Shown: piece after piece, positions 1-64,000 of the stretch
Numbering within the stretch: position 1 is the stretch's first letter
Layout: each line of letters opens with the position of its first letter
Assembly (NCBI GenBank): GCA_964017185.1
Contig: OZ024878.1
Location: forward strand, 3,162,151 to 3,226,150
Source of the DNA: Rugalucina vietnamica
Taxonomy: Eukaryota; Mollusca; Bivalvia; Lucinida; Lucinidae
Direction: 5' to 3'
Length of the DNA stretch: 64,000 bases
Made by a program: the position numbers and the translations under genes
The notes under the pieces: model-generated
Databases searched by the model: none
The model's input: only the letters and a program-made list of their open reading frames with translations
Told to the model about the DNA's origin: nothing

Positions 1-326
1 CAGACATATTAATCCTAGCCCTAAAAATCAAGGACGGTCCAGGTTTGGTGGTTTTCCTGGTGTTGACCGGCTTTCTCCACCACAGTTTACTATATAACGC
101 CAACATTTGCACCTTCAAGAATGCCTATATAAATTCCATGAGCTTTCTGTGTAATTGAAGTAAAATGAATAGTTCAAATTTTGAAGTTCCCTAAAATCAA
201 GAGGCCTCTTGTAATATAAATGAAAGAAACATATTAATATGGAGTTGAATTATCTAGACCAGTTTCATTTTGAGTAGAAGTTAAAACTGCAATGAAAACA
301 AAATTACTCAAATGTTGACACTCACA
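1..326. other. Left edge, no recognised gene
   Basis: AT-rich sequence with no supportable ORF. Earlier exons of the split gene that begins at 580 must lie to the left, because that exon opens with two bases completing a codon. Nothing here looks like one of them. Confidence 0.5.
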
Positions 327-545
327 ACCTTAACCCATATTTGACGAATGGATTTTCCCAACATTATCATAAGGGGGAGTCCACTTTCATTTATAGGGGC
401 TTCAGGTGTGATTTTAAAATTTTGTTCCATTTTTTAATGAAATTCTTCTAAGCAATCAGAATAGCCCCAGATGAGACGCAGCGTTTTGCGGCGTCACATC
501 TGGGGCTATTCTGTTTGCCTATGTTCCATAAAAGGGGCGCCAGGC
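327..545. repeat. Short dispersed repeat ending in a hairpin
   Basis: The text around 'GACGAATGGATTTTCCCAAC' recurs at 6059-6165 and inverted at 22217-22400, so this is a dispersed repeat. It includes a hairpin at about 459-513 whose arms AGAATAGCCCCAGATG and CATCTGGGGCTATTCT are exact reverse complements around a GACGC/GCGTC inner stem. Confidence 0.6.
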
Positions 546-579
546 TTAAATGAGTTAATCTTTCTGTTTCTGTTTGTAG

Positions 580-644
580 CTGGTCTTGGAGAGATAAAGA
601 AAGAATCTAAAAAGCTCAAGTATAGTGTAGAAGTACAGCATGTG
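580..644 (+). CDS. RBR-PARP gene, internal exon (first visible)
   Basis: Acceptor TTTCTGTTTGTAG precedes 580 and donor GTGAGT follows 644. The exon opens with two bases finishing a codon and ends at phase 0, reading GLGEIKKESKKLKYSVEVQH. This charged stretch runs directly into REIFPSVHRHFVKKLL of the next exon, which looks like a small helical module, perhaps CUE- or UBA-like. It matches nothing I can name with confidence. The true start codon lies upstream of the window. Confidence 0.65.
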
Positions 645-803
645 GTGAGTGCTTTGTTCTCTAGTATTATGACTTTGTGATTTTGTATCTTGGAAATGAC
701 ATTAGTTATTTTAAGCTGTGTTGGAGCATCTGGCTCAGAATCACACACTAGGCATTAAACTCCCATTTGCACCGGACTGTGTTCTTTATCAAGACACATT
801 AAC

Positions 804-1081
804 CATCAGGAAAACATGTCCGTGTGATGTATACCCCCTTGAACCCCACTTTTATATCGCAAAACTGGGGTATGCAGGGGTATACCTATTTTTCTTATTT
901 TTGCTCCAAAACATAGATTGTGGGTACTCGTTAGAACCGCCTCGCCGAGGCGGTTCTAACGTGTACCCACAATCTATGTTTTGAGCGAAAATAAGAAAAA
1001 TATCAAAATTTTTCAGCTGAAAATTTTCATATTTTAAGCTCAAACAATCTCTGTTTATTACATGGGCAAGTTTTCGTAATG
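804..1081 (+). mobile_element. MITE family A, copy 1
   Basis: The left end CATCAGGAAAACATGTCCGTG and right end CATGGGCAAGTTTTCGTAATG are imperfect inverted repeats. The core hairpin is CCAAAACATAGATTGTGGGT…ACCCACAATCTATGTTTTG around the palindrome AACCGCCTCGCCGAGGCGGTT. It is about 278 bp, non-coding, and the first of eight copies. ORFs running through it on either strand are repeat artefacts. Confidence 0.85.
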
Positions 1082-1223
1082 CTCTCCATAGAACTTGTTA
1101 ATACTAGGAAGTGGTAGCTCTGTCCAAACATGAATTATTGACCAAGATCTAAAGCTATAATCAAACCAAACCAGAACAAAGCATTTTCTTAGAATTTGAT
1201 TCATGCAAAAGTATATTTTTCAG

Positions 1224-2690
1224 AGAGAAATATTTCCATCTGTTCATCGGCACTTTGTGAAGAAACTCCTCAAGTACCTCTCTGACCGTTTCTCCAACAA
1301 AGAGACAATACTCCAGCACGCTGTGACATTCCTGAGTGACCACCCCTATCCCATGGATGGTGACTCGCAGTGGGAAATTGATGCTGCGATAGACTCGTTG
1401 AAAAAAGTTGTGATAACGCCGACAGGTGTGGATATTCCGAAACGTAAAGACAGCAAGTCGAGTGGTGAACGAGATAATTTTGTAAGTAACTGGATTTCCC
1501 AGTCGGACTTTCAAAAGAGCCTGGATACAGGTGGTCCTAGTACTCCCTCTAGTTTTGACACTATTGATATATTGGATAGTGAATCAGCTAGTACAGGTGC
1601 TACAGGTGACTCCAGACTGTTTGGTTTTTCTAATCCCGAGACCCTGACCGTGCCTTTGGGATTGCCGTTAGTGCCTTCGGGAACCAGTGTAAGATCACTG
1701 GGAACCAGTGTAGCATCTATAGTTAATTCACCACCGGCAAGTCCGTGTTCCTGGCATGGCTCTTTATCATCCAGTGATGACTTGTTTGGAAGTTCACCCA
1801 ACAGAACTACAGAAGTGGTCGGCATTTCATCTGACACAAGTCCAGAATCTGTAAAACTTTCAACTGCAGGTGCAAGTTTGACCAAAGCATCAAATGATGA
1901 TGTTTTAAGCCTTGATAGTAATACACAGAAAGCTGTCCTGGACATGATTCGAACTGGTGAAATTGTCAATGATCCATCAATATTAGGAGCTACTGGTACA
2001 TCTCAGACTGGAAGTAACGAATTACCTCGTACTTCTTTAGAACAAAAGTCGAAAAATTCTGACTGGAACAGTAAGGCACTGGTTGAATCTGAATTGCAGA
2101 AAGCTAAAAAGGAAATGGAAAAGGCAAAATATGCAAGTATTCATAAAGCTCCCATTTTCAGAACACCTAATACATCAAGAAGTGGTGATAACAGTTTGCC
2201 TGGATCGTCTATTGATCAACGATCAAGTGAGCCAAATTGGAAAAGCAAGGAACGTGAGAGTCTTGAATTGCAAAAAGCACTGTTTGCTAGTATTGAACAA
2301 GGGCATTCTGATATGGAAGTAGAGGAGGCTGATTCCCCGGGACCTCAGCCCAAATCCACCGACAGTTATAAAGAACAGTACAGAAGAGCTTTAGCAAACT
2401 ATTTAAGGTTGGAAGCATTAAAGAAAACTGGTAGGAGTGACCAGAGTGGACTGAGTAAGGATGGGGCCGGTGGACGGTCCCCAGGACCTCAGCCCAAATA
2501 CACCGACAGTTATAAAGAACAGTTCAGAAGAGCTTTAGCAAACTATAAAAGGTTGGAAGCATTAAAGAAAACTGGTAGGAGTGACCAGAGTGGACTGGAT
2601 AAGGATGGGGCCGGTGGGAGGTCGGCCAGTTCCAGCTCACTGGCTACGGAGGGGTCACTGAGATTGGGGGATGTGAGACCGAAAACTTCC
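1224..2690 (+). CDS. RBR-PARP gene, long linker exon (489 codons)
   Basis: A pyrimidine-rich acceptor (ATTTTTCAG) ends at 1223 and a perfect donor GTAAGT follows 2690. The exon is exactly 489 codons, phase 0 at both ends. The first ~75 residues (REIFPSVHRHFVKKLLKYL… then HAVTFLSDHPYPM) look helical and conserved. The remainder is Ser/Thr/Pro/Asp-rich and probably disordered. Near its end a 48-residue module beginning PGPQPK and containing DSYKEQYRRALANY is present twice in tandem, at 2337-2480 and 2481-2624. The ATG at 1203 lies inside the acceptor tract and is probably not a start. The function of this region is unknown; it may be a scaffold linking an N-terminal fold to the zinc-binding part. 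Confidence 0.75.
2337..2624 (+). repeat. 144-bp in-frame tandem duplication inside coding exon
   Basis: Two back-to-back 144-bp units (2337-2480, 2481-2624) encode 48-residue copies that differ at a few positions, for example YKEQYRRALANYLRL versus YKEQFRRALANYKRL. The frame is kept, so this is a recent protein-level duplication. Confidence 0.9.
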
Positions 2691-2721
2691 GTAAGTATAG
2701 AAATAAATGTAATTGTTTGTA

Positions 2722-2872
2722 TTTAGGTTTAATGTCCCAGTCAACAAATTTTCAGTCATGTTGGGATGGAGCCACAGCTTCCTGGGTTTTAATCAGTACA
2801 ATTAGATATTAATGTATCTCACTTATAGCCACAACACGGTGCTGCTGGTGGGGATCAAACCCAGAAATAAAT
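2722..2872 (-). mobile_element. SINE fragment (inverted), cut by MITE C
   Basis: The segment contains GGTGGGGATCAAACCC, the reverse of a polymerase III B box (GGTTTGATCCC), and shares 'TTTAATGTCCCAGTCAACAA' text with the inverted SINE at 63384. It stops where a family-C MITE begins. Confidence 0.55.
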
Positions 2873-2873
2873 G

Positions 2874-3108
2874 GAGACGCGACGCGAGAAAACCGGTCTT
2901 CGGGGTTTCCGACAAAGTCTGACACAAACCGAGCTGTACAGTCACAGAAGAAAGCTAGACTCTTGGAATTTTGGATTTAAGTAGAAGAGGAAATGTACTA
3001 TCCGAGTGGCGAAAACAAAGGAGCTGATCAGCTGTGCAGTTACTGCACAGCTGATCTGCGTCTTTGTTTTCGCAAAGGCAAAAATCCGATTTTCTCATGA
3101 CGCGGCAC
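2874..3108. mobile_element. MITE family C, copy 1
   Basis: This ~235-bp non-coding element is the first of at least 20 family-C copies in the window. The ends are GAG(C)CGCGACGCGAGAAAACC and its near inverse …GGTTTTCTCATGACGCGGCTC. The middle is a palindrome around GCTGATCAGCTGTGCAGTTA flanked by GCGAAAACAAAGG and CCTTTGTTTTCGC, so a single strand would fold into a long hairpin. No transposase is encoded. The superfamily is not clear because target duplications are not obvious. Confidence 0.8.
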
Positions 3109-3306
3109 AATGTATGAAAGTTTTTTCCTTTGGAAGCAGTAAAACATTCAAAAGAATGAGGTTTTGCCAATTATACAGTTTGTATAGCAACAAAAACAAC
3201 AACTGGGCTGTTATGTTGAGAATCTTATATTTATAAGGGTCATCTGAACCTAAAACCTCCACTATTAATATCAACTATCGTCTCATATTTGTTTGACATA
3301 TTCTAG

Positions 3307-3462
3307 GCTGCAGAGACACTAGGCAGTGGTACACTGAGATTTCACCCCTACCCCCAGGCAGACAAGCACCTATCAGGAGACAAGAGAAGTACCAGTACCC
3401 CAGACTTTAGTTTCGCTGTGCCACTCCCCGGGCACAAACCTGATTCTGTCAACCATGGACAG
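3307..3462 (+). CDS. RBR-PARP gene, exon (52 codons)
   Basis: Acceptor ATATTCTAG ends at 3306 and donor GTGAAT follows 3462. The exon is 156 bp, phase 0 at both ends, and reads AAETLGSGTLRFHPYPQADK… to …DSVNHGQ with no stop. It continues the low-complexity linker. I see no known domain. The phase agreement with both neighbours and the absence of repeat similarity support it. Confidence 0.7.
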
Positions 3463-3648
3463 GTGAATATTGAAATGATGAATTATGCACCAGTCATTTG
3501 TTACCACCCCCCCCACACACACACACACATGCGGGGAAGGGTGGGGATAGCTGAGCTAAAGTGCAGGGCAATTACTTTTCGAGTGTCCTCTCAGTGCAGG
3601 GGAAATGAAGGGGTTTTCGCATTAGGATCCTTATCCCAGGGAGACTTT

Positions 3649-4022
3649 TAGCTCACCTGAAGGCTCACAGGTGAGCTTATAGTATACTCATGCTCCGGCG
3701 TCCGTCGGCGTCCATCTGTCATTCACATTTTCAAAGATCTTCTCCTCTGAAACCGCTGGGCCTCTCAAAGCCAAACATCATGTGGAGCATCCTTAGGAAG
3801 GGGGAACAAAAGTTTGTATAAATGGTCCAGGTCACATGACCAAGATGGCTGCCATGGCTATAAATAGCAAAAACCTTTAAAAATCTTCTTCTCCAGAACC
3901 AGAAGGGCTATGGTTTTGAAACTTGGCATGAAGCATCAGGCAATGTAGCTCTACAACATTTGTATAAATCATGACCCTGGGACGACCTTGACCTATTTTA
4001 CAGCAAGGTCAACTTAGGTTGC
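3649..4022 (+). mobile_element. Family E element (truncated copy)
   Basis: It starts TAGCTCACCTGAAGGCTCAC, the left end shared with 6166, 10432 and 29467, followed by the family text GGTCACATGACCAAGATGGC and TGACCTTGACCTATTTTA. The right end is lost at a SINE-like segment. Confidence 0.7.
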
Positions 4023-4029
4023 CCATGCT

Positions 4030-4560
4030 TCATAAAGTGCAGTCGGAAATAAATGAGTAAATGTTGCATAAAGTCGGAGTTGATGTAACTTTCGTAGTAG
4101 AACCAAACACAGAAATATGTGATACCACTGTGTCTGGTGTAGGTTTGAGCCCTGCACTGGCCCCTTGTGAGACAAGCCAAGTTCTGCTTGCGGGAGTGCC
4201 AGGTGGTTTTTCTCCGGGTACTCCCGTTTTCACCCATCTGCTGATTGGCCTGTCTCATATGAGCTGAAATAATCTTGAAAGGGACATAAAACTGAATTAA
4301 AAAAAAAATATATATCTGAGCATGATGATCTAGCAGTAAAGCATGAGACTGAATCAAGAGGTCCAGGGTTTGATTCCCACTTGGTCAGGAAGGCACATAA
4401 ACTCTCTTATACAGTATGATACCCAGAAAGCAATCTTGATAGCGAATCAGACTTTTGGCGAGGGATCTCTGGTTCAATCCTCGTCTGGGGCATCGTCTGT
4501 TGTTGCCTTCAGCAAATGTACATATATTCGTAGTTGGCGGCAATAAAAGCTCTACAGAGC
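4030..4560 (+). mobile_element. Composite of SINE tail and tRNA-derived SINE
   Basis: The first part (to about 4300) ends CATATGAGCTGAAATAATCT…GAATTAAAAAAAA, a 3' tail shared with 19085-19282 and 49193-49340. The second part (about 4310-4560) holds two B-box-like words, GGGTTTGATTCCC and TGGTTCAATCC, and an A-box-like TAGCAGTAAAGC, as in tRNA-derived SINEs. Confidence 0.6.
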
Positions 4561-4583
4561 TTTTGTTGATTGTTGAAATATAG

Positions 4584-4843
4584 CATTACAAAAATATGCC
4601 CATGCAATAAACAGAGATTTTTTTAGCTTTAAGAATTGAAAATTTTCAGCTGAAAAATTTTGATATTTTTCTTATTTTTGCTCAAAACATAGATTGTGGG
4701 TACAAGTACCCACAACCTATGTTTTGGAGCAAAAAAAAGAAAAAAAGGTATACCCCTGCAAAGTTGCAAACCCCAGTTTTACTATGTGAAAGTTGGGTTC
4801 CAGGGGGTATACATGTACATTGCATGGACATGTTTTCCTGATG
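4584..4843 (-). mobile_element. MITE family A, copy 2 (reversed)
   Basis: Ends CATTACAAAAATATGCCCATG and GGACATGTTTTCCTGATG are the family-A termini in reverse. The central hairpin is reduced to GTGGGTACAAGTACCCAC. Confidence 0.8.
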
Positions 4844-5002
4844 GAGCGACTTTAAAGATTATTATCATCATGAAGTGGTGGTTCTTTTTTGACATGGGGG
4901 ATAAATGTTGACTGTGATGTTGAACCAAAAAATGCAAAATTATACATTTGTAGTAACAAAATGTTGCAGAGAATATAGACAAAACTAAAAAGTATGAACC
5001 TC

Positions 5003-5467
5003 AGTAACTTGTATCCAGTCTTCCCATTCTCAGCCTGCATGCTAGTAACTTGTATCCACGTTTTCCCATTCTCAGCCTGCATGCTAGTAACTTGTATCCA
5101 CGTCTTCCCATTCTCAGCCTGCATGCTAGTAACTTATGTCCACGTCTTCCCTTTCTCAGCCTGCATGCTAGTAACTTGTATCCACGTCTTCCCATTCTCA
5201 GCCTGCATGCTAGTAACTTGTATCCACGTCTTCCCATTCTCAGCCTGCATGCTAGTAACTTGTATCCATGTTTTCCCATTCTCAGCCTGCATGCTAGTAA
5301 CTTGTATCCACGTTTTCCCATTCTCAGCCTGCATGCTAGTAACTTGTATCCACGTCTTCCCATTCTCAGCCTGCATGCTAGTAACTTGTATCCATGTCTT
5401 CCCATTCTCAGCCTGCATGCTAGTAACTTGTATCTACGTCTTCCCATTCTCAGCCTGCATGCTGTCT
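5003..5467. repeat. 42-bp minisatellite, about 11 units
   Basis: Eleven near-identical 42-bp units run head to tail immediately upstream of the Lys/Gln repeat exon. Each contains TGCATGCTAGTAAC and then TCTTCCCATTCTCAG. Both strands stay open in several frames only because the unit is 14 codons long and lacks stops in those frames; I do not regard it as coding. The units look like repeated 3' splice-site modules (see findings). Confidence 0.95.
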
Positions 5468-5479
5468 TTATCCCTCCAG

Positions 5480-5960
5480 TTAGCTGAAAAGAGAGGCCAG
5501 TAGAATCATTAAAGATGTCTAAAAGCAAGAAGAGAAATTTGAGAAAGAAAGCAAAACGTCAACAGCAGTTGATGGAAATACAGATGCAGCAAATACAGTT
5601 AGCTCCAAAAGAGAGGCCAGTAGAATCATTAAAGATGTCTAAAAGCAAGAAGAGAAATTTGAGAAAGAAAGCAAAACGTCAACAACAGTTGATGGAAATA
5701 CAGATGCAGCAAATACAGTTAGCTCCAAAAGAGAGGCCAGTAGAATCATTAAAGATGTCTAAAAGCAAGAAGAGAAATTTGAGAAAGAAAGCAAAACGTC
5801 AACAACAGTTGATGGAAATACAGATGCAGCAAATACAGTTAGCTCCAAAAGAGAGGCCAGTAGAATCATTAAAGATGTCTAAAAACAAGAAGTACAAATT
5901 GAAAAAGAAAGCAAAATGTCAACAACAGTTGATGGAAATACAGATGCAGCAAATACAGGA
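5480..5960 (+). repeat. 120-bp tandem repeat, four units
   Basis: The units begin TTAGCTCCAAAAGAGAGGCC (5600, 5720, 5840). The first, at 5480, reads TTAGCTGAAAAGAGAGGCC and is one base shorter. The near identity of units 1-3 implies recent expansion or homogenisation. Confidence 0.9.
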
Positions 5961-5976
5961 AGTTGAAGTAGAAAAG
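5515..5976 (+). CDS. RBR-PARP gene, Lys/Gln repeat exon (start uncertain)
   Basis: A 120-bp unit encoding 40 residues (MSKSKKRNLRKKAKRQQQ…, then LMEIQMQQIQ and LAPKERPVESLK) is repeated four times. The first three units are almost identical and the last diverges into EVEVEK. A donor-like GTACTA follows 5976 at phase 0, matching the phase-0 exon at 10128. The charged, Gln-rich, heptad-like units suggest a basic helix or coiled coil that may bind RNA or DNA. The 5' border is unclear: the best acceptor (TATCCCTCCAG, ending 5479) is followed by a unit one base shorter than the others, which puts stops in every frame. A weaker AG just before the ATG at 5515 would keep phase 0. A separate short gene starting at this ATG is a less likely alternative. 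Confidence 0.55.
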
Positions 5977-6058
5977 GTACTAGCAAAAACCCTGTAAACC
6001 CCAAACCAGTTGTGGTGCATGCACTATTGTAATCATTCATGAAAAGGTTCTTTCCAAA

Positions 6059-6165
6059 CATATTTAACCCATAATTGATGAATGGATTTTCCCAACATTA
6101 TCATTTTGGTCAGCCCACTTTCATTATTATGGACACGAGGAGTGATTTTGAATTTTTATTCCTTT
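6059..6165. repeat. Dispersed repeat related to 327-545
   Basis: Shares 'GATGAATGGATTTTCCCAAC' and the following text with 327-545. It is cut at 6166 by a family-E element. Confidence 0.5.
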
Positions 6166-8029
6166 TTAGCTCATCAGAGCCAAAGACTTACAGGTGAGCT
6201 TATAGTATACCATGCTCCGTCACCGTCCGTCGTCTGTCATCAGTCCGTCGTTGTCCACCATCTTCTCTGAAACCACAAGGCCAATCAAAGCCAAATTTTG
6301 TATGAAGCATCTATATGAAAGGGGAATCAATGTGTATATAAGAAATCCAGGTCACATGACCAAGATGGCTGCCATGCCCATATATGGTAAAAACCCTTCA
6401 AAAATCTCCAGAACCAGTGGACTGATTTCAAAGAAACTTATCATGAAGCACATATGGCTCAAACACTACAATGTTTGTATAAATCATGACACTTTGATGA
6501 CCTTGACCTATTTTACGGCAAGGTCAATATAGGTCACCAATGCATTTGAATGGTGAAAACTTCATAAAATGTCATTTAAAGTGAAAGTCTTGCCGGAAAT
6601 GGGTAGTAGGACTGAATATTAATGATTCTGAAAAAAATTGGACCCCAGGGGCTCATGTGCCCCCTCCCGGGGCAATATACATGTATATCTCCATAGTATT
6701 CAAACATCTTCTCCTCTGAAACCGCTTGGTCAATTTTATTGTGAAGCATCAATAGGAAGGGGTTATCAATGTGTATATATAGATAATCCAGGTCACATGA
6801 CCAAGCCGGAACAGGTGGACAGATTTCAACGAAACTTGGCATGAAGTATCGATAGCTCAAGTGCTACAGTGTGTATAAATCAAGACCCTGTGATGACCTT
6901 GACCTGTTTTACTGCATGGTCAACATAGATCACCAATGCATTTGAATGGAGAAAACTTTTGAAAAGTCATTTAAAGTGAAAGTCTTGCAGGAAATGGGCA
7001 GTAGGACTGAATATTAATGATTCTGAAAAAAATTAGACCCAAGGGGCTCATCTGCCCCCACCTTGGGGCACTATGTATATTACCATAATGTTCAAACATC
7101 TCCTCTGAAACCGCTTGGCCAATCAAAGCCAAATTTTATGCGATGGGGGAATCAATAAGTATATAAATAATCTAGGTCACATGACAAAGATGGCTGCCAT
7201 GCAAATATACTGTAAAAACCCTTCTAAAATCTTCTTCTCTGTAACTGGTGGACTGATTTCATAGAAACTTGGCATGAAGCATTGATGGCTAAAATACTAC
7301 AATGTATAAATAAATCATTACCCTGTGGTGACCTTGACTTATTTTACGACAAGGTCAACATAGGTCGCCTATGCATTTGAATGGGGAATTTTTTTAAAAA
7401 GTCATTTGAGGTGAAAATCTTGCAGGAAATGAGTAGTAGGACAGCATATTAATGATTCTGGAAAAAAGTTGGACCCAAGGGCTTATTATGCCCCCCCCCC
7501 CCAGGCAATATACATGTATATTACCATAATATTCAAATATCTCCTCTGAAACCGCTTTGCCAATAAAGCAAAATTTTATGTGAAGCATCCAAAGGATGGG
7601 GGAACCAATGTGTATATTAATAACTAGGTCACATGACCAAGATGGCCACCATGCCTTCAAAAATCTTCTTCTCTGAAACCAATAGACTGATTTCAAGGAA
7701 ACTTGGTGTGAAGCATTGATGGCTAAAGTACTCCAATGTATATATGAATCATGACCCTGTGATAACCTTGACCAAGTTTATGGCAAGGTCAACATGTGTT
7801 GCCTATGCATTTAAATGGGGAAAACTGTTAAAATGTCATTTGAAGGGAAAAGCCAGCAGGAAATTGGCAATTGGACAGAATATCGATTATTCTGAAAAAA
7901 AGAAAATGGCCCAAAGGCTACATCTGCCCCTGCATTGGGGTAAAATACCATGATATTCAAACATGTTTATTGGTATATGCAGCAGATCTCAGGTGAGCGT
8001 TTACAGGATCATTGGTCCTCTGGTCTATT
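6166..8029 (+). mobile_element. Family E element, full-length copy
   Basis: It runs from TTTAGCTCATCAGAGCC to CAGGTGAGCGTTTACAGG…GGTCCTCTGGT and is made of about four diverged ~430-bp internal repeats. Each carries GGTCACATGACCAAGATGGC, then GAAACTTGGCATGAAGCAT, then ATGACCTTGACCTATTTTA. The ends are imperfect inverted repeats. It has no coding capacity and looks like a non-autonomous DNA element with internal tandem repeats. Confidence 0.75.
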
Positions 8030-8197
8030 GCAAAGGGCAGGGCAAAGAGCAAAGTTTTGACCTTCAGTTTGCCCCTGGAGATGGGGCTCATAGTAGGGCA
8101 CTGAAAGCTGAAAAGTCATAATCCCCACCCTTCCCAGTAGATGGGGGAGCAGTGGTTACAAATGACTGGTGCATTAATTTAATGATTAAAGAAAAAA

Positions 8198-8551
8198 TAC
8201 CATATTCATTCTAATTAGCGCACATGCTCCAATAAGCGCACACCCTTGTCAATTTCAAAAATCATGTGCATTAGGGCACACTACTCGACGAGCATATTGA
8301 TATTTTTCAGCAATTTTACACATTTATATTGCATAAAACTCAAGTTTAGCTGATCAAACACTATATTGGAACGATTGGAACACTTGAATGACTTCATCGT
8401 TGTTATTTTTGATATTGTAATACACTTAACAACAGTTAATACGTTGTTTGTGTTCCTAGTGTGCGCTTATTAGAACGATATTTTGTTACGGTATTTTTAA
8501 GTTATTTTGAAAAGTTAAGCACACTGTGCACTACTTAGAATGAATATGGTA
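8198..8551. mobile_element. TIR element, 354 bp
   Basis: Perfect 17-bp terminal inverted repeats TACCATATTCATTCTAA at 8198 and its inverse at 8535-8551. Inside, AGCGCACA words recur in opposite orientations (8216 and about 8462). Non-coding. Confidence 0.7.
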
Positions 8552-8770
8552 ATTGGACGCAATAGATCCAATCAGGTGCATAAAGTGAACCAGCTATTGA
8601 TCCTTACAGCTAGCTCATTTCTTTCATGAAGATATGGTCTGACAGAAAAATATTTCTCTGGCCATTCTTTCTTCTTACACTGATTCAACAAGAGCATTTT
8701 TTCACTCACTGGTGAAAGAAATGTGCAACAAGTGGGGAGATTTTACAATCAAGACGGCAAGTAAAGATAG

Positions 8771-8897
8771 GGAGTGTAGTGGAATTGTGGTAGGGCATCC
8801 AACTCAGAATCGAGAGGTCCTGGGTTTGATCCCCACTGGCATCACCCTGTTGTGTCCTAGAGCAAGGCGCATTTATTCCCTTAAGTTTATTTGCCAT
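8771..8897 (+). mobile_element. tRNA-derived SINE
   Basis: A polymerase III promoter is visible: A box TGGTAGGGCATC and B box GGGTTTGATCCC, followed by the CCTGTTGTGTCCTAGAGCAA body also seen at 17690. A family-C MITE follows at once. Confidence 0.65.
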
Positions 8898-8899
8898 TT

Positions 8900-9124
8900 G
8901 AGCCGCTGCATCAGAAAACCAACAATCTGCATATGTGAAAACAAAGGCACAGACCAGCTTCGTAGTAACCGAGAAGCCTTTGTTTTCGCTTCACGGATAG
9001 TACAATCCCTCTTCTTCCTAAATCCAAATTACAATCTTCTTGCCTTCTTCTGTGACTGTACTGGCTGGTTTGTGTCGGATATGGTCGGAAACTCAAATTG
9101 TTGGTTTTCTTGTGCGAAGGCTCA
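8900..9124. mobile_element. MITE family C, copy 2
   Basis: Ends GAGCCGCTGCATCAGAAAACC and TGTGCGAAGGCTCA. The central hairpin is disrupted compared with the next copy. Confidence 0.75.
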
Positions 9125-9127
9125 TTT

Positions 9128-9364
9128 GAGCCGCATCGTGAGAAAACCGGATTTTTGCCTAGGCGAAAACAAAGGCGCAGATCAGCTTCGCGGTAACCGC
9201 GAAGCTGATCAGCGCCTTTGTTTTCGCTACTCGGATAGTACAATTCCTCTTCTACTTAAATCCGAAATTTCAAGCTTCTATCTCTTTTCTGAGCTTGTAC
9301 AGGCCGGTTTGTGTCGGACCTGGTCGGAAACCCCGAAGACCGGTTTTCTCGCGTCGAGGCTCAT
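9128..9364. mobile_element. MITE family C, copy 3
   Basis: This copy follows copy 2 after three bases. Its centre is a perfect palindrome, GATCAGCTTCGCGGTAACCG and its complement, framed by GCGAAAACAAAGGCGC and GCGCCTTTGTTTTCGC. It is the best-preserved hairpin of the family here. Confidence 0.85.
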
Positions 9365-9452
9365 TTTATAGTGCAACAATATCCTTAAAATGAGTAATGA
9401 GAAAACCAACAATGTGGTTTTTGAACAGGTTTGACAAAAACTGGTCTATATC

Positions 9453-9731
9453 CACCAGGAAAACATGTCCGTGCTATGAATACCCCCTTAAACCCCACTT
9501 TTATATAGAAAAACTGGGGTTTGCAGGGGTATACCTATTTTTCTTATTTTTGCTCCAAAACATAGATTGTGGGTACTCGTTAGAACCGCCTCGGCGAGGC
9601 GGTTCTAACGTGTACCCACAATCTATGTTTTGAGCAAAAATAAGAAAAATATCAAAAATTTTCCATTGAAAATTATCATTTTTACAACCAAAAATTTTTT
9701 CTGTATATTGCATGGCCGTGTTTTCGTAATG
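9453..9731 (+). mobile_element. MITE family A, copy 3
   Basis: Termini ACCAGGAAAACATGTCCGTG and CATGGCCGTGTTTTCGTAATG. The core hairpin GTTAGAACCGCCTCGGCGAG is fully palindromic and is flanked by GTGGGTAC/GTACCCAC. Confidence 0.85.
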
Positions 9732-9803
9732 TCATCACAGAAGATGGCTTGAAGCTTGAAATGTTGAATCTAGAAAGTAGAGGAATTGTACTATAGGTGT
9801 TGC

Positions 9804-10054
9804 CATCATGAAAACATGTTCATGTAATGTATACCCCCGTGAACCCCACTTTTATATAGCAAAACTGGGGTATGCAAGGGGAAACCTATTTTTCTTGTTT
9901 TTGCTCTAAAACATAGATTGTGGGCGAGGCGGTGTACCCACAATCTATGTTTTGAGCAAAAATAAAAAAAATATAAAAAAAATTCAGCTTTATATATTTA
10001 ATTTTTTAAGCTCAAAAAAATCTCTTTATATTGCATGTGCAAGTTTTCGTAATG
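9804..10054 (+). mobile_element. MITE family A, copy 4
   Basis: Same termini as copy 1. The central GC hairpin is shortened to GGGCGAGGCGGTGTACCC, which suggests loss of the stem tip. Confidence 0.8.
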
Positions 10055-10127
10055 CTTTGTTTTTGCATATCCGAAATGTTGTTTTTCTCATTACGTGGCT
10101 CAAATGTTTTCACCATTCCAATTTCAG

Positions 10128-10197
10128 ACAGTGTCTCACCCAGATATCTCCAGCTCTATCAGGGATGAAGATATGGCATTAGAAGAGGCTAATTCAG
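10128..10197 (+). CDS. RBR-PARP gene, short exon before RING1
   Basis: Acceptor CATTCCAATTTCAG ends at 10127 and donor GTAAAA follows 10197. It is 70 bp, phase 0 in and phase 1 out. Only this frame is open: TVSHPDISSSIRDEDMALEE…. The acidic linker leads into the RING1 exon, whose two-base start completes the last codon as Val or Gly depending on the junction base. It sits unspoiled between two family-A MITEs. Confidence 0.7.
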
Positions 10198-10210
10198 GTA
10201 AAATTAAGTT

Positions 10211-12115
10211 TATTACAAAAACATTTCCATGCAATATACAGTAAATTATTTGGTTGTAAAAATGCAAATTTTCACTGAAAATTTTTAATGATTTTCTTAT
10301 TTTTGCTCAAAACATAGATTAGAGGTACACGTTAGAGCCGCCTCACCGAGGCGGCTCTAACGAGTACCCACAATCTATGATTTGAGCAAAAATAAGAAAA
10401 AAATGGGTATACCCCTGCATACCCCAGTTTTTAGCTCACCTGAGCCGAAGGTGAGCTTATAGGATGGCCATGTTCCGGCGTCGGCGTCTGTCCGTCCGTC
10501 GTCGTCCACAATTTCAAAAATCTTCTTCTCTGAAACCGCTTGGCCAATCTAGTTGAAATTTGATGTGGAGCCTCCTTGGGTAGTGGCATTGTAATTTTGA
10601 ACACGATATTTTGGTCACATGACCAAGATGGCTGCCGTGCCAAAACACTTCAAAAATCTTCTTCTCCAGAACCGGTGGGCCGATTTCCACGAAACTTGGT
10701 ATGTAGCATTAGGGACTTCAGCCCATCATGGTTTGATAAAATGATGACCTTTGGATGACCTTGACCTGTTTTACAGCAATGTCAATTTTGGAAACATAGG
10801 CTTTTACATGGGAATAAGTGAAAACTATGGATTTTTTTAAAACAATTGCAGCCTGAGGCCTGAAAAGTGGTAGATGCAAACAACTAATTGAGTAGATGAA
10901 GGTATTTGATTTATTTAGGTCAAGGTCATCTCTTGACTTTGGCCTGTCTGTCGTACATACACACTTTTCAAAGATCTTCTTCTCTGAAACTGCTTGGCCA
11001 ATCAAAGTGAAATTTTATGTGGAACATCCATGGGTAGGGGAGACGAAAGTTTGATTGGGAAATCCAGGTCACATGACCAAGATGGCCACCACGCCCATAT
11101 ATGGGAAAAACCACTCAAAAATCTTCTTCTCCCGAACCGGCAGGCTGATTTTCATGCAACTTGGTATGTAGCATTGGGTACTCTAGCCCATCATAATTTG
11201 ATCAAATGATGACCCTAGGGTGACCTTGACCTATTTTACAGCAATGTCAATTTTGGAAACATAGGCTTTTACATGGCAATAATTGAAAACTATAAATTTT
11301 TTGAAAACTGTTGCAGCCTGAGACCTGAAAAGTGGCAGATGCAAACAACTAATGGAGTAGATGAAGGTATGTGATTAATTTAGGTCAAGGTCATCTCTTG
11401 ACCTTGGCCAGTCTGTCGTCCATACACACTTTTCAAAGATCTTCTCTGAAACTGCTTGGCCAATGAAAGTGAAATTTTATGTGGAGTGTCCATGGGTTGG
11501 GGGAACGAAAGTTTGATCGCGAAATTCGGGTCACATGACCAAGATGGCCACCATGCCCCACTATGGTAAAAACCTTTCAAAAATCTTCTTCTCCAGAGCC
11601 GGCTGGCCGATTTACGCGAAACTTGGTATGTAGCATTTGGGACTCCAGCCCATCATAGTTTGTTGAAATGATGACTTTAGGATGACCTTAACATGTTTTA
11701 CGGCAAGGTCAATTTTGGAAACATAGGCTTTTCCAGGTGAAAAGGCAAAAAAAAATTAATATTTTGGAAACTGTTGCAGCCTGAGACCTGAAAGTTGCTA
11801 GATGCAGACACTTTAAAATGGAATCAATGAAGGTAAGTAAATAATGAAGACCAATGTCATTTCTTGACCTTGACCCAGGGTCATTTAAATATCAAAATTA
11901 AAACTGTTGCAGCCTGAGACCGGAAGCTTTGCAGATGCAGACAACTTATGAAGTCAATAAAGGTGTGTGAGTATTCAAGGTCAAGGTCATTTCATGATGA
12001 CTTGATACTCCAAGATCAGGCTTCAGGTGAGCGTTCTCAGGACCAGTGGTCCTCGGGTTCAATATAAAAGTGGGGTTTAAGGGGGTATACATTTCACGGA
12101 CATGTTTTCCTGATG
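10211..12115 (-). mobile_element. MITE family A, copy 5, split by a family-E element
   Basis: The left part (10211-10431) runs from TATTACAAAAACATTTCCATG through the hairpin GAGCCGCCTCACCGAGGCGG to ACCCCAGTTT. The right part (about 12059-12115) resumes AATATAAAAGTGGGGTTTAA and ends GGACATGTTTTCCTGATG. The family-E insertion is therefore younger than this family-A copy. Confidence 0.8.
10432..12058 (+). mobile_element. Family E element nested in family A
   Basis: Ends TTAGCTCACCTGAGCCGAAG and CAGGTGAGCGTTCTCAGGAC…GGTCCTCGGG. It contains three ~470-bp internal repeats, each with GGTCACATGACCAAGATGGC and a block GTTGCAGCCTGAGACCTGAA. Confidence 0.8.
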
Positions 12116-12569
12116 AAAGTATCATATGAACCATGACACAAGAATAGTGAAGTGTTCTCAGGATTTGCAACCAGGTCTGACATAAATCGGCCTGTACAGC
12201 TATAGAAGCTGGCTAGTTATACCCCCAGCATACGAAGTATTAGGGGGTATATAGTTTTTGCTTTTTCCGTCTGTTTGTCTGTAAACTTTTTGTGTCAAAG
12301 ATTTCTCAGGAACTTTTTAACCCAGAATTTTAAAATTTGGTACAAAGCTTGGGTATGTCAAGTTGTATTGTGTATTTGAGAATCAACAATCTCTGGCTTA
12401 TCATTCCTTTTATTTATCCATTTTTCTCTCTATCTGATAATTTTTTCCATCATATCAGCTCAGTCTGTATAACAGTTAGAAACTTTAAATTTTATATGCA
12501 TGTTCAGAATGACCAACTCTATTACTGAAAAAAAAATATGATTCTGTAGATTACTTTTGTCTTTTTTTT

Positions 12570-14089
12570 TATACCCCCCGCAAAACGAAGTTTTATTATA
12601 CCCCCCGCAAAACGAAGTTTTAGGGGGGTATACTGTTTTCAGCCTGTCCGTCATTCCGTAATTCCGTCATTCCGTCAACATTTTGACATCTTTGCTGAAT
12701 AACTTAAGTAGTTTTTGCCGAATGTTCTTCAAATTTTCAACACACCTGCAGCATTAGACAACACACGTGTGATATGAATTTAGGGGCCAAAGGGTCAGTT
12801 TTGCAAGAGTTATGGGACTTTTTAAACCTATACATAGAATGTTTGCCGTAGTGCTTATAGTGCATACTTTGTGAAATCAACTCCTCCTACAGCTTTCAAT
12901 ATTCTCTTTTGATACTTTGCAGACATGTTCCACACATATTGAAGATGTGCATGAAGAAGTATTGTGCTGAAAAAATGAATTTTGACAAATTTACAGCATT
13001 TTGAACTTAGCCAATTTTCGATAATTGCCATATTCAAAAATGGTTGGTAGTGCATAGTTTGTGAAATCAACTCCTCCTAGGGCTTTCAGTATTTCTTTTC
13101 AGTACTTTGCAGACATGTTCCACACATATTGAAGATGTGCATGAAGAATTATAATGCTGAAAAAATAATTTTTGACAAATTTACAGCATTTTTCAACATA
13201 GCCATTTTTTGACCATTGCTTATATACATGGAATGTTTGCCATAGTGCTAAGTGCTAATAGTGCATACTTTGTGAAATCAACTCCTCCTACAGCTTTCAA
13301 TATTCTCTTTTGATACTTTGCAGACATGTTCCACACATATTGAAGATGTGTATGAAGAAGTATTGTGCTGAAAAAATGAATTTTGACAAATTTACAGCAT
13401 TTTGAACTTAGCCAATTTTCGATAATTGCCATATTCAAAAATGGTTGGTAGTGCATAGTTTGTGAAATCAACTCCTCCTAGGGCTTTCAGTATTTCTTTT
13501 CAATACTTTGCAGACATGTTCCACACATATTGAAGATGTGCATGAAGAATTATAATGCCGAAAAAATAATTTTTGACAAATTTACAGCATTTTTCAACAT
13601 AGCCATTTTTTGACCATTGCTTATATACAATAATGGTTGGTAGTTCATAGTTTGTGAAATCAACTTCTCCTAGGGCTTTCAGTATTTCTTTTCAATACTT
13701 TGCAGACATGTTCCACACATATTGAAGATGTGCATGAAGAATAATGATGCTGAAAATATAATTTTTGTCAAATTTACAACAATTTTTAACATAGCCATTT
13801 TTTGACCATTGCTTATACAATAATGGTTGGTAGTGCATGTTTTGTGAAATCAACTCCTCCTAGGGCTTTCAGTATTTCTTTTCAATACTTTGCAGACATG
13901 TTCCACACATATTGATGATGTGCATGAAGAATTATAATGCTGAAAAAATAATTTTTGACAAATTTACAGTATTTTTCAACATAGTCATTTTTGACCATTA
14001 CTTATATACAATAATGGTTGGTAGTGCATCAGCTTCAGATAATTTTGCGGGGGGTATACTGAAAGCCTTGCATGCAGCCAATTTCTAGT
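12570..14089 (+). mobile_element. Family I element nested in family H
   Basis: Starts ATACCCCCCGCAAAACGAAG (this end is duplicated) and ends TTTTGCGGGGGGTATACTG…. The interior is five to six tandem ~190-bp units, each with CTTTGCAGACATGTTCCACA and GAAGATGTGCATGAAGAA. Sequence on both sides (CTTTTGTC…, then TACTTTGTTTC) rejoins as in the family-H copy at 27,590, confirming insertion. Confidence 0.8.
12858..14030. repeat. ~190-bp tandem repeats inside family I
   Basis: Units begin near GTGAAATCAACTCCTCCTA at about 12870, 13061, 13273, 13464, 13657 and 13846, alternating between two subtypes (AGCTTTCAATATTCTC and GGCTTTCAGTATTTC). The alternation suggests expansion by a two-unit block. ORFs on the minus strand here repeat the same peptide and are not genes. 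Confidence 0.85.
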
Positions 14090-14689
14090 TTACTTTGTTT
14101 CTTTTCCCATCTGTCACTCCAATACAAATATATGCACCTTTTTGTGTCAAAGATTTCTCAGGAACTACTTAACCTAGAATTTTAAAATTTGGTACAAAGC
14201 TTGGGTATGTCAAGTTGTATTGTGTATTTGAGAATCAACAATCTCCGGCATATCATTCCCTTTATTTATCCATTTTTCTCTCTATCTGAGAAATTTTCCA
14301 TCATATCAGCTCAGTCTGTATAAGAGTTAGTAACTTCAAATTTTATATGCATGTTCAGAATGACCAACTCTATTACTGGAAACAAGACAAGAGATTATGA
14401 TTCTGTAGATTACTTTTATCTTCTTTTTTTACTCGGTTTCTTTTCATATCTGTCACTCCTATACAAATCTGCACCTTTTGGTGTCAAAGATTTCTCAGGA
14501 ACTGCTTAACCTAGAATTTTAAAATTTGGTTCAAAGCTTAAGTATGTCAAGTTGTATTGTGTATTTGAGAATCAACAATCTCTGGCTTGTCATTCTCTTT
14601 ATTTATCCATTTTACATTACCTCTGATGGCTACCGCTGGGGGGTATGTGAGCTTTGCTCACTTTTGCTATATTTGCTTGAAATGTTGGA

Positions 14690-14780
14690 TTTAGGAAGGA
14701 GATGATATCCTTGCAATGAAAACAAAGGCGCTGGTCAGCTGTGCAGTACTGCAAAAATCCAATTTTCTCATGCTGCTGCT
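14690..14780. mobile_element. MITE family C remnant
   Basis: ATGAAAACAAAGGCGCTGGTCAGCTGTGCAG followed by CCAATTTTCTCATGCTGC is the right half of family C, deleted at its left end. Confidence 0.55.
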
Positions 14781-14794
14781 TATATGATGTTACT

Positions 14795-15265
14795 GTTTTC
14801 CATATGACCTTAGGTCCTTCTCCATATGACCTTAGGTCCTTCTCCTTAGAACCTTAGGTCCTTCTCCATATGACGTAGGTAATTCTCCATATGACCTTAA
14901 GTCCTCCATATGACCTTAGGTCCTTCTCCATATGACCATAGCCTAGGTCCTCAATATGACCATAGGTCCTTCTCCATATGACCTTAGGTCCTTCTCCATA
15001 TGACATTAGGTCTTTCTCCATAAGACCTTCAGTCCTCCATGTGACCTAAATTCCTCCATCTGACCTTAGGTCCTCCATATGACATTAGGTCTTTCTACAT
15101 AAGGCCTTCAGTCCTCCATGTGACCTAAATTCCTCCATATGACCTTAGGTCCTCCATACTACCTTATGTCTTTCTCCATTTGACCAAAGGTCCTTCTCCA
15201 TAAGACCGTAAGTCCTCCATATGACCTTATGTCCTTCTCCATATGACCTTAAGTCCTCCTCCTGT
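14795..15265. repeat. ~22-bp minisatellite (CATATGACCTTAGGTCCTTCTC)
   Basis: About twenty variable units of CTCCATATGACCTTAGGTCC with indels give a degenerate array. TGACCTTAGGTCC resembles spaced nuclear-receptor half sites, but the array has no other sign of function. It lies in the intron just before the RING1 exon. Confidence 0.85.
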
Positions 15266-15413
15266 GCACTCATGATTTGATCTGCTTTACAACTGACCTC
15301 CAAACAGTGAATTATTACTCAACAAGTCACTGCTAGAGCTGATCTGTTTCTTAAGCATCACTATCAATTTTTTTGTTTGATTTTCAAAATTACGTTATAT
15401 TTGTATGTTTCAG

Positions 15414-15556
15414 TGGTGTCATCATCCTCTATAAACTGTGAGAAGTGTAAAGCCAGCCAGCCTGTAATCAACCTAGCGCAGTGTTGTGATGGTCATCTCC
15501 TGTGTAAAATATGCCTAGAGAAAGCTGCTAAACTCATCTTAGTGGGAAATCAGTCA
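15414..15556 (+). CDS. RBR-PARP gene, RING1 exon
   Basis: Acceptor TTTGTATGTTTCAG and donor GTAAGT border 143 bp (phase 1 in, phase 0 out). It reads …SSSSINCEKCKASQP, then CCDGHLLCKICLEKAAKLI. The Cys/His pattern C-x2-C, C-x2-H, C-x2-C is the first six ligands of a C3HC4 RING; the last pair (CPVIDC) is in the next exon. In the RBR family, RING1 recruits the ubiquitin-loaded E2. The CDGHLLCxxCL block is, from memory, close to the RNF216/TRIAD3 RING1 (CRDGHLFCIECL). Low-complexity sequence precedes it as in that family. Confidence 0.85.
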
Positions 15557-15570
15557 GTAAGTAATAATAT

Positions 15571-16022
15571 GAGCCACGACACGATAGAAAACTGGCCCCA
15601 AGGTTATAAAACTTTTTTCAAGCTCAGCTCAGCTGAGCATGAAATTTCAACTGCTCATAAATGTTGAAATAATCAAAATAAGTGGAAAATTCAGGTTCAA
15701 AACTCAAAACCTAGTAATTTATCCTGCTAATAAATGTTAAAATGCCAACAATTGTTGGCATTTTAACATTTATGAGCAGGATAAATTTAAGTCTCAGCTG
15801 AGCTGAGCATAAAAAAAGTTTTATAACCTCGGGGCCTGGTCTTTAGGGTTTCTGACCAGGTGCGACACAACTGAGCTGTACAATCCCAGAAGATTTCGAA
15901 TTTAAGAAGAGACATTGTACTATCCCTGTAGCCAAACAAAGGTGCTGATCAGCTGCTAAGCTGATCTGCCCCTTTGTTATTGCATAAAGGAAAAAATCCG
16001 GTATTTTCATGACGCAGCTCAT
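15571..16022. mobile_element. MITE family C, copy 4, split by palindrome L
   Basis: GAGCCACGACACGATAGAAA at 15571 starts family C. It is interrupted at about 15594 and resumes at about 15837 as TGGTCTTTAGGGTTTCTGACC, ending GACGCAGCTCAT. Confidence 0.7.
15594..15836. mobile_element. Foldback element L, copy 1
   Basis: Terminal repeats GGCCCCAAGGTTATAAAAC and GTTTTATAACCTCGGGGCC, inner arms CAGCTCAGCTGAGCAT and CTCAGCTGAGCTGAGCAT, and a GCCAACAATTGTTGGC centre make almost the whole 243 bp self-complementary. Non-coding; a relative lies at 39070-39312. Confidence 0.8.
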
Positions 16023-16046
16023 ATTAGCTTAACCTCATTATAATGT

Positions 16047-16225
16047 GAGCCTGCACATGAGAAAACCAACAGTTTGGGGTTTGCGTGTCTGACCAGAACC
16101 GACACAAACCAGGCTTTACATTCACAGAATGAAGCTTGAAGCTTAAAATTTTGGATTTAAGAAGTATGGGGATTGTACTATCTATGGAATGAAAACAAAG
16201 TCACTGATCAACTGTGCAGTTACTG
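16047..16225. mobile_element. MITE family C, copy 5 (right end lost)
   Basis: Starts GAGCCTGCACATGAGAAAACC and reaches GCAGTTACTGCGGCTCAT, where it abuts the decayed RING exon copy. Most of the hairpin's second arm is absent. Confidence 0.65.
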
Positions 16226-16302
16226 CGGCTCATCTCCTGTGTAACACATGCCTAGAGAAAGCGGCTAAACATATACTGATGGGAAATCAATCAGTAAGAT
16301 CA
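16226..16302 (+). pseudogene. Decayed tandem copy of the RING1 exon
   Basis: CATCTCCTGTGTAACACATG…GAGAAAGCGGCTAAACAT…GGGAAATCAATCA, followed by GTAAGA, matches the right half of the RING1 exon (HLLCKICLEKAAK…GNQS) at most positions and keeps a donor. Its left half, with the first Cys pair and an acceptor, is missing, so it cannot code a RING. It lies 670 bp downstream of the real exon. Confidence 0.8.
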
Positions 16303-16437
16303 CTTTAGCGTCTTTATTTCACTATTTGTTACACCACTGCTTTGGATACAACTAGTGACTATTCCTAGACTAAATTATGGTCATTATAGACAAATTTTGT
16401 GATACATTACATTTAACTCTCATTGTAACACAAAAAT

Positions 16438-16660
16438 GAGCCGCCTCATGGGAAAACCAACAATCTGCATATGCGAAAACAAAGACGCAGATCAGCTTCG
16501 CGGTAACCGCCTTTGTTTTCGCTACTCGGATAGTACTATTCCTCTTCTACTTAAATCCGAAATTTCAAGCTTCTAGCTCCTTTCTGTGCTTGTACAGCCC
16601 GGTTTGTGTCGGACCTGTTCGAAAACCACATTGTTGGTTTTCCCACGAGGCGGCTCATTC
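16438..16660. mobile_element. MITE family C, copy 6
   Basis: Ends GAGCCGCCTCATGGGAAAACC and CCACGAGGCGGCTCATT. One hairpin arm is shortened. It is flanked by a 23-bp direct repeat, AACTCTCATTGTAACACAAA plus AAT (16415-16437 and 16661-16683). Confidence 0.8.
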
Positions 16661-16771
16661 AACTCTCATTGTAACACAAAAATCTCTCTTGCTTTATCAA
16701 CACTCCATCCTCCCCCCCCCCTTCATGGAAAATCGTGTCTGATCACTATAGGGGTTATCTCTTGATTTCAG

Positions 16772-16820
16772 GGACAGGTAATTTGTCCAGTGATAGATTG
16801 TGGAAGTTCCGTTCCTAAGA
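16772..16820 (+). CDS. RBR-PARP gene, exon completing RING1
   Basis: Acceptor TCTCTTGATTTCAG and donor GTGAGT bound 49 bp (phase 0 in, phase 1 out), reading GQVICPVIDCGSSVPK. CPVIDC gives the seventh and eighth zinc ligands of RING1, corresponding to the CMEGSC region of RNF216. It is short, but its fit to the domain and to both neighbouring phases makes it convincing. Confidence 0.8.
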
Positions 16821-16862
16821 GTGAGTATAGTTTCTTATTTCATTGAGAATTGTACAAGAGTT

Positions 16863-17287
16863 TCCCTTTGAGCCACATCTTGAGACAACAAAAGTTTTGC
16901 CTAAGCGAAAACAAAGGCGCAGATCAGCTTGTAGAAAGGTGCAAGTAGGCAAAGATCAGGAAAAGACGCAAGCAGAAAAAGATTCCCACTCCAAAAACCG
17001 AGATGGGAAAAAAACCAAACCAACAATCAGGCACTTATACCATGAAACATGTCTTAAGCCGAATGAGCAGCTATTTTCCCAATAGGTGGCCACTCAGTTA
17101 CCTTATCATTGTAGAAACTGCACAGCTGATTTGTGCCATTGTTTCCCCTACACAGACAGTACTTTTTCTCCTCTACATGTACCCCAAGTTTCAAGATCTT
17201 AGCTTTTTTTCTGTGACTGTACAGACCATTTTATGTAAGACCTGGACGGAAAACCCAAATACTAGTTTTCTTGCATCACAGCTCATA
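16863..17287. mobile_element. MITE family C-like element with unrelated core
   Basis: Left text GCGAAAACAAAGGCGCAGAT and right text GTTTTCTTGCATCACAGCTCAT are family-C ends, but the hairpin is split by about 170 bp (16935-17105) of unrelated sequence. That stretch is open on the + strand (SACRKVQVGKDQEKTQ…). It may be an insertion or captured fragment, and I find no recognisable domain. Confidence 0.5.
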
Positions 17288-17372
17288 TAAAGCTTTTCTG
17301 TTTCTGTCAACAGAATACGGACCAAAAATCATCATTGACATGATAATAAACATTGCAATCAGTCTACCCCCA

Positions 17373-17473
17373 GTAGGCACATGACGTCATAATGACGTCA
17401 TATCAACGTCGATGCGACGTATTAACGTCGCATCGACGTTGAAATGACATCATTATGACGTCATGTGCCTCCT
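17373..17473. repeat. Palindrome with several TGACGTCA sites
   Basis: Arms GGCACATGACGTCATAATGA and its complement near 17450 enclose ATCAACGTCGATGCGACGT and its complement. TGACGTCA occurs three times (17385, 17394 and 17455) and a fourth position is TGACATCA. The outer text CCAGTAGGCAC…GTGCCTCCTGG extends the symmetry. Confidence 0.85.
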
Positions 17474-17629
17474 GGGCCTAGACAATGGAGTCTGATAAAT
17501 TGTATTGATTTGAAATTTGTTTCTACAAAGTTATAAAATTGATGATTGATTTGATTTTTGCTATGATCTTGCTATATTACAACTCTAAAAAAAAAAGGAT
17601 AACCAATCACAAAAAACAAAAATTGATTA

Positions 17630-17826
17630 CGGGAGAGCATTAGACTCCAAATTCAGAGTTTCTGGGTTCAATTCTAATAAAGGTCATTGTGTTGTGTCCT
17701 TGAGCAAGACATAGACAACCAATGATTACTGGTCAATACTCAGGAAGGAGTGGTTTCATCCCAACATGACTTTAAAATTGTTGACGGGGATGTTAAATCT
17801 CAAAACAAACAAACAAACAACAAAAA
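17630..17826 (+). mobile_element. tRNA-derived SINE with CAAA tail
   Basis: A box GGGAGAGCATTAG, B box GGGTTCAATTC, body TTGTGTTGTGTCCTTGAGCA, and 3' end GGGGATGTTAAATCTCAAA followed by (CAAA)n. This is the most complete SINE in the window. Confidence 0.75.
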
Positions 17827-17827
17827 A

Positions 17828-18027
17828 ATGAGCCTTCCCCTGAGTCGGCCTACAATCTTGGGTCCGACACAAACCAGGCTGTACAGTCACAGAAGAAGGC
17901 TTGTAGCTTAAAATTTTTGATTCAAATATCTGTGTAGCGAAAACAAAGAAGCAGATCAGCTGTGCAGTTACTGAAATTAGCTGTGCAGTAACTGCACAAC
18001 TGATCTGCACCTTTGTTTATCACATAA
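17828..18027. mobile_element. MITE family C, copy 7 (degraded)
   Basis: It carries GAGCCTTCCCC, GACACAAACCAGGCTGTACAG and GCGAAAACAAAGAAGCAGAT, with the hairpin locally duplicated (AGCTGTGCAGTTACTG twice). Confidence 0.65.
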
Positions 18028-18232
18028 CAGTTGCGGTGGCCCAAAAGTATGTAAACTTTTCCCATGTTTTATGATCACCAATGGATCAGCAATTTTGACT
18101 ATGTTTTAATAGGGAAAATTAGTTTAATTGAAGTTTTTAGTTGTCAAAAAGTGAATTACAATATACAGTGTGATGTGTGTTTTATTGTAAAGGTGCATGT
18201 TTTTGAGTACTATTTTATTTTCTACAATGTAG

Positions 18233-18335
18233 GTGAGTTGAGGAAGTGTCTACACAGTATCATGTTAGACTTGTTGGATGAAAAATGGAATAAAGAGGCT
18301 GTTGATGCTATGAATGAGATGGAAGATTTTGTCAG
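18233..18335 (+). CDS. RBR-PARP gene, RING1-IBR linker exon
   Basis: Acceptor TTCTACAATGTAG and donor GTACGT bound 103 bp (phase 1 in, phase 2 out). The reading is SELRKCLHSIMLDLLDEKWN, then KEAVDAMNEMEDFVR. It is helical and corresponds to the segment in RNF216 where the RING1 to IBR linker reads ELEKVL…YYERK…ELVRCPSC, from memory. The exact junction R|CPDC is maintained by the next exon. Confidence 0.8.
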
Positions 18336-18342
18336 GTACGTT

Positions 18343-18451
18343 AGAAGATGTCTACACAGTATCATGTTTGATATATATGAAAGTGCTAGATAAATAATAC
18401 AACTTCTGGTAGATCAGGAGTGGAATAAACTGGATCTTGGTGCAATGGATC
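18343..18451 (+). pseudogene. Decayed tandem copy of the linker exon
   Basis: AGAAGATGTCTACACAGTATCATGTTTGAT and further on GGAGTGGAATAAACTGG…GCAATGGATCAAATG mirror the exon just upstream (AAGTGTCTACACAGTATCATG, GAAAAATGGAATAAAG, GCTATGAATGAGATG) but carry stops and a small insertion. Foldback K interrupts its right edge. Confidence 0.75.
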
Positions 18452-18456
18452 AAATG

Positions 18457-19008
18457 CACGGGTGGTAAACAGGGGAACTAGCTCCGAAAAGAGTCAGCGG
18501 GATTTGGTTCCCTCGGCACATCCGAGCTAGCCCTCTCGGTTGGAAACTGGTAAACAAAGGTATGTCTCGAAGCATTTAATCATTATTTATTTCTTTATTA
18601 ATGATCTAGTGAAAAATCCAGCAATGTAGTGCAGTTTAGAAATAATTTAGCACCTTTCGCTGCTAGGTTTGGTCATTGAAATATGCGCGGTTCGAACACA
18701 ACTTTGACACGCCTGTAGCACACTCTGAGATTTTCGGCTCAGTGCGCTACAGGCGTGTCAAAGTCGTGTTCGAGCCGTGCATATTTCAATGACCAAACCT
18801 GGCAGCGAAAAGAGCTAAATTATTTCTTAACTGCACTGCATTGCCGGATTTTTCACTAGATCAATAATAAAGAAATAAATAATGATTAAATGCTTCGATA
18901 CATACCTTTGTTTACCGGTTTCCAACCGAGAGGGCTAGCTCGGATGTACCGAGGGAACCAAATCCCGCTGACTCTTTTTGGAGCTAGTTCCCCTGTTTAC
19001 CACCCGTG
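18457..19008. mobile_element. Foldback element K (552 bp), 5-bp target duplication
   Basis: Arms of about 270 bp are inverted copies, ending CACGGGTGGTAAACAGGGGA on the left and its complement on the right. The target repeat AAATG flanks it at 18452-18456 and 19009-19013. The arms differ at few positions, so it is fairly young. No protein is encoded. Confidence 0.9.
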
Positions 19009-19084
19009 AAATGCTAGACAAGACAAATATTTTGGCAATTTTCACCTTTTTTTTTTTCTTTTTTTTTTTCGTCGCCCAGAAAAA

Positions 19085-19282
19085 TATTTGGTCGCATTTG
19101 CCAATTATGCAACAGACTATTTCAAACACTGGACAAACCAAGTTCTGCTTGCAGGTATTTATTGTTCTGCCTGCAGGTGTTAGATGATTTTCTCTGAGAA
19201 CTCTCACTGATTTGCACTGATAAGCCATCTCATATGAGTGAAATAATCTTAGAAGAGATGTAAAAACTGAATAAAAAAACAG
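19085..19282 (+). mobile_element. SINE 3' part
   Basis: CCAAGTTCTGCTTGCAGG…CATCTCATATGAGTGAAATA…ACTGAATAAAAAAAC is shared with 4150-4300 and 49193-49340. The tRNA-like head is not preserved. Confidence 0.55.
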
Positions 19283-19307
19283 TTGATAAAAGCATCAAAT
19301 ATCAGAG

Positions 19308-19543
19308 GAGCCGCGACGCGAGAAAACCGGTCTTCGGGGTTTCCGACCAGGTCTGACACAAACCGACATGTACAGTCCCAGAAGCAGCATAGAAGCTTGA
19401 AATTTTGGATTTAATAAGAGGAGAAAGTGTACTATCCGTATAGCGAAAACAAAGGCGCTGATCAGCTTCGCAGTTACTGCTAAGCTGATCTGTGCCTTTG
19501 TTTTCGCATAGGCAAAAATCCGGTTTTCTTGTGACGCGGCACA
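19308..19543. mobile_element. MITE family C, copy 8
   Basis: GAGCCGCGACGCGAGAAAACC to GTGACGCGGCAC, with an intact CTGATCAGCTTCGCAG palindrome. It ends 42 bp before the next coding exon. Confidence 0.8.
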
Positions 19544-19584
19544 GAGCATAAGTTTGATTGGTTGCATTTTTGTTTGCTTTCCAG

Positions 19585-19657
19585 ATGTCCTGATTGTGGC
19601 TACTCTGTGATTCTTGATTTGAACATTAAAATGCATCGCTGTGAAAAGTGTAAAAAG
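19585..19657 (+). CDS. RBR-PARP gene, IBR exon part 1
   Basis: Acceptor TTTGCTTTCCAG and donor GTAAAT bound 73 bp (phase 2 in, phase 0 out). With the upstream AG it reads RCPDCGYSVILDLNIKMHRC, then EKCKK. The ligands CPDC and CEKC are the first four of an IBR. The RCPxCxxxxxLD pattern matches the RNF216 IBR from memory (RCPSCSFPALLD). Confidence 0.85.
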
Positions 19658-19680
19658 GTAAATGTGATTACTTTATAATT

Positions 19681-19917
19681 GAGCCGCTGCATGGGAAAAC
19701 CAACAATCTGCATATGCGAAAACAAAGGCGCAGATCAGCTTTGCGGTAACCGCGAAGCTGATCAGCGCCTTTGTTTTCGCTACACGGATAGTAAAATTTC
19801 TCTTTTTCTTAAGTCCGAAATTTCAAGCTTCTATCCTGCTTCTGTGACTGTACAGGTCGGTTTGTGTCAGACATGGTCGGAAATCCTGAAGACGGGTTTT
19901 CTCGCGTCGAGGCTCAT
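19681..19917. mobile_element. MITE family C, copy 9
   Basis: It starts 23 bp after an exon donor. Ends GAGCCGCTGCATGGGAAAACC and CTCGCGTCGAGGCTCAT; palindrome intact. Confidence 0.8.
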
Positions 19918-20234
19918 ATGATGTCGATGTTTTTCAGTGGTTAACGTCATGTAATAAAAAGTGTTATGACCGCAAGTGTATTAATACTTTTGCAGGAGTT
20001 CATAAAGTCATTGACGACGTCCGTAACAACAGTGTGAATTTTCATTGAAAATATGTCCAATGTGAAGGCAAAAATGCTATTTCAAGAGCCATATGTTAAA
20101 ACGAATCTTACACTTGTGGCCATTTCCTATGAAATTGATTAAACTCGCTGAAGGCTCGTTTAATAAATTTCATTATGAAATGACCTTTTGTGTAAGATCC
20201 ACTATATGAGTCATTGCCAGTGGCCATTTACTTT
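19918..20234. other. Intron, nothing recognised
   Basis: Contains a loose inverted pair CATTTCCTATGAAATTGATT and AATAAATTTCATTATGAAATG at 20122-20190; otherwise I see no gene or known repeat. Confidence 0.5.
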
Positions 20235-20430
20235 TAGGCAAAGCTGTGGCCTAGTTGTAGAGTGTCTGGCTCAGGATCAACAGGTGGAACCCTGTTGGCA
20301 AGGGGCTGTGTCCTTAAGCAGGACACATTGACTCCTCATAGTACATAGAGAACTGATTCATAAGCAGAAAGCAGTGGGCCTATCCAGACATGACTGAAAA
20401 AGTTTTATTGCGTTATTTAACCACATAATA
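20235..20430 (+). mobile_element. Degraded tRNA-derived SINE
   Basis: GGCCTAGTTGTAGAGTGTCTGG has an A-box look, followed by TGTGTCCTTAAGCAGGACAC and CTATCCAGACATGACTGAAA, words shared with other SINEs in the window. The B box is poorly kept. Confidence 0.5.
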
Positions 20431-20752
20431 AGCAAAATAGAAACTTAAGGTCATAACCATTATCATACATGTACCAATGTTAATGCTTGGTTGCCTCAAT
20501 TGAAAATAGAACTGTCAGAGATCAAACTTACTTCCAAAATTTGGGTTTTAAACTCTTTCTTTTTGATCCTAACTTCAACTTTTTGAAACTCTCCAATAGT
20601 TGAGGATAGGAAGAATGGTTATGCATAGGAAGAATCCAACATTTTAGGAAATGCCTCATATTTACTCTGATTTCCCATACCCTAGTGAGGGATGCATGTG
20701 TCAATTGTATAAGAGGAAAAATTAACCAACTATCGTTCCTATAATTTTTCAG

Positions 20753-20815
20753 AAATTTTGTCGGTTCTGCAGCCTACATTGGGAGATAAAGAACCATGAC
20801 TTCTGTTATGAATTA
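20753..20815 (+). CDS. IBR second-half exon, tandem copy 1 (alternative exon?)
   Basis: 63 bp reading KFCRFCSLHWEIKNHDFCYEL, phase 0 at both ends, with acceptor ATAATTTTTCAG and donor GTAAAT. It carries the second half of the IBR ligand set (CRFC, H, C). Because it is phase 0/0, it could be included with the copy at 21077 or used instead of it only if the rest of the protein follows. The constitutive copy is probably 21077, which alone has the linker to the PARP domain. Confidence 0.5.
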
Positions 20816-20860
20816 GTAAATCTGTATATCAAATGTAAAATATTTCCCTTTAACTTTCAG

Positions 20861-20923
20861 AAATTTTGTCGGTTCTGCAGCCTACATTGGGAGATAAAGA
20901 ACCATGACTTCTGTTATGAATTA
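20861..20923 (+). CDS. IBR second-half exon, tandem copy 2 (alternative exon?)
   Basis: This appears identical to copy 1 over the exon and about 45 bp of following intron, with unit length 108 bp. Acceptor TTAACTTTCAG, donor GTAAAT, phase 0/0. The identity implies a very recent duplication or an assembly duplication. Confidence 0.5.
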
Positions 20924-20968
20924 GTAAATCTGTATATCAAATGTAAAATATTTCCCTTTAACTTTCAG

Positions 20969-21040
20969 AAATTTTGTCGGTTCTGCAGCCTACATTAGGA
21001 GGTATAGAACCACTACTTCTACATTAAAAATGAAAATCTG
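20969..21040 (+). pseudogene. IBR second-half exon, copy 3 (dead)
   Basis: KFCRFCSLH is followed by a TAG stop (CTACATTAG) and the donor is lost. The acceptor remains. It is more diverged than copies 1 and 2. Confidence 0.8.
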
Positions 21041-21076
21041 TATAAAAAAAGTAAAATGTTTCCTTTTAACTTTCAG

Positions 21077-21217
21077 AAATTTTGTCGGTTCTGCAGCCTA
21101 CATTGGGAGGTAAAGAACCATGACTTCTGTATTAAGATGAAAACCCAGAAGACTGCTGACGGTCAGGGTGTCATCACCGTCCCCGCTCACTGGAACATCA
21201 CAGCTGACCAGGAGCTG
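21077..21217 (+). CDS. RBR-PARP gene, IBR second-half exon, copy 4 (constitutive)
   Basis: Acceptor TTTTAACTTTCAG and donor GTAGGA bound 141 bp, phase 0/0. It reads KFCRFCSLHWEVKNHDFC, then IKMKTQKTADGQGVITVPAH and WNITADQEL. The first part completes the IBR zinc site (CRFC…H…C). The second part, VPAHWNITADQEL, resembles the stretch that immediately precedes the PARP catalytic domain in PARP7-type proteins (from memory VPxTWxPM…). There is no RING2 in between. Upstream intron text is shared with copies 1-3. Confidence 0.85.
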
Positions 21218-21233
21218 GTAGGAATTGCTGTTT

Positions 21234-21460
21234 GAGCCGCCTCGTTGGAAGACCCAACAATGTGGTTCTGAACAGGTCCGACATAAACTGACCTGTACGA
21301 GCTCAGAAGATGGCTAGATACTGGAAATTTTGGATTTAGAAAGTAGAGGAATTGTACTATCCATGTAGCAAAAACAAAGGCAATGATCAGGTACTGCGAA
21401 GCTGATCTGCGCCTATGTTTTCGCATATACAGATTGTTGGTTTTTCATGAGGCGGCTCAT
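21234..21460. mobile_element. MITE family C, copy 10
   Basis: It starts 16 bp after the exon donor. Ends GAGCCGCCTCGTTGGAAGACC and TCATGAGGCGGCTCAT; the hairpin is partly deleted. Confidence 0.75.
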
Positions 21461-21480
21461 TTATTATTTACATTCTAGCC

Positions 21481-21600
21481 ATGGTGCAAGAAAACTGGTC
21501 TTTTAGGGTTTCTTACAAGGTCTGACACAAACCGGCCTTGATAGTCACAGAAGAAGGCTTTGGATTTCAGAATAAGAAGGATTTTACTATCCATTTAAGC
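21481..21600. mobile_element. MITE family C remnant
   Basis: ATGGTGCAAGAAAACTGGTCTTTTAGGGTT and GACACAAACCGGCC are left-end family-C text, broken by the family-A copy at 21604. Confidence 0.5.
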
Positions 21601-21603
21601 AAA

Positions 21604-21848
21604 ACATCAGGAAAACATGTCCGTGTAATGTATACCCCCTTGAACCCCACTTTTATATAGCAAAACAGGGGTATGCAGGGGTATACCTATTTTTCTTATT
21701 TTTTCTCCAAAACATAGATTGTGGGTACTCGACGAGGCAGTTCTAACGCGTACCCACAATCTATGTTTTGAGCAAAAATAAGAAAAATATCAAAATTTTT
21801 CTGCTAAAAATTTTCAATTTTTTAAGCTCAAAAATTCTCTGTACATGA
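21604..21848 (+). mobile_element. MITE family A, copy 6
   Basis: Starts ACATCAGGAAAACATGTCCG. It has the hairpin CCAAAACATAGATTGTGGGT…ACCCACAATCTATGTTTTG, with the GC-rich centre reduced. The right terminus is eroded. Confidence 0.75.
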
Positions 21849-21944
21849 CACCAATCACCTGTGCAGTTATTGCACATCTGATCTGCGCTGTTGAATTCGC
21901 ATCTATATGTAGACAAAACCCTTGTTTTCTTATAGTGCTGTTGA

Positions 21945-22050
21945 ATTACTATAAGCTTTACCGTAACAATAGTATTAAAATGAAGACCCCAGAAAACAGC
22001 TGACAGATGGGAATTATCACTTTGCCTGCTCACTGGGACCAAAATATGGT
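21945..22050 (+). pseudogene. IBR second-half exon, copy 5 (dead)
   Basis: AGTATTAAAATGAAGACCCC…GAATTATCACTTTGCCTGCT…CACTGGGACCAAAATATG then GTAACA matches the right half of the 21077 exon (IKMKTQ…GVIT-PAHWN). It has a stop after MKTPENS and lacks the zinc-ligand half. Confidence 0.75.
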
Positions 22051-22214
22051 AACAGCTATGTCCAACAATTAAACTTTAACCTTAGCCTGTCATCCTTTTT
22101 ATGGGGCAAAAGCAAACTTTGCCTGCTCACTGGGACCAAAATATGGTAACAGCTATGTCCAACAGTAAAACTTTAACCTTAGCCTGTCATCCTTTTTATG
22201 GGGCAAAAGCAAAC
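22022..22214. repeat. ~98-bp tandem duplication
   Basis: CTTTGCCTGCTCACTGGGACC through GGGGCAAAAGCAAA occurs twice in direct succession (from about 22022 and 22120). It includes part of the dead exon copy, so duplication has continued in this locus. Confidence 0.85.
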
Positions 22215-22216
22215 AG

Positions 22217-22400
22217 CATAGTCCCAGATGTGACCCGCAGGATCTATTTGCTTAGAGGATTTTCATCGAAAGATTGAATAAAATTTATAAGATCACTCCT
22301 AACGCCACTAAGAATGAAAGTGGACTCACCCAAATGATAATGGCGGGTGAATCCATTCGTCATTAATGGCTTGTTGACCTCTTTGGCATTAAACTTTAAG
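22217..22400 (-). repeat. Dispersed repeat (inverted relative of 327-545)
   Basis: CATAGTCCCAGATGTGACCC…GAATCCATTCGTCATTAATG is the reverse of the 327-545 repeat. Confidence 0.5.
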
Positions 22401-22718
22401 CAACCAGAAAACCTATAGAAAACCAACTACCTTGAGACATGCCATGACTAGTCTGTGGCATGCCATGGCCCGGATTCCAACCCAAACCACAGAGATGACA
22501 AGCAATTGTTTTAACTACTATGGTATTTAGGCCTACGTTAGAATAAAGACAAATATCATTTAACTGATCAAGTCTTCAACCAACCAGACTGTTTAATCAA
22601 TGTAAATGTCGGGTGAATTGATATTTCACATTTAGAAAGTAGATAAATCTTTAAAATTCTTATTTTGCAAAAATAAAAAAGGCTTATTGGGTTTGTAGAA
22701 TTTAATGTTGCAATTTTT

Positions 22719-23713
22719 ATCGCACCTGCTTATAGGAGGGTGCGATATAGGAGTTCAAATTTCCGTCCGTCCGTATGTTCGTTCGTCCGTTCGTTTGTTC
22801 GCACGTCCATCAACATTTACGTCAAAGTTTAGTTTTCTGGACATGATAGCTGCGAGTCTGAAACCTTGCATAGTAATTGTCCTTGACATACCCTTCAAGC
22901 ACGTACCTTGACCCAGTACCCCTGACCTATATTTCATGGTCCACTGACTTTGAAAATTTTTACGTCGAAGTTTGGTTTTCTCGACATCAGTGATAGCTAC
23001 AATCTGAAACCTTGCATAGTAATTGTCCTTGACATACCCTTTAAGCATGCACCTTGACCCGCTGACCTTGTCCTATATTTCACGGTCTACTGACTTTGAA
23101 ATTTTTTACGTTGAAGTTTGGTTTTCTCAACATCAGTGATAGCTGCAAGGGTGAAATCTTGCATAGTAATTGTCCTTGACATACCATTCAAGCACGCACC
23201 TTGACCCGCTGACCTTGACCTATATTTCACGGTCCATTGACTTTGAAAATGTTTACGTCGAAGTTTGGTTTTCTCTGCATCAGTAATACCTGCGAGCGTG
23301 AAACCATGCATAGTAATTGTCCTTGACATACCCTTCAAGCATGCACCTTGACCGGCTGACCTTGACCTATATTTCATGGTCCATTAACTTTGTTAATTTT
23401 TATGTCGAAGTTTGGTTTTCTCTGCATCAGTGATAGCTTTGAGTGTGAAACCTTGCGTAGTAACTGTCCTTGACATACCCTTCAAGCACGCACCTTGACC
23501 TGCTGACCTTGACCTATATTTCACGGTCCATTGACTTTGTTAATTTTTATGTCGAAGTTTGTTTTTTTCTGCATCAGTGATAGCTGCGAGTCTGAAAGCT
23601 TGCATAGTAAATGTCCTTCATATACCCTTTCAGAACACACCTTAACCTGGTGCCCTTGACCTATTTTCACTGTTTAAGTTATTTTGCCGATGCAGGTACG
23701 ATATCGACCTCCG
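22719..23713 (+). mobile_element. Family J element, copy 1
   Basis: Starts TATCGCACCTGCTTATAGGA and ends GATGCAGGTACGATATCGAC; the ends are inverted repeats (TATCGCACCTGC / GCAGGTACGATA). The interior is about six ~135-bp units with TTGACCTATATTTCACGGTC and CATCAGTGATAGCTGCGAG. An inverted relative is at 48526-49188. Confidence 0.8.
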
Positions 23714-23759
23714 CTGCTATGTTATGACATTATGTGACTCATGAGTCATATATTTTCAG

Positions 23760-23905
23760 CCTTTCCAGCAAGTGACAGTGGATGAAACTGACATTGAGTT
23801 TACAACTATTGCCGAGTTGTTTTATGCCACTATGCAGAGAAATGCGTTCAAAGTTGAGAAGGTGTACCGAATACAGAATCAAAGACTATGGGAAAAATAT
23901 ATGCT
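23760..23905 (+). CDS. RBR-PARP gene, PARP catalytic domain, exon 1
   Basis: Acceptor CATATATTTTCAG and donor GTAAGA bound 146 bp (phase 0 in, phase 2 out). It reads PFQQVTVDETDIEFTTIAEL, then FYATMQRNAFKVEKVYRIQN and QRLWEKYML. This is the opening of a PARP catalytic domain: the EFxxIxxLFxxTM helix followed by the strand and the RIQNxxLWExY signature. From memory it is nearest to PARP7/PARP11/PARP12 (RVQNQFLWEKY). The helical autoinhibitory domain of PARP1-type enzymes is absent, as expected for mono-ADP-ribosyltransferases. Confidence 0.9.
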
Positions 23906-23967
23906 GTAAGATACTCATTGATTGAAGAAATTTTCATGTGACTTTTAATTTCAGGTATTCTCTTTTT

Positions 23968-24832
23968 AGCTCACCTGTACGAAAGTACAAGAAGAGCTAT
24001 TGAAATCATGTCGGCGTCGGCGTTCATGTTGCTCAAATGTTAAAGGTTTTTTATATAAGCTTTTATAAGTCTATATCTACCTTGAGGTCAAGGTCACAGA
24101 CTTAGAAATTTTGTGTTAAAGTTTTTGGTTAAAGTTTTTTTTTAAGTCTATATCTCTTAACATGTTGATGGATCAAGTTGATACTTTGCATGTGAGTAGG
24201 TATTGGTCTGAAGTTTTATGCAGTACCATCAAGACCCACCCTGGGTGACTTTGAGGTGAAGGTCACGTACTAAGAAAATAATGTTGTGTTAAAGTTTTTG
24301 GTTAAAGTTTTATATGTCTATATCTCTTGAGCATGTGGATGGATCACATTGATACTTTGCATGTTGGTAGATATTGGTCTTAAGTGTTTTTGCAGTACCA
24401 TCATGGCCTACCCTGGGTGACCTTGAGGTCAAGGTCCTAGATTTAGAAATTTTGTGTTAAGACTTTGGTTGAAGTTTTTATAAGTCGATATCTCTTGAAC
24501 ATGTTGATGGATTAAGTTGATACTTTGCATGTTGATAGATATTGGTCTCAAGTTTTACGCTGTACCATTATGACGCACCTGTATGACCTTGAGGTCAAGG
24601 TCATGGACTTCGAAATTTTGTGTTAAAGATTTGGTTAAACTATAAGTATATATGTCTGGAACATGTAGATGTATCAAGTTGATTCTTTGCATGGTTATAG
24701 ATATAAGTCTGAAGTTTTATGCTGTACCATCACGAGTGACCTTGAGGTCAATGTCATGGGCCATAAATTTTGATAGATTTAGTGGCAAAGCACAAGTCAG
24801 GTGAGCTACGCTGTCCTGCGACAGCTCTTATT
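23968..24832 (+). mobile_element. Family F element
   Basis: Ends TAGCTCACCTGTACGAAAGT and CAGGTGAGCTACGCTGTCCT form imperfect inverted repeats resembling family E, but the interior differs. It holds about four ~190-bp units with GGTCAAGGTCA and TCTATATCTCTTGAACATGT. It begins 63 bp after an exon donor. Confidence 0.7.
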
Positions 24833-24894
24833 TGAACTATTATGTGTTCTTTAATTCAGGATGGAGAATATGTATAGTCTATAAAGCTTGTAAT

Positions 24895-27072
24895 TATGTC
24901 TCCCCCCGACAGGGTCGGGAGACATATTGTTTTTCCCCGTGCGTCTGTCTGTCCGTCAGTCTGTCCGTCACAGATCGTGTCCGCTCTATAACTTGAAAAC
25001 GGTTCAAGATTTTTCAATGAAACTTGGTACACTTGTAGTCATGACGAGACGATGTGTCATGCACAAGAACCATAACTCTAGCTTGAGTATTTTTGGAGTT
25101 ATTTCCCTTTGATTATTTTCCATATAATTTCGTGTCCAGTCTATAACTTGAAAACCGTTTAAGATTTTTCAATAAAACTTGGTACACTTATTAAGCATGA
25201 TCAGACGATGTGTCATGCACAAGAACCATAACTCTAGCTTGAGTATTTTTGGAGTTATTTCCCTTTGATTATTTTCCATATAATTTCGTGTCCAGTCTAT
25301 AACTTGAAAACCGTTTAAGATTTTTCAATAAAACTTGGTACACTTATTAAGCATGATCAGACGATGTGTCATGCACAAGAACCATAACTCTGGCTTGAGT
25401 ATTTTATGAGTTATTTACCTTTGATTATTTTCCATACAATAACTCGAAAAAAGTAAGAGATATTTCAATGAAACTTGGTACACTTATAAAGCACGATGAG
25501 ATGATGTGTCATGTTAAAGAACCATAACTCTTGCTTGCATATCTTTGGAGTAATTTCCCTTTGATTTTTTTCCATACAATTTCATGTCCACTCTATAACT
25601 TGAAAACCGTAAGAGAAATTTCAGTGAAACTTGGTACACTTATAAAGCAAGATGAGACGATGTGTCATGCACAAGAATTACGAGGGTTGTCCGGAAAGTT
25701 TTAGGACTGTGCCGATATCTTAAAAATTATTTTATGCTATACAAATAAAGATATATCAGTTTATAGATAAGGCCTTCCTGAATAATATATGGGAAAATTG
25801 GAATCAAAACCTACATACACTTGAAAATATTGGTCTCCAAGACAACCGATGTGGCGCTTCTCGGAGCACTTTGAATTTTGTGTTTTCTAAAACCTGGAGT
25901 CAAGAAAATAATTGCCCACAAATTGGCCATATGGCCACATAAATACAGCAACAACTTGCATGGTATCAAGCCATCATCTGTTCAATATGTTCACAAAATT
26001 TCATGGTCTTTCGACAGTTAACAACTTTGCAAAAGCTAAAAGAAGTGTATGTGTCGATCAAAATGTTGGAAAGAAACTCGACGTTGCCGCAACGGATGAA
26101 GCAGCGCTTTTTTATCAAACACTGTTCATAACGTAATCAGTTAACAAATCTGATCAAAATTTCTTGTTGTTGGTTGAACAAAATCCAGGCTATGCAAGAT
26201 CATTAATTTTTCACTTTTTCGAAAAGTTTTTGTCAGGAAATCGGTGATAAAAAAGAGGAATGGCTACAGGCCGTTCGATGCGTGCGAAAAGCGATACCCC
26301 ATTTAAAATCGTCGCAAAACAGTTTGGAGTTAACAAAACGAAAACAAATCTTTTTTCCTGATATTTGAATAATAGTGTTGCTCTCAGAATAATCAAATAA
26401 ACTTGAAACTATCAAGAGTTGGTGCCCGATGACCTTGAGAGCCACTTTAAAGTGCATCCGATCAGCCAGGTAATTCTTGTAAAATTATAACGGGCGTGAC
26501 GTTGTTAACGTTAAAGTGCTCCGAGAGTAGCAACATACTTGTATTAAAATGATTATATAAATATGTTCCCGGTGAGCAAATATGCTGAAATTTTTAGCAA
26601 TAACTCATGATATAATGTAATATTCCTGTATAAAATAACAACTGATTCTCTTGAATAGTTATTGAGATATAGACACAGTCTCAAAACTTTCCGGACAGCC
26701 TACGAATAACTCTTGCTTTCATATCTTTGGAGTTATTTACCTTTGATTATTTTCATACAATTTTGTGTCTGCTCTATAACTCAAAAACCATAAGAAATAT
26801 TTCAATGTAACATGGTACACTTATAAAGCATGATGAAACGATGTGTCATGCACAAGAATCATTACTCTTGCTTGCATATCTTTGGAGTTATTTCCCTTTG
26901 ATTGTTTTCCATACAATTTCGTGCCTGCTCTATAACTTGAAAACCGTAAGAGATATTTCAATGAAACTTGGTACACTTATAAAACAGAATGACAGGATAT
27001 GTGATGCACAAGAACTATAACTCTTGCTTGCATATTTTGGACATGCAGGTAGAAAGGGGGGAGACATCAGTT
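24895..27072 (+). mobile_element. Family G element with ~170-bp internal repeats, split by mariner-like element
   Basis: Starts TATGTCTCCCCCCGACAGGG and ends GGGGGGAGACATCAG. Units of about 170 bp carry CTATAACTTGAAAACCG, GAAACTTGGTACACTTAT and ACGATGTGTCATGCACAAGA; about eight units lie in two blocks around the nested element. Non-coding. Confidence 0.8.
25681..26704. mobile_element. Mariner/Tc1-like non-autonomous element nested in family G
   Basis: Terminal repeats CGAGGGTTGTCCGGAAAGTT and AACTTTCCGGACAGCCTACG, with TA next to the left end, fit a mariner-like element. Inside, GCTTCTCGGAGCACTTT and AAAGTGCTCCGAGAG form a second inverted pair. Short ORFs remain (25912-26136 +, 26211-26457 -) but no complete transposase or catalytic triad is visible. 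Confidence 0.7.
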
Positions 27073-27240
27073 TTCACATAGAAAACAAATTCTAGTTAAG
27101 TCTTGCTTTTAGTGAATATTAGTGAAAATTAAGCTCTCGGGAACATCTCTAAACAAATTGTTTTTTTTTCCATAGAGATTTGTCATAAGACAATATCTGT
27201 TTACATATACCAAATGTTGACTGTGGACTTTTAGCTCTTA

Positions 27241-28050
27241 TTATACCCCGGCATACGAAGTATTAGGGGGTATATAGTTTTTGCTTTTTCCGTCTGTCTG
27301 TTTGTCTGTCTGTAAACTTTTTTTGTGTCAAAGTTTTCTCAGGAACTACTTAACCTAGAATTTTAAAATTTGGTACAAAGCTTGGGTATGTCAAGTTGTA
27401 TTGTGTATTTGAGAATCAACAATCTGCGCTTAGCATTCCCTTTATTTATCCATTTTTCTCTCTATTCGAGAAATTTTTCCATCTTATCAGCTCAGTCTGT
27501 AAAAGACTTAGAGACTTCAAATTTTATATGCATGTTCAGAATTACCAATTCTATTACTGAAAACAAGATTATGATTCTGTGGTTAACTTTTGTCTTCTTT
27601 TTTTACTTTGTTTCTCTTCCCATCTGTCACTCCTATACAAATCTGCACCTTTTTGTGTCAAAGATTTTCCCAGGACCTACTTAACCTAGAATTTTAAAAT
27701 TTGGTACAAAGCTTGGGTATGTCAAGTTGTATTGTGTATTTGAGAATCATCAATCTCTGACTTATCATTCCCTTTATTTATCCATTTTTCTCTCTATCTG
27801 AGAAATTTTTCCATCATATCAGCTCAGTCTGTATAAGAGTTAGAGACTTCAAATTTTATATGCATGTTCAGAATGACCAACTCTATTACTGAAAACAAGA
27901 TTATGATCTTTGTAGAAGCGGACAGTACACCTGGGTATTCATTTGATGACTAGATGTATACCTTTTTCTGTAATCTGCTTTCTGTCTCAAAGTGGTATGA
28001 ACTCTGATGGCTACTGCCGGGGGTATGTGAGCTTTGCTCACTTTTGCTAT
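27241..28050 (+). mobile_element. Family H element, uninterrupted copy
   Basis: TTATACCCCGGCATACGAAG to CTGCCGGGGGTATGTGAGC…TTGCTATATTT. Two internal units repeat TGTGTCAAAG…TTTCTCAGG and TGGTACAAAGCTTGGGTATG. Confidence 0.75.
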
Positions 28051-28295
28051 ATTTCAAATAACAAATCGGATATTCGGACAAAGAAGATGGGGGGAGGCTC
28101 GAAACTTTGTTTTAAAAAGGAAGCAGAGTGTACTATCCTTTCAGAGAACAAACTGATTAAAAGCCTGCATGACTTAGTGGTTATGCCTTTTGTCTTGTGG
28201 AATCAGTCTTGGGGTACTTCAGTCTTTCTGATGAGTCTTTTCTAAATATGACCCTAGCTGTTGAGTGGGGCATAAAACACAGATTTCTTTTTCAG

Positions 28296-28447
28296 TATGA
28301 GAACCCACATGGTAGCTGACCTGGGAGAGATGCACATTAACGAACAACGCTTGTTTCACGGCACCGCAACAGAGGTCTTACCAGCCATATGTAAGGAAGG
28401 TTTTGATTGGCGGTTGCATGGTAGAAATGGGACAGCCTATGGTCAGG
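28296..28447 (+). CDS. RBR-PARP gene, PARP catalytic domain, exon 2 (NAD-binding His)
   Basis: Acceptor TTCTTTTTCAG and donor GTAAGT bound 152 bp (phase 2 in, phase 1 out). It reads …MVADLGEMHINEQRLFHGTA, then TEVLPAICKEGFDWRLHGRN and GTAYGQG. LFHGT holds the first residue of the catalytic H-Y-x triad. The AICKEGFD and GTAYGQG elements are typical of mono-ARTs (PARP7 reads LFHGTS…ICKHNFD…FGQGSYFA from memory). The donor falls between GQG and TYFA, so the next exon supplies the Tyr. Confidence 0.9.
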
Positions 28448-28454
28448 GTAAGTA

Positions 28455-28655
28455 TGTAAGGAGGGATTTGATCGGCACTTGTGTAAGTCTGTAAGAAAGG
28501 ATTTGATTGGTAGTTGTGTAAGTTTGTATGGTCGGATTTGATTGGTAGTTGTGTAAGTATGTAAGGAAAGATTTGATTTGCAGTTATGTAAGTGAGGAAG
28601 GATTTGATTGGCAGTTACAAGGAAAGAATGGGACTGCATATGGCCAGAGTAAGGT
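28455..28655 (+). pseudogene. Decayed tandem copies of the end of PARP exon 2
   Basis: The stretch repeats (G)TAAGGA…GATTTGATTGG…TTGTGTAAGT four times. The last unit, AAGGATTTGATTGGCAGTTA…GAATGGGACTGCATATGGCC then AGAGTAAG, matches the exon end (AAGGTTTTGATTGG…AATGGGACAGCCTATGGTCA). These look like shortened, dead copies of the final ~55 bp of the exon plus donor. Confidence 0.75.
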
Positions 28656-28695
28656 CTTAGCATTTTCCTGCATTTAGATTAGGGTTATTATAAAG

Positions 28696-29381
28696 CCCCT
28701 GTCAGACACTCACGAGTTGGACCTACGAGTTAAGCTCCGCCCACTTTTTTGGTGAACTCGTAGCAACTCGTAGAGAACTCGCCCAATGTTGGCGGTTGTC
28801 GTACAGAACTCTTCCCAACTCGTAGCAACTCGTAGCATGTCGAGGAAAGGCTACGAGAATTTTAAACTGTTTGAAATTCTCGTAGCAAGTCGTAGCAACT
28901 CGCCGTCTTAATGTGGGCGGGGCATGGGCGGAGCATAACTCGTACTGATCTCGTAGCTTGTCGTACAGAACTCGTAGTAATGTCGTGGGATGTCGTGCAT
29001 TCTTGGCGTCTTGTCAAACATGGCGAGTTGCCTACGAGATACCTACGAGTTGCTACGAGATACCTACGAGTTGCTACGATTTTGAAGGAGACTTCTCACG
29101 AGTTCCTACGACATCTCACAAGTTTACTACGACATTCCTACGAGTATCCGCGAGTTTCCACGACTTATATCGTAGGGATGTCGTGTAGAACTCGTAGGAC
29201 ATTACAGGACAAGCGGCGAGTTATGATTTGCGCTAACTTGTAGCTTCAACTCGTGAGTGTGTGACAGCTTTTAAAGTTTTTCAACATAACTCGTGGCAAC
29301 TCGCGCGACAAGCAGCGACTTATAACTCGTACCAACTCGTAGCACGTTGGGGCTTCAACTCGTGAGTGTGTGACAGACCCA
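28696..29381. mobile_element. TIR element made almost wholly of ACTCGTAGC variants
   Basis: Ends CTGTCAGACACTCACGAGTT and AACTCGTGAGTGTGTGACAG. Between them the sequence is a degenerate series of ACTCGTAGC/GCTACGAGT words switching strand, so ORFs here are artefacts. A second internal right-end-like copy lies at 29250-29273. Confidence 0.8.
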
Positions 29382-29925
29382 TAATAGAGGCAAACTTGTC
29401 CAGTCATTAATTAAGAATTATATCAGTATAACCAGGCTCCAAGTAACTGCATTTGATCTATTGTTTTAGCTCACCTGAGCCGAAGGCTCACAAGGTGAGC
29501 TAATAGGATGGCCATGATCCGGCGTCCGTCTGTCCGTCGTCCGTCCGTCCGTCGTCGTCCAACACAATTTCAAAGATCTTCTTCTCTGAAACCCCTTGGC
29601 CGATCTAGTTGAAATTTTATGTGGAGCCTCCTTGGATAGTGGCATTTAAATTTTGATCGCGATATCTTGGTCACATGACCAAGATGGCCGCCACACCCAT
29701 ATATGGTAAAAAACACTTCAAAAATCTTCTTCTCCAGAACCGGTGGGCCGATTTCTATGAAACAGTATGTAGCATCGGGGACTTCAACCCATCATAGTTA
29801 AATAATATGATGCCCCTTGGATGACCTTGACCTATTTTACGGCAAGGTCAAATTTGGAAACAAAGGCTTTTACATGGGAAAAAGTGAAAACTATGTATTT
29901 TTTGAAAACTATTGCAGCCTGAGAC

Positions 29926-32900
29926 TAGTCCAGCAGGAAATCAGTTTGACCTTGCAATGAGGTATAAAGTTTTTTTCTTTGCTGATTCTTAGAGGTTAGA
30001 GCTTGTCTTTGTAGAATCCAACTGATGACATCTTGTCATCATTGGGGAATTCGAGAAAATCAAGATGGCGTCCAAGGGGGTCCACCACACGATGAAAATT
30101 TACATACTGTCAAATATTTTATCCCTAAATTAATGGAAAGATGCATTGATTTCCTCTGAATATTACTATTATCAACATAACTGGCTCATGCTGTTGTTTA
30201 AAAACTTTCCTATTTAAGATGGCATCAAAGATGGCCGCCAAAACTTGAAAAACATGGACTTTTGTGCTTTGTACAGTTTTGTTCATGAACAGCAGACTAA
30301 TAATAAGTTGTTAACTCCGATTATTGTTGGTATCAGTGTTTCTGGCTGCAGCTATTTTTTTCTGGGCTCATGCATCAATAATGGTGTCCAAGATGGCTAC
30401 CAGAATAGATATATGAATTTCAAGATGGCATCCCACATGTCTACATGATAACAATTCTTGCGGTATTACTATAGGATATGACCTAAATGACATTTTTATG
30501 AAATCATTAAGTGAGAATTTGCTGTATGTCTGTCATATGGAAGGATGCCATTTCCAAAATATTCAAGATGATGACAATGATGGCCACCAGATTATGTTTT
30601 CAAATTGGAATGCTATGGGGATGTAAAATTGACTTAAAATGTTGCATACACCAATGTTACCATTCTAGTATGATTTAAAATGACATTAATAATATTGATT
30701 TTACACAACTGACATATACATGACTACAATATAACCGATACAGATGAAATATATAGTTCAGTAGCAATACATGTACAGAGGTTAAAAATTTACCAAAATA
30801 AAGACACTGTACATTATGAGTTAGGTAAGAATAGAACGTGAATAAAACCATTCCAGAAATTGAATTAAAATCCAATCCCGGACACCAGGCGTGAAGGATA
30901 GGGCATCACAGTGTGAATTTTGCTTGACCATATCGTTGGTGGTTGATCAACACTAAGAACATATTTTTGATGTGCAAGTTATGGTTGTTGGAGATTTTTT
31001 GTTCAATTTTATACCATTTTCGAAATTTCACCTCCTATCACATATCAATATGTCTGACAAAAATGATAGAACCCCAAGAAAAACACCTGACATACCCACA
31101 AGAAACACTCTATTTTTGTCTCACATGCCCCATACATGGCTCGAACCCATACAGGACACAGCAGTGAGATGACTGGATAATAGATAGCAGTAATGAAATC
31201 AACAACCATAACCACTTGGCCACAAGAGCCACCAAGACAAGATTTCAATCACTCATACCGATAAACAAACCAAAACTAATAATGCTGAATCACAACAGGC
31301 ATATAAATCTAAACCCTTATTACAGTACAGAATGAACAGGATATAGAGTTGCTCTTGTTATTGCAACCACCCATTCAAAATGTTGTGCTTGCTATTACTG
31401 AGAACAACAAGTAGTTTACTGAGTTGATATGTAAAATACAGTGACCAATCTATTTGCCAGAATACTGATTGTCGTAAAAGCAAAATTGAATCACAAACTG
31501 AAATCATTCAAACTGATATTGTTGAAATGTGGGCTTAAAACGACTTATGAAGTGGTTAAACTATTTGTGTATTTTAAATTGATGTTCGAGGATATAATAT
31601 GGGATTATATTAGTTTTAAAAGAATTGGTGTACGGGTCATATTTGTTTTACAGTTGTATCATTACCAAGCTCATAGCCATATAGTACTCATTAAAGAGAG
31701 TCTACCAACAAAGCTATCACAATCAAAATTGAAACACTGACATAGTGTCTGACTCATTCAGATTTGATAAGGCCGACAGCTTTATCGGAATATGCTAGTC
31801 AGCAGCTTTGCAATATTGGTAGAAACAAAAAAAAGAAAAGAAAAGAAACTGATACTCACAGACAATATGATATATATACTTAGAGCTCATGTCCATACTC
31901 TTTTGTTCATTTGTACATACTCTCTGGTCTATACCCACAACATACCTGATCTGTGCCCACATTTACCCATGTCGCCTAATCGATAGCCACACATTTCTGT
32001 AATCTTTACCCACAAAAACACATTAGGGATATTCATTCGTATTCATAGATTAGGGAGTGAGCAAGATGGATATAAATGGAGACTGCAGTTGGGTTTGAAT
32101 CGGAGGTCATACAAATATTGTGTACATATCAGTGACAAATAATGTGTACATATCAGTGATGGTACAGGTCAGAGACTGGATATTATGGGTACAGATTAGA
32201 TTTAGTATTGATACAGATCAGGGACTGAGTACAGTTTAGTCATACATTATTCAAAGCTACTGTGGTGATTAAGGAGGTCACAGCTTTTTGTTGGTCTAAT
32301 TTGCAAATTTTCACATGGATGTATGACTGATATTTAATCCGTACTCATTGGATGGCAACATAATAAAGCTCCACACAAAACAAAAATAAAGATACAAGCA
32401 AGGTTAGTTCATTTTGGAAGCGGTGCCACTATCACAAATGAAGAGCTTTGGGTAGGCTTAGGAATTTCTTGTTCATTGATATATGTGTTTTTATTGAGAA
32501 AATCTGTTAAAAACAAAATACACATTCTGTTGGTCATCTTAGACACCACCAATGATGCAAAGGTCAAGAAAAGATACATCAACCAGAAATACTGAAGCTT
32601 TTCGTAGTCAAATTTCTGAAAAATCACTGAAAATCCATTCTTATTGCTTTGGTAGCCTTTTTGGATGCCATCTTAAATATATAAGTCTAGACAGGATAAT
32701 GTAGCTTCAGTCCAGATATGTTGATATTTACATTATTCAAAGGAACACAATGCACATTTCATTAATTTTGGAGTAATATGACAACATGAATACTAGTATT
32801 ATATTGTAGAACACATGGTCGCCATCTTGATTTTCTCAAGTGATGACCAGATGCAATCAATGTGATTATTTTGAGTCAATGTATCAGTGAGCAACAAGAA

Positions 32901-33306
32901 TTTAAGAATCAGTGAGAAACATTGTATAATTGTATCTCACTAGTTAAAATGAAATATTTTTGTTGCTGTACTATTTGATGCCATGATGATAATCTGGCGG
33001 CCATGTTGGACACCATCTTAAATATTATGACGAAAATGTGTGTTCCATTGACTGTTTGTGTTACATATCATACAACATTGGAGAAAATGTCATTTTGAGT
33101 TCGTTTTAGTCTGTAATATAGTATGAAACGATATCTGGTAAACATGTTGGATGCCATCTTGAATTTTTCAAAAACCCCAATGATGACAAAGTGTCATCAG
33201 CCAGATTCTTGAAAAACAATGCCTATACTACAAGAATCCACCAAGAAAAAAACTTTATACCCAATAACCAGGTCGATCGAAAATCTACCAAATTTCTGCT
33301 GGACTA
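29926..33306. mobile_element. TIR/foldback element P nested in family E
   Basis: Ends TAGTCCAGCAGGAAATCAG and …AAATTTCTGCTGGACTA with a GAC duplication on both sides. Further inward, GGTATAAAGTTTTTTTCTT and AAGAAAAAAACTTTATACCC continue the inverted arms, and words such as AAGATGGC / GCCATCTT recur in opposite orientation to at least 30250 and 32640. The central ~2 kb (30670-32580) is AT-rich with no transposase I can see; it includes a SINE-like piece near 31060-31230. Confidence 0.75.
31060..31230 (-). mobile_element. SINE-like piece inside element P
   Basis: GAACCCCAAGAAAAACACCT…GGCTCGAACCCATACAG…CAGTGAGATGACTGGAT…CCACTTGGCCACAAGAG parallels 49440-49585 and 34120-34290, the reversed tRNA-like heads of a second SINE family. 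Confidence 0.5.
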
Positions 33307-34019
33307 GACCTAAAAAGTGGTAGATGCAAACAACTAATGGAGTAGATGAGGGTATGTGATTAATTTAGGTCAAGGTAGTCTGACGTCCATATGCACTTTT
33401 CAAAGATCTTCATCTCTGAAACTGCTTGGCCAATCAAAGTAAAATTTTATGTGGAGCATTCATGGGTAGGGGGAAAGAAAGTTTGATCGCGAAATTCGGG
33501 TCACATGACCAAGATGGCAGCCATGCCCAACTATGGTAAAAACCACTCAAAAATCTTCTTCTCCAGAACATGAAGGGAAAATTGGTATATAGCATTTGGG
33601 ACTCCAGCCCATCATAGTTTGTTGAAATAATGACCCTAGGATGACCTTGACCTATTTAACGGCAAGGTCAGTTTTTGAAACATAGGCTTTTACATGGGAA
33701 AAAGCGAAAACAATGGATATTTTGGAAACTGTTGCAGCCTGAGACCCGAAAGTTGCTAAATGCAGACAACTAATGAAGGTAAGTAATTAATGAAGGCCAA
33801 GGTCAGGCCAAAAAAAAAAGCAATGTTTCCGGTAACATGCCAGAAAAAAAATGGGTCGATAGGTAGGGATTTTTTTTTTTTAATGAGGGAAGCCTTAAAA
33901 AAGCCATAAAAATTTCCCATTTTGAGGTCCTCTAACCCTTACCAACTTTCATTAACTCTGATAATAAGTATTAGATACACAGGGAACCAATGATCCCCCA
34001 TCCCCCATTTTCTGATTGT

Positions 34020-34292
34020 TTTTTTAGATTCAGTTTTATGTCCCTTTCAAGATAAAATCACTCATAACGAGATAATGCAAATCAGTATGTGGGCGAAAGC
34101 GGGAGAAGCCCCGCCCCCACTCCAATGAAAAACCACCTGACACACCCATAAGCAGAACTGGGCTTATCCCACTTTTGGCCTGACCCAGGCTTAAACCCAC
34201 AGTGGTGAGATGATCAAATGGTTAATAGCGCTGATAAAAAGCGACCATAAATGCTTGGCCGCAGGGGTCGCTGATAAAAATTGGACGGATAA
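34020..34292 (-). mobile_element. Inverted SINE inside element Q
   Basis: Begins (T)nAGATTCAGTTTTATGTCCC, the reverse of the SINE tail at 4290, and continues through CCACCTGACACACCCATAAG to AACCCACAGTGGTGAGATGA and TGGCCGCAGGGGTCG. This is the third level of nesting here. Confidence 0.65.
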
Positions 34293-34329
34293 TGGGGGAG
34301 GGTAATTGGTTCCCTGCTTAACCATTCCA

Positions 34330-34527
34330 TTAATTTATGGAAAACTGGAAGCCACCAATTAATGTAAATATGGTCGATGCACAATACCTTGTCTCCTTTG
34401 GGGCAACGAACGCCCTACCCCTCGTCATGAGGAGTTCGAAAGCATTTAGGGCCTTGCCTGTGGCCTCTCGTGCACATTTTGATATTATTGTTTCCACTTG
34501 GTTTTCTTTGCTTAAATTACATGCCAT
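34330..34527 (-). pseudogene. Short coding-like fragment inside element Q
   Basis: A 65-codon reading, MACNLSKENQVETIISKCAR, then EATGKALNAFELLMTRGRAF and VAPKETRYCAS…, has a protein-like composition unlike the surrounding repeats. It has no splice signals I trust and no domain I can name. It could be a captured gene piece or chance. Confidence 0.3.
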
Positions 34528-35327
34528 CTAAATGACTTTGACTCCTAGATGGCAAACTTCGTCGACCAACATTTCCCCACCCACCTCGAATGGCTCGGTG
34601 GAGGGGCTTAAATCAATTTTACACTGAAATTGTGCAATTGTTTTTGAGATGGTATGTGTGTTTTCCTTGAAAGTGTGAAACATTTTGAACACATCATTTA
34701 GTGTTGATTGACCGTCTAATTATGACGTTAGTTTTTTTTTTCACTGCCCTGCTCGCAATTTTTTATGCCAAGTGCGAGAATTTGTTGGCCACTGCCACTG
34801 GAGGCCGCCATTTTATCAGTACTGCACATGCCCATGTATTGATCGTATAATCGACGGTACGCTAAATGTGATATTCTACGGTATTCTTTTGCTGGTCTGG
34901 TACTTGAAAAACAGGATCTTTTTTCGATTTTCGAGTTTTTATTATGGGAAAACAGGAAAAAAATTATAGAGTCGGGGAGTTTTTGACAGGGTCGGTCGGG
35001 TTACCGGATACATTCCTTTTTTATTTTTTCGCCTCATTTCTTGACCTTGACGCAAGGTCATTTAAATATCAAAATTAAAATTATGGTTTCCTCAGAAATC
35101 ACTTGGTTTGGAAACTATTGCAACTTTGCAGATGCAGACAACTTATGAAGTCAATAAAGGTCATTTCATGATGACTTAATACTCCAAGATCAGGCTTCAG
35201 GTGAGCGTTCTCAGGACCAATGGTCCTCTGGTTAGAGTATTTTACAACTAGCCTGATAAATGAATTTAGAATTTTAATTGTCAGTTTCTGGGTGCTTTTA
35301 TTCATAAGGTATGATTTAGGTTTATAT

Positions 35328-35570
35328 GAGCTGTGACACAAGAAAACTCGTCTTTCCAACCAGATCCAATACAAATTGGCCTGTGCAGTCACAGAAGATG
35401 GCTAAAAGCTTAAAACTTTGGATATAAAAAGAAGAGCAATTATACTATCAGTGTAGCATAAACAAATGCGCTGATCAGCTGTGCAGTTACTGTTAAGCTG
35501 ATCAGCACCTTTGTTTTTGCATAGACAAAAATGTGAGGGAAAAATGTGGTTTTCTCATGACGTGGCTCAT
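35328..35570. mobile_element. MITE family C, copy 11
   Basis: GAGCTGTGACACAAGAAAAC to CTCATGACGTGGCTCAT, with the hairpin CTGATCAGCTGTGCAG partly kept. Confidence 0.75.
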
Positions 35571-35952
35571 TTACTTCCAAAAGAACTGTTCCTTATTCAT
35601 GGAGCTGTGGTTCTATCACAACAAAAGTGAAAAATTGTCTTGGCTTCAAATGTCAAATCTTAACAGTTCTACAAATTAAAGTGTGTTTCCTAGAGTCTGT
35701 TAATGTTTTTTCCCAGATATTTTACAGCTGTTTAAATGTAAATGAAATATTTTCCTATTAGTACAATTTAGCATAGAAACTTTATTCACTATCTGATTTT
35801 AAATTTCAAAATTTTTGCAGGTCCTAATAGGACAATCTAAGATCAAGATTTTGACATGAAAAAAGTTTTTCCTATCACCCATCATGCAAACATTTTGTGA
35901 AAAAACAATATCAGAGGCAATGTTTTAGACTTTAATTTCTGTAACATTACAG

Positions 35953-36737
35953 GGACCTATTTTGCCAAAGACGCCAACTACTCGCATAACTACTCTTCCA
36001 AGCATGGTGCTTACAAAAGAAACCATTCCCACCACCACCATGCTGCTCATCACATGATTAACATCATGATGAACCGCCAGCCGTCGACCATACCATTACC
36101 GTTTGGAGCGTTTCCCGGCCCTCCCCCACCCACTACCCAGTCACAGTCTATATTCAACAGTAGTGGTCATGGATTTGGGAACCAGCAAGGCTTTGGTTCC
36201 AATGTTGGAAATAGTTCAACAAATGCAACTGGAAACCAGCAACAGTCGTCTGGTTTCCAGTTCGGTGGGCTAGGGTCATCAGGAAGCTCTTGGTTCAAGC
36301 TTGGAGGCCATTCAACATCAAATACTGGGTTTTCGTTTGGACATTCCAACACAGGGAACCTATCACATCAACATAGTGGACCTTTTGGTGGTACCAGTGC
36401 GGCGTCTGCTAGCTCAAGTTCTGGATTCAGTTTTGGTAGTAGTGGCGCGTCATCTGGGACTACTTTCGGACCGGGCACCAATCTTACAGGAAGTATGGAT
36501 TCTGGAAGTGATGCCTGCGGAAGTTTCATGTTTGTCGGTCGTGTGTTAGTGGGGCGTGTTTGTAGGGGAACTCCGGATATGCGTAGACCGCCAAGTTCTG
36601 AAAACGAGAAAGAACAGAGAATGTGCCATACTGCAGTGAACAGTGTTCACAAACCGTCCATATATGTGGTGTTTGATAGTTCACAGTGTTATCCCGAGTA
36701 CCTTATAGAATATAAAAACCGGGACTTTTCATACTAG
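35953..36737 (+). CDS. RBR-PARP gene, last exon: PARP core with His/FG-rich insert
   Basis: Acceptor TGTAACATTACAG, phase 1 in; stop TAG at 36735. After GTYFAKDANYSHNYSSK, which holds the NAD-binding Tyr of the H-Y-x triad, a typical PARP continues within about ten residues to the MFLAxVLxG strand. Here about 170 residues intervene: a His cluster (HSHHHHHAAHH), a Pro run, then Gly/Ser/Asn/Gln-rich sequence with GFQFG, GFSFG (twice) and TTFG motifs. The core then resumes as SFMFVGRVLVGRVCRG, MRRPPSSENE, KPSIYVVFDSSQCYPEYLIE and ends …YKNRDFSY. Everything is in one exon with an open frame, so the insert is translated if the gene is. Activity cannot be judged. The third triad position lies in the YPEYLI strand and needs structural alignment. 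Confidence 0.9.
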
Positions 36738-36757
36738 AAAAATGATTTATATTGTTA

Positions 36758-36763
36758 AATAAA
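36758..36763 (+). promoter_or_regulatory. Poly(A) signal AATAAA
   Basis: Canonical AATAAA 20 bases after the TAG stop of the PARP exon, followed by T-rich sequence. It supports this as the gene's end. Confidence 0.75.
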
Positions 36764-36898
36764 GTCCTGATTTTTGGTATAGAAAATATGTATCTTGTTA
36801 AATATAAAAGTTCTAAAGAGCTATTACACTATAATGGGTCAGTATTGTCCCTGACTTGTGATATTGACGGATGGGATCTTCTGAGTATACATACATAT

Positions 36899-37155
36899 GA
36901 GCCGCCTCGTGGGAAAACCATCAATGTGGTTTCCAACGAGTCTGACACAAATCAGGCTGTACAATCACAGAAGCAGGCTAGAAAACCGCCAAGCAGGCTA
37001 GAAGCTTGAAATTTCGGATTTAGGAAGAAGAGGAAATTAATGTACCATACGTGTAGTGAAAACAAAGGCACTGATCAGCTTTGTGGTAAACCTCGAAGCT
37101 GATCTGCGTCTGTTTTCGCATATGCAGATTGTTGGTTTTCTCATGAGAAGGCTCA
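36899..37155. mobile_element. MITE family C, copy 12
   Basis: GAGCCGCCTCGTGGGAAAACC to CTCATGAGAAGGCTCAT. A short duplication, AAGCAGGCTAGAA, interrupts the left arm. Confidence 0.8.
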
Positions 37156-37159
37156 TATC

Positions 37160-37265
37160 TTAAGAAGGGACGCGAGAAAATGGTCTTCAGGGTTTCTTAC
37201 CATGTCCGACACAAACTGACCTTTACAGTCACAGATGCAGGCTAGAAGCTTAAAATTTGGGATTT
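37160..37265. mobile_element. MITE family C, left-end remnant
   Basis: AGGGACGCGAGAAAATGGTCTTCAGGG and GACACAAACTGACC…CTAGAAGCTTAAAATTTG are family-C left-half text. Confidence 0.5.
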
Positions 37266-37608
37266 AAATCAGAAAAATCACCAGCAGAAAAATAACTGGC
37301 GGGATTCAGCAGGCAAGTGAAAATCCCCCTGGACTGTACTGTATATGATAATATGGTATGTTGTTATGGAATAATATGTTTTTACTTGGCTGAGTTTGTC
37401 ACCATGTCAGTCACTATCTGGACCAGCTAGAGGTTTAGAATGTTAGCTTTATCAAAATGTCAGAAGTAATCCAAATTCACTGAAAAATTGGCTGATTTCA
37501 ATCACTGATATACATAATTTTTGATACACATTGATTTCGCCGATAAGTATGAAATAATTTGGAGTATAGGCTTTGTCAAGAAAAGGGATTGTACTGGTTC
37601 TATCATTT

Positions 37609-37844
37609 GAGCCGCGACGCGAGAAAACTGGTCTTCGGGGTTTCGGACCAGGTCTGACACAACTGAGCTGTACAAGCGCAGAAGATGGCTAGAAGCTTGA
37701 AATTTCGGATATTAGGAAGAAGAGAAATTGTACTATCAGAGTTGCAAAAACAAAGGCGCTGATCAACTTTGCAGTTACTGCGAAGCTGTGCTGCGCCTTT
37801 GTTTTCTCGTAGGCAAAGTTCAGGTTTTCTCATGACGCGGCTCA
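37609..37844. mobile_element. MITE family C, copy 13
   Basis: GAGCCGCGACGCGAGAAAAC to CATGACGCGGCTC, with the central palindrome slightly decayed. Confidence 0.8.
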
Positions 37845-38033
37845 TTTAAGTATTTGTTCAATGTGGATTAAAAGCAACCTTATGTTTCTAGAAAAACATT
37901 ATCTGATACAATTTGAGTATAACAATTAAGTTACATTTTTGTTATCAAAATTTTATTGACTGGAAGTTATTGACTGTAATAGCCGTGTACATGTATGAAT
38001 TGTTAAAAATAGTATATATTTAAATGCATAATA

Positions 38034-38579
38034 CTACTGTCTGTACATCATCTTTCAGAAACTGCATTTTTCAAAATCATACTTTTCTGCAACACAAGAA
38101 GAAAAATATGACTATGTCATCTTTTTGCAACCCATAAGTCGTAAAAAGTGCCACAAAAATTTAGAAAATCGGTTCACTAATAAAATAATCATGCCCAAAA
38201 TTTATTTTGAATAGGCCTTTTGCATGTGTAAGGGAGGTAATCTAAACACCTTAAAATTGAAAATCAAGCCAATCCATGGAATAATTTTAGAGTTTTGTGT
38301 TCAGCTAAGCATACAAGTACAATTTTGTTTTCGTTTGGTGCATAACCAATTTAGATTATTTTATGGGAAAATAGTTACTTCCCTTGCCGACTTTTTTACA
38401 ATGGAAAAAGCCCTATTCAAAATTATTGTCTGGCATAAAACTTATATTTGTTAACCGATTTTCAAAATTTTTGTGGCACTTTTTAAGACTTTTGGAATGC
38501 AAAATGGTGACATTGAGGTCTTTCAGAAAAATGAGATTTTGAAAAATGCAGTTTCTGGAAGATGGTGAAGAGACAGTAG
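38034..38579. mobile_element. Near-complete palindromic element R
   Basis: CTACTGTCTGTACATCATCT…AGAAACTGCATTTTTCAAAA on the left mirrors TTTTGAAAAATGCAGTTTCT…GAGACAGTAG on the right. The symmetry continues inward (AAGTGCCACAAAAATTT / AAATTTTTGTGGCACTT; TTTGAATAGG / CCTATTCAAA; AAGGGAGGTAA / TTACTTCCCTT). It is about 546 bp and non-coding. Confidence 0.8.
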
Positions 38580-38671
38580 TTGTGTAAAACACGTTATGCT
38601 CAAGAAAAGTTTTTCTAATTTTGAAAATAATTATATCATTCCAGTGTTTAAGTTGATGTTATAGGTAATAT

Positions 38672-38874
38672 GAGCCTTAGCATGAGAAAAAAAAATGTGG
38701 AGTTCCGACCACATCCGACACAAACCAGCCTGTAGTCACAGAACTTAGCTAGAAGGTTGAAATTTAAGAGGAGTTATACTATCTGTGTAGCAAAAATAAA
38801 GGTGCTGATCTGCTGTGCAGTTACTGCACAGCTGATCTGCACCATGTTCTTGGTTTTCTTGTGTGACAGCTCAG
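38672..38874. mobile_element. MITE family C, copy 14
   Basis: GAGCCTTAGCATGAGAAAAA to TTCTTGTGTGACAGCTCA. The palindrome GCTGTGCAGTTACTGCACAGC is preserved although the ends are eroded. Confidence 0.65.
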
Positions 38875-39069
38875 ATTATTGTCCTATTAGAGCTGCTTCC
38901 TTTCTGAGATCTACAGACCTAACAGAATTGCGGCAAAAAAAAATTGTGATTATTTTGTTGCTCTTATCCGGCTAGAAATTTTAAGATCAACTTAAACACA
39001 AAGGCAATGTTTGTATTGAAACTGAATTTGGCAAACAATAGATTCAGGCCAGATTAAACTGTGTGACAT

Positions 39070-39312
39070 GGCCCCGAAGTTATATATCTTTTTTCATGTT
39101 CAGCTCAGCTGAGACTAAAATTTATCATGCTCATAAATGTTAAAATGACAACAATTGTTGGCATTTTAACATTTATTAGCAGGATAAATATTAGACTTTG
39201 GTGATCCAAACCTGAAATTTCAGTTTATCTGATCTATTTTGTCATTTATGAGCAGTTTAAACTTTATGCTCCGCTGAATTGAGCATGAAAAACGTTTAAT
39301 AACCTCAGGGCC
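39070..39312. mobile_element. Foldback element L, copy 2
   Basis: GGCCCCGAAGTTATATATCT to TTTAATAACCTCAGGGCC, with CAGCTCAGCTGAGACT and the AACAATTGTT centre. Less symmetrical than copy 1. Confidence 0.7.
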
Positions 39313-39587
39313 TGGGCTTTTGCCTTTAAGACTTAAGTGAGTTTGAAACATTAAGAGCATTTTTTTTGTATTGATAACTAAGTGTTCTTTAAAAACGAAA
39401 TGAAAACAAAAAAAAAATCGATTCTGAAAATATCAGTATGTTGTTTAACAATTTTTACTAGTTTAATATTTCGTATTAAATGAACTTACATATAAGACTG
39501 ATTTTATCACAAGACTTTCAAAAAAGGATTTTGTCGCCTTCAAAGTGGACATATTTTCAATGAAATTTACATTGTTGATACAGACGT
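39313..39587. other. Nothing recognised
   Basis: AT-rich sequence with A-runs and no ORF or repeat that I can place. Confidence 0.5.
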
Positions 39588-39807
39588 CATCAGGAAAACA
39601 TGTCTGTGAAATGTGTACCTCATTAAACCTTTGTAGTGTAAAATTGGGGTATACCTAAAACATAGTTAAGGGTACTCGTTAGAAATGCCTCGCCGAGGCA
39701 GCTCTAACGTGTATCCACAATCAATATTTTGAGCAAAAATACTAAGACTGTCAATTTTTTTCTAAAGAAATTTTCCTTTTGTATATTGCATGGGCATTTT
39801 TGTGATG
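39588..39807 (+). mobile_element. MITE family A, copy 7
   Basis: CATCAGGAAAACATGTCTGTG to ATGGGCATTTTTGTGATG. The hairpin AATGCCTCGCCGAGGCAGCT has a few mismatches and part of the left arm is deleted. Confidence 0.75.
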
Positions 39808-39903
39808 TTACATATTCCCACAAAAGTGTTAATACACATGTGGTCATAACTTATTTATTACATGACAATATCCACTGGATGATAAATTTTATTTTGTTTG
39901 ATG

Positions 39904-40604
39904 TGTGACAAAATCATTATTTTTGCAAGTCGGTCTTCATAGGAAAGTACCGGCGATTAATTCACTTGGTCGAAATGACTTTGAGTAGCCTGACAACCCC
40001 GTTTCTAAGGTGATTTAAAACATAGACTCGCCCGCAAAGTAGATTCGTCCAAAGTGTGTGACGTCACCGATAGTATAAATACCTGTGTTTCGCATTGCGA
40101 GTTGTTCAGTTAGCAAGAAGTCGTCGAAGAGTGCAGAACAAGTAAATAAACCAATATAAAATCTATTAAAGACTGATTGCAAGCTTGGTTAGTGGCGAAC
40201 AGTGGATTTTATCCATCTCAGTAGCAACAGCGAAAAGTGGACACAGTCCATCCAAGTAGCATTGATTAATATAACCAAGCAGTGAACAGTCTTAGGCGAT
40301 TAAGGTGGTTTATGTTACTAGCATAGGACTGGCCTAGCAGAAGTGTATGCTGGTCACCCACGGAGCATCAGCAGTGTAGGCTGATACTAACAGTCAGAGC
40401 TAGCTCAGTAGAGGTTCAGGCTGAGCTCATATACCGAGTGCAGATCATCATCACATTTGTTTTATATGCATATTAAGTTGATTCCTATGATTTTTGTTTT
40501 GCTCATCCAATCATTGTAAAATCATTGGTCTATAATCACAGGACAAAGCAGTCCCAAAGGAAAATTATTTATATATCAATCAAGCTAGCCCCGCATACGT
40601 TACA
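39904..40604 (+). repeat. 5' LTR
   Basis: Starts TGTGACAAAATCATT and ends CGCATACGTTACA. It contains a CRE palindrome TGACGTCA (40059-40066), a TATA box TATAAAT (40074-40080) and, downstream, AATAAA near 40146, as expected for U3 and R. Confidence 0.95.
40059..40080 (+). promoter_or_regulatory. LTR promoter: CRE plus TATA box
   Basis: TGACGTCA is a full CREB/ATF consensus, placed 7 bases before TATAAAT. The same pair is in the 3' LTR at about 47152-47173. Confidence 0.7.
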
Positions 40605-40611
40605 TATTTTT

Positions 40612-40629
40612 GGCGACCAACGGGGGACA
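40612..40629 (+). promoter_or_regulatory. Putative primer-binding site
   Basis: TGGCGACCAACGGGGGAC lies 6 bases inside the 5' LTR end. A TGG start complementary to the CCA of a tRNA 3' end is what a PBS needs. I cannot name the tRNA. Confidence 0.55.
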
Positions 40630-40696
40630 AATTTCTATTGCATTAACCAATAGGCTTACCCATCTATCATCAGTTGTTATATAGTATTACTGCATT

Positions 40697-43600
40697 ATGG
40701 ACGATAAATTGTACGAAGAAATGTATCGTCAGATTGACGAGCTTCAGAGGCAAAATCAGATGTTAAAATTGGAGCATGAGCTCAGAAGCTATAGACAAGA
40801 GCTAGGTGAAATGTCTGGGCTACTTTCTACCCCAGCACCAAGTAAAGATGAGCAAGGTCTAGGTTCTAGGAAGGTATGGTCAGATATACCTAAGGGTAGA
40901 CCAGATGATGCTCATGGTGCTGAGGCCGGACTGTCTGAGGCGGAAGGCATAGACAGTCATGATATACCTGATAGGTTTGTGACAAATAGAAAGAAGCCAG
41001 CTAGCTCTGGCTCGAAATCTAAGGACGTAATTATGAAACCAGCCACTTATGATGGTAGTGTAGCATGGATGGACTACAAGGCACTTTTCGATGCCTGTGC
41101 CGAGCTGAACGGCTGGACGGATCAACAGAAAGGTCTGTACCTTTCTGTATCACTACGTGGACAAGCACAAGGTGTGTTTGGCAATTTAGAGTCTGGCAAG
41201 CATGATTATGGTGACTTGGTCAGGGCTCTAGAGGAGCGCTTCGCACCTCCGAACCAGACTGAGCTATATAGGGTCCAGTTGCGAGAACGCCGCCAAAAAG
41301 CATCAGAAAGCATGGCCGAGCTTGGACAGGATATTAGACGCCTGACCAACCTCGCATATCCTAAAGCTCCCAGCGATGTGAGGGAGACCTTAGCTAAAGA
41401 ACAGTTTGTCGACTCGCTAGTCAACACGGAAATGAGACTGAAGATCAAGCAGGCAAGGCCTGTTGATCTCAATGACGCTGTGAGACACGCTGTCGAATTA
41501 GAGGCTTTCTATAGAGCAGAAAGTAGACAAACAGGACAGGGGTTCATAAATACAGCTGTCTCAAGCGAAGAAGTTGATGACAAGAAATTGGCGGAAGCGT
41601 TCTCGTCTCTGAACAACAGGTTAGATGAGATGACCAAAGTTATGAACAAGCTGTTGTTTCAGCAACGGAACAGTAATTATCGTCAAGAAAATCAGCCCTC
41701 AAAGCAAGGTCCGGTGAGTAATAGCAGACCGCCTGCTCAGCCAAGGACTGATAGCGACACCAACAGACAAAGGGTTAATAATGGTAGTTATAAACCCGAG
41801 GTCAAGGGTCAGAATAGGACAGCTCGCAGGTGTTTTAACTGCAACTCTGACCAGCACTTGATTAAAGATTGTACTCAGCCCAAAACTAGTAAGAGAGACA
41901 AGGATAAACCTGGTTCTACAAATAAGGAGAGTGTTTGTCTGAGCAGTACCAATCATGCTGGATTATTTGTGCAAGCTAAGCTCGGAAAATATGGTGCCGA
42001 CTGCTTAGTTGACAGCGGGGCAACACTCAGTCTACTGTCATCTAAGGTTTGGTCTGCCATTAAAGGTACAATCTCTTTGGAAAAATTTGATAAAGAGATC
42101 GTATCTGCGTCTGGAAATGTCCTTGATACAAAAGGCAAAGCAAACGTTTGTTTTGTGATAAACGGAGTGAAGTGTGTCATGGACGTAGTGATAACTGAAA
42201 TGGACATTGATGCTATTCTAGGGTTGGACTTCATGTCGATGCACGATGTCATTGTAGATGTTGTTGGTATGACCATGCATATTAAAGGGACAGTGTGTCC
42301 TTTGGTTAAAATTGGAAAGATCGGCTGCTACCAAGTCATCGTCAAAGAAAGGGTACATGTGCCAAGTAGATCTGAGGTTATCCTTGAAGGACAATTGGTT
42401 GACTGGGACTCCGGTGATGACAACATAGGCATCATAGAAACTTCGGACAAGTTTCTAAATTCAAACCGAGGAGTTGTTGCAAGAACACTTGTGAAAGCTA
42501 ATGGAAAAATACCCATTAGATATGCCAACTTTTCTAATGAGGATCAGATATTGTACCCCGGTACAAACATTGCTGAATTTTTTCCAGCACAGGTTCTGAG
42601 GGCCGTACAGGAAGTCAAGACAAAGCCTCCCAGAAATCTACCCAAGCATTTGACTGAGCTCTATGAAAGAGCATCAGAAGGAATGTCTTCCACACAAAAG
42701 AAACAAATTGCAAATCTCTTAGGAAAATATGGAGATATATTTTCCAAGGACGAACATGACTTAGGTAGGACAGGCATTATTAAGCACAAAATTTCAGTAG
42801 ATAACACAAGGCCAATAAAACAAGCCATGCGCAGAGTTCCTGTACATATGCAGGATGAAGTTGATAGGCAACTTGATCTTATGCTAGAGCATGATATCAT
42901 ACAGCCATCGACAAGTCCATGGGCCAGTGCTATTGTGCTTGTGAAAAAGAAGGACGGGTCCAGGCGTTTCTGTATTGACTACAGGCGCCTAAATGACGTC
43001 ACAGTCAAGGATGCCTACCCGTTACCCAGAATTGATGAATCTCTGGACCAACTTGCAGGGGCGAAATGGTTTTCTTGTTTGGACTTAAGTGCTGGTTATT
43101 GGCAAGTGGAAGTCGATCCTGACGATCGACAGAAGACAGCCTTCATAACCAGGCGCGGTCTCTACGAGTTCAACGTAATGCCCTTTGGCTTATGTAATGC
43201 CCCTGCGACCTTCGAGAGGTTAATGGAGTTGGTACTTTCAGGGTTGCACTGGCAAATATGCCTGATCTACTTGGATGACATAATCATTTTTGGGAAGACA
43301 TTTGCGGAAATGATACAGAATTTAGACACTGTGCTAGCAAGATTTGCTCAGGCTGATCTAAAATTGAAATCACAAAAGTGTCAGCTGTTCAAGAGAGAGG
43401 TCGATTTCTTAGGCCATGTTATAAATGAACACGGAATACACACTAACCCGCAGAAGATTGAATGTGTCAAAACCTGGCCGACACCAAAGAATATCACTGA
43501 GCTCAGGTCATTTCTTGGACTGTGTAGTTATTACAGGCGGTTTATTGCCAACTATTCGCACGTTGCTAAACCACTGACGAGGCTCACAGAAAAAGACCAG

Positions 43601-46600
43601 AAGTTCAACTGGACGTCTGAATGCTCAGAAGCATTTGGAAGACTCAAGCACATGCTTGTGACGGCTCCCATACTTGCTCATCCAGACTTTACTAAACCAT
43701 TTATTCTGGACACAGATGCGAGCAATCATGCAATTGGGGCGGTTTTGTCACAGAAAACGGGAAATGAAGAGCGTGTGATAGCTTACGCAAGCAGAACGCT
43801 ATCCAAATCGGAGAGAAAATACTGTGTAACTCGGAAGGAGTTACTAGCCCTTGTATACTTTGTGAAGTATTTTCGGCACTACCTGTATGGGCGGAAGTTC
43901 ACAGCTAGGACAGATCACGCGTCCTTACGCTGGCTGATGAACTTTAAGAACCCAGAGGGTCAGGTAGCCCGCTGGCTAGAGGTTCTATCAACGTTTTCCA
44001 TGGCAATTGAGCATCGTCCTGGAAGATTGCATGGTAACGCAGATGGCATGAGCAGAAAGCCTTGTACTGATGATACAGTCTCAACTAGCCATAGTGAAAT
44101 TCCGCATGATAATTCAAAGGACTTAGATCCTAGTTGCATGCATGTGGGAAGTGAGGATACTGATGAAAGTATGAGTGAGTTTGATGATTTAAAATCTCTG
44201 CAAGCAGATGACGACGAGCTAGCTGTAGTTCGTTCATGGGTGCAAGCAAATAAGAGGCCAGAATTTGCCGTCATTGCTGCTGAAGGTTACATATTGAAAT
44301 CACTCTGGAATCAGTTTCCATGCCTTGAACTACACGATAATTTGCTTGTTCGGAGACAAGAAAATCTGGATGAAGATAATGTGGTCACATTTCAAGTGAT
44401 CGTCCCCAAGAAAGCCAGACGATCCATTTTGTATGCCTGCCATGACATGAAAACATCAGGGCATTTGGGTGTCACGAAGACTGTCAGTAAAATCAAGCAG
44501 AAGTTTTACTGGCCTGGCTTACAATCTGACGTCAGAAGCTATATAGCTGGTTGTGATGCTTGTAGCAAACGCAAAGGCCCAATTCCATCAAAGCGAGCAC
44601 CGATGCAGATTGTCAGAAGCGGCTTTCCTATGGAGAGGATTGCCATTGACATTTTAGGTGAGCTACCTGAGACACCAAGAGGCAATAAGTACATTGTGGT
44701 AATCGGCGACTACTTTACGAAATGGACCGAGGCTTTGCCGATCCCAAACATGGAAGCATGTACTGTAGCAAAAGTGCTTGTGGAAAATATGCTTTGCCGA
44801 TTTGGAATTCCCCAAGTTATCCACTCTGATCAAGGACGTCAATTTGAAAGTAATTTGTTTCAAGAGATGTGCAAATTGCTAGGTATACACAAGACGCGCA
44901 CCACCCCTTACCATCCACAGAGCGACGGAATGGTTGAACGGTTCAACCGTACGCTTGCGGCGATGCTTTCCGCATACGTCATCGAAAATCATAGAGATTG
45001 GGATGAACAGTTACCTTACGTTACCATGGCCTACCGCAGTACCGAGCATGAAACGACTGGTATGAGCCCCAACATGCTAATGTTCGGTCGAGAAGTTTCT
45101 ACTCCGCTTGACCTTGTGTATGAGCTCCCAAATCTGAGCAAACCAATTCCAAACAATCAATGGGTTTGGGAATTACGGGACCGTATAGAAAGGGCACACA
45201 CGCTCGTACGTCAATACACACAGCAGGCTATGCATAGGCAAAAACGAAATCGCGATTCGCGAACGTCCTTTGAAACATTTAAGACTGGAGATCAAGTGTT
45301 TGTGCATTTCCCTGTGAAGAAGGTGGGCACCTCTGCAAAGCTGACGCCTTTCTGGAGGGGTCCATTCAAAGTTACTGGCAAACTGTCAGAAGTTTTGTAC
45401 AAAGTAAATTGTGGTCGCAATAATGCTGAGCAAATAATTCACTGTGACAGAATTAAGTTGTGTAGACAACAAGTTCTGAGAGGTGAACTTGAACAGTCTG
45501 ATATAGAAGGTCATGAAGAGGGTCATGCACATGAAGCAGATAGAGATAATGAGATAGATGAAGTAGAAGAATTAGAATCTGCTCACCAGCCCGTTATGGA
45601 CACAGACAGAGATTATGAATCTGATAGAAAGAGAGTCCGTAGAAAACCTGTTTGGGCTAAAGATTATGTTTTCTCTTGCAGGATGGTTAACACAACGGTT
45701 ACTCCAAGAAAACAAAGCATGGCAGATAAGGCAAAGACCAGATGTACCTGGTGTAAGGGATTATTTGAAGAAGGAGACCAGTATGAACAGCACATGATCA
45801 AGTGCTACAGGAACAGATGGACTTGCCATGCCTGTGGCAATACCTTCAAGCTGAAATCGTATCTCGAGAAACACAAGAAAACGCAACATCAGGCTTGGGC
45901 AAGCATAAATAGAACATTGAAAAGATCTGCAGGACATTTCAAAGTTGGCCTGAAGACGAACAGTCATGTAGCCAAAGCTAATGTTGATGAAGAGAAGCAT
46001 AACCTGGATGATCAGAGTAAAGTGAAGGATAGTAAAGAAAAGCAAGTTTCTGATGGTCAGGTACAGAAAAAGGAAGAAACAGTGAGCACGGCTAAGAAGG
46101 TAGAAAGTGTCGATCTAGTTTCTGAAGAAAACTCTGACTGGGATAAATCACCTGATGTATCTTTGGAGGGAGAATTACAGGTCTCTGATGATAGTGACAG
46201 CTCAAGTGACAATGATTCGAGAAGACAGGAAATTGAGAAAGACAAAGTTGATCAGAGCAGTGTGGATAAGGAGAAAGAGCTGTGGCTTGGCAGGGTGATC
46301 CGGAAAGCCACCACACCTGCCATCCCAGTTGCACCTAAGAAACAGAAAATGGACGAAAAGCCAGAGAACGAGGACATTGGACAGAAAGGGGAAGCTGTAC
46401 AGGTGAAGAATGATAACGTGATACTGAAGAGAAAGAAAGAAATTAAGGTGACATGCGAGAGTATGATAAAAGAGGGATCGTCTGAATCTGTCACAACAGT
46501 GACAGAGAATGGTGAGGAGACTTACAGGGATAAAGTTCGAAGGAAAAAGCAGAAGACAGGGCCAGTTAAGATAGATATCGGCGATATCGTTCCGGACGGA

Positions 46601-46690
46601 AGTATTCGAGCAAGTGATATCAGTTTGCAACTCAAAGGAGAAGGGAATGTTGAACTAATCCTTACATATTGCCCTGAGTCTGATGACTAA
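40697..46690 (+). CDS. Gag-Pol polyprotein of Ty3/gypsy element (1,997 aa)
   Basis: One uninterrupted ORF. A coiled-coil start (residues ~1-40) and gag-like region are followed by a CCHC zinc knuckle beginning CFNC at residue 379. An aspartic protease shows DSGAT at 439. Reverse transcriptase has the YLDD active site at 858. RNase H shows DTDAS at 1005. The integrase has an HHCC zinc domain from His 1249 and catalytic D1318, D1378 and E1414 with 35 residues between the last two (DD35E), then a GPY/F-type WRGPFKV module. There is no chromodomain. About 400 residues follow, with two finger-like motifs (CTWC at 1683, CHAC…HKKTQH from 1710) and an acidic/basic disordered tail. Gag and pol are fused without a frameshift. 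The frame appears intact, so the element may be mobile, but activity is not shown here. Confidence 0.95.
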   Translation: MDDKLYEEMYRQIDELQRQNQMLKLEHELRSYRQELGEMSGLLSTPAPSKDEQGLGSRKVWSDIPKGRPDDAHGAEAGLSEAEGIDSHDIPDRFVTNRKKPASSGSKSKDVIMKPATYDGSVAWMDYKALFDACAELNGWTDQQKGLYLSVSLRGQAQGVFGNLESGKHDYGDLVRALEERFAPPNQTELYRVQLRERRQKASESMAELGQDIRRLTNLAYPKAPSDVRETLAKEQFVDSLVNTEMRLKIKQARPVDLNDAVRHAVELEAFYRAESRQTGQGFINTAVSSEEVDDKKLAEAFSSLNNRLDEMTKVMNKLLFQQRNSNYRQENQPSKQGPVSNSRPPAQPRTDSDTNRQRVNNGSYKPEVKGQNRTARRCFNCNSDQHLIKDCTQPKTSKRDKDKPGSTNKESVCLSSTNHAGLFVQAKLGKYGADCLVDSGATLSLLSSKVWSAIKGTISLEKFDKEIVSASGNVLDTKGKANVCFVINGVKCVMDVVITEMDIDAILGLDFMSMHDVIVDVVGMTMHIKGTVCPLVKIGKIGCYQVIVKERVHVPSRSEVILEGQLVDWDSGDDNIGIIETSDKFLNSNRGVVARTLVKANGKIPIRYANFSNEDQILYPGTNIAEFFPAQVLRAVQEVKTKPPRNLPKHLTELYERASEGMSSTQKKQIANLLGKYGDIFSKDEHDLGRTGIIKHKISVDNTRPIKQAMRRVPVHMQDEVDRQLDLMLEHDIIQPSTSPWASAIVLVKKKDGSRRFCIDYRRLNDVTVKDAYPLPRIDESLDQLAGAKWFSCLDLSAGYWQVEVDPDDRQKTAFITRRGLYEFNVMPFGLCNAPATFERLMELVLSGLHWQICLIYLDDIIIFGKTFAEMIQNLDTVLARFAQADLKLKSQKCQLFKREVDFLGHVINEHGIHTNPQKIECVKTWPTPKNITELRSFLGLCSYYRRFIANYSHVAKPLTRLTEKDQKFNWTSECSEAFGRLKHMLVTAPILAHPDFTKPFILDTDASNHAIGAVLSQKTGNEERVIAYASRTLSKSERKYCVTRKELLALVYFVKYFRHYLYGRKFTARTDHASLRWLMNFKNPEGQVARWLEVLSTFSMAIEHRPGRLHGNADGMSRKPCTDDTVSTSHSEIPHDNSKDLDPSCMHVGSEDTDESMSEFDDLKSLQADDDELAVVRSWVQANKRPEFAVIAAEGYILKSLWNQFPCLELHDNLLVRRQENLDEDNVVTFQVIVPKKARRSILYACHDMKTSGHLGVTKTVSKIKQKFYWPGLQSDVRSYIAGCDACSKRKGPIPSKRAPMQIVRSGFPMERIAIDILGELPETPRGNKYIVVIGDYFTKWTEALPIPNMEACTVAKVLVENMLCRFGIPQVIHSDQGRQFESNLFQEMCKLLGIHKTRTTPYHPQSDGMVERFNRTLAAMLSAYVIENHRDWDEQLPYVTMAYRSTEHETTGMSPNMLMFGREVSTPLDLVYELPNLSKPIPNNQWVWELRDRIERAHTLVRQYTQQAMHRQKRNRDSRTSFETFKTGDQVFVHFPVKKVGTSAKLTPFWRGPFKVTGKLSEVLYKVNCGRNNAEQIIHCDRIKLCRQQVLRGELEQSDIEGHEEGHAHEADRDNEIDEVEELESAHQPVMDTDRDYESDRKRVRRKPVWAKDYVFSCRMVNTTVTPRKQSMADKAKTRCTWCKGLFEEGDQYEQHMIKCYRNRWTCHACGNTFKLKSYLEKHKKTQHQAWASINRTLKRSAGHFKVGLKTNSHVAKANVDEEKHNLDDQSKVKDSKEKQVSDGQVQKKEETVSTAKKVESVDLVSEENSDWDKSPDVSLEGELQVSDDSDSSSDNDSRRQEIEKDKVDQSSVDKEKELWLGRVIRKATTPAIPVAPKKQKMDEKPENEDIGQKGEAVQVKNDNVILKRKKEIKVTCESMIKEGSSESVTTVTENGEETYRDKVRRKKQKTGPVKIDIGDIVPDGSIRASDISLQLKGEGNVELILTYCPESDD

Positions 46691-46844
46691 AGTGTTCAAA
46701 TTCAGTGCTGTCAGGAAGGCAATGAAGTTTCATTGACATGATAAATTAGACCAAGGTCAGGTCTATGATAAAAAAAAAAAGAAATGTAATAATGGATCTA
46801 TAAGATAAGTCTAAAGTAAGGCATGGTCCGATGCGGACAAACAT

Positions 46845-46845
<1 letters not shown>

Positions 46846-46903
<58 letters not shown>
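46846..46903 (+). repeat. (GAT)n microsatellite
   Basis: About 19 GAT triplets in the element's 3' untranslated part, after the gag-pol stop and before the 3' LTR. Confidence 0.95.
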
Positions 46904-46996
46904 GAAAGATGTTGTATGGAAAATAATGTTTATGTCATGATTTTTTTTTGTTGTTTATTTTTATGCGAGGACGCATATACCCGGAGGCGTGGGTAG

Positions 46997-47697
46997 TGTG
47001 ACAAAATCATTATTTTTGCAAGTCGGTCTTCATAGGAAAGTACCGGCGATTAATTCACTTGGTCGAAACGACTTTGAGTAGCCTGACAACCCCGTTTCTA
47101 AGGTGATTTAAAACATAGACTCGCCCGCAAAGTAGATTCGTCCAAAGTGTGTGACGTCACCGATAGTATAAATACCTGTGTTTCGCATTGCGAGTTGTTC
47201 AGTTAGCAAGAAGTCGTCGAAGAGTGCAGAACAAGTAAATAAACCAATATAAAATCTATTAAAGACTGATTGCAAGCTTGGTTAGTGGCGAACAGTGGAT
47301 TTTATCCATCTCAGTAGCAACAGCGAAAAGTGGACACAGTCCATCCAAGTAGCATTGATTAATATAACCAAGCAGTGAACAGTCTTAGGCGATTAAGGTG
47401 GTTTATGTTACTAGCATAGGACTGGCCTAGCAGAAGTGTATGCTGGTCACCCACGGAGCATCAGCAGTGTAGGCTGATACTAACAGTCAGAGCTAGCTCA
47501 GTAGAGGTTCAGGCTGAGCTCATATACCGAGTGCAGATCATCATCACATTTGTTTTATATGCATATTAAGTTGATTCCTATGATTTTTGTTTTGCTCATC
47601 CAATCATTGTAAAATCATTGGTCTATAATCACAGGACAAAGCAGTCCCAAAGGAAAATTATTTATATATCAATCAAGCTAGCCCCGCATACGTTACA
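46997..47697 (+). repeat. 3' LTR
   Basis: 701 bp, matching the 5' LTR except for one base noticed near 47069. It is preceded by a modestly purine-rich CGGAGGCGTGGGTAG that could serve as polypurine tract; this is weak. Confidence 0.95.
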
Positions 47698-47944
47698 GAT
47701 GTAACACAAGGAAGCCTCTTTTTGGAATTTTATTCAAGTTGGTCTTTAGTTAATCTGCTTGATACTTGAAACACAGAAAGGACAACTGTTATTCGATTAA
47801 TTCAGACATCATGAGCTGATCAGAGCCGGAGGTTAAAAAATTTTTGTTCTCTACTGAGGCATATTTAAATTGCTTATGAATAATATGAAATTACCAGAAA
47901 AAATGTAATGTTTAGATTACCAAATCCCTACAAAATGTTTCATG

Positions 47945-48030
47945 GTTTATGAGCAGGATAAATTTATGCTCAGGTGAGTTGAGAATGAAAATGTTTGTTT
48001 TTTTTTGTTTTTTTTTAACTTTGGGGGCTG
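47945..48030. repeat. Foldback element L remnant
   Basis: TTTATGAGCAGGATAAATTTATGCTCAGGTGAGTTGAG matches the right arm of element L. Confidence 0.5.
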
Positions 48031-48525
48031 ATGCTGACTTGATGAACAACCTGTCAAGGCCTTAATTAAATTTTGCCAAATTAGTATGACATAGTGAATA
48101 AATGATCATTAAAGGAAAGAACAATCAACCTGTCTTTTAGTTTCTATCATCAAATATTTGAAAATAATTTGTTGTGTCTTTGAGAAGATTGAAAAGGTTA
48201 AACACAAACTCACTTGCACTAGTACAGAAGTTGCGTGCACAATAGCTTCATCTGAAGTGAATGTTAAGTATATGAAGCAGGCCCATGATCAATCCTATAG
48301 TCTGGCACATTTCTTTCTTGAGGCTTTGGTCATGAAATTATTTTTACAGCTATTCTTCTTTTCCTCCGCTGACACAAGATCAGAATGAAATGTGCTTTTA
48401 GTATTGGTAACCTCCTTCCTGGAGGCTTGCCAGGGAAGTGGCTAAGTGGCTAACTGACTGTCCCAAATGACCTCTGTGAACAAACCAAGAAGCCTAGAGG
48501 ATGATTTTCTGAACAAGAACTCTGC
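48031..48525. other. No recognised gene
   Basis: The region is open for 76 codons on the + strand at 48158, but the peptide has no domain or splice context I trust. Otherwise unremarkable. Confidence 0.4.
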
Positions 48526-49188
48526 GGAGGTCGATATCGCACCTGCATCGGGCAAAGTCAATAGACCGTGAAATATAGTTCCAAGGGCACCGGGTTGAAG
48601 GGCATGTCAAGGACAATTACTATGCAATGTTTCAGACTCGCAGCTATCTCTGATGTCGAGAAAACCAAACTTCGACGTAAAAATTTTCAAAGTCAGTGGA
48701 CCGTGAAATATAGGTCAAGGGCACCGGGTTAAGGTGCGTGCTTGAAGGGTATGTCAAGGACAATTACTATGCAAGGTTTCAGACTCGCAGCTATCTCTGA
48801 TGTCGAGAAAACCAAACTTCGACGTAAAAATTTTCAAAGTCAGTGGACCGTGAAATATAGGTCAAGGGCACTAAGTTAAGGTGCGTGCTTGAAGGGTATG
48901 TCAAGGACAATTACTATGCAAGGTTTCAGACTCGCAGCTATCTCTGATGTCGAGAAAACCAAATTTTGACGTAAAAATTTTCAAAGTCAGTGGACCGTAA
49001 AATATAGGTCAAGGGCACTGGGTTAAGGTGCGTGCTTGAAGGGTGTATCAGGGACAATTATTATGCCAGGTTTCAGACTCGCAGCTATCTCTGATGTCGA
49101 GAAAACTAAACTTCGATGTAAATGTTGACGAACGTACGGACGGAAATTTGAACTCCTATATCGCACCCTGCTATAAGCAGGTGCGATA
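48526..49188 (-). mobile_element. Family J element, copy 2 (inverted)
   Basis: GGTCGATATCGCACCTGCAT to CTGCTATAAGCAGGTGCGATA, with four ~150-bp units carrying GACCGTGAAATATAGGTCAA and CAAACTTCGACGTAAA. Inverted relative to 22719-23713. Confidence 0.8.
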
Positions 49189-49192
49189 AAAA

Positions 49193-49340
49193 GCACAGTG
49201 GGACCATCAAAGTACTGCTTGCAGAGATTTGCAAGTTTTTTCTCGAGGTACTGCCATTTTCACCCTACCTTCTGATTGACTCATCTTACACCAGTGAAAA
49301 AATCTTAATAGAAACATAGGCTGAATAAAAAAAGAAAAGC
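49193..49340 (+). mobile_element. SINE 3' tail
   Basis: GTACTGCTTGCAGAGATTTG…CACCAGTGAAAAAATCTTAA…GGCTGAATAAAAAAAG parallels 4150-4300. Confidence 0.5.
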
Positions 49341-49439
49341 AAGTTTATTCAAACAAAAACTAAAGGCACACAATTAGTGCATTTTGCTACAATCAGCCTT
49401 TAAACAGTTACAGATTTACTATTGAGCTCCTAGGACACA

Positions 49440-49585
49440 ACTTATTGCCAAAACGGGAGAACCCCAAGAAAAACCATCTGGCACACCCTCGAGCATACCT
49501 TGGCTTCTCTCACATGTGCCCCGTGTGGGACACATCAGACACAGCGGTGAGATAATCGAATGATTAAAGCAGGGCTCTTAACCAC
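49440..49585 (-). mobile_element. SINE-like piece (inverted)
   Basis: AAAACGGGAGAACCCCAAGA…CACAGCGGTGAGATAATCGA…TTAACCACAAG is related to 31060-31230. Family C follows directly. Confidence 0.5.
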
Positions 49586-49786
49586 AAGCCGCATCATGAG
49601 AAAACCAGATTTTTGCATATGCGAAAACAAAGGAGCAGATCAGCTGTAGTTACAGATTTTAGCCACATGGATAGTGTGATTCCTCTTCTACTTAAACCCA
49701 AGCTTTTAGCCTTATTCTGAGACTGTACAGGCCAGTTTGTGTCAGACCTGGTCGGAAACCCACGAAGATTTCTCATGTCAGCTAAT
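49586..49786. mobile_element. MITE family C, copy 15
   Basis: AAGCCGCATCATGAGAAAACC to TTCTCATGTCAGCTAA; the hairpin is largely deleted. Confidence 0.65.
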
Positions 49787-49827
49787 TTTATTGTGGCTTT
49801 CCCTGGACCTTCTCTTGAAAACTATTT

Positions 49828-50056
49828 GAGCGGTGTCATGAGAAAACCAATGTGTTTTTGGAACAGGTCCAACACAGAGCTGCACAGGCACAGAAGATAA
49901 CAAGAGGCTAGAAATTTTGTTTTTTAGAAAGTTGAGGAATTGTTCTATCTGTGTAGCAAAAACAAAGGCCCTGATCAGCTTCACAGTTACTATGAAGCTG
50001 ATCTGCCCCTTTACTTTCCCACATGCAAAATGCTGGTTTTCTCATGACTTGGCTCA
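49828..50056. mobile_element. MITE family C, copy 16
   Basis: GAGCGGTGTCATGAGAAAACC to CTCATGACTTGGCTCA; the palindrome GATCAGCTTCACAG is imperfect. Confidence 0.75.
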
Positions 50057-50148
50057 CCTATTTTGTAGACATGTCGGTTATATGAACGGAAGTTTATCAG
50101 TCATAAATGTAGATCCAAAGTCTGGCACTGCAGCTACCACACATTATT

Positions 50149-50368
50149 GAGCCGCAATACAAAAAACAAGCCTTTGTAGTTTCAGACCAGGTCTGACACA
50201 AACTGGCCTGTACAATCACAGATTAGAAGCTTGAAATTTTGGATTCAAGAAGAAGGGAATTGAAATACCTGTGAAGTGAAAACAAATATGCTGATCAGCT
50301 GTGCAGTACTGATGTGTGTCTTTGTTTTCACATAGGCAAAAAGCTAGATTTCTCATGATGCGGCTCAT
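50149..50368. mobile_element. MITE family C, copy 17
   Basis: GAGCCGCAATAC to CATGATGCGGCTCAT; the second hairpin arm is shortened. Confidence 0.75.
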
Positions 50369-50662
50369 TTATCATTTTAGTTTTCCCAAAAACATGTTTA
50401 TAGGATGGAACTTTGGTTCTGGTGGCACCAATCATTGCTTACTCAATCATTGCTTACTTATAACTAGGCATCATAGATATAAATGAAAATCGCAAAATAT
50501 TTTGTTGTAATCTTCATGATTCATCACATTAATTACCAGACAAAATAATTCATTAGTAACAAAATCACTATACCTAACAATTAGTCTGAAATGGCTTTTC
50601 TTAAAACTTGAGAAATTTTCCTTTTTTGGCTGTAATCAGGTCTGATTCCAGTACATACATTT

Positions 50663-50899
50663 GAGCCTTCGCATGAGAAAACCAACAAGTTGCTTATGCC
50701 AAAACAAAGATGCAGATCAGCTGTGCAGTCACTGCACAGCTGATCAGCATCATTGTTTTGGCCACATGGATAGTACTGTTCCTCTTCTAATTATATCCAA
50801 AGTTTCAAGCTTCTAGCTTTATTCTGTGGCTGTAAAGACTGGTTTGTGTAGCACCTGGTCTGAAACCCAAATTGTTGGTTTTCTCATGCACAGGCTCAT
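50663..50899. mobile_element. MITE family C, copy 18
   Basis: GAGCCTTCGCATGAGAAAACC to CTCATGCACAGGCTCA, with the palindrome CAGCTGTGCAGTCACTGCAC well kept. Confidence 0.8.
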
Positions 50900-51349
50900 T
50901 TATGTTACAAAGTGGTGATGTTATAAGTGTATTGTGTCCCGCTGAACAGCTCGGGTTATATTGAGGCAAGCTCTTAGTTTAAAGTCTCATTCAAAAGTCA
51001 GAGGAGAATGAGTTTCCACATGTCACTGTTGGTTTACATGGCATGTAACCTGATATCTTGTAAATATGGATTAATATTACAGACCAACTGCATTATAAAC
51101 CTATACTGTGTTCTAATGAAGTTACTTACAATAGACATATAGCAAAATAATCATTTTGGGAGTCATGACATGGCTGTTTGATTTTGAAAACCGCATTTTA
51201 ATGAGGCTTGTTATAACGAGGTTAAACTGTACTTCATCATCAAGTGTGAAAATGCAATTTTCTTTTCTTGAATGTGCATCACCCAATATTCCTGTTTAAA
51301 TTCTTTTTGTATATTTATGATTCAATATAATTTTTTTTTTTTGTTTGCA
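50900..51349. other. No recognised gene
   Basis: Non-coding by eye, with no repeat family I can place. Confidence 0.5.
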
Positions 51350-51518
51350 TTGAGGCAACAGTTTTTCAGTCATGTACGGACAAAGCAACCACTTCCTGGG
51401 TATTGACCACGCTCTGTGTGTCTTAAGGGCACAACTCGATGCCTCCAGTTGGTATAAACCCAAAACCTCTATATTCGGAGTCTGATGCTATACCACTAGG
51501 CTGCCTTGCTCCCCTAAT
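51350..51518 (-). mobile_element. Degraded SINE (inverted)
   Basis: Same text order as 63384 (CAGTCATGTACGGACAAAGC…CTTCCTGGGTATTGACC…GGAGTCTGATGCTATACCAC…TTGCTCCCC). The reverse has A-box-like GTGGTATAGCATCAG. Confidence 0.6.
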
Positions 51519-52067
51519 ATAATTTTATTGTCAAATTAGGAAACAAAGTACATGACTATTGTATTTTGTCTTTCCATAAAATTTTCTGTGTGTAAATATT
51601 ACACAAATATTGTTATGTTGCTTTAAAAAACAAAAACAAAACAACTCTACAACAACAAAATCATGAAAGATGAAAACAATATGTACACAAACTAAATCCT
51701 AGGTTTACACAATAGGGTAGAGGAAATTAAACTAAATGCAAGGTCTATGATAAAGTGCATCATTGAATGCACACACTTTTCTCGTCATCTAATAATTCAG
51801 TGTTATATAAAGATGATTCATTTTCAAATTCATTACTAAAAAGATGTTTTTTCTTATGAGAAAGAAATCAAAATAATTATCTTTAAATGAAAAAGATAGT
51901 TAGACAATGGACACAGCACATAATGATTCAAACAATGACAATATTAGACAAGCAAATGAAATAATGTCAAATATTGCACAAAAGACTTAAATCTTCGGAT
52001 TCAGACTTGTGGTTTAACATCCAAATCAACAACTTTATGTCATGTCTGGATGTGACCAATCTAATAT
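51519..52067. other. No recognised gene
   Basis: Strongly AT-rich. I see no ORF or dispersed repeat of note. Confidence 0.5.
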
Positions 52068-52284
52068 GAGCCACTGCATAAGAAAACCAACATCTTGCAT
52101 AGGCAAAAACAAAGCCCCCGATCAGCTGTGCAGTAACTGCACAGCTGATTAGCGCCTTTGTTTTCGCTGCTCGGATAGTACAATGCTTCTTCTTAAATCT
52201 GAAATTTCTAGCTTCTAGCCTGCTTCTGTGACTGTAGAGGCCGGTTTGTGTCAGACCTGGTGGATATCTCTAGTACAGGCTCAT
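52068..52284. mobile_element. MITE family C, copy 19
   Basis: GAGCCACTGCATAAGAAAACC to AGTACAGGCTCAT; the palindrome CAGCTGTGCAGTAACTGCAC is intact and the right arm is shortened. Confidence 0.8.
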
Positions 52285-52616
52285 ATGTCTTGCTCAAGAA
52301 CACAATGGTGCCCCTGTAGTGTCCAAGCTCCCAACATCTTGATCCAGTTTTAATGCTCTAACACTAGGCCATCACACTCGCTATGTATTAAGAATACTTA
52401 ATACACATTATACATGTATATAGAGAGACAAGCAACTTCATGACCTCCTGCCCTCTGAATCTTAACATTGCAAGCCTTGGTACCACTCTGTACAATGTAA
52501 ACTCATGATTCTTACAGTGCAGATTAATGCAACATCACACAATAAGTGACAAAATCGAGTGTTATGATTAGAAGACTGTTCAAATGTGCAACAACATACA
52601 TCAAAGAGTTCATTAC

Positions 52617-52888
52617 ATCACGACAATATCTGTGTAATATATACCCCCTTACACCCCGCAAAACATGGCAAAACTGGGGTATGCAGGGGTATACTCATTT
52701 TTATTATTTTAGCTCAAAACATAGATTGTGGGTACTTGTTAGAACCGACTCACTAAGGCGGTTCTAATGTGTACCCACAATCCAGCTAAAAAATAAAAAA
52801 TATCAAATTTTTATTTTTTTTTTTTTTTTTCAATTTTTACAGCTGAAAAAAAAAAATCTGTATATTGTATGGACAAGTTTGCGTGATG
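52617..52888 (+). mobile_element. MITE family A, copy 8
   Basis: CATCACGACAATATCTGTG to TATGGACAAGTTTGCGTGATG, with a long T-run replacing part of the right arm. Confidence 0.75.
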
Positions 52889-53031
52889 ACCTTGCTGTAG
52901 GTTGTTGCCAAATCGATATTGTTTTGCTGCAGGTCAACCAATCATTCAGGCTTCCAATCAACTAAATTTCATTTCGTTACTTGTTGTGTTACGTTGCATC
53001 AATATGCACTAATAAATTTGGTTGCATCATA

Positions 53032-53580
53032 CAGCCCCTTTCACTCGAGTTTGCCGTTTGAGCATTTGCATCACACAAGAAGACCATGTGTTCCGAAGAT
53101 CTGAGTTTCTTTTCATGTTGTCCTCAAAGACATCTAGATTGATTGATCTGCTGATTTGAGTGACAGCTTCAAACTAAATGACCTTTAAAAACGGCAAACT
53201 CGAGCAAAATTTTTAACTTACTATGTGGAATTTTTGCCTTGTAGATACCTATCAGATACTGCTTAAATTGATAAAATACTGCTTTTGTCTCTATCCTGTT
53301 ACAAATATGTGCTCTTAATATGCATTGTTTATGTTGTGCAAAGAATTTTGAAATCAAAATGTGCTTTAACCAAGCAATTACAATGTTTTTATCAGAAGAG
53401 GTGACATCATTACCTCAAGATAAATGCTGAATAGATTTTAAGAACACCTGGCACCTGGGACACTGTTTCAGTTCTAAAATAGAATAAAAAGTTACCTGAT
53501 TTACAAACAAACGGCAAACTCGAGTGAACAAATTTGAATGACCTAACTGCTCAAACGGCAAACTCGAGTGAAAGGGGCTG
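53032..53580. mobile_element. TIR element S, 549 bp, TA duplication
   Basis: Near-perfect ~32-bp terminal repeats beginning CAGCCCCTTTCACTCGAGTT. TA flanks both sides (53030-53031 and 53581-53582). GCAAACTCGAG words occur twice more inside (about 53190 and 53515). Non-coding, mariner/Tc1-like by its TA target. Confidence 0.85.
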
Positions 53581-53582
53581 TA

Positions 53583-54360
53583 AGAAGGCAGTTACTAGCT
53601 GCATTTTATGGTTGTATAGCCCTGTTTTGTGTTGGACCTAGATGAAATACCAAAAAATCTTTCCACTTGACAATGTCAGGTCAAAATACTTGATATCAAA
53701 AGCACTCTTTGGTTAGAAATGGCCTTTGAAAGTCTATAACCATTACCATTTGCCGATTTAGAATAGCCAATGAAGCTTTCCTTGCAGACATGTAGCTGTT
53801 TCAATAAGTTGTGCTGTAACTTGAAACAGTTCATTTTCCGCATGTTTGGAATGTTTAGTATTAAGCAGCAAAAATAAGAAAAAGATATACTATGTACATG
53901 TACATAATAATTCAAGTAATGCTTCTTAAAGATGCAGACTTATTTGCAAACACTTAAACAGTGAAGCTCCTAATCTGACTACTCCACCAGCAGCAATCTG
54001 ATCAGGATCTACACTTTTAGCCTAGACATGTTTGTCTGAACATTTTTAGAACTTCAATCTAACTGCACCCATAGCACTTCCCAACTGCACCTCCACCAAA
54101 TAAATCTCATTTGAATGAAGCATTAATTGCTCCAGAAACACAGGACGATGGCAATTCCTCATCTTTTCATCTCCAATTTTTCATGTGTGCACATATAACC
54201 TTAGATTTCTTCCTTCAAACACTAGTACAGAACTATACACCTGACCTTCGAATACATGTGTAGGATCATGATCAACCACAGGACCATCTACATAAGCGCT
54301 ACATGTCTTAATTCTTTATGGCTGAAATACAGTTGAAACTCTGCAAACAGATAAGGCTCT
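53583..54360. other. No recognised gene
   Basis: Mixed AT-rich sequence. A 79-codon minus-strand opening at 53676-53915 has no support and is probably chance. Confidence 0.4.
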
Positions 54361-54560
54361 AGCCAGACTGTGGCAATGCACCGGCTAACACAGCCAGAGC
54401 TAATGTTGGATGAGGAGTCAGCATTAGCATATCATGTGATTGCACATCTCTGTCCATTGTGTCATCGTGTGTTAAAAGTTCCCAGTAGTGATGTGATTCC
54501 TCTTCATACTCCACCATTCAAAACTGGTTCTGAAATATTACCCACATCAAGAGAACATCT
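54361..54560 (+). pseudogene. Coding-like orphan fragment
   Basis: The + strand reads AMHRLTQPELMLDEESALAY, then HVIAHLCPLCHRVLKVPSSD and VIPLHTPPFKTG…, a plausible protein composition with a CPLC zinc-like pair. It is preceded by a weak AG and runs into a family-C MITE. No partner exon was found, so it may be a gene fossil, an exon of an unseen gene, or chance. Confidence 0.25.
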
Positions 54561-54788
54561 GAGCCCCATCATGAGAAAACCAACGTTTTGCCTATGTGAA
54601 AACATAGGTGCAGATTAGCTGTGCAGTAACTGCACAGCTGTTCAGCACCTTTGTTTTCACTTCGCGGATAGTACAACTCCTCTTTTCTCCCTAAACCCAG
54701 GAGCTTCTAACCTTTGGTGACTGTACAGGGTGGTTTGTGTCAGACCTTTTCAAAAACAACATTGTTGGTTTTCTCATGATGCAGCTAA
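54561..54788. mobile_element. MITE family C, copy 20
   Basis: GAGCCCCATCATGAGAAAACC to TTCTCATGATGCAGCTAA, with the palindrome GCTGTGCAGTAACTGCACAGC intact. Confidence 0.8.
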
Positions 54789-55127
54789 TTTGTATTTTAT
54801 GTTTCCAAAAACTGAGGTGCAAATTAGCTCAGAATTAACTTTGCGGCAAATTCACCACAAATTCTGTACAATGCCTCTTCTGCCATTAATCTAAACTTCT
54901 GCTGCTGTATAGCTTTATTCAATTTCTCTAGACCTGTTTAAACATTAAGATTTTCCTATCCTTTTAGTTGATTGTTTCTTAGTACTGTGCGATGGTGGAT
55001 CTCATTGTGGTGGAACAGGCGATATTTTGCCAACAGACTGATCATAATAAGTCTTCACTGTATCTATTTAGTTAATCATTTAACATGTCTTTTTTTCATC
55101 AGTTTTAAGTTAATGTTCAAGTACAAA
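54789..55127. other. No recognised gene
   Basis: I see nothing supportable. Further exons of the minus-strand gene could lie here or further left, but none is evident. Confidence 0.4.
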
Positions 55128-55434
55128 TATTAGCACTAAAGGGATTCGAACCCCTAACTTCCTGGGGCCAGTTGTTCAAAACATTGTTAGCTCAACACTG
55201 TCTTTAAGTCCTCAATTTGTTTACTATATGTCGACTTGAAAAGCAAATATTGAAAAAATGTGAGAAACCTTTCTATTTTTTCAACAAAAAATAACAGTTT
55301 TTTTTTTTTTGTATATTGCCATTTGAAATTTTAACGCATTGTTAACTAATGATGTCGTTAATTTTGAACAACTGGGACCTGATCTGGAGTCGTACAAACT
55401 AAACACACTACCTACAAGGCCACCTTGCTCCCCT
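55128..55434 (-). mobile_element. Inverted SINE split by a TIR element
   Basis: GGGATTCGAACCCCTAACTT (reversed B box) and, after the insertion, GATCTGGAGTCGTACAAACT…CACTACCTACAAGGCCACCT (reversed A box region). The split element is listed separately. Confidence 0.65.
55167..55377. mobile_element. TIR element in SINE (CCAGTTGTTCAAAA…)
   Basis: CCAGTTGTTCAAAACATTGTTAG and GCATTGTTAAC…TTTTGAACAACTGG are inverted ends. The short ~210-bp interior is non-coding. Confidence 0.75.
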
Positions 55435-55493
55435 TAGCTGGTTTCTTTAAACTTGAAGTATGATCAAGTAGTAGTAAAGATTTATGTGCTTAC

Positions 55494-58400
55494 CTTATTA
55501 AAACCTTGAGGATTTCCACTGTATGATGATGGTACTAGGTACCCTCTCTGTTGTGTCTGTCCCCCCATCTGCTCCTGGATGATGTTCTGTCCCTGCCCAA
55601 TACTCACAATCCGAGCCTGCATGCCAGAGCCCTGGTTGATTCCTAGTGTGTTGAGAGTCTGTTGGACATTCTGGAATGGATTCTGGTTTGTGACGATCTG
55701 TCCTTGCTGCCGTTGTTGGTTTGGCATACCACCTGACTGATTCACATTTTGGAATTGGGATTCAATGGGACCTGCTTGTGACTGTTGAACATTTGTGTGT
55801 ATGATTTGTGGTTGTATCTGTTGCTGCCCAGAAACATTTTGTTGTGGACCTAGTTGATGAATCATAGGTTGACTATGATCTATGACTATCTGGTAGCTCC
55901 TCTGCTGAGACTGTAGAGGCATGTCTGACGTCTGGAACTGTAATTGTTGATTACCCGACTGCTGCTGAATCATTCCCAGATTTGACTGTTGAGCTAGCTG
56001 CTGGAACGACTGTTGCATTCCTGCTGACTGTGGTTGAAATGACATCCTCTGTTGCTGGAGATCAGACTGATTCTGTATATTCTGCATTGGCTGGGACTGT
56101 TGCAGTCCAATAATCTGGGGCTGTTGGACATTTTGAAGCTGAGTTGGTTGACCCAACAGTGGAGGAGTTTGGATGACTACTTGAGAAGTTGGCACATACT
56201 GGTTCCTCATTAGCTGTGGTGGAGGCAAGGACATGTCTGGCAAAGGTGGTGCTAGTGGTGGTGCCATTGGTTGAACTGTTGGTTGACTAGAGTTGAACAT
56301 GTCTCTATCATTCCCTTGTTGTTCTACTAGTGAAGCATTCATATCAACAGGGTCTCCACCTCTGAATCCTAAGCTTCCATCTCTTCTATTCATAGTTTCC
56401 TTATCAAAATCATCTTCATTCCTCACATCACGCATTTTCTTCATTGGGGATACACCTTGTCGTAAATCTTCATCAGTTGTATTATGGAAGCCTCTTTTTC
56501 TATCTTCTCCATGAACATCTGTGTCTCTTTCATCTCTCCTGTCAGATCTTTGTCTCTGATTGAAGCGAGTCTCAGAAGCAGTGCTATGTTGTTCAAACTT
56601 GTGACTTTCTCGATTTCGGTTTTCTCTGTATCTAGGAGGGCTCCGCCTCCCCCCTCTGAATCCTGAGTCCCTGTGATCTGTTCTATCTTTCCTAGAAGGT
56701 TCACCTCTTTGTCTATTTTGCTCTATTCCAGAATTACTATCATTTCCATTGGCTGAAAATTTGCCCTTGTCTCTATTCTGACCAAATTGTTCTCCAGTAT
56801 CTCTTTCATTGCGTTTAAAATTTCTAGCTTTGTTTTCAATTCTGCTTGAATCACTTTGCCTTATATTTCTTTGATTTATTTCATGTCTGTCATTTTTATG
56901 TGACAAACTACTTTCAGTATCATTCAAGTCATTGTGACTATGTCTGTCTTGAAAACCACTTGTTTGAGCTGCATTAACATCAGTATAGCCACTTGTTGTT
57001 TCTCGGATTATTCTTTTATCCATATTATTAGTGGGCTCAAACATTGTGTCCGTTGCATTTCTGTCATCATTATGTCTCTGTGAATTTGTATTATATTTAC
57101 TTTGAAATTTATTAACATTCTTTGATTGTCCACTATGACTTCTATTGTCAATAACATCAAACTGATTTGTTCCACTTGACATATTATCACTAATATTGTC
57201 TTTCTTTTCATATAGATTATTTCTGACTGTGACTTGTAATGGACTTATTGGTCGTTGGTCACGAATGTTCCTTGCCTTGTCATCGTTTAAGTTACTTTTT
57301 ATACTTTTAATAGTTAATGTTCTGCGCTCTTGCTGATTCTTCTTTTTGTTCTCATTGTCAATACGCTTTAATTCTTCTGAAATTCTACTGGCTGTATATG
57401 CCTTGAAAACTGGTTTATCTGTTGCTGATACTTTTTCATGTTCTACTTTAACAATTTCACTGCGCATACTCGAGCGGACTTGGGAAGACCCTACCATGTC
57501 TCTAGCATTCATTCTTACTGGAGCACTGACATTCGCTCTATCCACAACTAATTGTGGTTGTCTATATCTATCCCCTTGTCTTCTTGACTGATCCATTTCT
57601 GGCTTATTCTCAATTTTACTTTGATTCATATTACTAACAGGACCTCTTCTTACATTAAGTTTTCGCCTAGTAATTGAATGTTGAACAAGTGTTCTAGGTT
57701 CATTTTGCTTTCGAAATTTAGGGCGTCTTTCATTGGCATCTAATTCTATTTCATCAATGGAGGCTTTGTCCCAGTCACTAACATTTCCATCTTCATCTTC
57801 ATCACTTACATCTTCAAGGTCACTGACATCATCTAGTTCACTTACATCATCATAAATATTTTGTCCTTTAGCATCTTTCTTAGTTATCTTTTTAGTTTTT
57901 GATCCAGATTCATCCCTTGTTCCTTGTGACACAATACTTTTCTTATCTAGATTTTCAAGGACTTTTTTCTCCACCTCTTTTACTAAATTTTCTTTTCTCC
58001 TTATATTTAATTTAGTTCTTAGTTTTGCTTTCTGTCCACTAGATAACATCTTTTTTGTTGAGTGTTTAACATCATTTTTAGACCTAGAATCTTTTTCAGT
58101 TTCATCATGTTTATTTTCTCTTCCTCTTATATTTCCCTGAGGCTCATTAGGAGGGATCATTTGTGGTACAAAGCCAACAGGAAATCCAGCTTGTTGGACC
58201 TGGATGATATTTTCAGGCATGACAGTGTTCCCAGTAAAAGGTATAAATATCATTTCTTGGCCATTGACATTCTGTATTGGTATAGATGCTAAAGCTTGAC
58301 CTGCATCGGGAAGCTGGATTATGTTTCCAAACTGATCTATTGTTTGTCTACCATCCGGATTGGGTATTAATATCATTGGCTGCTGCACAGTCTCAATATT

Positions 58401-60944
58401 TGTGCTTTCTCCTGTTTCTCTTTCACGATTCACAGAGTGCTGACGAGGTGGGTCCATGTGGACCTTGAACCCTTCATCCTGTCTCTCTTCATAAGGTCTA
58501 TCTTCTTTCAAAAGGCATCCGCTTGCTCCACGATCAACCTGTGGCATTGCTTTGGGTCTGTCTGTATTTTTACTATCATTTCTTTCACTATCACCCTTTC
58601 TTTGACTTTCTCTTTCACTTCTGTGTTCTACTTTTGCTTTCTTTTGGTATTTTTCATTGTGCTTATTTCTAGCCTGTGTATGAAACTTACGGGTCAAAAA
58701 CTTACGTTTGGTATTTCTGTAATACTGCTGACTTCTAGAATTCACATTCAGACTTTTTCCAACTCTGTCTACGGCTTTCTGCCTCCTTAAATTTTGTCTT
58801 GATTCTCCATGATTTTCATTTTTTCGACCATGATAGTCATTTCTTTGTTTTATTTCATGCCTTTTTTCTCTTTCATAAGAATTTCTAAAATCATCATCTC
58901 TTTTACCTCTTAAATCAGATGATTCTTCATACCTTCTTTCATGATACTGCTTTTTGTAATTTTCTTTATCTTGTACGTTTGAATGTCTTTCACTATAATG
59001 TCTCTCAGAATCAAGTCCCTTTCTTGTATGCTCATACTGCTTATCTTGATAATGTTCATTCCTGATTTTGTCATTTCTTTCATGATATCTGCTATTCCTA
59101 TCATCATTTTTATTTCTATCATCATTTCTATCATATAATCTTTCGTGTTTTTCATCAAGCCTTTGATCGGTTTCATAATAACCTTGGTCCCCATATTCAT
59201 GTCTTTCTTCTCTAGTCCTCCTTTGTTCATTGGTGTCCCTATTCCACCCAGTACTGTCATAATTATCAACATGTCTGTGTTCTCTGTCATAGTTTTGGCC
59301 TTGCTCCTGATCAAACATGTCGAACTGATTTTCATTAAAGGATCTTCTTCCCCTATTATATTCCTCCTCTCTTCTGTTTCTGTCGTAACTGTCCCCTTGC
59401 CTCCTTCCTCGGTCATAACTACCATCTTGTCTCGGTTCTCGATCCATTCCTCTGTCAAATCTACCATCTTGTCTCGGTTCTCGATCCCTTCCCCTGTCAT
59501 AACTACCATCTTGTCTCGGTTCTCGATCCCTTCCTCTGTCATAACTACCATCTTGTCTCGGTTCTCGATCCCTTCCTCTGTCATAACTACCATCTTGTCT
59601 CGGTTCTCGATCCCTTCCTCTGTCATAACTACCATCTTGTCTTCCTCCTCTAACGTAACTAGCCTCTTGCCTAGGTTCTTGATCATAACTTCTCTCATTT
59701 TGCCTTTCTTTCGACCTATCATACCTGTCAATGTGTGTCATTTCTCTATCATAACTACGCTCAATTCTTCTGTTACTATCAAAATTATCCCCATGTTTTT
59801 CTTCCATATGAAAGCTGATTCTTGGATTGTCAAAGTTTTCATTATATCTTTCTCTATCAATGGCTTCAGTTTCGCTATATACCTTATTTCTGTGAAATTC
59901 ATTTTGTGTTTTTGAAAATGTGCCTCTTTGGTTGTCTTCATGATAATGTTTTTTATGCTCAGATTGATATGTAACGTCTGAATGTCTTTTTTCTCTTTCT
60001 CTTTGGTGTGTAGCTGATGGTTGACCAAGCCTGTTTCCTGGACCATGTTTAGTCAATGTTCTTGCACTTCTTCCTCCAAAGGTTTTAGAAACTGGATCAC
60101 CAGGCTTTTGGAATGTCCTGGTTCTAAATCCACCTCGTCCAAGTTTTGAAAAAGTCCTGATACCTGGCTTATAGACAGGCCTTTTAATACCAGTTTGTCT
60201 TGGCCTGTTTGTAGAAACTGATTTCTCAGGAAGTTCTTTGCGGTGACCAGATGCACTTCTTTCAGATTTCTTTTCTTTGCTTTTTGTTTCACTATGAGCT
60301 TGACTTTTGTTGCTTTCAACTTTTGTTCCTGGCCTTGTCTCATTTTTATGTTCAACTTTAGCCACTGCAACTTTACTAACATTCAACCTTTTTGCTTTAT
60401 CATTACTAACAGTTTCTGTTCTTGTCGTTCTGCTTGGATTTGCTACTTTTGGTTTGATTTCACTTCTTGTCTCATGCTTTTTATTTTTGCTTTCAGTTTT
60501 TGTATCATAAGGTCTCTTTCTCTGTCTAGTTATACTAGTACCAGTACTTGTGTTGTCATTTCTAGATCGACTGTCATGTACTGACTTCAGGCCTTCAGAT
60601 TTTGAATCATTCTTTCTATCTATTGCCTTGTCACCTACGGCTGATGTTCTGTCTCTACTATATTCATGTTTTCTTTCTTCTTTGTCAGTTCGATCATCAC
60701 CATGACTCTTGCTTGAATCTAAATGTCCATGGTATGAGCTAGGCCTCGGTGACCTAGATGCTTTTGCTTTCTTCTCTCTGTCATTAGACTGACTGATGTT
60801 TTCCAGTTTTCTTGATTCATTTATTCGCCGATCCCTTATTCTGCTTCTATCGTCAAATGTCCTAGGTCTGGATCCAGCACTATTATACCTATTAACATAA
60901 CCTCTAGTGTTTCGAAAGTCTGGACGTCTGTATCTACCCGACAT
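55494..60944 (-). CDS. Large disordered Arg/Asp/Glu/Ser- and Gln-rich protein, first coding exon
   Basis: The ATG at 60942-60944 opens a 1,817-codon reading. At 55494 it meets the donor AAG|GTAAGC; without splicing it ends four codons later (stop at 55482-55484). The N-terminus SGRYRRPDFRNTRGYVNRYN is RG/RY-rich. Residues ~30-850 are Arg/Asp/Glu/Tyr/His-rich with a 14-residue repeat (REPRQDGSYDRGRD, ~435-507). Residues ~860-920 are unusually hydrophobic (MILIPNPDGRQTIDQFGNII, MIFIPFTGNTVMPENII). A basic helix (KLRTKLNIRRKENLVKEVEK, ~970-1000), an acidic block (DVSELDDVSDLEDVSDEDED, ~1030) and more RD/RE sequence follow, then a Pro run (~1560) and a Gln-rich tail. Composition suggests a nuclear RNA-processing or condensate protein. 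I recognise no folded domain and no named family. Codon-level openness over 5.4 kb makes it a real gene. Confidence 0.85.
59422..59645 (-). repeat. 42-bp coding minisatellite (14-residue repeat)
   Basis: About five in-frame units encode REPRQDGSYDRGRD with minor changes (one unit reads REPRQDGRFDRGMD). On the + strand the unit is CCATCTTGTCTCGGTTCTCG…. The array lies inside the large exon and preserves frame. Confidence 0.95.
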
Positions 60945-63383
60945 TATTCTCGTAGGTTTTGGCTTTTATTTTGTCAGCTCTTTAATCACAAGTGTTTTCA
61001 CTATTTCCACTGTTGAAGAGCACACAATACACAACTATTTCTGTCCACCATTTACCAATACACCATCAAAACTGAAACCTGAAAGAGCAACAAAGACAAG
61101 TAAAGCTCAAGTGAGCTTGGAAAACGTGATAACAGACACTCAGATCCCTTATAATTTCCATGGTATGGTGTTTTAGGTTTAATTTTGTGTCAGAACCAAT
61201 TCTGTATTTTGAAAATTTCAACTTAAGGAATCATTTAAAATTATTGCATTATCAAGCCTTAAGAAAAAAAAAGATAAATAATTTCAAATTTATCATAGTC
61301 AGTATAAGCTTAATATTTAATTACTTTGAATGGAAAAAGAATCTTTTAAAAGAATAATGAAAAAATCCAAAGATCAAAATAAGATTGAAGCAAATTTTGC
61401 GAAAGAAAAATGTAGATGACTGGGGTAAGCACATATTCAATCCCATATTTAAATGGAGGGTTGGAAAATTGAAAAATATTTTTTTTTTCATTGTTATGCA
61501 TTAATTTTGATAGATATACATTGTATATATATTATAAATTTATAATTACGCTATATGAAAGAGTATACATCATTTTAAATTTATATGAAAGTTGAATGTC
61601 AATGTAGTTGCTGAAATAAAAAACTATAGTAGCATTTGTTGGTCATGCCATTCTATAATAATTCTATGCCTGATTAATGAGCGGGTCTGCCTTAATGTAG
61701 ATTTAATTGGACCAGCTGTAAAATTGTTACTTCCACATTGGGCAACATGTTACAATTCTCTTTATTACAAGTAATCATTTTAACCATCATAGTAAAGTAA
61801 GGCTATATAACTGTATTTCCTCCTCATTTTAAACAACTTCAAATTTAAATAAAAGCTTGCTGATCTCCATATGGATACTAGAAACATTTATTTCCATCTT
61901 CAGCAATCTAATAAGCCTCACTTAACAAATGTTGTTGTTGTTTTTTTTTTCTTTAATACAAATTACATCGGGTCCTTGATAACTTTTAGTTCAGTTTGTC
62001 ATCAGGAAATAGACATTTAAACCACCACTTGTTTTTCTATCCAATTTCATTACAAGTTGTTTTATCTGTCTATCCCATCCAGCTTTTCCTTCAAAATCTT
62101 CAAACATACAGTTAAGTCAGTAAAGTTTTTATTCTGATTATTTTACAGTTTCTTCATCTACAGATTTGTTGAAACATGAGAATACTGTATTCCTTCAATT
62201 AGGCCATACCATTTTTCGATGTCACAAAGTACACCGTAGGCCAAAAAAATAATATAATTGTTTCTCAGGCCACTTTTTGAAGAAAAAAAAAACAGATGTG
62301 GGAGGCAGCTATTTTACTTTAATTTGTTATATGCACAAAAAGACATTGTCCTTTTTTTTTTTTACTTCCCTGAAGCTATCTCTCCGTTCATGTCATGATT
62401 CAGGAGATACTGCCGCTATTATAGCTGCTCACTTGGCTTACAATGTGTTCTCTTTGTATTAGTACCTGATTGTCTGTCCTTGTTTTTTGTTTTTTTTTTG
62501 AATGGGAATTTCATTCTGATTGCACCTTTTCCTGATCCTTGTTTGCTTTTGCCTCTACTTTATCATAATTCAAAGGTCTGAATGCCAGCAAGCAATGCCT
62601 TCCATGTTTTAACTGTCATGTAATAGAAATGTCTTATCTTGCTAGAAGCCGCTCCCGGAGAAAGTCAAGTATCCACTTATTTAAATCACAATCTGTTTCC
62701 ATTCACCTTTATCAGCTTGTTCCCCTGTTCGTATACAATACATTGATAACCTTGGAAACTGAAGACTCTTGAAGCCATTGTGAATTCGTTTTAGATCTAT
62801 CACCATCCTAAGGCTGTATCCCCCATAGTATAGTATGTGTCTGTGAGATCCAATGTGTAACTTTGTAATCATCTGTCAGTTTATTAAACTTATTTACACA
62901 ACACAAAAATCATATAATACACTTCTTACACAAGTTCTCCCCACAAGTGTACACCCTTCTAGTTCTTTGTGATGACTTGGTGCCTCTGTTTTCTATCCAC
63001 AGGTCTTCTGTACATCCTTCCTAAGTCATCACATTATTTGGGTCTTACTTTTATAATTCATTCACTGTCAATCTGACATGAGTTTTCAAACCATAAATGA
63101 TACGCCTAGATTATTGCAATTGATGTATCACCCTGATTAAGATGACAATGTCTGCCTAGAATCTTGCATGATGTCCTACATGCATGGCAAATTAAACTTT
63201 CTAAGCTTCTTTATTTCTCCTCAGGTTCATGCTGTTTATTAGTTCTGGTCTGCTTTGTGGCTTCTAGGGGTAGGTAGACCACAAATTTCTTCTAACACAA
63301 AGTCCTGACACTTTTGTTCATTGTTTTGTTCCACTCATCAGAATAAACTGTTAACTTATTTCTGTCTGTTTGTATTGAGATTT
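60945..63383. other. Upstream of the minus-strand gene; no other gene seen
   Basis: 5' UTR and promoter sequence of the large minus-strand gene must lie at the left of this stretch, but I see no clear TATA box or initiator. The remainder is AT-rich with T-runs and short chance ORFs. Confidence 0.45.
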
Positions 63384-63568
63384 AAAATCCCTGTCAACAA
63401 TTAATCAGTCGTGTCGGGATGGAGCCATTGCTTCCTGGGTTTTAACCAGTACTCTGGAAGTTAATTTGTCTCCCTCAAGGACACTACATGCTGCTGCCAA
63501 TGGGGATCAAAGCCGGGACCTCTCGATTTGGAGTCCGACGCTCTACCACCATGCCACCACGCTCCCCC
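63384..63568 (-). mobile_element. tRNA-derived SINE (inverted)
   Basis: Read in reverse it has A box TGGTGGTAGAGCGTC, B box GGCTTTGATCCCC, then body AGTGTCCTTGAGGGAG and AACCCAGGAAGCAATGGCTC. It is the best SINE head in the right half of the window. Confidence 0.75.
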
Positions 63569-63866
63569 ACTGCAACATAAAAAAATATTTAGCATCCTTG
63601 AAAACCATTCTATGACGTAAAAGGTATCGAGTTTCATTCAATGTAACCAATGATGGCAAGCAAAATAATTTCATTCCTGGGTCAGGGCTGTATATCTATC
63701 TGTCTTCATATACTGAGTCCATCAATTTCTGATCATCATCTAAGTCACAGCTTGTTAAGTATCCTTCTCCAAATACTCCTCAAATACAATAGAATATCTG
63801 CATGATCCTCCATGTTTCGCTGCTGGCTTCTCGCTCATGATGTTGATAACCATGTATGATTAAAGT

Positions 63867-63950
63867 GTTCTCTAAGACATGTTCACATATGGTAAGAGTG
63901 TTCTCTAAGACATGTTCACATTATGGTAAGAGTATTCTCTAAGGCATGGA
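63867..63950 (+). repeat. ~36-bp tandem repeat, three units
   Basis: GTGTTCTCTAAGACATGTTC occurs at about 63868 and 63898, with a third unit reading AGTATTCTCTAAGGCATGG at about 63930. Confidence 0.8.
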
Positions 63951-64000
63951 AGAACAAATACATTTTCACAGGAACACACACCATAGATTTCCATTTTGTG

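Follow-up and report, generated by a model that had tools for sequence, protein, structure and literature searches.

A locus in the window (the 64,000-nucleotide stretch of Rugalucina vietnamica DNA analysed here) raises the question of whether an RNF216-like RING1-IBR and a PARP catalytic domain belong to one gene or two, and of what kind of enzyme a fusion of them would be.

One gene and its probable upstream exon

Eight exons (15414-36737), in phase and with GT-AG boundaries throughout, encode 529 residues, and the product is open at its 5' end. The initial annotation had chained seven exons and a terminal exon by phase. This was borne out: each of the seven exon starts named there is preceded by AG, GT stands at every one of the seven internal donors and no stop lies within the chain. 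The features are listed below.

1224..2690, forward strand: probable 5' exon of this gene, with a CUE-like stretch (REIFPSV...HPYP) and a long, probably disordered stretch
15414..15556, forward strand: exon for the first part of RING1 (C-x2-C, C, H, C-x2-C)
16772..16820, forward strand: exon with the last RING1 zinc ligands (CPVIDC)
18233..18335, forward strand: exon for the RING1-IBR helical linker
19585..19657, forward strand: exon for the first half of the IBR
21077..21217, forward strand: exon for the second half of the IBR and the linker to the PARP domain
23760..23905, forward strand: exon for the start of the PARP catalytic domain
28296..28447, forward strand: exon for the PARP NAD-binding core with triad H (RLFHGT)
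35953..36737, forward strand: terminal exon with GTYFA (triad Y), the FG insert, the C-terminal PARP strands (PSIYVVF, PEYLIEY) and the stop
36000..36524, forward strand: FG/FxFG-, Ser/Gly-rich insert inside the PARP domain, 175 residues (285-459 of the product)
36735-36737, forward strand: stop codon of the terminal exon
36758..36763, forward strand: AATAAA polyadenylation signal just 3' of the stop

Splice sites were rated with a simple home-made score, by which several sites of the chain are weak, among them the 23760 acceptor (0.8) and the 23905 donor (0.6). The chain is nevertheless more than chance, because other mollusc proteins align through its junctions. Mercenaria P0007 aligns at 49% identity over 97% of a 285-residue region, and Ruditapes P0001 at 48% identity over 100% of it. 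The search of other molluscs proposed in the initial annotation recovered the RING1-IBR-PARP order in Mercenaria, Ruditapes and Potamilus, in each case within one predicted polypeptide that spans the join. Two genes are therefore very unlikely, in line with the single gene of the initial annotation.

A poly(A) site between 21217 and 23760 had been named as a sign of two genes. The intron there (21218-23759, 2.5 kb) contains six AATAAA/ATTAAA hexamers against about 3.5 expected at the window mean rate, a count that is decisive neither way. Two adjacent genes, or a chimaera of assembly or annotation, would fit this count, the weak splice-site scores at exon 6 and the fact that the relatives are themselves predicted proteins. 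However, the exon chain keeps phase, and in P0002 the RING1 and PARP domains lie together on an intronless 2,023-base contig that encodes 666 aa. We rejected the two-gene reading because the Mercenaria, Ruditapes and Potamilus proteins cross the join, and we regard it and its chimaeric variant as highly improbable. On the sequence, the RING1-IBR-PARP architecture in one gene is firm.

The gene probably extends further 5'. The exon at 1224-2690 matches residues 579-625 of Potamilus P0010 (tblastn, 32%, E 3.8e-4 in 15.4 kb), and this CUE-like match stands well clear of shuffled sequences (z 12.1, 0/2000). The N-termini of the Mercenaria, Ruditapes and Haliotis proteins gave no match to the CUE-like stretch of the window (z 0.4, 1.0 and 0.2, respectively), and the splice-site scores of the exon are low (0.7, 0.3). 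Its probably disordered stretch contains two SIM-like motifs against 0.09 expected. We conclude that this exon probably belongs to the RING1-IBR-PARP gene and that the fusion probably also carries the CUE-like domain of RNF216. The Potamilus match places the start of the gene probably further upstream. If the donor is at 2690, the exon ends in phase 0, which calls for one or more further exons between 2690 and 15414. A splice-score search for joining exons yielded no candidate, and it was a weak test, since the same scoring put most of the known exons below its cut-offs. A repeat ORF at 5488-5994 was considered as the joining exon and rejected, with no homology found and no matching phase by eye. 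The CUE-like exon was not mentioned in the initial annotation.

RING1 and IBR without a detectable RING2

Seven proteins were treated as the family: those of the window, Mercenaria (P0007), Ruditapes (P0001), Potamilus (P0010), Gigantopelta and Haliotis, and P0002. The RNF216-like RING1, helical linker and IBR described initially were confirmed, as residues 6-143 of the product match RNF216 in a PDB sequence search (E 1.1e-15). The RING1-IBR of Mercenaria matches RNF216 at 2.2e-17, with the next RBR protein at 0.0025. All eight RING1 zinc ligands are present, with one spacing pattern, in each of the six members that cover RING1 (the window protein included), bivalves and a gastropod among them; the RING1 of P0002 is shorter by a few residues. 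The proposed profile search of the joined protein gave Pfam PARP (3.7e-24), together with IBR_1 (9.1e-5) and IBR (1.5e-4), both under their gathering scores. Pfam IBR was above the gathering score in Mercenaria and Ruditapes and below it in the window, Potamilus and Gigantopelta proteins, and the IBR ligand pattern was found in these five members. The Gigantopelta protein combines IBR and PARP. Haliotis and P0002 combine RING1 and PARP with no Pfam IBR, an absence that was taken from Pfam only because the ligand pattern misses the IBR of the RNF216 relative P0004 itself.

The catalytic cysteine of RING2 is what makes an RBR protein a ligase. In human RNF216 this residue is C688 (PMC9834252). 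We searched for RING2 after RING1/IBR with a query from P0004, whose recovery as positive control is trivial since it is the source of the query. RING2 was not detected in any of the seven members, with scores no higher than those of shuffles (lowest shuffle fraction 0.13). The description of this half as a ubiquitin-ligase module is thus not supported, and we do not file the fusion protein as an RBR ligase. What is left corresponds to the half of RNF216 that binds E2 and ubiquitin, fused to an enzyme domain in which H-Y-I is retained.

A true dual enzyme, with RING1 serving as a conventional RING ligase and the PARP domain acting on the same targets to give ADP-ribose-ubiquitin marks in cis, would account for the zinc ligands conserved in 6/6 members, two of which lack a Pfam IBR. 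DTX2 and PARP10 do make ADPr-Ub, in trans (excerpted text of PMC12687431). The undetected RING2 speaks against this reading, as does HHARI, whose RING1-IBR reportedly binds an E2 but leaves the ubiquitin on it inactive toward lysine; the excerpt of that study leaves open whether this extends to other RBR RING1 domains (PMC3305615). Furthermore, no Deltex-type domain was among the Pfam matches of the window protein and its six relatives. We consider a dual enzyme unlikely.

The PARP domain and its FG insert

Residues 170-285 and 454-523 of the product match PARP12 (PDB, 1e-38), its nearest solved relative, and PARP7 is absent among the 49 PDB matches. The core is of the mono-ART type, as first annotated, but closest to PARP12, where the initial annotation had likened it to PARP7. 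Aligned to PARP12, the triad of the window protein reads LFHGT, GTYFA and PSI, where the isoleucine of PSI is presumably the third residue. The H and Y are present in all seven members, and the third residue is I in four and V in one of the five members with a C-terminus. By catalytic domain and H-Y-I triad, the window protein is predicted to be a clade 3 mono-ADP-ribosyltransferase. Structure prediction of Mercenaria P0007 from a two-row alignment failed, with a mean pLDDT of 30.

In each of the five members whose PARP domain is complete, 59-358 residues are inserted before the C-terminal strands. The insert of the window protein has 8 FG (2.5 expected, p 0.0004), 3 FxFG (0.18 expected, p 0.0004) and 4% charged residues. 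FG and FxFG exceed shuffles in three of the five inserts, those of the window, Mercenaria and Potamilus, and charged residues make up 10% in Mercenaria and 3% in Potamilus. These three inserts thus carry FG-nucleoporin-type repeats in low-charge spacers. The gastropod inserts are not enriched (Gigantopelta 1 FG, Haliotis 0), so a pore link does not extend to the whole family. Disordered stretches rich in FG are found outside pores as well. The initial annotation did not mention this insert.

P0002 contains two GLEBS motifs (Nup98 match 5e-20). In the window, outside which the 5' end of the gene lies, tblastn of P0002 found no convincing GLEBS; one alignment touching the GLEBS end was a RING1 match extended into an intron. 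The family thus resembles Nup98 in its FG/FxFG repeats (window, Mercenaria, Potamilus) and, in P0002 only, in GLEBS. It differs in that the Pfam matches of P0002 include no Nup98 domain besides GLEBS, and those of the window protein none.

The relatives of this domain are arranged otherwise. PARP7, PARP11 and PARP12 (clade 3) share the catalytic domain and H-Y-I with the window protein, but the window family has RING1-IBR in front, its long insert before the C-terminal strands, and no CCCH or WWE among the Pfam matches of the window protein and six relatives. The FG insert recalls the nuclear-pore link of PARP11, which in humans reportedly modifies NUP98 (excerpts of PMC9189837 and PMC7827148).

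A proposed ubiquitin-reading ADP-ribosyltransferase

As read from these alignments, a PARP12-like catalytic domain with FG repeats inside it replaces RING2 behind an RNF216-type RING1-IBR. RNF216/TRIAD3 shares RING1, helical linker, IBR and probably the CUE-like domain, but has RING2 with its catalytic cysteine where the window protein has PARP. For the mechanism of the fusion protein we infer the following. RING1 would dock an E2, bare or as E2~ubiquitin, while a ubiquitin would bind to the surface of RING1-IBR. That surface corresponds to the allosteric site of RNF216, an enzyme activated by K63 di-ubiquitin. Mutations in the RNF216 site lowered base activity, so in the excerpted account its allosteric role was not validated by mutation (PMC9834252). 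Ubiquitin or E2 binding would then recruit or open the ART domain, which might mono-ADP-ribosylate nearby targets such as the E2, ubiquitin or a ubiquitinated protein. More tentatively, the FG insert, or GLEBS in P0002, could tether the protein to nuclear pores or to transport factors.

We give about even chances to the general form of this proposal, a chimaeric mono-ADP-ribosyltransferase that reads ubiquitin (recruited or gated by it), perhaps at nuclear pores, and is not an RBR ligase. Its specific form seems improbable; here K63-type ubiquitin or E2~Ub on the RNF216-derived half would switch on or position the ART domain, with the held ubiquitin or E2, or nuclear-pore proteins reached through the FG/GLEBS anchor, as targets. 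Because Haliotis and P0002 lack a Pfam IBR, not every member can make use of a RING1-IBR site for ubiquitin. The same two proteins, and the shortened RING1 of P0002, favour a reading in which RING1-IBR is a protein-binding or scaffold relic on what is otherwise a conventional mono-ART of the PARP7/11/12 type. Its disordered parts would do the targeting, for which the SIM-like, FG and GLEBS pieces could suffice. Eight zinc ligands kept from bivalves to a gastropod argue against a relic, which we regard as doubtful.

Most known cases in which ubiquitin and ADP-ribose signalling interact involve separate partners: DTX with PARP9, PARP10 or PARP14, and tankyrase with RNF146. Deltex-PARP pairs are separate polypeptides, and the DTX partner carries the DTC domain. 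DTX3L-PARP9 and other such pairs likewise combine the two chemistries (PMC12687431, in part), whereas here one polypeptide would do so with an RBR-derived half. Earlier fusions of PARPs to the ubiquitin pathway, as given in excerpts of PMC2964712 and PMC4245714, join clade 3 PARP to a U-box in Dictyostelium and clade 6 PARP to UBCc in fungi, a green alga and a moss. These involve domains other than RING1-IBR, and the word IBR has 0 occurrences in the main texts of both papers. No description of the RING1-IBR-PARP architecture was found in the literature searched.

Two signalling chemistries usually supplied by separate proteins may thus share one molecule. With an ART at the place of RING2 and the E2/ubiquitin-binding half retained, the natural fusion offers a direct test of RING1-IBR as a ubiquitin sensor driving another enzyme. 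The FG repeats and GLEBS found within the family would be an independent line to the nuclear-pore role reported for PARP11. If the reading as a ubiquitin-gated ART is true, the two modifications would be linked covalently, inside a single molecule, at the nuclear pore, and this link would be an old one among molluscs.

Searches of a viral contig collection (54 pattern matches, none encoding a relative) and a plasmid collection (no match) say little, because neither holds animal genomes. In a tree of 14 PARP domains, in which the window row retains three insert residues, one branch (support 49/73) has all seven family rows on the same side, and the tree contains four long branches. A single origin of the fusion is weakly supported and unproven. 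Members of the family already sit without a name in mollusc protein sets.

A fused RING1-IBR-PARP gene and its relatives

15414-36737 (+): RING1-IBR-PARP gene
15414-15556, 16772-16820, 18233-18335, 19585-19657, 21077-21217, 23760-23905, 28296-28447, 35953-36737 (+): exons 1-8
36000-36524 (+): insert within the PARP domain (product residues 285-459)

The eight exons named or implied in the initial annotation were borne out, with AG/GT borders and an in-phase chain to a stop codon at 36735-36737, followed by AATAAA at 36758. The product has 529 residues and an open 5' end. The proposed profile check of the joined protein gave a Pfam match to PARP (3.7e-24) and an IBR match under the cut-off. Against solved structures, residues 6-143 matched RNF216 (1.1e-15) and residues 170-285 plus 454-523 matched PARP12 (1e-38).

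The RING-IBR-PARP part was searched against 5.8 billion predicted proteins, with a second run over a wider length range. Ruditapes philippinarum P0001, a 592-aa model marked as partial, matched at 48% over all 285 residues of the query, and Mercenaria mercenaria P0007 (986 aa), found with the wider range, at 49% over 97%. Both alignments cross the exon 5/6 junction, the point at which the one-gene claim was to be tested, and these predicted proteins argue for a single gene. Three more came from a profile search that scored only the 8000 candidates with most words in common: Potamilus streckersoni P0010 (1260 aa); Gigantopelta aegis P0011, a 333-aa model that starts behind RING1; and Haliotis cracherodii P0012, with 1018 aa, in which RING1 and PARP are present and the Pfam scan showed no IBR. 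RING1 and PARP are also both present in P0002, 666 aa encoded without an intron on a 2,023-base contig, whose source label we take to denote a transcript assembly. Mercenaria, Ruditapes, Haliotis, Gigantopelta and Potamilus, the five named sources of relatives with the join, are all molluscs (the last two confirmed by look-up), which points to a mollusc, probably a bivalve, as the source of the window. P0003, P0005, P0006, P0008, P0009, P0013 and P0014 were left out of the family because IBR was not among their listed or scanned Pfam domains (listed domains alone for P0005 and P0014), as was P0004, an RNF216 relative without PARP. Judged from the gene model and these predicted proteins, the RING1-IBR-PARP fusion is real and conserved.

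In a tree of 14 PARP domains one branch separates the seven family members from the rest; its support is weak (49/73), and the tree contains four long branches. The window protein pairs with P0002 (93/89). A single old fusion is plausible. Passages of two PARP evolution surveys describe links to U-box, UBCc, UBA and UIM (PMC4245714, PMC2964712); the word IBR does not occur in their main text. Among the matches listed by an open-licence full-text search, titles and abstract starts did not describe a RING-IBR and PARP combination, and two RefSeq locus names gave no match.

The RING1-IBR half and the upstream exon

After RING1/IBR, a RING2 query from P0004 scored no better than shuffles in any of the seven family members (fractions 0.13-0.87). 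A single spacing pattern fits the eight RING1 zinc ligands in all six members covering RING1, and in P0004. According to passages of PMC3305615, RBR ligases act via RING2, and HHARI RING1-IBR bound E2 without activation toward lysine. In RNF216, passages of PMC9834252 place allosteric ubiquitin at the RING1-IBR interface and report that K63 di-ubiquitin increases E2~Ub binding. Because RING2 was undetected, and given these properties of HHARI and RNF216, we read the front half as a putative ubiquitin/E2 docking part and not a ligase. Of the annotated "ubiquitin-ligase module" joined to PARP, the fusion stands on the exon chain and the relatives, but the ligase label lacks support, RING2 being undetected.

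Upstream, an exon-like ORF (1224-2690) aligned with a CUE-like stretch of P0010 (47 aa at 32%, E 3.8e-4); its z was 12.1, and none of 2000 shuffles scored as high. The P0010 stretch aligned with the N-terminal part of P0004 (z 7.3), as did the window stretch, whose score (z 3.6) was reached by 0.6% of shuffles; the matched P0004 region has a sub-threshold CUE hit in Pfam. The figure legend of an RNF216/HOIL-1 domain scheme names SIM and CUE (PMC9834252). Given this scheme and the CUE-like match, the gene seems RNF216-like from CUE through IBR, with the PARP domain at the RING2 position. The N-termini of the Mercenaria (z 0.4), Ruditapes (1.0) and Haliotis (0.2) proteins did not match the window CUE-like stretch, and a splice-site search between 2690 and 15414, where at least one linking exon is absent from the model, gave no candidate. 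P0010 further shows a RanBP2-type zinc finger hit below threshold. The window exon and Potamilus each have 2 SIM-like motifs, above the shuffle expectation of 0.09 and 0.17 respectively; Mercenaria, Ruditapes and Haliotis have one each, not clearly above shuffle (fractions as high 0.17, 0.11 and 0.21), and the motif count found none in P0002 or P0004.

The PARP domain and its insert

The PARP domain H and Y are kept in 7/7 members, and the third triad place is I in four and V in one of the five with a C-terminus. This resembles the H-Y-I triad given for PARP11 and PARP12 in a table of PMC9189837, and from its residues the domain would be a mono-transferase, if active.

The insert separates the GTYFA strand from the C-terminal strands, and comprises 175 residues in the window protein, 358 in Mercenaria, 197 in Potamilus, 59 in Gigantopelta and 205 in Haliotis. 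Tested against composition-preserving shuffles, FG and FxFG counts were elevated in the window protein (8 vs 2.5 expected; 3 vs 0.18), Mercenaria (10 vs 3.8; 7 vs 0.26) and Potamilus (10 vs 2.7; 4 vs 0.26). Neither count was elevated in Gigantopelta (1 FG, 0 FxFG) or Haliotis (0 of each). Ruditapes was omitted, as the partial P0001 model ends at the insert. P0002 has only a short linker there before its sequence ends, and carries two GLEBS motifs (Pfam 9.5e-32; PDB Nup98 5e-20). Human PARP11 modifies NUP98, according to passages of PMC9189837 and PMC7827148. Two distinct features, FG and GLEBS, in different members and absent from others, suggest a pore link. We infer that the protein would carry out mono-ADP-ribosylation recruited or gated by ubiquitin, perhaps at the nuclear pore. 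Its new elements are the PARP domain swapped in for RING2 and the FG-rich catalytic insert.

Repeats and other features of the window

5477-5958: tandem array, 120 bp x 4, that codes for MSKSKKRNLRKKAKRQQQLMEIQMQQIQ repeats within a 169-codon ORF
16201-16290: weaker exon 1-like fragment in the intron after exon 1 (tblastn E 0.21)
20747-21130: exon 5 start and acceptor (FCRFCSLHWE...) in tandem copies, 108 bp x 3.6
22816-23670: 147-bp satellite-like repeat, within an intron of the gene
28588-28668: exon 7-like fragment inside the next intron (tblastn E 1e-4)
40685-46687: unbroken 2001-aa gag-pol-like ORF downstream of the gene, a putative LTR-type retroelement with a zinc-finger-like tail (by eye)
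48595-49122: the 147-bp repeat again, 25 kb downstream, in the other orientation by eye
55485-60965 (-): single 1827-aa ORF, Q-rich and highly charged, with 14-aa repeats REPRQDGSYDRGRD

The fragments at 28588-28668 and 16201-16290 are perhaps decayed partial exon copies.
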